From a virus: DNA of 23,389 nucleotides. The translations under genes were made by a program, and so were the position numbers. The DNA is taken from IMG/VR virus record IMGVR_UViG_3300012000_000131, positions 1 through 23,389 of that record. One strand, 5' to 3'. Below are positions 1-23,389 of this stretch, one piece after another. The notes under the pieces were generated by a model, which was given only the letters and a program-made list of their open reading frames with translations, did no database searches and was not told the origin of the DNA. Within the stretch, counting starts at the first letter, position 1, and every line of letters begins with the position of its first letter.

Positions 1-1
1 C

Positions 2-2521
2 ACGGTGGACACCCTTGTTCCCGTGACCGAATCTCCCACGGGATACGCCTTTGGGGCGGGCGGGCGACTCTACTTCATCCTCAAGCCGACTGTGGCGACC
101 TACAACACCACCACGCTGCAATGGGAACTCGACCCCACGGCGGTCTACTCTGCGAACTATGGCTCACTCCCTACCCCCGACCCCGAAACGGGCAACGCGA
201 CGTTCACGTTGACGTCGTTCACCGACGCGACGGGTGTGGCTATCAGTCAAGCCACGTTCCTCGCAGCGGTCACGCAGGGCATGACCGTCTCGGGCATGTT
301 GTACTTGCCCCTGCGGAGGCTCGCGGACGCTCTCCCGGCGAACAACTGTGTCGGGTACGCCCTCGACGCAGCGGGCAACAACACGGTGGGCGGCGTGGCC
401 GCACTTGCGCTTGGGTCAACCTTCTATATTGACCCCGCGACCCCCGGCACGCCGTATAGCGTAGTCTACGACGCCGCGACGGGGAACCTGTTGCGGGACT
501 CGGGAGGGCCGTATGCCCCGAACAACCTGTATGTGCAGGTGCCCACGGGTTCGGATAGCACGGCGTTTTACGCCGAGCGTGACCGTGTGGTGTACCCCTC
601 GGGGGCGGCACCTACTCCCACGGGCGTGGCGGCATACCTCGACGTAGGACACATTGATTGGGACGATGTGCATTTCGGGGGCGCGGTGGCGACCGCAGGG
701 GTTCTCCCCTGCTTGCTCCCCGGCGACAAGTTGGTGTTCGGGGACGACCTCGTGGCACCCACCCTCTCGGGCTTCGTGGCTCTCTCGGGCGTCTTCCTTG
801 AGCCGTCGTTCCCCCTTCCCGTGGGGGACTTGGGGCAGACTGTTCCGCATGTGGTGTCGGCCTCGTACACGGCGACGAGCACCGCCGAAGTAGGGGTGAG
901 GGACTACTCCGACTACTTCGCCGTGCCGCCTGCTTTCGGGGAGACGGTGCATTTCTATGTGCGGCGCATCCGGCGGTTCCACGAGGCGCAGCAGAAAATC
1001 GTCGGCAACTTGGAACTGCTCAAGCCCGTCTACGAGACGCGGCGCGGGCTTGTGTTCTCCTACAACACGACCACGCGAGCGTTCGTGGCTGACACGAGCA
1101 CGCCCACCTACCCGCAAGCCACGAACATCGGGGCGTTCACCGACGACATGGTGAACATCAACCCCGGCGACTTGCTGCGACTGCTCGATAGCGCGGGCAC
1201 GCTCTTGGAAGAAGCCGAGGTCGAAGCGGTCGTGAACCCAACCACGCTGCGCTTGAAGCGTCCCGGTCTGTCCACCACGCTCTCGGGCGGGGAGACGTTT
1301 GAGGTCTACTTGCGGCAAGCCCCCGTGCCGCACGAGCAGTCGTGTGAGCAACTGCTCGCACTCCTCACCGACCAAGTGCTGCTCGACCGTCGTGCCGACT
1401 ACTCCGACCTCGCGACTACGGGCGGGCAGGCGACGGCGTTCAACGTCCTGTCCGACACCGACCCTACCGTGAACTACGCGACCACGGGTGTGCAAGTGGG
1501 CGACTACGTTGTGGTTGACCCTGCGGGCACGCTCTTTGTCTCGACCGAAGAAGGGATGCGTCCCGTGGGCGACCGCAGCGTGTCCACCCGCCTCGCGGAG
1601 TACATCGCGGGAAGCCCCGACCCCTTGGACGACAACCGTGGCTTCTACCGTGTCGCCACCGACCCCGCACAGACGGTCACCTACCTTGAGGTGGACGGAG
1701 GCTCCCGCTTCGGCGGCGGGGCCGAGGACGGCTCGGACGACGTAGTGTACGGCGGGGGTGGTGCGGAGTACGCGGTGCTGCCGACCATCCACGCCTCCTC
1801 CATTGGCACACCCACTACGCCACCGGACGTTCGCGAGGGGCAGCAGTCCCTTCGGCCCACGGCGGCGAGCGTGGGTGGCTCGTTCCTCGCACGCGACCCT
1901 CTGAACTTCGACTTGGACAGGAGCATCGCGCCGTTCAGTTACCGCATCATCCGGCCCTCGTCGGTGTTCTCGCAGGACGCGACCGAACTCATCCTGTTCA
2001 TGCGCGAGCGTATGCTCTCGTGGATTGAGGAGATTAGCGGGGCCTACGACAACAATAAGGGCGGCGACTATTGGACGTTCCAAGACGAAGACCACATCAA
2101 GGACATCGGTAGCCCGACCTCGCCTGCGGACGGGTTGGGGGTCATCTCCAACGAGTTCCTCACCTCGCTCGTCGGTCTTATCGGCTACGCGCCGTTCGCG
2201 AATACCTCGGACTGCCTCTCGGTGCTCGACAGGCGGTTTTGGGTTCTCGACACCCGCCTCGACGCGGAAACGCCCGTTGGCATGGCAACGCCCTACGCCG
2301 ACCTCGTGAACGGGACGGGACGCCCCGTGCTGCCCGACCTCGTGAACGACATACTCGACAACGACGACCGCTTCCGTGCCCTTCGGTTCTCGTGGGTCGT
2401 GTTCCGCGCCGACCGTGTGAACGGAAGCCTGCAAGCCCTCACTCGGGCGCGTGATTCCCTCCCCGCGCAGTTAGCGGCGCAGCGGCAACTGCTCCTGCTC
2501 AAGAAGGGGCTTGGCTCGTAG
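2..2521 (+). CDS. Large phage virion protein, 5' end outside window
   Basis: The frame is open from the first bases and ends at TAG 2519-2521, giving at least 838 residues. A GTG at position 5 is in frame but has no visible ribosome binding site, so the true start probably lies upstream. The protein is rich in Thr, Gly, Asp and Val with alternating beta-type segments, as in phage tail and baseplate proteins. The last 200 residues are more helical and carry the blocks FMRERMLSWIEEI and ISNEFLTSLVGLIGYAPF, ending in a Gln/Leu/Lys-rich tail. No signal peptide or enzyme motif is visible. It precedes baseplate genes on the same strand, so a baseplate or tail role is inferred. I do not recognise the family. 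Confidence 0.75.
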   Translation, partial: TVDTLVPVTESPTGYAFGAGGRLYFILKPTVATYNTTTLQWELDPTAVYSANYGSLPTPDPETGNATFTLTSFTDATGVAISQATFLAAVTQGMTVSGMLYLPLRRLADALPANNCVGYALDAAGNNTVGGVAALALGSTFYIDPATPGTPYSVVYDAATGNLLRDSGGPYAPNNLYVQVPTGSDSTAFYAERDRVVYPSGAAPTPTGVAAYLDVGHIDWDDVHFGGAVATAGVLPCLLPGDKLVFGDDLVAPTLSGFVALSGVFLEPSFPLPVGDLGQTVPHVVSASYTATSTAEVGVRDYSDYFAVPPAFGETVHFYVRRIRRFHEAQQKIVGNLELLKPVYETRRGLVFSYNTTTRAFVADTSTPTYPQATNIGAFTDDMVNINPGDLLRLLDSAGTLLEEAEVEAVVNPTTLRLKRPGLSTTLSGGETFEVYLRQAPVPHEQSCEQLLALLTDQVLLDRRADYSDLATTGGQATAFNVLSDTDPTVNYATTGVQVGDYVVVDPAGTLFVSTEEGMRPVGDRSVSTRLAEYIAGSPDPLDDNRGFYRVATDPAQTVTYLEVDGGSRFGGGAEDGSDDVVYGGGGAEYAVLPTIHASSIGTPTTPPDVREGQQSLRPTAASVGGSFLARDPLNFDLDRSIAPFSYRIIRPSSVFSQDATELILFMRERMLSWIEEISGAYDNNKGGDYWTFQDEDHIKDIGSPTSPADGLGVISNEFLTSLVGLIGYAPFANTSDCLSVLDRRFWVLDTRLDAETPVGMATPYADLVNGTGRPVLPDLVNDILDNDDRFRALRFSWVVFRADRVNGSLQALTRARDSLPAQLAAQRQLLLLKKGLGS

Positions 2522-2548
2522 CCTCCCTGCCACCGTGCATGGGGAGTG

Positions 2549-2587
2549 CAGGGGCGAGGGGTAGGGTTTGCCTATACCCCGCCCCTG
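2549..2587 (+). terminator. GC-rich hairpin after the first structural gene
   Basis: CAGGGGC (2549-2555) pairs with GCCCCTG (2581-2587) and GGGGTA (2558-2563) pairs with TACCCC (2575-2580), with a GA bulge on the left arm and a GG/CC pair near a GTTTG loop. No T tract follows, so classical intrinsic termination is uncertain. The left arm overlaps a TAGGGT hexamer (2562-2567) that could be a -10 element for the next gene. The whole interval between genes (2522-2602) is taken up by this structure and the next ribosome binding site. Confidence 0.45.
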
Positions 2588-2602
2588 TCTACGAGGTGAA
2601 CG

Positions 2603-2845
2603 GTGACCCGCGAAGAAGCCCTGCGACTGCTTGAGGAACGTGGCATCCCTGTCGGGACATGGAAGGCCACGCCCGAGGGCGTCGAGGTCGAGCATCCGTT
2701 CGCGGGGCGGCAGCGAGCGTTGCTCACGCAACTCGTGCCGCTCATCGAGCAGCAGATTGAGAAGGACGTACAAGCAGTAGCCGAACTCCGCGTGGGCCTC
2801 GCCAAGATTGAGAAGGCCCGCGCACTCCAAGCGAAGAAGGGGTGA
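2603..2845 (+). CDS. Small helical protein in tail operon (80 aa), unknown function
   Basis: The start is GTG 2603, chosen because GAGGTG (2593-2598) lies just upstream at normal Shine-Dalgarno distance. The 80 residues begin with a helix (TREEALRLLEERG), pass through a short polar strand-like segment, and end in a charged helix rich in Leu, Glu, Gln and Lys that could form a coiled coil. No catalytic motif is seen. The gene ends 3 nt before the next one, whose ribosome binding site overlaps this stop, so the two are probably translationally coupled. Its size and position between two large structural genes would suit a small virion component or assembly chaperone, but that is inference only. 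Confidence 0.7.
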   Translation: MTREEALRLLEERGIPVGTWKATPEGVEVEHPFAGRQRALLTQLVPLIEQQIEKDVQAVAELRVGLAKIEKARALQAKKG

Positions 2846-2848
2846 CGC

Positions 2849-5467
2849 ATGGCTGACGCCCTCGGCACATGGTTTACCGCCGACATTGACCTCACCAAGG
2901 TGCTGGAACCCATTCAGCCAGCACTTGAGTTGGTGGACGGAGTTCTTGAACTCCTCATCGACGTACTGAACGTCCTCCAAGCCATCCTCGACACCATCAA
3001 GGCGTTCATCATCGGGCTGCTTGACCCGATTCGGTCGTTGGTCGAGGCTATCATCAACGAAATCCGCGCCTTCATCAACGACTTGCGGAACCTCGGGGCC
3101 TACTTCTACCTCGGGGACATTGCACGGATACAGTATCCCTTCCCCGAGTTGAAGGGCGGCTATGCGGCCTTTCAGCGGCGCATGTTGACGGCGTATGTGA
3201 ACCCGTCCGACCCGAAGCGGCCCACCTTCTCGTCGTCCTCGGCGGTGCTCTCGGTCTACTTCTACCTGTCCGTGCAGGTCACCGACCTCTACAAAATCAT
3301 CGAACTCGTGGTCGAAATCTGCGCGTTCTTCAACCTCAACCGCGCTACGCAGCCGTACCCCGTTCCGCTCCCCGTGTCGGTCACCTACGGCACCTCGACC
3401 GCGCTGCTCAACAAGTTCTCGACGCTCGGGGTCAGCCTCACGAAGGGGGACGACGCGGAGTACGCCCTCGTGGAGTGGCAGATGCCCGCAGGAGGGCAAG
3501 CGTCCATTGGCTCTGCTGGCCCCGCGCCGAACGGGTTCATCATCGACGTATGCACCGAGCCGAACGGCTTGCTCCTCACCGCCGACACCCCCGACTTGAA
3601 GTCCAACGCTGATGAGACGGCACGCAAGCGGTTTCCGGTGCTCGACCCTGCCGTGCCTAACGCCCCCCTGCAAGTCTACGGCGGCACGGACACCATTCGC
3701 TTCGGGTCGGTCGGGGGGAGTGCAGAGACGACCGATGGTATCGACGTAGATGCCACCTACGCCTTCTTGAGCACGACGCAAGCAGGCTCGCGCACTCTCG
3801 TTATTGCGTTGAGCGAACTCTCCCGGTTGGAGCAGGAGAACGACAAGAGGTATCTTGGACGCTCCTTCTTCGTGAGTAACGGCCTGTTCTCGGCCATGAC
3901 CTCGGGGCAGACCTTCTCTGCGGTCATTCCCAAGGACTTGCTCCCGTGGACGGGGGAGTTTGAGCGCGAGGGGGACACGCCTCGTGGTGCGCTCTCCGTC
4001 ACGGGGGAGTACCAACCCGAGACGTACTCGGTGGTCGTGCGTGCGGTGTCGAAGAAGATTGCGAACACCATGACGGCAGGTTCACCGAAGGGTGCCGGAA
4101 CAGTTCGCAGCCCCTACTACGACCTCCCTGCGTCCCTCTACTACATCAACAACGACCTCATTCGGGCATCGCAGGGCATCGGCGTCCAGCCCGCGCAGTT
4201 GGCGGGTGACTTCTCTGCGACCTCGCCCCCGTTGGAGTTGACCTTCCCCGGCCCCGTGGGTGATGTGATTGTGTCGGCCCTCGTCGTGGCCCTACTGTCG
4301 CGCAGCGACCTCATCGTCCTCGACCTCAACGAAGCCCTTGCCGACTTGGAGGCACGGCTCAACGACGGCACCGCTTCCGCAGCAGAAGAACGCTTTCGGG
4401 GCAAGCAGCCCGCAGACGTACTCGCCTCGGGCTTCGGCTTTCAGCCCAACACCGCCGTCTCGCCCACGGGCTTGGAGGTGGTCGGCTCCGATGTGTTCAA
4501 GTACCTGCGTATTTCCAACCCGACGAAGTACTACGAGACGGTTTCGCCCGCGAAGTTCCGAGGTGACCTCAAGAAGAAAATCTACGGCTATCTCTCGTAC
4601 TTGCTGCCCAAGATTAGCGCGACCCTCCCGCTCATTCAGCAAGCCGAGGAGTCCACCGGGGTGCTCCTCAACTTCAAGTGGTCGGACGTAAACAGCGCGT
4701 ACCCCGACCTCACGTTGTTGGGGTCTTTGAGTGACACGGCGACGAGCACGGGCATCTTCCCTACGCCCCGCGCCTTCCTCGCGGACAAGGGCAACGCGAA
4801 AACCGCGAACTCCTTGACGCGCTCCCCGGCGTTCAACAAGGCTCCCAACGCCTCTGCCACCACCTTCATCTACGGCGAGGGGTCGTGTGACGCGGCCCCC
4901 ATCATGTTGGGGAACGCCGCCACCAGCGGGTCGGTGCAAGTGGGCTTCTGCCGGAACCTGTTCCCCGCCGAGGTCTACGACGCTGCCCGAGAAATCCTTC
5001 TTCTCGCCGCGCCCGTGCCGACGCGCCCCGGCACACCAAGCCAATGGGCAAGCGTGCTGCTATTCCCGAACGGGTTCCCCGAACTCCTCGACTTGCTCGA
5101 CAACGTGGAGCAGTTCCTCCTGTCTATCCTCGACGGGTTGGAGGGCATCGCGGACGCCATCGTGAAGTTCATCGAGGTGTTGCAAGCCCGCATCACGCAA
5201 CTGCAAGCCCTTCTTGAGAAAATCCGCGCCTTGCTTGAACTACTCACCACGACGCTGCGGCTCGGAAGCGTCTCTGTCCTCGTGACGGTAGAGTCGGGCA
5301 CGAGCGGTGCGCTTCGGGCGTTCATGACTGCGGAGAACACGCCCGTGGACACCGACTTGGACTACGGGTTCGGCTTCGCTCTCGTCGCCGGGGGTGCGCC
5401 CTCGGTTCTTCTCGACCTCCTCTCGGCTATCTTCACCGCTTCGGCGGCGTCCTCGACCACGGCATAG
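2849..5467 (+). CDS. Large structural protein with hydrophobic heptad helices at both ends (872 aa)
   Basis: ATG 2849 follows the previous stop by 3 nt, with AAGGGG (2837-2842) as ribosome binding site. Residues about 15-85 form a long Leu/Ile-rich amphipathic helix region (such as ELVDGVLELLIDVLNVLQ and IRSLVEAIINEIRAFI). A second such region lies near the C-terminus at about residues 745-800 (such as LLDNVEQFLLSILDGLEGI and LQALLEKIRALLELL). The roughly 650 residues between are mixed beta-type sequence. The helices look like coiled-coil or membrane-peripheral helices rather than classical transmembrane spans, because charges recur every three to four residues. Possible roles are an elongated baseplate or tail component, or a protein that contacts membrane during infection. 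I do not recognise the family. Gene order supports a virion protein. Confidence 0.78.
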   Translation: MADALGTWFTADIDLTKVLEPIQPALELVDGVLELLIDVLNVLQAILDTIKAFIIGLLDPIRSLVEAIINEIRAFINDLRNLGAYFYLGDIARIQYPFPELKGGYAAFQRRMLTAYVNPSDPKRPTFSSSSAVLSVYFYLSVQVTDLYKIIELVVEICAFFNLNRATQPYPVPLPVSVTYGTSTALLNKFSTLGVSLTKGDDAEYALVEWQMPAGGQASIGSAGPAPNGFIIDVCTEPNGLLLTADTPDLKSNADETARKRFPVLDPAVPNAPLQVYGGTDTIRFGSVGGSAETTDGIDVDATYAFLSTTQAGSRTLVIALSELSRLEQENDKRYLGRSFFVSNGLFSAMTSGQTFSAVIPKDLLPWTGEFEREGDTPRGALSVTGEYQPETYSVVVRAVSKKIANTMTAGSPKGAGTVRSPYYDLPASLYYINNDLIRASQGIGVQPAQLAGDFSATSPPLELTFPGPVGDVIVSALVVALLSRSDLIVLDLNEALADLEARLNDGTASAAEERFRGKQPADVLASGFGFQPNTAVSPTGLEVVGSDVFKYLRISNPTKYYETVSPAKFRGDLKKKIYGYLSYLLPKISATLPLIQQAEESTGVLLNFKWSDVNSAYPDLTLLGSLSDTATSTGIFPTPRAFLADKGNAKTANSLTRSPAFNKAPNASATTFIYGEGSCDAAPIMLGNAATSGSVQVGFCRNLFPAEVYDAAREILLLAAPVPTRPGTPSQWASVLLFPNGFPELLDLLDNVEQFLLSILDGLEGIADAIVKFIEVLQARITQLQALLEKIRALLELLTTTLRLGSVSVLVTVESGTSGALRAFMTAENTPVDTDLDYGFGFALVAGGAPSVLLDLLSAIFTASAASSTTA

Positions 5468-5479
5468 GGGGAGAACGGC

Positions 5480-6313
5480 ATGTCCTTCAACGGCCTTGGC
5501 ACCTTCCGACAGGGGCAATGGCAGCAGTTCCGCAGGTTCGTCCTCAACGAGCGGCGAGACGTTCTTCCGCGCATCGCGGTCATCCAAGCCGAACTGAACC
5601 GCATCGGCTTCGTGCAAGTGACCTACGCACAGACCACGGGCGACGACGGGAACATCACCACTTCCGAGAAGCGAACGGGTATCTCCGTGACGCCCGCGAA
5701 CTCTGCCCTCGCGAAACTGCTTGGCGCATACGCCGTCATGGGCGGGAACCCGCTCGACATTTCGATGTTCATTCACCCCGACGCCGTGTTCCTCAACGAC
5801 GAGTTTGAGTACGGGGCCTACCCCGCAGGAGGGCAGATTTCCCCCCAAGAGCACGCGCCCTCATATAGCGGCAGCGTCTATCAGCAGGGGATGCCCTCGA
5901 TGCAGACGTACAACCTCTCCGCACGCAAGGGGGGCAGGAACAACCTTGAGGACACCGACATGGTTCTGTTCATGTCGCAGTCCCGACGTTGGGTTCGTCA
6001 AGAGATTGCCTACAAGCGGGATAACATCGAAGCCCGCATCATCAAACTGTGCGACCTTCGCGAGCAGTTGGAAGCCGAACTTGACGACCTCATGCGGGCG
6101 GCGGGGGACGCGCTGACGGGAATGCCCGAGACGTTCAACCCCGAACGCTACGACCCCGTGCTCACGGTCGCGCAGTCCGTCGCTATCATCGACAGTATTT
6201 GGTACGACGTAGCCGAAGACGGCACGGCTGACTTCGCTTCGGAGTCGGACAACCTCGGTGCGTACCCGAACCTCATTTCGGACTTGGACGACGAAGCCTA
6301 CGCCGCGACGTAG
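5480..6313 (+). CDS. Probable virion structural protein (277 aa), family unknown
   Basis: The start is ATG 5480 with a GGGGGAG ribosome binding site 6 nt upstream, 12 nt after the preceding stop. The N-terminal 70 residues are helical and basic (FRQGQWQQFRRFVLNERR), then comes a segment rich in Gly, Pro and Tyr, then a helical block near residues 165-210 with many Arg and Glu (RRWVRQEIAYKRDNIEAR), and an acidic C-terminus. No enzyme motif, signal peptide or membrane segment is seen. It is the last gene before the gp25-like protein and stays on the same strand, which supports a baseplate or tail assembly role by context only. Confidence 0.72.
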   Translation: MSFNGLGTFRQGQWQQFRRFVLNERRDVLPRIAVIQAELNRIGFVQVTYAQTTGDDGNITTSEKRTGISVTPANSALAKLLGAYAVMGGNPLDISMFIHPDAVFLNDEFEYGAYPAGGQISPQEHAPSYSGSVYQQGMPSMQTYNLSARKGGRNNLEDTDMVLFMSQSRRWVRQEIAYKRDNIEARIIKLCDLREQLEAELDDLMRAAGDALTGMPETFNPERYDPVLTVAQSVAIIDSIWYDVAEDGTADFASESDNLGAYPNLISDLDDEAYAAT

Positions 6314-6332
6314 GCGGGCTGCGGCGGTGCGC

Positions 6333-6349
6333 CCCTTATAGGGTAAGGG
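6333..6349 (+). promoter_or_regulatory. Short inverted repeat containing a TAGGGT hexamer ahead of the gp25-like gene
   Basis: CCCTTA (6333-6338) and TAAGGG (6344-6349) form a 6-bp inverted repeat around TAGGG. The central TAGGGT (6339-6344) matches a hexamer found before several other genes here and sits about 31 nt from the GTG start. No good -35 box is seen 16-18 nt upstream. It could be a promoter with an operator-like repeat or a small RNA hairpin. The gap between genes (6314-6374) holds nothing else recognisable. Confidence 0.4.
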
Positions 6350-6374
6350 TGGGTGACCTCTCTGTGGAGCGTGC

Positions 6375-7514
6375 GTGAGCGTCGAACTGCAAATCGCCTT
6401 TCCCTGTCAGCACCTCGTCATCGAGGAGCCTGTGGCGTTGCAGAGCGACCGTCTCACGCTCACCCCCAAAGCCCCCGTGAGCAACTCCAACCTCGTCCGC
6501 ATCCTCGCGGACGACCGCTACTACGTCCCTGCAACGGGCCTGTATTCGCAAGCGGTGCTCGTGGGGGGTACGCCGGGGCCATTCGTCATTCGCCGCTGCA
6601 CGAACCTCGTCGGGCCGGATGGGAACCTCCTCACCCTCACGACGAGCGCGGGCACCGTCGAAGTGCGCTTGCCCGTGGGCGAGCGGGTCACCTCGACTGC
6701 GGTGGAGCAAGCCATTCGCACCACGGCGTTTGACTTCGTGCAAGTGGGCACCCGCAACGGTGCCATCGTGCTCGCGGACACGAACGCGGTGGGTGTGAGT
6801 TCGTTCGTGCGCGTGCGTGGGCAGGGGGCCACGGCTCTTGGGTTCACCACGCAGACGGGCGTGCGCGGAACGGAGGTCTACCCCCCGTGGCAGTTGGCGG
6901 CTCGCCCCGATGTGTACCCGAGCATTTCGGGGGTCAGAACCCCGGTGCCCGCCCGCTACCCGAAGTTCACGAAGGCGGTCAAGAGCAACCCGACGTTCAA
7001 GGTGACCTACGCTGCGCCCCCCGAGCAATGCCCCCGGTGCCGCGCCACCTACGTCGAGAACGACATGCGCTTCGACCCGCAGGGCGACCTCGTGCTCATC
7101 GACAACGAGAACCTGCTCTACCAAGCGTGCATGAAGGCCCTGCTCACGCGGCGGGGGAGCAACTTCTACCACCCCGCCTATGGCTGCACCCTCATGGACA
7201 GGGTGGGCACGAAGTTCCTCGGGGCCGCGACGACGCTCATGCAGGAGGACGTTCGGAGTGCCCTCCTCCGCGTGCAGAACGTGCAGAAGGAGCAGTCCAA
7301 GTACCAAGTCGTCACGAGCAAGGAGCGGTTCTACTCCTTGAAGAACGTGCAAGTGATACCGGGAGACGACCCGACCACCGCGCTCGTGCAAGTGACGGTC
7401 GTGAACGCCTCGCTTGAACCCATCAACCTCTCCATCGTGTTCTCCGTGCCGGGAGCCGTCGCTCTCGCAGGGTCGAACGGCTTGTCCCTCGGGCTGCAAG
7501 GCGTGGGGCTGTAA
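6375..7514 (+). CDS. gp25-like baseplate wedge protein with N-terminal extension (379 aa)
   Basis: The start is GTG 6375, with a weak GGAGC ribosome binding site upstream. About residues 230-365 match my knowledge of the phage gp25/GpW-like baseplate wedge family: DLVLIDNENLLYQACMKALL, then RRGSNFYHPAYGC, a helix ending YQVVTSKERFYSL, and a beta-strand end PTTALVQVTVVNAS. Family members form part of the wedge around the hub in contractile tails. The usual gp25 is about 130 residues, so roughly 220 residues here are extra, with beta-rich sequence containing DDRYYVPATGLYSQAVLV. A CPRC pair (Cys219, Cys222) precedes the core and could be half of a metal site. The next gene encodes a Baseplate J-like protein, the classical neighbour. 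Confidence in the family is high; the role of the extension is unknown. Confidence 0.87.
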   Translation: MSVELQIAFPCQHLVIEEPVALQSDRLTLTPKAPVSNSNLVRILADDRYYVPATGLYSQAVLVGGTPGPFVIRRCTNLVGPDGNLLTLTTSAGTVEVRLPVGERVTSTAVEQAIRTTAFDFVQVGTRNGAIVLADTNAVGVSSFVRVRGQGATALGFTTQTGVRGTEVYPPWQLAARPDVYPSISGVRTPVPARYPKFTKAVKSNPTFKVTYAAPPEQCPRCRATYVENDMRFDPQGDLVLIDNENLLYQACMKALLTRRGSNFYHPAYGCTLMDRVGTKFLGAATTLMQEDVRSALLRVQNVQKEQSKYQVVTSKERFYSLKNVQVIPGDDPTTALVQVTVVNASLEPINLSIVFSVPGAVALAGSNGLSLGLQGVGL

Positions 7515-7523
7515 GGAACCTAC

Positions 7524-10500
7524 ATGGCAACCTCTACTCCGCAAGTCTACGGCCCCGATGGCGTGCTCCGCGAGACGGTCTACTTCTCGACTACCTTGGA
7601 GCGGCGATTCTTTCGGGGCACCGCTTCCTCGGACACGGTGGACATGCAAGTGTCCATCAACGGCGGGGGGTACACCTCTGACCCCGACTACATTCTGTTC
7701 ACGGGCAGCGAGTGGACGGTGCCGAACCCCGCAGCCGAGGCCAACGGGCTTCTTCTGCTCACGGGGGTCAACACGGTCGAGGTGCGAGCGGTGCTGCTCT
7801 CGGGGTCGGTGACTTCGGCGGCAAAGGCCACCGTGACGCTCATAGACGAAGCCACCGTGGGCATCATCGCGCTCACCCCCACGAGCGTGACCTTGGAGCA
7901 ACTCGACAAGGCGGTGCTCATCAACGTCCCGCAAGTGGTCGCGGCAGGGTTCCAAGGGTTCAACTTCTACGCATCGCTCTACGCGGGCGGCGGGGCCACG
8001 GGCTACTCCCGCATCAACCTCAACACCGTCACGACGGGTGTTACGACGCAGACGACCACGGACTTTGCCGATGTGCGCGTGGACGCCGATGTGCTCGTGG
8101 ACACGCTCGGGAACCCCGTAGCCGACCCGCTCTATTGGCGGCTCACGGCCACGCAGGAAAACAGCGACGAGATGGCGTTGCAGGTTGACCTCAACGAAGC
8201 CTACGAAGTCCCCGAGACGGCTCGCAAGTTGCGCCTGTCGGGCACTCTCTCGGCAGTCGAGAACGTGGTGGTCTACTCGTTTGAGCACAACCGCCTCGCC
8301 ACGCCGACGAGCACGCCGCCCACTATCTCCATCGGGTCGTTCGCCTCGGCACTCGCGGAAACCCCGCTCTACTACGTCGTCACGGCGGTCTACTACAACG
8401 CCACGCAGAACTTGGAGTACGAGAGCGCGTTCTCCCCCGAAGTGGTCGGCCACCCCCTGTCCATCACGACGGCCTTGGGCGCGTTCCCGACTATCTCTCG
8501 ACAGGACATCGTGCGGTCGTACATCACCGCAGTCCACAGGTCGAACCCGCAAATCAAGGTCGAAGCAGGCTCGGTGCTCCGCGACACGGTGGTTGACCCG
8601 TTCGCCTCCGAGAGCGAGCGTCTGCGCTTCGTGCTCGACTTCTTCCACCGTGCCCGCACGCCCACGCTGCTCTTGCAAGTGGACGACCCCACGGGTTCGG
8701 GGACGAGCATCGCGGTCGCCGCCTCCCCTTACAAGATTGGTCTGAAAGGAGCGTTCTACCTCACCTCGGACTCCTCGGTACAGGCACTCATCAACTCGTG
8801 CTTCGACGCCTATGCGTCGAACTTCGGCGTGGTTCGCCGTTCCAGCACCTATGCACAGGGCGAGGTCACGTTCTTCACTACGTCTCGGCCCACGGCGTCC
8901 ATCGTCATTGGCTTGGGCACGCTCGTCTCGGGTGGTGGGCAGCAGTTCGCCACGACCCGCTCCGCAAGCATCGCCCTCTCGCAGTTGGCCTCGTACTACA
9001 ACCCCGTGTCGGGCCGCTACCAAGTGACGGTGCCCGTCCGTGCCGTCACTCCCGGCTCAAGCGGAAATGTCGGGTCGGGACAGGTGCGAACCGTCGTCAC
9101 GCGCATCCCGTCCGTCTCGGTCACGAATAGCGCGGCCATGTTCGGCGGCAGCGGTGCCGAGAGCAACCTCACTCTCACCGAGCGGGTGCTGAACACACTC
9201 GCCTCGGTCGATAGCGGCACGGAGCGCGGCTACTACCAAACGGCGGCGGGCGTTCCCGGTGTCGAGTCCGTCGCGGTGGTGGGCGCGGGCAACCCTCTCA
9301 TGCAGCGCGACCTGTACGACGGGCAGCACCTTGGCGGCAAGGTGGACGTATGGGTGCAGGGTGCGAACTTTGCCAAGGTCACCGACACCTTCGCCTTCAC
9401 CTACGAAATCGCGCAGGACATTCAGTTCGTGACTGTGGGCGACCCCCTCAACCTCACGTTCCAAGCCGTTGACCCGAACCTGTCCGTCACCAACCCCATC
9501 GTTGAAGTCCTTGACTACCCGCTCGCGGGCTACGAGTTCAAGAACGCGACCACGGGCGAGGTGTTCGACCTCACGGGCGTGACCATCACCTCCTACAACA
9601 CCGTGCAGTTGGACACGACGCTCGTGCAGCCCTCGGTGACCCTCACGGACGTAGTGCTTGGCTCGTATCGTCGGCGTGCGGGGGTGGACTTCGTTCTTCC
9701 GCGTCAGCCCGTGGCAGCGGTCACTTCGGTCGTGGGCGCGGTGAGCGGCACTCTCCCTGCCACGGCTTACACGCTCTATCACCCGAACTCCCCCCTCGCC
9801 TACGGGCGTAGCACCCTCGCAGGGGACTACCTCAACGTCAGCGGCTACACCGACGATACGACGGGTGCGTTGGTGCCCTCGGGCGACACCATCGCGGTCA
9901 CCGACGAGGTGCATGTCCTCATTGGCTCCTACCCCGAGTACCTCAACAACATCGGCGCGCTCTACTACACCATCGAGGTGTGGAACGCCGACAAGACCGT
10001 GCAGTACAAGGGGCCGAACGACCCCTCGGGCGACCCCGACTACTCCATCGACCTTGGCACGCAGACCACGGCAGTCGCCATTACGCGAACCGAGACAGGG
10101 GACATTCCGAACGGTGCGACCGTCCTTATCTCCTACGCTCACGACGAGAACTTCGTCGTCACCTACACGACGAACCTCATCGTTTCCGTGACGCAGAACG
10201 CGGTGAACGAGAAGAAGCACGCGACGGCTGACGTACTCGCCAAGGAGGGCGTGAACGTCCCGCTCGACATTGAGGCGACCCTCGTGTTGGAGCAAGGGCA
10301 GGAACGCTCGACGGTGGACACCACGCTCCGCACGAACCTCGCGAACTTCTTCAATCAGTTGCGGCTCGGGGACGCGGTGCGGCAGTCAGACATCATCGGG
10401 GTCATCGAGAGCACCACGGGCGTTTCTTTCGTCGTCGTGCCCCTCGCCAAGTTGGTGCGACAGGAGGGAAGCCAAGTAGTGCAGGAGGCCCTGTCCACGG

Positions 10501-10991
10501 ACGTAGCCTACGACAGTACGCTCCTCACTTCGCTCACGACCTCCTCCGCGCTCGTCTACATCATCAACCAAGAACTCTCGACGGCGACCGTGGACGGTGG
10601 CGGGGGGTTGGGGGACTACAAGGGCGTGTTCCAAGACGAGGTGGCCCTCGACCTCCTCGCCTCGGACGCGCTGCTCACCTCTCTCGGCACGGCAGCAGGG
10701 CGGGCCTACATTCTCGGCGGCGAAGGGCGCAGCATCACGGGCTACTCCGACGACGCCACGCTCATCGCAGAGGGCTACACCACTACGTCGCAAATTACGA
10801 CGCGGCGGTTGGAACTCACCGCGAACCGTGTGCTCGTCTCCCTCGCTATCGGGGACAACCCCACGACCCACACCTACACCACCACCTACATCACGGGCGT
10901 GGACGCGGGGGCCAAGGACATTGACCCCGGCGAGGCCGAGTATCTCTCGCTCGGCACGCTGACCGTCACCTACGACGAGGTGCGTTCGTGA
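7524..10991 (+). CDS. Baseplate J-like protein (1155 aa)
   Basis: ATG 7524 has AAGGA (7513-7517) 6 nt upstream. The Baseplate J family (T4 gp6/gp47, P2 gpJ) builds the iris-like ring of contractile baseplates. Signature stretches are the early EAGSVLRDTVVDPFASESER block near residues 345-370, VPVRAVTPGSSGNVGSG near 500-518, and the late block HATADVLAKEGVNVPLDIEA followed by LFNQL-type helix and LGDAVRQSDIIGVIESTTGV near 895-985. The common length is 350-450 residues, so this protein is very long. It has about 300 extra residues at the N-terminus, with beta-domains, and about 300 between the GNVGSG and HATADV blocks. The stop overlaps the next start by 4 nt, indicating coupling. Family assignment is strong; the roles of the extra domains are not known. 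Confidence 0.9.
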   Translation: MATSTPQVYGPDGVLRETVYFSTTLERRFFRGTASSDTVDMQVSINGGGYTSDPDYILFTGSEWTVPNPAAEANGLLLLTGVNTVEVRAVLLSGSVTSAAKATVTLIDEATVGIIALTPTSVTLEQLDKAVLINVPQVVAAGFQGFNFYASLYAGGGATGYSRINLNTVTTGVTTQTTTDFADVRVDADVLVDTLGNPVADPLYWRLTATQENSDEMALQVDLNEAYEVPETARKLRLSGTLSAVENVVVYSFEHNRLATPTSTPPTISIGSFASALAETPLYYVVTAVYYNATQNLEYESAFSPEVVGHPLSITTALGAFPTISRQDIVRSYITAVHRSNPQIKVEAGSVLRDTVVDPFASESERLRFVLDFFHRARTPTLLLQVDDPTGSGTSIAVAASPYKIGLKGAFYLTSDSSVQALINSCFDAYASNFGVVRRSSTYAQGEVTFFTTSRPTASIVIGLGTLVSGGGQQFATTRSASIALSQLASYYNPVSGRYQVTVPVRAVTPGSSGNVGSGQVRTVVTRIPSVSVTNSAAMFGGSGAESNLTLTERVLNTLASVDSGTERGYYQTAAGVPGVESVAVVGAGNPLMQRDLYDGQHLGGKVDVWVQGANFAKVTDTFAFTYEIAQDIQFVTVGDPLNLTFQAVDPNLSVTNPIVEVLDYPLAGYEFKNATTGEVFDLTGVTITSYNTVQLDTTLVQPSVTLTDVVLGSYRRRAGVDFVLPRQPVAAVTSVVGAVSGTLPATAYTLYHPNSPLAYGRSTLAGDYLNVSGYTDDTTGALVPSGDTIAVTDEVHVLIGSYPEYLNNIGALYYTIEVWNADKTVQYKGPNDPSGDPDYSIDLGTQTTAVAITRTETGDIPNGATVLISYAHDENFVVTYTTNLIVSVTQNAVNEKKHATADVLAKEGVNVPLDIEATLVLEQGQERSTVDTTLRTNLANFFNQLRLGDAVRQSDIIGVIESTTGVSFVVVPLAKLVRQEGSQVVQEALSTDVAYDSTLLTSLTTSSALVYIINQELSTATVDGGGGLGDYKGVFQDEVALDLLASDALLTSLGTAAGRAYILGGEGRSITGYSDDATLIAEGYTTTSQITTRRLELTANRVLVSLAIGDNPTTHTYTTTYITGVDAGAKDIDPGEAEYLSLGTLTVTYDEVRS

Positions 10992-12268
10992 GCAAGCCCT
11001 TCGTCCCGTTCACCCTCGCGCAGAACCCTGCTCCGTCCCCCACGACGGGACAGGCGTATCAGACGAACAAGCAAGTCCTCGTGAACCTGCTCATGCAGAC
11101 GTTCCGCTCGGTGCTTCCGTCGAACTACGTCGCACAGGTGAACGGGCCTTGGTACACGTTGCAGTTCCAAGCCATGTTGGAGCAGATTGCTGACGCGCAA
11201 CTCACCGCGAACGAGGTGCTCAAGGACAGTTCGTGGGACTTCACCCGCCCCGAGTTCCTGTGGCAAGCCCTCGGCACGCTCGTGTTCCCGAGCGGGGACG
11301 TACCGCAGATTGACGGCGACGTTCGCTACCGGGAGTTCCTGCGGGGCATGGTGCGGCTTCTTCTGCAAGGGGCCACCACGAAGTCCATGAAGGAGGGCAT
11401 CGAACTCCTCGACCCCGACCTCGTGGTGCAAGTGGTCGAGAACTACCTCGCCACGCCTCCTCGCGACCCCGTGGGCGGCAAGACGCTGCTCGACCAATTC
11501 GGGGTGGAGATATTCGTCTCGACGGCGAGCGGGGGCTTCCCTGCCGACCCGTTCACGACGGAACAGAACGCACGCATGGTGCTCGCGGCCCTCAAGCCCG
11601 CGCATGTCCTCTACACCTACTCGTACCTGTTCACGGATGCCTTCGACCCCGTGGCCGACGACGAGGAGGGACTCTCCATCGCAATGGAGAGTTACTACTA
11701 CGACGACGCCCGCAAGTACTGCGAGGGGGCCAAGGAAATCACGGGAACGGGCACGGTGCTCGCGTCCCGTATGCTGCTCACCGACCCTTCGCTCTCGTTC
11801 TACTCGGTGCGCCCCGGCGCAGTTCTTCGCGTGCCCTCGGGGGTCAACGCGGGGGTCTACACGGTCACGGCTCTCGTCGCGCTGCGCGGGGGCACGGACA
11901 CCACACCCCGTTCCTATGTGACCGTGCCCACGGGGCTGACGGGCACGCTGACGGCTACGGGGCCGGATACGCTCACCGACCTCGCACAGGATTGGGGGCT
12001 TGCTGCCGAGAACGAGCAAGTGACCATCGCGGGCGGTGCCAACGCGGGGACATACTGCCTCGACACGGTGCTCGGGAGCACGGGCGGTGCCGTAGGTTCT
12101 TCGGGGGTGTCGGGCACGAGCGTCCGCGTCTCGCCCTCCACGGTGAGGGTAGACCGCAGGTTCGCTGCCACGGGCAGCACGGCCTACGAGGTGGACGTAG
12201 ACAGGCTCGGGGTACGCACCCCGCAGTCGGTCACGGGCGAAGACGCCTCGGTGCAGTTCTACCTGTAG
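10988..12268 (+). CDS. Baseplate wedge / tail protein I-like protein (426 aa)
   Basis: The start is GTG 10988, overlapping the preceding stop as GTGA, a standard coupling arrangement. Residues 25-150 are helical, with MLEQIADAQL, SSWDFTRPEFLWQALG and DVRYREFLRGMVRLLLQGAT followed by IELLDPDLVVQVVE. This reads like proteins encoded directly after Baseplate J in contractile-tail phages (P2 gpI or gp53-type wedge proteins), which bridge the wedge to the tail fibres. The C-terminal 200 residues are Thr/Gly/Val-rich repeats of beta type, perhaps a fibre-attachment domain. The final bases overlap the end of the convergent minus-strand gene by 10 nt. The family call rests on gene order and residue pattern and is moderately sure. 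Confidence 0.75.
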   Translation: MSKPFVPFTLAQNPAPSPTTGQAYQTNKQVLVNLLMQTFRSVLPSNYVAQVNGPWYTLQFQAMLEQIADAQLTANEVLKDSSWDFTRPEFLWQALGTLVFPSGDVPQIDGDVRYREFLRGMVRLLLQGATTKSMKEGIELLDPDLVVQVVENYLATPPRDPVGGKTLLDQFGVEIFVSTASGGFPADPFTTEQNARMVLAALKPAHVLYTYSYLFTDAFDPVADDEEGLSIAMESYYYDDARKYCEGAKEITGTGTVLASRMLLTDPSLSFYSVRPGAVLRVPSGVNAGVYTVTALVALRGGTDTTPRSYVTVPTGLTGTLTATGPDTLTDLAQDWGLAAENEQVTIAGGANAGTYCLDTVLGSTGGAVGSSGVSGTSVRVSPSTVRVDRRFAATGSTAYEVDVDRLGVRTPQSVTGEDASVQFYL

Positions 12269-12669
12269 GACACGGGCGGGGCCACCAAGGGCCACTCCAT
12301 GTCGTCCTCGGGCGTCCACGGCAACTCGGTGAGCATGAACATCACCTCGCCGCTCGACAGGACAATGCCCTCGGCTTCACCCTTCGCTTCGTCCAAGGTG
12401 TCGAACGGGCCGAACTCGCCCTCACCGGGGACGTACACCGTCCACCCGTTGCTATCTTGCTCCACGCGAGCGAGCGTGAAGGGGGGGGTCTTGACCTCGG
12501 GCAGACGGGTCAGCACATGCGTGCGGTTCCCTGCGTCCCGCCACGGCACGGCGTAGAGGGATGCGGCCTCGGGCCATGCACCATGCCGACGACGCAGTTC
12601 CCGCAGCACGCAGAGCATGGTGTCGGGGTCGTCAAGCATGGCAACGACGGTCATGTAGCGGTCGGACAT
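12259..12669 (-). CDS. Unknown 136 aa protein with leaderless-type start
   Basis: The minus-strand start ATG (12667-12669) is preceded by GTCCGC and then a TAGAGT hexamer (12676-12681), with no Shine-Dalgarno sequence between. A -10 box this close to the start implies a transcript beginning at or next to the AUG, a leaderless mRNA. The protein is acidic, with blocks MLDDPDTMLCVLRELRRRHG, NGWTVYVPGEGEFGPFDTLD and TELPWTPEDDMEWPL. The middle block looks like a small beta-sheet module in which a value is adjusted by FGPFDTLDEAKGEAE. I do not recognise the family. It is the third gene of a minus-strand group inserted in the tail operon, 34 nt from its neighbour, and converges on the + strand gene with a 10-nt overlap. 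Confidence 0.68.
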   Translation of the reverse strand: MSDRYMTVVAMLDDPDTMLCVLRELRRRHGAWPEAASLYAVPWRDAGNRTHVLTRLPEVKTPPFTLARVEQDSNGWTVYVPGEGEFGPFDTLDEAKGEAEGIVLSSGEVMFMLTELPWTPEDDMEWPLVAPPVSYR

Positions 12670-12675
12670 GCGGAC

Positions 12676-12681
12676 ACTCTA
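12676..12681 (-). promoter_or_regulatory. TAGAGT -10-like hexamer for a leaderless minus-strand gene
   Basis: Read on the minus strand, TAGAGT stands 6 nt before ATG. This spacing puts the transcription start almost at the start codon. No TTGACA-like -35 box is visible 16-18 nt upstream. The same GGTAGAGT string appears before the partial gene at 23203. Confidence 0.45.
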
Positions 12682-12703
12682 CCTCGCCCGTGAGCGCGTG
12701 GGG

Positions 12704-13135
12704 TTACGGGGCGGGCCACAGGTACGGGAGGTCGGCAGGAAGCCCCGGCTCAAAGAGCGGGGCGTAGTACTCGGGAGCCTTCCGCACGAGGTTGGAGCGG
12801 TGAGCGCGGTGGAACGCCTCGTCCCCGAACCACGGAGGGGTAACTCCCGTCCACTCGGGGTGGGCGTCCATGAGTGCCCGCACCTTGTCGGCACAGGTGT
12901 CCATGTAGCCCCGGCTCACCCACTCCTCGCACACGGCGAGGACGTAGCGGGCCAACGCCCCCTCGTGTCCCCGCCACATGCGGGCCGCAGGGTGGTTCAC
13001 CCACCCCTTGCCCGTGTAGTTGGGAGAGAGGGCATTGAGGAGTTGCAGCCCCTCGACCCGCTGCTTGCCCAACCGCTGACGGTCAAGCACTACCGCGCTC
13101 CCCTTGTAGGAAGCGCGAGGGAGGAAGGTCTGCAT
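12704..13135 (-). CDS. MSMEG_6728-type protein, possibly related to pyrimidine-dimer DNA glycosylases (143 aa)
   Basis: The protein opens MQTFLPRASYKGSAVVLDRQ, then RLGKQRVEGLQLLNAL, GWVNHPAARMWRGHEGAL, and VCEEWVSRGYMDTC. This pattern I recall as a small actinobacterial and phage family annotated MSMEG_6728 and linked to the pyrimidine-dimer DNA glycosylase group (PF03013-like). Such enzymes start base-excision repair of UV photoproducts. The enzymatic link is recollection, not shown here. I chose ATG at 13133-13135 because it overlaps the preceding stop as TGATG and gives the family's usual MQTFLP start; a GTG four codons upstream is possible. It is the middle gene of the minus-strand group and is probably translated by coupling to the gene before it. 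Confidence 0.72.
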   Translation of the reverse strand: MQTFLPRASYKGSAVVLDRQRLGKQRVEGLQLLNALSPNYTGKGWVNHPAARMWRGHEGALARYVLAVCEEWVSRGYMDTCADKVRALMDAHPEWTGVTPPWFGDEAFHRAHRSNLVRKAPEYYAPLFEPGLPADLPYLWPAP

Positions 13136-13566
13136 CAGAAGCCCCACAGTTCACGGGGGGACGGCTCCCGGCCCAACTCCGCGACGAGGGTGCGCCGCTC
13201 GGCCATGAGGCGAGCCTCGATGCGGCGGGCCTCGGTACGAGGACGCTCCCCGTCGCAGAACAGGTTCTCGGGCGAGAGGCTCGCCTCGATGCGGCGCAGG
13301 GCCGCAATGAGGTCGGCCTCGCTGCGCTTCGCCGCCTTCGGGGCAGCGGGGGCCGCGCTCGCGCCGACGAGGCGCACGAGCGACGGGTGAACCCGCCACT
13401 TGGTGCCCGCCTCACGGATGCGGGTCTGACCGCGCTGCTCGGTCTGCTCGATGGTGATGCTCGCGGCATTCACCCGAATGACGCGGCCCTCGGTCTTTTC
13501 ACCGGAGGGACGGCCAAAGGTCACGAGGTCACCGATGCGGAAGGCGGGGGCGGTACGAGCGAACAT
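13135..13566 (-). CDS. SH3/KOW-like small protein with helical C-terminus (143 aa)
   Basis: The minus-strand ATG (13564-13566) has AAGGAG (plus-strand 13573-13578) 6 nt upstream, a strong ribosome binding site. Residues about 8-65 look like a small beta-barrel of SH3 or KOW type: FRIGDLVTFGRPSGEKTEGR, then VIRVNAASITIEQ and KWRVHPSLVRLVG. The second half is helical with the block SLSPENLFCDGERPRTEARR. I recall this combination from unnamed phage and bacterial proteins but cannot give a function. Nucleic-acid binding is plausible for the barrel. It is the first gene of the minus-strand group and overlaps the next start by one base (TGATG). Confidence 0.7.
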   Translation of the reverse strand: MFARTAPAFRIGDLVTFGRPSGEKTEGRVIRVNAASITIEQTEQRGQTRIREAGTKWRVHPSLVRLVGASAAPAAPKAAKRSEADLIAALRRIEASLSPENLFCDGERPRTEARRIEARLMAERRTLVAELGREPSPRELWGF

Positions 13567-13628
13567 TTGAGGCTCCTTGTCTGCGAGGCAGAACGGGGTG
13601 GTTGGTGTGAGAGGAGTACGCAGCAGGG

Positions 13629-13660
13629 GGTGGGCGCGAAAGCCCCCCTCTCGCTTTTTT
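13629..13660 (+). terminator. Intrinsic-type terminator reading rightward
   Basis: A GC stem (GG-T-GGGC pairing with GCCC-C-CC, loop GCGAAA) lies at 13629-13648 and is followed after six bases by TTTTTT (13655-13660). It reads on the + strand, although the nearest upstream genes are on the minus strand. It may stop transcripts that run through the inverted cassette before the next promoter. Confidence 0.45.
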
Positions 13661-13684
13661 AGAAGCCGAGCCGCCCTCTCGCGG

Positions 13685-13690
13685 TAGGGT
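13685..13690 (+). promoter_or_regulatory. TAGGGT -10-like hexamer before the fibre-protein genes
   Basis: GCGGTAGGGTGG contains TAGGGT 56 nt before ATG 13747 and 24 nt after a T-tract terminator. This suggests a fresh transcription start for the second structural operon. No clear -35 box is seen. The rest of the 13567-13746 gap has the terminator, the ribosome binding site of the minus-strand gene and nothing else I can name. Confidence 0.4.
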
Positions 13691-13746
13691 GGGGCGCGGG
13701 GTGACGGTGCCTCGTCTATCCCCCTCGCCTTCCCGAGAGAACCCGC

Positions 13747-14514
13747 ATGGCCGCAAGGATAAGAAGCCTACGCAACGGGCTTACCCCCGTAGACGACGCG
13801 AGCCGCAATGACCTTGCGGTGGGCGATGTCGTTACGGTTTCGGCCATTGACCCCGCGACCACCTATGCGTGGACGTTGGTGTTCGTGCCCGAGGGTTCTA
13901 CGGCGGCGTTCTCGGGTTCTTCCTCTGCCGTGTCGCCGGGGACGTTCACGATAGACCTCGACGGGCCGTACTTGGTGCGCCTCGTCACGAACGCGGCCAC
14001 GCCCTCGGAGAGTACGCAGTATGTACGTCTCCGTGCGCTCACGGCTGCGGGGCTGCGCCTCGTGGCGGCGGGCGAGCGACGGGACGGCACGGGCATCATC
14101 CCTGTGGACGCTTCGCCCGAGGGGTGGGCGAACGACCAAAACTACAACCTGCAAACCCTTGAGTCGCTCATCGTCACGAGCAACACGCACACCGAGCGCG
14201 TGCGCGTGGACTTCACGTTCGCCACCCCCTCGCCTATCAGCGTGACGGGTCTGAACGCCGGGGACGCCCTCGTGCGTATTGGGCTGCGCTATACGACGCC
14301 CTTTGACGACCCCGCCACCACCGTCGAGGTGGGCGACACGGGGACGGCAAACCTCTACCTCAAGGCCACGGAATCCATTCCGACCATGAGCGGTCTATAT
14401 CTGAACGAAGCATACACAGACGTACCTGCACCCGACACTCTCACCGTCACCCTGTCTCCCGGCACAAGCACGCAGGGTGCAGGCTTCTTCGTGTTCGACT
14501 TCTACCGCGCCTAA
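13747..14514 (+). CDS. Virion protein with Ig/PKD-like N-terminal domain (255 aa)
   Basis: The start is ATG 13747 with a weak GAGAGA (13735-13740) upstream. Residues 20-95 read like an Ig or PKD-type beta-sandwich: DVVTVSAIDPATTYAWTLVF, VSPGTFTIDLDGPYLVRLV and ESTQYVRLRAL. A linker with GERRDGTG and SPEGWANDQNYNLQ follows, then a second beta-domain (SPISVTGLNAGDALVRIGLR) to the C-terminus. Such domains are common on phage particles, where they may bind surface carbohydrate. The combination of the first domain and the GERRDGTG linker is one I associate with environmental phage structural genes; this is recollection. It ends in tandem TAA stops. It begins the second structural gene block. Confidence 0.75.
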   Translation: MAARIRSLRNGLTPVDDASRNDLAVGDVVTVSAIDPATTYAWTLVFVPEGSTAAFSGSSSAVSPGTFTIDLDGPYLVRLVTNAATPSESTQYVRLRALTAAGLRLVAAGERRDGTGIIPVDASPEGWANDQNYNLQTLESLIVTSNTHTERVRVDFTFATPSPISVTGLNAGDALVRIGLRYTTPFDDPATTVEVGDTGTANLYLKATESIPTMSGLYLNEAYTDVPAPDTLTVTLSPGTSTQGAGFFVFDFYRA

Positions 14515-14532
14515 TAAGCGCAGGAGGCTCTC

Positions 14533-15129
14533 ATGCCCCTTCCCGACCCGTATATCAGTAACGTCAACGGCACCTCTGCTGATGCTTTCCGCATCAGCGA
14601 CAGCAGCGGCGCAAATGGCGCAAGTGCCATTATCCTCGACAACAACACGGCTCCCGGTACGCTCGCACTCCGTAAGGGTTCGGACGGCACCACCCTCATG
14701 AAGTTGCAAGTCGGTGCGCCGTCTGCCAACGACGACGTGGCGACCAAGAACTACGTTGACACCGCCCCCACGGCGAACGCTGCCGAGCAAATCCTCGCTC
14801 TCTCCCTCGCCTTCAACTCGTCTTCGCCTGTCACTTCCGGCTACGCAATCCCGAACAACGCCTACGTCACGAAGGTGCAAGTGCAAGTGACGACCGCATT
14901 TGACGGTACGGGTGGCACGGTGTCCGTGGGCTACACGGGCCAACTCACGAAGTACATGCCCACGAGCGCAAACAACCTCAAGGTCAAGGGTGTGTACAAC
15001 CTTGAGCAGTACACGCAGCAGACCTCGGGTTCGGGGCAGCAAACGCTTCTGACCTATGTGGCTCCTACGGGTGCCACGGCAGGCGCGGCCACCGTGCTCG
15101 TGTGGTTCGTCATCATCCCGAAGGTTTGA
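14533..15129 (+). CDS. Tail-fibre-type protein with TKNYVD motif (198 aa)
   Basis: ATG 14533 has a strong AGGAGG (14522-14527) 5 nt upstream. The N-terminal half is Ser/Ala/Asn-rich and ends in SANDDVATKNYVDT near residues 65-78. This resembles the DAATKxYVD linker found between beta-domains of many phage tail fibres. The C-terminal half (about residues 90-198) is a beta-rich domain containing AYVTKVQVQVTTAFDGTGGT, and ends with a hydrophobic strand VLVWFVIIPK. It is probably a short fibre, fibre tip or head/tail decoration protein. It ends just before a long hairpin. Family assignment is limited to the fibre linker motif. Confidence 0.75.
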   Translation: MPLPDPYISNVNGTSADAFRISDSSGANGASAIILDNNTAPGTLALRKGSDGTTLMKLQVGAPSANDDVATKNYVDTAPTANAAEQILALSLAFNSSSPVTSGYAIPNNAYVTKVQVQVTTAFDGTGGTVSVGYTGQLTKYMPTSANNLKVKGVYNLEQYTQQTSGSGQQTLLTYVAPTGATAGAATVLVWFVIIPKV

Positions 15130-15136
15130 TGCCGTA

Positions 15137-15184
15137 GGTGGGTGGGGCGACCCTTCTCGTAAGAGCGGGGTCACCTCACCCACC
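15137..15184 (+). terminator. Long hairpin with GNRA-type cap between fibre genes
   Basis: The arm at 15137-15153 pairs with 15168-15184 through 17 positions, with one C/A mismatch and one G-T wobble. The 14-nt loop contains CTC-GTAA-GAG, a further 3-bp stem closed by a GUAA tetraloop. No T tract follows. It starts 8 nt after the stop codon of the TKNYVD protein. It could terminate or attenuate transcription, protect the 3' end of the upstream message, or be a processing site. Confidence 0.6.
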
Positions 15185-15196
15185 GCCCCCCTACCC

Positions 15197-15210
15197 CTCC
15201 TGTCGAGGAG
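15197..15210 (+). promoter_or_regulatory. Hairpin that hides the ribosome binding site of the 1275 aa gene
   Basis: CTCCT (15197-15201) pairs with AGGAG (15206-15210) around a GTCG loop. The AGGAG is the Shine-Dalgarno sequence for GTG 15215, 4 nt downstream. In RNA this small stem would lower initiation unless opened, for example by ribosomes or RNA processing. Confidence 0.5.
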
Positions 15211-15214
15211 CAGC

Positions 15215-18200
15215 GTGCCCGTCTACCTTCCCGGCCCCGGCCCTGCCTCCCCCTTCACGATGTACGGGTCGGGGGCATACTCGCTCATGCCCATCCCTCC
15301 TGCGGGTGGGTATGGCGAGGCTCCGTATGGGCTTTCGTCCTACGGGTCGGTAGACATTACGCCTCCCACCATGACGGGGGCGAACTCGCTCGACGGGTTC
15401 CGCGTCGAGGTCTTCTTCTCCGAGGAAATGCTCGGGGACGCGGTTCTTGTTGACCCTGCGAACTACACGTTCACGGCAACCTTCGGTGTCCCGCTCACCG
15501 CCGTCTTGGTCGCTCCCGGCACGCTTGGCCCCTTCGGCGGGTACACCTCGGTCGTCGTCACGCACTCGGGCGGCACGCTCGGCGGCGACTACATTCTCAC
15601 CGCCGCCAACATCACCGACCTCGCGGGCAACCCCATCGCCCCGGCCCCCGCGAACCAAGCGCAGTTCTTCTCGCTCGGTGACACGACACAGGCAGTTGCG
15701 GTGGCGGGTGGCGACGGCAAGACCGTCTTCCTGTCCTTCTTGGATAGCAACGACAACCCGCAAGACCTACTGACGGAAGCGCAGTTCTCCCCCGGCACGG
15801 GAAGCCTTGCTTCCTACGAGGTCGAGACGGAGTACCCCGTCGTGCCTACCGTGGACGCGGTGGAGCACCCTGTCTCGGGGGACGCCTCACAGGTGGCCCT
15901 CACGCTGACGGGCATGACCTCCACGCTCTACGACGCGGTGGTTGGGCCGTCTCGCTCGCTCGCCTACGAGGGGGACGAGGGGCTTCCCGACGCTGACCCG
16001 ACGTTCACGGGTGTCGAGGTCGGCACGGGCACCTCGGTTTCTTCGACGGGCGTGGGGCTGCTCCTGTCCAAGAGCGCGGGCGGGCAGTACGGGTGGCTGC
16101 TTGAGGACACGACGGGACGCATGGTTCCCGGCTCGACCTTCCGTGCCGACTTCCCGCTGAACCTCACGGGCACGACGTTCAACCCTGCGGTGACGGGCAG
16201 CACGCTCGCCGTCCTGTCGGTGTCGGACGGAGCGGTGCAAGTGGACGTTGGCCTTGCCGACGTAGCGGGCACGCGCATTCTTACGGTCACGAGCGGGGCG
16301 TTCACCGCCCAAGTTCCGTTCTTGTGGGAAGGGGTGGCGTTCACGCTGACCTTGCTCCGCAATCAGAAGGGCGCGTTCTACTCGCTCCTCGTGGACGGTG
16401 TTCCGTTCCTCACGTTCCCGATAGCGAGCGCGACGGGCGTTCCCCTGTACGCTCCCGGCACCGCCGTTATCTTGGATAGCGGCTTCGATGTGAACCTGTT
16501 CTGCCTCGTCGGCGTGGGGCTGACGGCGACGAGCACCGTGTTCACCTCGGCGTGGAACTTCTTGCACGGGCTGACCGAGACGTTCACGGGTTCGGGGGTG
16601 TTGGCCCGCGACCGTGTGTACACCAAGTACGGCCCGCTCGTGAAGGCGTGGGGTGACACGACCCCGGCCACGAAGAACGACGTAGTGGTGCGGGTCAACG
16701 GCGTTCCCGTGCCCGTGGCGAGCGTGAACCCCTACGAGGGCGAGGTCTATCCGCTCGTCCCCATTCCGCTGACGCCCGTGGGCACGACCACCGTGGAGGT
16801 GGACTACAAGTGGTTCGCTACCCCGGCGTTCCCGCTCGCGGGGCTGAACACCCGTGGCTTGAACCTCAATGCGTGGTCGCAAGCCAAGGGGCACACGGCA
16901 GGCGCGCTGAATCCGCTCCCGAGCACGAGCCGTGGTGTCATGCCGCGTCGGCGGTTCCCGCTCGGCGTGGTTCTTCCCCCGTACAGGCGCAAGTCGCCCG
17001 TGCGCGTCGGGCACAAGTACTACGGGTGGCAACGGGCATACTCGGCCCTGCTCAATCAGTTCACGACCCTGCGGCTGAACCAAAACCCGCGTGCTATTTC
17101 GGACGGCAACCTCGTCGCCAAGGGGCAAGCCACCCTCGTCAACTACGAGGGGGACACGACCCCGCAAGCGGCTCCGACGCCGTGGCTGCTCTTGGGTCAA
17201 GACGCCGGGGGCGTCGTCGGGGACGGCACCTACCGTGTCGTGAGCAACACCTCGGGCGGGTACGACACGGGCTTCGGCGCGGTCTACTACCAAGAGGTTG
17301 ACCTCTCGCGCACGGCCTCTGTGCAATTCGCGGGGCGTCTGACGGTCGGTGCCTACGCACCGGACGGCGTGTTCACCGGGGTCGCCTTCGGTGCCCACAA
17401 CAACCGCTCGCTCGTGCTCGTCGGGTTCGTGGTGGTGGACGGCGTGCGGAGTCTCGGGCTTCTTCGCGACCCGTCCCGCCCCGACCTTGCTGCGTCGTGG
17501 GACTTCGGGCTTGGGCGCACGGCTACGGCAGTCTCGCAGACCGAGATTGAGTTCTCCTCGACGGATTTCCCTCGTGGCTTGCAGGCAGGCGACAAACTGC
17601 GCGTGCCGAGTGGCCCCCAAGCAGGGGTCTACGAGGTAGCCGAGTGCGGCCTGTCGGAACTCGACGGCGTGGTGACGGTCACGCTCACGACCTCGCTCCC
17701 GGCCAACGTGAACACCTACGGCAACGACACCTTCACGGTGCTATTCGACATGCCGTGGGACGAGGCCGAGACGACCTTCCGCTTGGTCGCCACGTTCCCC
17801 ACGGGGGCGTTGACCGTATTCTCGGGCGGGCGTATTTCGGGCACGGCCCTGTCGCTCGCTGACCTGTCGGCGGTCGGCTACACGGCGCAGACCGGACTTC
17901 TGCTGCCCACCTTGGAGTCGGGGGCGGTCTTTTGGGGCGCGGCGAGCAGGGTCGCCACCAACACCGCTACTTGGAACTTCGTTCGCTACGCCGCCACGCC
18001 CGCGCCCGTTATCTCCACGGTCACGGGCATCACGAACCTCGCGGACATGAGCGTGCTGCCCGACGACACGGCGCAGCCGTGGTTCGTGGTCGAGGACTTC
18101 GGGCAGTCGGCGGTCGCGTCAAACCTCCTCTTGTTGAAGTCGAACTGCGCCGACCCGACCGTAGACCTCGTGTACGGCTACGGGCGGTTGGAGCCGTACC

Positions 18201-19042
18201 TGTCCTACAAGGGCGTGGTCACGGACTTCACGGGCACATTCCGCGTCGAGTCGGGGCTGCTCGGGGCGGGAGACGCGAGCCTTCGCATCTACGACGGGCA
18301 GCGCGAGGCGCGGGTCACGACCCTCCAATACGTCGAGTACGGCGGGCAGCGGCAGTTGTACTCCTTCGGCAGCGTGAGCCTGTCGGGGCTTCGCTTGCCG
18401 ACCTCCGAGGGGTGGACGCTTCTCTCGGGCAGCAATCTTGCCGCCCCCACGGTCAAGGTACATGCGCTCGACACGGTGAAGACCGCGAGCACCGTGGGTC
18501 GGTGGGGCGCAGAGGTCACGGCTCCCGCAGCCCCGGCGTTCGTAGGCAGCAAGGGTGCTATTCTTGAAGCCCGCCTCCAAGTGGCGTCCTACACGGCAGG
18601 CTCTCCGTCGCTCGTGGCTCCTGTGTGGAGCACCATCGTCCCGACCGCTCCCGGCGCGGGGGTCGAGGTACAGGTGCAACTCACGGCTACGGGGGTCGCG
18701 CTTGCTGACCGTTCGGGCAGCGTGGTCACCGCCTACCCCTTCGCATGGGGTGACGGGCAGTACCACACCTTCCGACTGCTCGTGGACACCACCGCGCTCT
18801 CGGTCACCCTCGTGGCCGACGACACGGTGCTTGGCTCTCTCGCGCTTGGCGGCTTCCCGACGACGGCTTCTTCGGGCTACCTGTTCGCGGACTTCGGCTT
18901 CGCAGGCACGGGCACGGCAGAGGTTCTGTGGGACGCGGTGTCCATCACCCCGCTCGCAGCGAACCCGCCCGTGGGAGCCGTCCTTGGTAAGACCTTGGGC
19001 GTGCCCGTCGCAGGCGGGGACTATGGCACCATTGACGGCTAA
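15215..19042 (+). CDS. Very large multidomain tail/fibre protein (1275 aa)
   Basis: I chose GTG 15215 because GAGGAG (15205-15210) lies 4 nt upstream; the frame is open further upstream, but that part lies inside the previous gene. Residues 15-45 are Gly/Tyr/Pro-rich (MYGSGAYSLMPIPPAGGYG). Residues about 48-148 fit a Big_5-type bacterial Ig domain (FRVEVFFSEEMLG ending NITDLAGNPIAP). The middle has beta-domains, the block VNPYEGEVYPLVPIPLTPVG and a basic patch RRRFPLGVVLPPYRRK near residues 575-595. The last 150 residues resemble a LamG/concanavalin-like sandwich (GQYHTFRLLVDTTALSVTLV). These folds commonly bind surface sugars or proteins, so a host-contact role is likely. The gene ends in TAA 19040-19042 in the same frame as the next gene. 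Confidence 0.8.
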   Translation: MPVYLPGPGPASPFTMYGSGAYSLMPIPPAGGYGEAPYGLSSYGSVDITPPTMTGANSLDGFRVEVFFSEEMLGDAVLVDPANYTFTATFGVPLTAVLVAPGTLGPFGGYTSVVVTHSGGTLGGDYILTAANITDLAGNPIAPAPANQAQFFSLGDTTQAVAVAGGDGKTVFLSFLDSNDNPQDLLTEAQFSPGTGSLASYEVETEYPVVPTVDAVEHPVSGDASQVALTLTGMTSTLYDAVVGPSRSLAYEGDEGLPDADPTFTGVEVGTGTSVSSTGVGLLLSKSAGGQYGWLLEDTTGRMVPGSTFRADFPLNLTGTTFNPAVTGSTLAVLSVSDGAVQVDVGLADVAGTRILTVTSGAFTAQVPFLWEGVAFTLTLLRNQKGAFYSLLVDGVPFLTFPIASATGVPLYAPGTAVILDSGFDVNLFCLVGVGLTATSTVFTSAWNFLHGLTETFTGSGVLARDRVYTKYGPLVKAWGDTTPATKNDVVVRVNGVPVPVASVNPYEGEVYPLVPIPLTPVGTTTVEVDYKWFATPAFPLAGLNTRGLNLNAWSQAKGHTAGALNPLPSTSRGVMPRRRFPLGVVLPPYRRKSPVRVGHKYYGWQRAYSALLNQFTTLRLNQNPRAISDGNLVAKGQATLVNYEGDTTPQAAPTPWLLLGQDAGGVVGDGTYRVVSNTSGGYDTGFGAVYYQEVDLSRTASVQFAGRLTVGAYAPDGVFTGVAFGAHNNRSLVLVGFVVVDGVRSLGLLRDPSRPDLAASWDFGLGRTATAVSQTEIEFSSTDFPRGLQAGDKLRVPSGPQAGVYEVAECGLSELDGVVTVTLTTSLPANVNTYGNDTFTVLFDMPWDEAETTFRLVATFPTGALTVFSGGRISGTALSLADLSAVGYTAQTGLLLPTLESGAVFWGAASRVATNTATWNFVRYAATPAPVISTVTGITNLADMSVLPDDTAQPWFVVEDFGQSAVASNLLLLKSNCADPTVDLVYGYGRLEPYLSYKGVVTDFTGTFRVESGLLGAGDASLRIYDGQREARVTTLQYVEYGGQRQLYSFGSVSLSGLRLPTSEGWTLLSGSNLAAPTVKVHALDTVKTASTVGRWGAEVTAPAAPAFVGSKGAILEARLQVASYTAGSPSLVAPVWSTIVPTAPGAGVEVQVQLTATGVALADRSGSVVTAYPFAWGDGQYHTFRLLVDTTALSVTLVADDTVLGSLALGGFPTTASSGYLFADFGFAGTGTAEVLWDAVSITPLAANPPVGAVLGKTLGVPVAGGDYGTIDG

Positions 19043-19064
19043 CCCACCCCCCCGACGGGCCGGC

Positions 19065-19081
19065 CGGGTTCCCCGAACTCG
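19065..19081 (+). terminator. Short hairpin between the 1275 aa and 483 aa genes
   Basis: CGGGTTC (19065-19071) pairs with GAACTCG (19075-19081), including one G-T pair, around a CCC loop. No T tract follows. It lies between a stop codon and the following GTG and may be a terminator, a processing hairpin or a structure affecting reading of the TAA. Confidence 0.4.
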
Positions 19082-19093
19082 TCGCTCACGGCG

Positions 19094-20545
19094 GTGCCCG
19101 TGGTCATGGACTACACCTCCTATGCGGAGGTGCGGCTGCGGCTCGACCCTGCTTGGGGCGTGTCGGTCTATCGCCCCGACTTGCCGCCTCCCCCCGGCTT
19201 CGTGTCCCCCGAGTTCGTCTCCGAGACGACCGACCCGAACGGCGCGTGGATTAACGTCGAGTACCGGGAACTCCCTGTTCACAAGGTCGCAGCCCCCGAG
19301 GTGCCGGGGCTGGCTTTCGGCGCGCTGAATAAGCGGAGCATCACGCAGCAGCGGTGGGGCACGGTCAAGTACCGTCTGCGGGGCACGCCGAACGGGAACT
19401 ACCTCGCACCTACGGGCATGGTGCTCAACCGTGGCACGGCTCTCACCTCGGGCGAGTACACCCTCGACAAGACCCCCGAGGTACGGGACATTCCGGCGCG
19501 GACGCTCACCGAAGTGTATGTGTGGGACGCCCACATGCACGCCTCGCGGGTGTTCCATGTCCAAGTGGACGGCGTGGTGCTCCCGACGAGCGCGTGGTCG
19601 TTCGACGCCGCCTCACAGGTCATTACGCTCGCGGCTCCGTTGCCGAGCGTGCTCTACCCCGTGACGGTGACGTTCACGGTCGGCAAGCCCGTCACCTCGA
19701 CCTATCTGTGCTCGCAGCCCGTGAACGAGACGGTCACGGTGCTCAACGAGGGCACGCCCCCGGTTCCGAAGAACAACCAAGACCTCCCCGAGACGCGGGT
19801 GGTCACGACCGACCCGCTCGACCCGACCGAGAGCAGCGTCACGTTCACGGCAGGTTCCGAGTCCCGCTACGTCGGGCTGAACTTCTGCGAGGCACGAGAC
19901 GGCGATAGCGTCCCGTTGTCCATCGCGTGCGACGGGCCTGCTCCCGGCATGGGCTTGGCCGAACTCGCCCTATCGGGCACCATGTTCTCCGAGTGGGAGC
20001 ACACGCGCATCCCCGGTGGCCCCGGTGGCACCTTCGGGCACGGCTCCCCGAGCGTGGGGGGCAGCACCGCGCACTTCCACCCCGGCGCAATGCTCACGCT
20101 TGGTGGCGGTCGGCCCACGAGCGCGAACGTCTACAACGTGCTGAACACGGCACTCTTGCAGACGAACCAAGCGGCACCGGGGTCGCTTGGCATGGGGCTG
20201 AACCAAGACTTCCGCATGGTCATGCGGGTCACCGCCCCCTACGCCGAAACCGTGGTGGCCGTGGCAGGGGACAACGTGCCCCCGTCTCTTGCTACTCCCG
20301 CGCTCCCGGTCAACCCCGATGGGGTGCCGAACCCGAACGGGCACGGAGCCTGTGTCGCAGAACTCGTGGACTACGCGCCCACGAACACCTCGCGGCTTGG
20401 GCCTTGGGGTGGCTTGATTTCCCTGTCCACGAACTCTTTGCTTGCGGGCGGGGCACAGGTCACGGGCACGGCGTTCCTGCTGAACGGGGGCAACCAACTG
20501 CCCGCACCGACCGTCACCCCGCTCAATATCCTCGCGGCCAACTGA
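19094..20545 (+). CDS. Virion structural protein (483 aa), start uncertain
   Basis: The frame is open from the codon after TAA 19040 to TGA 20543-20545. Candidate starts are GTG 19094, GTG 19100 and ATG 19106, none with a good ribosome binding site, which is unusual in this window. The N-terminal half is beta-rich (MDYTSYAEVRLRLDPAWGV, WGTVKYRLRGTPNG, RVFHVQVDGVVLPTSAWS). The middle has a Gly/His/Ser stretch near residues 310-345, with GGPGGTFGHGSPSVGG then TAHFHPGAML. The C-terminus continues as a compact beta-type domain. It probably belongs to the same fibre or baseplate appendage as the protein before it, as they share frame, strand and style. No enzyme motif is seen and I do not recognise the family. 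Confidence 0.75.
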   Translation: MPVVMDYTSYAEVRLRLDPAWGVSVYRPDLPPPPGFVSPEFVSETTDPNGAWINVEYRELPVHKVAAPEVPGLAFGALNKRSITQQRWGTVKYRLRGTPNGNYLAPTGMVLNRGTALTSGEYTLDKTPEVRDIPARTLTEVYVWDAHMHASRVFHVQVDGVVLPTSAWSFDAASQVITLAAPLPSVLYPVTVTFTVGKPVTSTYLCSQPVNETVTVLNEGTPPVPKNNQDLPETRVVTTDPLDPTESSVTFTAGSESRYVGLNFCEARDGDSVPLSIACDGPAPGMGLAELALSGTMFSEWEHTRIPGGPGGTFGHGSPSVGGSTAHFHPGAMLTLGGGRPTSANVYNVLNTALLQTNQAAPGSLGMGLNQDFRMVMRVTAPYAETVVAVAGDNVPPSLATPALPVNPDGVPNPNGHGACVAELVDYAPTNTSRLGPWGGLISLSTNSLLAGGAQVTGTAFLLNGGNQLPAPTVTPLNILAAN

Positions 20546-20594
20546 CGGGCGATAGCGGTACTATCCCCCACCACCCTACGAATAGAGGCTCCTC

Positions 20595-21230
20595 ATGGCG
20601 ACCATCCGAGACACCGTTCGCCCCGCTCACGAAGGCTCGCACATGGGCCTGCACCTTCCGTTCTCCGATGGGGCGAGGGGCTTGCAGGGCGAGTTCTTCG
20701 TGGAAATGCGGGACGCCCGCACCGGGGAACTGCTGCACTCCGACCACCGCAAGAACGTCATCACGCTCGACGCGAGCATCCTCGTCGCCCTGCTGACCCG
20801 CAACCCGACCTCTCGGGCCAACGGCGTCTACATGCTCGCGGTCGGCACGGGGGCCACGGGTGCGCTCCTGTCGCCCGACGCGCCCGACGCACGGCAACGC
20901 AAGTTGAACGGCGAGATTGCCCGCAAGGCGTTCTCCTCGACCACCTTCCGTGACGGCTCCGGTAACGCCGTGGCTATCCCCACGAACATCGTGGACTTCA
21001 CTTGCACGTTTTCCGAGAGCGAGGCGGTCGGCCCGCTGAACGAGATGGGCCTCATCAGCCCTATCTCCACCAACCCGCTCATCACGAACCCGAACCCGAA
21101 CGCCTTCCCGACGCGGGACACGACGGTTGACCTGTCCCTGTACGACATCTTGGTGAACTATCTCACGGTGAGCGTTCTGTCGAAGCCCAGCACCGCCACT
21201 TTGTCGATTACTTGGCGTTTGACCTTCTGA
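20595..21230 (+). CDS. Tail-fibre/baseplate appendage protein (211 aa)
   Basis: ATG 20595 has AGAGG (20584-20588) 6 nt upstream. Residues about 30-110 contain the pattern FFVEMRDARTGELLHSDHRK, NVITLDASILVALL and VYMLAVGTGATGALL, then RKLNGEIARKAFSSTTF. This arrangement, an NxITLDAS helix followed by LAVGTG and NGEIARK, I know from phage tail-fibre or appendage proteins of several tailed phages. The end is a beta-domain with VDFTCTFSESEAVGPLNEMG and a hydrophobic final strand. It closes the second structural gene block. Between 20546 and 20594 there is a small GATAG/CTATC inverted repeat (20551-20565) that might be an operator or weak hairpin. Confidence 0.78.
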   Translation: MATIRDTVRPAHEGSHMGLHLPFSDGARGLQGEFFVEMRDARTGELLHSDHRKNVITLDASILVALLTRNPTSRANGVYMLAVGTGATGALLSPDAPDARQRKLNGEIARKAFSSTTFRDGSGNAVAIPTNIVDFTCTFSESEAVGPLNEMGLISPISTNPLITNPNPNAFPTRDTTVDLSLYDILVNYLTVSVLSKPSTATLSITWRLTF

Positions 21231-21245
21231 TTTTGCGGTAGCGCA

Positions 21246-21280
21246 GTCATGTAGTTGACAAGCACGTTGGGGTCATGTAG
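21246..21280 (+). repeat. Direct repeat GTCATGTAG around the endonuclease promoter
   Basis: A variant-free 8-bp TCATGTAG occurs at 21247-21254 and again at 21273-21280, 26 nt apart. The second is preceded by G and the first by G in the sequence CAGTCATG, so the identical unit is 9 bp. The first copy abuts the -35 box and the second overlaps the -10 box, so a dimeric regulator binding here would block RNA polymerase. Confidence 0.5.
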
Positions 21281-21283
21281 GGT
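21255..21283 (+). promoter_or_regulatory. Sigma-70-type promoter for the homing endonuclease gene
   Basis: TTGACA (21255-21260) and TAGGGT (21278-21283) are separated by exactly 17 nt. The predicted transcription start lies near 21290, giving a very short leader that includes GAGGTG (21290-21295) ahead of ATG 21301. This is the clearest bacterial-type promoter in the window. Confidence 0.75.
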
Positions 21284-21300
21284 GCCGTAGAGGTGCCGAC

Positions 21301-22407
21301 ATGACCCCTTCATGCAGTACATGCGGTGTCGCAGTCGAGGGCTACTCGCCCCGCGCTGCCAACGTGAAGTGCGAAGCCTGCCGCAAGACCCCGCTCAAAC
21401 ATAAGCGAGGGGACGCCGAGGGCATGGTGTCGTGCCGCGTCTGCGGCTTGGCCCGCACTCGTCTCGGGAAGCACTTGCAGTCCGCGCACGACCTGTCGCC
21501 CGAAGCATACAGGGCGCAGTTCCCCGACGCCCTCGTAGAGGTCGAAGGGACACGGGCACGCTCTGCGGAGTGTCGGGCCAAGCAAGCCGACGCCGCTCGC
21601 AAGCGGTGGGCTTCTACCGAGGCCCGAGAGGAGCAGTCCGAACGTCTGCGGGAGTCAGCAGCATGGCGGGGCAAGTCTCTCTCGGACGCCCACCGCCTTG
21701 CCATTTCCGCAGGGGGCAGGGGTAAGGCCCACAACGTCTCCCCCGAAGGACGGTTGGCTCAAGGGGAGCAGGGACGCGCAGCACTTGCGGCCCTGCGCCT
21801 TCGTCCCGACCACCGTGCCAAGTTGTCAGCGGGCCAACTGCGACGGGTGGCCCGAGGAGAGAGGGTCGGGTTCCAAGTCCTCGGTCGGTGGGAGAAAAGC
21901 CATCAATCCCGCATTCGCAACGGCACGCTCATCCCGCAAGGAGGAGGGCGAGGTATCTGCGGCTTCCGCAAGGACATTCCGCACTACACGCGGAGCACCT
22001 TTGAGGCGAACTTCGCCCGCGTCTTGTTGCACGAGGGCGTGCCCTACGAGTACGAACCCACCCTGTTCCGCTTGTCGAATGGCGGGCACTACACGCCCGA
22101 CTTCCGGCTCCTTGCCGACCTTCGCGGGTGGGTGCCGAAGGGCTTGGTGGAACTCAAGGGGTGGCGCAAGAATGACGGCTCCCTCCCTGCGGACGCGGAC
22201 ACCAAACTCGCTGCGGTGAAGGAGGAGTTCGGGGAGGCCGTGTTCCCGCTTGCCCTCTGTGACGACGCATGGCGAAGCATCGAGAAACACTACGCCCCTC
22301 TCATCCCCCTGTGGGAGACGCCCCGGCGCAACCTGCGTTCCCACCCCGACCTCTACGCCGCAGACGGCACGTTCGGTGCCCCGGCTATGTCGGACGAAAG
22401 CCCGTAG
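21301..22407 (+). CDS. Free-standing homing endonuclease of PD-(D/E)XK type with zinc fingers (368 aa)
   Basis: ATG 21301 follows GAGGTG by 5 nt. Residues 5-27 hold a CxxC...CxxC zinc ribbon (Cys5, Cys8, Cys24, Cys27). Residues 45-63 form a Ros/MucR-like zinc finger (Cys45, Cys48, His58, His63) followed by DLSPEAYRAQFP. Residues about 98-142 are Ser/Arg-rich helices like NUMOD3 DNA-binding repeats (RGKSLSDAHRLAISAGGRGK). Residues 232-290 carry the nuclease: Glu235 in STFEANFARVLL, Asp267 in HYTPDFRL and Glu284-x-Lys286 in VELKGW, the catalytic layout of PD-(D/E)XK enzymes. Such proteins cut specific DNA to spread their own gene, and often sit between phage genes. No intron or intein is seen next to it. 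It is coupled to the gene after it by a 12-nt spacing. Confidence 0.82.
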   Translation: MTPSCSTCGVAVEGYSPRAANVKCEACRKTPLKHKRGDAEGMVSCRVCGLARTRLGKHLQSAHDLSPEAYRAQFPDALVEVEGTRARSAECRAKQADAARKRWASTEAREEQSERLRESAAWRGKSLSDAHRLAISAGGRGKAHNVSPEGRLAQGEQGRAALAALRLRPDHRAKLSAGQLRRVARGERVGFQVLGRWEKSHQSRIRNGTLIPQGGGRGICGFRKDIPHYTRSTFEANFARVLLHEGVPYEYEPTLFRLSNGGHYTPDFRLLADLRGWVPKGLVELKGWRKNDGSLPADADTKLAAVKEEFGEAVFPLALCDDAWRSIEKHYAPLIPLWETPRRNLRSHPDLYAADGTFGAPAMSDESP

Positions 22408-22418
22408 GAGCCGCACCC

Positions 22419-22922
22419 ATGTCCGACACCACCCTTCGTTCCGGCCTCATCCGGCTCGCACACGCGAACCCGAAACTTCGGCCTCACTTGCTCCCCTTGC
22501 TTGTGGGCACGGGGAGCAAGGTCGCCGCCGCGCTTGTCGTGACGGGCGTGAAGAAGGTGGAGGTTCATTTTTACCGCGTGGATGAGTGGCACTCGACCTC
22601 CGTGGAGGTGCATGTCTCCACCACGGGGTCGGGCAACCTTTCCCCACGGGACGCACGGGCATGGGCGACCGAACATTGGCGTGAGATTGTCTCCGCTATG
22701 CCTTCCTACCGCACGCCGCCTCCTGCGGAACATCGCTCCCCCCAAACCTACTACGACGAAGATAGGGATGAATGGGTGGATGAAGAAGATTCGGGTGACT
22801 ACCCGATGCCGGGGTTGGGGTGGGTTGACCCCAAGAGGGCTGACCCTCGGGCTATAGAACAAGTGGACACAAGCACCGAGCCACGGGGTGCCGTAATCCG
22901 ACTGTTGTGGAGCACTCGATAA
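22419..22922 (+). CDS. Small protein with LIRLA...RPHLLPLL motif (167 aa)
   Basis: I chose ATG 22419, preceded by AGGAG (22406-22410) and 12 nt after the endonuclease stop; longer readings overlap that gene. Residues 5-28 hold TLRSGLIRLAHANPKLRPHL ending LPLL, a helical leader I recall at the N-terminus of many phage proteins of otherwise different sequence. The next 60 residues form a beta/alpha domain (KKVEVHFYRVDEWHSTSVEV then a short helix ATEHWREIV). Residues 100-130 are very acidic (YYDEDRDEWVDEEDSGDYP). No catalytic site is visible. The base composition in the acidic part is a little more AT-rich than nearby genes. Function unknown. Confidence 0.75.
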   Translation: MSDTTLRSGLIRLAHANPKLRPHLLPLLVGTGSKVAAALVVTGVKKVEVHFYRVDEWHSTSVEVHVSTTGSGNLSPRDARAWATEHWREIVSAMPSYRTPPPAEHRSPQTYYDEDRDEWVDEEDSGDYPMPGLGWVDPKRADPRAIEQVDTSTEPRGAVIRLLWSTR

Positions 22923-22942
22923 ATCCTCGGCCCCGAGAAACG

Positions 22943-22981
22943 ACGAAGCCCTCCCCCACATGCCGTGAGGGAGGGCTTCGT
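22943..22981. terminator. Bidirectional hairpin terminator between convergent genes
   Basis: A perfect 13-bp stem, ACGAAGCCCTCCC (22943-22955) with GGGAGGGCTTCGT (22969-22981), encloses a 13-nt loop that can form a further CAC/GTG pair. It lies between a + strand gene ending at 22922 and a minus-strand gene ending at 23002, so it can serve both. On the minus strand it is followed by CGTTTCTC, a weak T-rich tail. Confidence 0.8.
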
Positions 22982-23001
22982 ACTTGGGAAGCAGCGCAGA
23001 A

Positions 23002-23100
23002 CTACTCGGCGTGGGCCGCGCTATCCTTGCTGCTGTCCTCGGACTTCTCCCCGGTGCAAGCGGAGAGGGCGAGAACGAACGGAAGCAGGTACTTGAGCAT
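23002..23100 (-). CDS. Tiny lipoprotein (32 aa) on the minus strand
   Basis: The minus-strand ATG (23098-23100) has GAGGAG about 5 nt upstream. Translation gives a lysine at position 3, a hydrophobic core YLLPFVLAL, then the lipobox LSAC with Cys15, and a polar 18-residue mature tail rich in Glu, Ser, Asp and Lys. This is the form of a bacterial lipoprotein: signal peptidase II would cut before Cys15 and lipid would anchor it to membrane. Thr follows the Cys rather than Asp, which in Gram-negatives favours the outer membrane. Phage lipoproteins of this size include receptor-blocking superinfection-exclusion proteins (T5 Llp) and outer-membrane spanins (Rz1). The tail lacks the Pro-richness of Rz1. 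A strong terminator follows. The reading frame is clear; the role is inference. Confidence 0.7.
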   Translation of the reverse strand: MLKYLLPFVLALSACTGEKSEDSSKDSAAHAE

Positions 23101-23176
23101 GGCGTCTCCTCGGTCAAAGCGGGCGGGAATGCCCGTCTATGGGGGGTCGGATAGCCCCTCCACCGAATAGCAGCGG

Positions 23177-23182
23177 TAGAGT
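23177..23182 (+). promoter_or_regulatory. TAGAGT -10-like hexamer ahead of the last gene
   Basis: GCGGTAGAGTGG contains TAGAGT 20 nt before ATG 23203, with GGAGAG between. The spacing places the start of transcription only about a dozen bases before the coding region. No -35 box is clear. The rest of the 23101-23196 gap, upstream of both divergent genes, shows no other feature I can name. Confidence 0.4.
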
Positions 23183-23202
23183 GGATACGGAGAGCCATGC
23201 AC

Positions 23203-23389
23203 ATGACCGACCGCGCCGAGTGGGTAGTCCTCGTAGACACCTCTGACAATGAAGTGGGGGTGGTGTCTCCCACCGTCGCGCTTCTACTCATGGAGAAGGG
23301 GGTCGCAGACGGGCTGTTCACGGACGGTCGGAAGTGGCTCCAACTGCGAAGCGGCCCTGCTATGGAGCAAGGGCGCATGACGGCGACCG
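23203..23389 (+). CDS. Unknown protein, 3' end outside window
   Basis: The frame is open to the window edge (62 complete codons from ATG 23203). I chose ATG 23203 because GGAGAG (23189-23194) is 8 nt upstream; the in-frame ATG at 23197 leaves only 2 nt. The visible part reads MTDRAEWVVLVDTSDNEVGV, then a helix VALLLMEKGVADGLF and GRKWLQLRSGPAME. It looks like a small soluble alpha/beta protein. No family is recognised. It is divergent from the lipoprotein gene. Confidence 0.6.
   Translation, partial: MTDRAEWVVLVDTSDNEVGVVSPTVALLLMEKGVADGLFTDGRKWLQLRSGPAMEQGRMTAT

Follow-up and report, generated by a model that had tools for sequence, protein, structure and literature searches.

What empties a stretch of viral DNA of a common four-base word, and is one word the whole of the loss? 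The DNA studied here, positions 1-23,389 of IMG/VR record IMGVR_UViG_3300012000_000131 (the window), comprises the entire record, a 23,389-nt fragment of 64.9% G+C, and contains no GATC. Synonymous-codon shuffling, which leaves all proteins and the global codon usage unchanged, predicts 64.2 copies, with a minimum of 50 among 200 shuffles. A maximal-order Markov model predicts 30, a value depressed by the thinning of GAT and ATC themselves. The absence of GATC reported in the initial annotation is therefore borne out by the shuffle and Markov checks that it proposed, with the count far under expectation by both. Its further claim, that codon choice avoids the word, is also confirmed. Isoleucine codons following a codon that ends in G (n = 23) are ATT 17 times, ATA 6 times and never ATC, as opposed to ATC in 147 of the 200 cases in which the preceding codon ends in another base; aspartate is encoded by GAT at 0 of 100 positions before a codon starting with C and at 36 of 324 before other codons. 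The examples GAG-ATT (2030), CGG-ATA (3125), GAG-ATA (11507) and AGG-ATA (13756) occur in frame, and CCG-ATA is likewise present but lies at 16418, about 10 bases off the position given for it.

GATC is only one among at least 26 motifs absent from the window, a breadth that the earlier reading overlooked. An unsupervised search of the first 19 kb for IUPAC motifs of up to 6 bp returned 26 missing motifs, 22 of them palindromic, and most motifs on the list are known Type II sites. With counts given as observed/expected under the codon shuffle, the losses include AGCT (0/57), CTAG (0/10), GGWCC (0/84-85), CCWGG (0/71), CTNAG (0/34), CASTG (0/22-23), GRGCYC (0/45), RGCGCY (0/52), RCCGGY (1/55), YACGTR (0/22) and GACNNNGTC (0/23-24). 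Expected counts vary with the null, and the main motifs lie far below expectation by Markov model and codon shuffle alike. Four non-palindromic words, CCTGA, GGCGGA, CTCTTC and GAGACC, are all at zero, and CCAG, also non-palindromic, has almost vanished whatever its context (8/181). Pooled together, the 64 six-base palindromes occur 26 times against 361 expected (the lowest count among 60 shuffles was 329); of the 28 expected at least four times, 23 are absent, while common non-palindromic 6-mers stand at 1.05 of expectation.

The edges of these losses resemble those of enzyme specificities. GGWCC is missing (0/85) whereas GGSCC is normal (80/92); the same holds for CASTG (0/22) against CAWTG (24/22), for RGCGCY, which is gone, against RGCGCR, which is normal (127/103), and for CCTGA (0/36) against CCTGC, which is raised (95/69). 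GGCGGA (0/28) is absent next to normal GGCGGC, GGCGGT and GGCGGG, and GACNNNGTC (0/24) is absent next to GACNNGTC (6/8) and GACNNNNNNNGTC, both near normal. The missing words match restriction recognition sequences, degenerate positions included, and a list with such edges is predicted neither by mutation bias nor by a general dislike of palindromes.

Judged by its predicted proteins, the window covers the part of a myovirus genome that encodes tail and baseplate, and this virus is a relative of huge phages (Table 1). Its nearest named kin are LR745208.1 (485 kb), Bacillus phage G and Tunturiibacter phage Tunturi_5, and homologues of its proteins are found on contigs of up to 436 kb as well as on LR745208.1. 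Deposited phages gave no near DNA match to the window, and a 483-aa protein used as the query in one scan returned no relatives. Our analysis covers the 23.4 kb of the window and 5-46 kb of each sister contig, all of it structural-region sequence, from full genomes that may reach several hundred kb.

Table 1. Predicted features of the window.
Feature	Positions	Strand	
C-terminal piece of a very large structural protein (~3600 aa in sister G001)	2..2521	+	
Structural protein; relative in huge phage LR745208.1, 28% identity	2849..5467	+	
Baseplate protein, gp25/sheath-initiator-like region	6375..7514	+	
Baseplate J / baseplate wedge protein, 1155 aa; basis of the family tree	7524..10991	+	
Tail protein gene after baseplate J; conserved in sister G001	10988..12268	+	
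Three small genes, common to sisters L003 and L005	12259..13566	-	
Middle small gene; match to pyrimidine dimer DNA glycosylase PF03013	12704-13147	-	
Large predicted structural protein, no family match	15260..19042	+	
Virion protein common to phage G, Tunturi_5 and huge phages	20595..21230	+	

Five sister contigs (L002, L003, L004, L005, here called G001, and L008, here called G002), one of them sampled in Lake Tanganyika, a freshwater lake (PMC8245535), form a single clade with the window (SH-aLRT 100) at 80-89% DNA identity to it. All are strongly depleted of 6-bp palindromes, with ratios of 0.05-0.16 compared to 0.07-0.08 in the window. A core of CTAG, AGCT, CASTG, CCWGG and most 6-bp palindromes is absent from nearly all six sequences, the exceptions being a few AGCT in L004 and a few CCWGG in G001. 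Outside this core the missing sets diverge. ACGT is at 0/44 in L003 versus 89/141 in the window; G001 (45.9 kb, 80% DNA identity to the window) lacks AGCT, CTAG, CTNAG and GGWCC (GGWCC 0/141) and carries GATC at 45/125, or 0.36; and G002 carries GGWCC (26/77), GGCGGA (17/23) and CCTGAY (13/13), all three of which the window lacks. Motif sets are in agreement between two records that come from separate metagenomes and belong to one species (99.0% identity over 5 kb).

The divergence is visible site by site. Where the sequences align, L003 has no ACGT at any of 35 sites where the window carries it, and the window has neither GATC at 17 such sites of G001 nor GGWCC at 11 sites of G002 and 14 of L003; for retained motifs such as TCGA and CATG, about half or more of the sites are common to the sisters. 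Among the coding GATC sites of G001, 12 of 16 differ from the window by purely synonymous changes, a count made with one window gene in the wrong frame. The few GATC positions of G001 and L003 have none in common, which, in these small numbers, is consistent with independent regain. The initial annotation had supposed that the phage evolved for a long time under a GATC-specific system, a statement to be taken with caution given that sisters at 80-89% DNA identity lack different motifs.

Could one enzyme have produced this? The initial annotation proposed a host enzyme of MboI/Sau3AI/DpnII type, and restriction avoidance as the cause stands; a lone enzyme of this kind does not suffice, with about two dozen motifs and nearly all 6-bp palindromes gone. 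Such enzymes are common and phages of their hosts avoid GATC (PMC6286503), in keeping with 0/64 in the window, but some 25 other motifs are missing equally completely and sister G001 carries GATC, so that we consider a single GATC-specific enzyme behind the loss very improbable; it may be one among many. Just as improbable, in our judgment, is a general dislike of palindromes arising from structure, replication or packaging, or a mutation bias, with no restriction enzymes involved. The palindromic nature of 22 of the 26 missing motifs and the depletion of nearly all 6-bp palindromes would agree with it. Against this, the four-base palindromes CATG, TGCA, GTAC, TCGA, CGCG and GCGC are still common in the window, TCGCGA is at expectation, and interrupted palindromes overall are near expectation, computed with one window gene in the wrong frame, with GACNNNGTC nonetheless absent. 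Moreover, the asymmetric GGCGGA and CCTGA are lost next to normal one-base neighbours, and sisters carrying the same genes differ motif by motif.

Two further explanations concern the kind of defence and the data themselves. Phosphorothioate (Dnd/Ssp), BREX, DISARM or methyl-dependent Type IV systems might account for part of the losses, those of GATC, CCWGG and CCAG in particular: CCAG is depleted across contexts though not palindromic, and phosphorothioation with Mrr has been discussed for GATC (PMC7230728). Known Type II sites nevertheless make up most of the list, and we think a contribution of this sort possible but unlikely. An artefact of assembly, library preparation or the null model deserves almost no credence. 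The GATC expectation does depend on the null (30 by Markov model, 64 by codon shuffle), but a shuffled copy of the window put through the same unsupervised search yielded 0 missing motifs, the losses are substitutions at aligned positions and not absent DNA, and several metagenomes yield similarly purged contigs.

We favor selection by many host restriction-modification systems, which would have purged a whole set of sites in a huge-phage lineage, and assign this reading a probability of about 0.87. The window displays three hallmarks of restriction-site avoidance: sites rarer than the null, enzyme-like words and a synonymous route of loss. The motif list, its edges, this synonymous route and the differences between sisters would all follow from such selection. 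The purged sites would be mainly orthodox Type II sites, that is, 4-, 5- and 6-bp, degenerate and interrupted palindromes, together with several asymmetric sites of Type IIS/IIG/III kind, removed largely through synonymous changes. On infection of a host with a restriction-modification system, fewer unmodified sites would improve the odds that the phage genome survives, and successive infections of strains or hosts whose systems differ could drive about two dozen motifs to zero. Sisters facing other enzyme sets would come to lack other motifs, and once an enzyme is no longer met its motif could drift back; incomplete losses, like that of GATC in G001 (0.36), may reflect sites regrowing after the pressure ended. 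What we infer here is which host enzymes acted, how many hosts there were and that earlier pressures have relaxed. By analogy with broad-host-range plasmids, in which avoidance of 6-bp palindromes is greater (PMC10359461), the breadth of the losses suggests several hosts or host strains. Tentatively, and with real doubt, we extend this proposal: the lineage may evade restriction mainly by keeping nearly all Type II sites and several asymmetric ones out of its genome, with the set rewritten within ~11-20% DNA divergence. The motifs missing from a given strain would then be a readable, datable record of host defences, and some lost motifs, such as CCAG, may mark undescribed defence systems.

The loss extends unevenly into the wider family. 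An IMG/VR scan with the baseplate J protein found 306 relatives, some on contigs of 200-436 kb, and the best 80 were retained; on a tree of 80 rows, strong palindrome loss requires at least seven changes. The 6-bp palindrome ratio runs from 0.12 to 0.89 in the wider family, and the more distant relatives include cases of strong loss and of none. DNA methyltransferases are common in the larger relatives: of 18 records, 12 carry PF01555 and 1 carries PF00145. Such enzymes offer another means of protection, which should relax selection against sites and in this respect speaks against the many-systems proposal. No photosystem gene was found in 18 larger relatives. When bacterial and archaeal genomes were scanned for a host with two conserved proteins, the only hits were two phage-like contigs in MAGs at ~50% identity. 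The number of enzymes implied by many systems is unusually high for a single host, a second point against that proposal.

The kind of phenomenon is already known, from phage site avoidance in general and from the HF1 group in particular. Restriction-site avoidance is widespread in phages, with GATC among the most strongly under-represented sites, and it is under-represented in all 46 phages with hosts that encode the cognate enzyme (PMC6286503). In that survey avoidance was commonly confined to orthodox Type II sites; in the window asymmetric sites are avoided too, and about two dozen motifs are at or near zero simultaneously, unlike in phages generally (PMC6286503). Broad-host-range plasmids share the avoidance of 6-bp palindromes, rising with host range, but there the effect is far weaker and strongest in small elements (PMC10359461), whereas the virus studied here is kin to huge phages. 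Thermus phage P23-45 likewise lacks GATC (0/~122 in 50 kb), yet differs from the window in its palindrome ratio of 0.77 and in lacking 12 motifs over 19 kb. LR745208.1, Bacillus phage G and Tunturi_5 have homologous baseplate J and virion proteins, and no window-like purge is seen in the LR745208.1 region (ratio 0.70) or in Tunturi_5 (0.90).

The closest parallel is the HF1 group of haloarchaeal myoviruses (HF1, HF2, HRTV-5/7/8, Serpecor1 and Hardycor2), which have lost GATC and CTAG completely and GGWCC nearly so, with AGCT absent in one member and 21 six-base palindromes absent group-wide, and whose site loss has already been given the same restriction interpretation (PMC7230728). The window shows global palindrome loss of the HF1 type, with most 6-bp palindromes, GATC and CTAG absent, and by the same measure its palindrome ratio (0.07-0.08) resembles those of HF2 (0.09) and VOLN27B (0.10). 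The HF1 group nonetheless consists of other viruses with other hosts. Membership of the window in that taxon was ruled out, as it has no phage DNA match and its nearest kin are huge phages; its baseplate J protein has only a short match to that of VOLN27B, at 31%. At an equal length of 19 kb, the window and two sisters lack 26-29 motifs, the highest values among 14 sequences compared, versus 19-20 in the HF1 group (HF2 19). Their set includes AGCT, CTNAG, RGCGCY, RCCGGY and the asymmetric CCTGA and GGCGGA, and, unlike in the HF1 group, it differs strongly between sisters 80-89% identical. What is new, then, is the occurrence in a huge-phage clade, the breadth with asymmetric sites included, and the turnover of missing motifs from one close sister to another. 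The pace at which phages shed and recover sites, and whether the defences of an unknown host can be read from a phage genome, are open questions in the field, for which this clade offers a natural experiment: alignable sisters with complete but different losses, milder relatives nearby and normal ones further out. The pattern described in haloarchaeal viruses is thereby extended to a clade of huge phages, in which the sequence reads like a record of the host enzymes that each virus had to survive.

Some other relatives of the window show single complete motif losses. CGCG counts (observed/expected) are 0/90 and 0/73 in the relatives' loci L018 and L108, GCGC counts are 2/74, 0/50 and 0/88 in L011, L052 and L055, and L101-L103 are without ACGT and GGCC. 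In a 289-kb relative with a G+C content of ~45% (G006; loci L022 and L040-L044), AGCT, CCGG and GCGC are absent, and CGCG and ACGT nearly so. This relative also carries several matches to C5 and N6/N4 DNA methyltransferases, and therefore site loss and methylation may coexist.

A small gene of the window with a pyrimidine dimer DNA glycosylase domain sits within the tail gene cluster and is common to the window and its sister contigs L003 and L005. The MucR-like zinc finger gene has weak endonuclease matches downstream of the finger, and its sole homologue among the loci compared (42%) lies in the 436-kb relative; it may therefore encode a mobile (homing-type) nuclease.

Window genes with domain matches
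Gene	Position	Strand	Match
Small gene, pyrimidine dimer DNA glycosylase domain	12704-13147	-	PF03013
MucR-like zinc finger gene	21301-22407		Zinc finger at gene start

Relatives of the window's 211-aa virion protein (49-51% identity) were found on a Spirochaetes MAG contig, L122, and an uncultured bacterium MAG contig, L123. Both are probably phage contigs inside bacterial MAG bins, and their membership offers only a weak hint of the host.

The cultivated Thermus phage P23-45 (L046; first 50 kb) has 0 GATC sites versus ~122 expected and 1 AATT versus ~68; its palindrome loss is otherwise mild.
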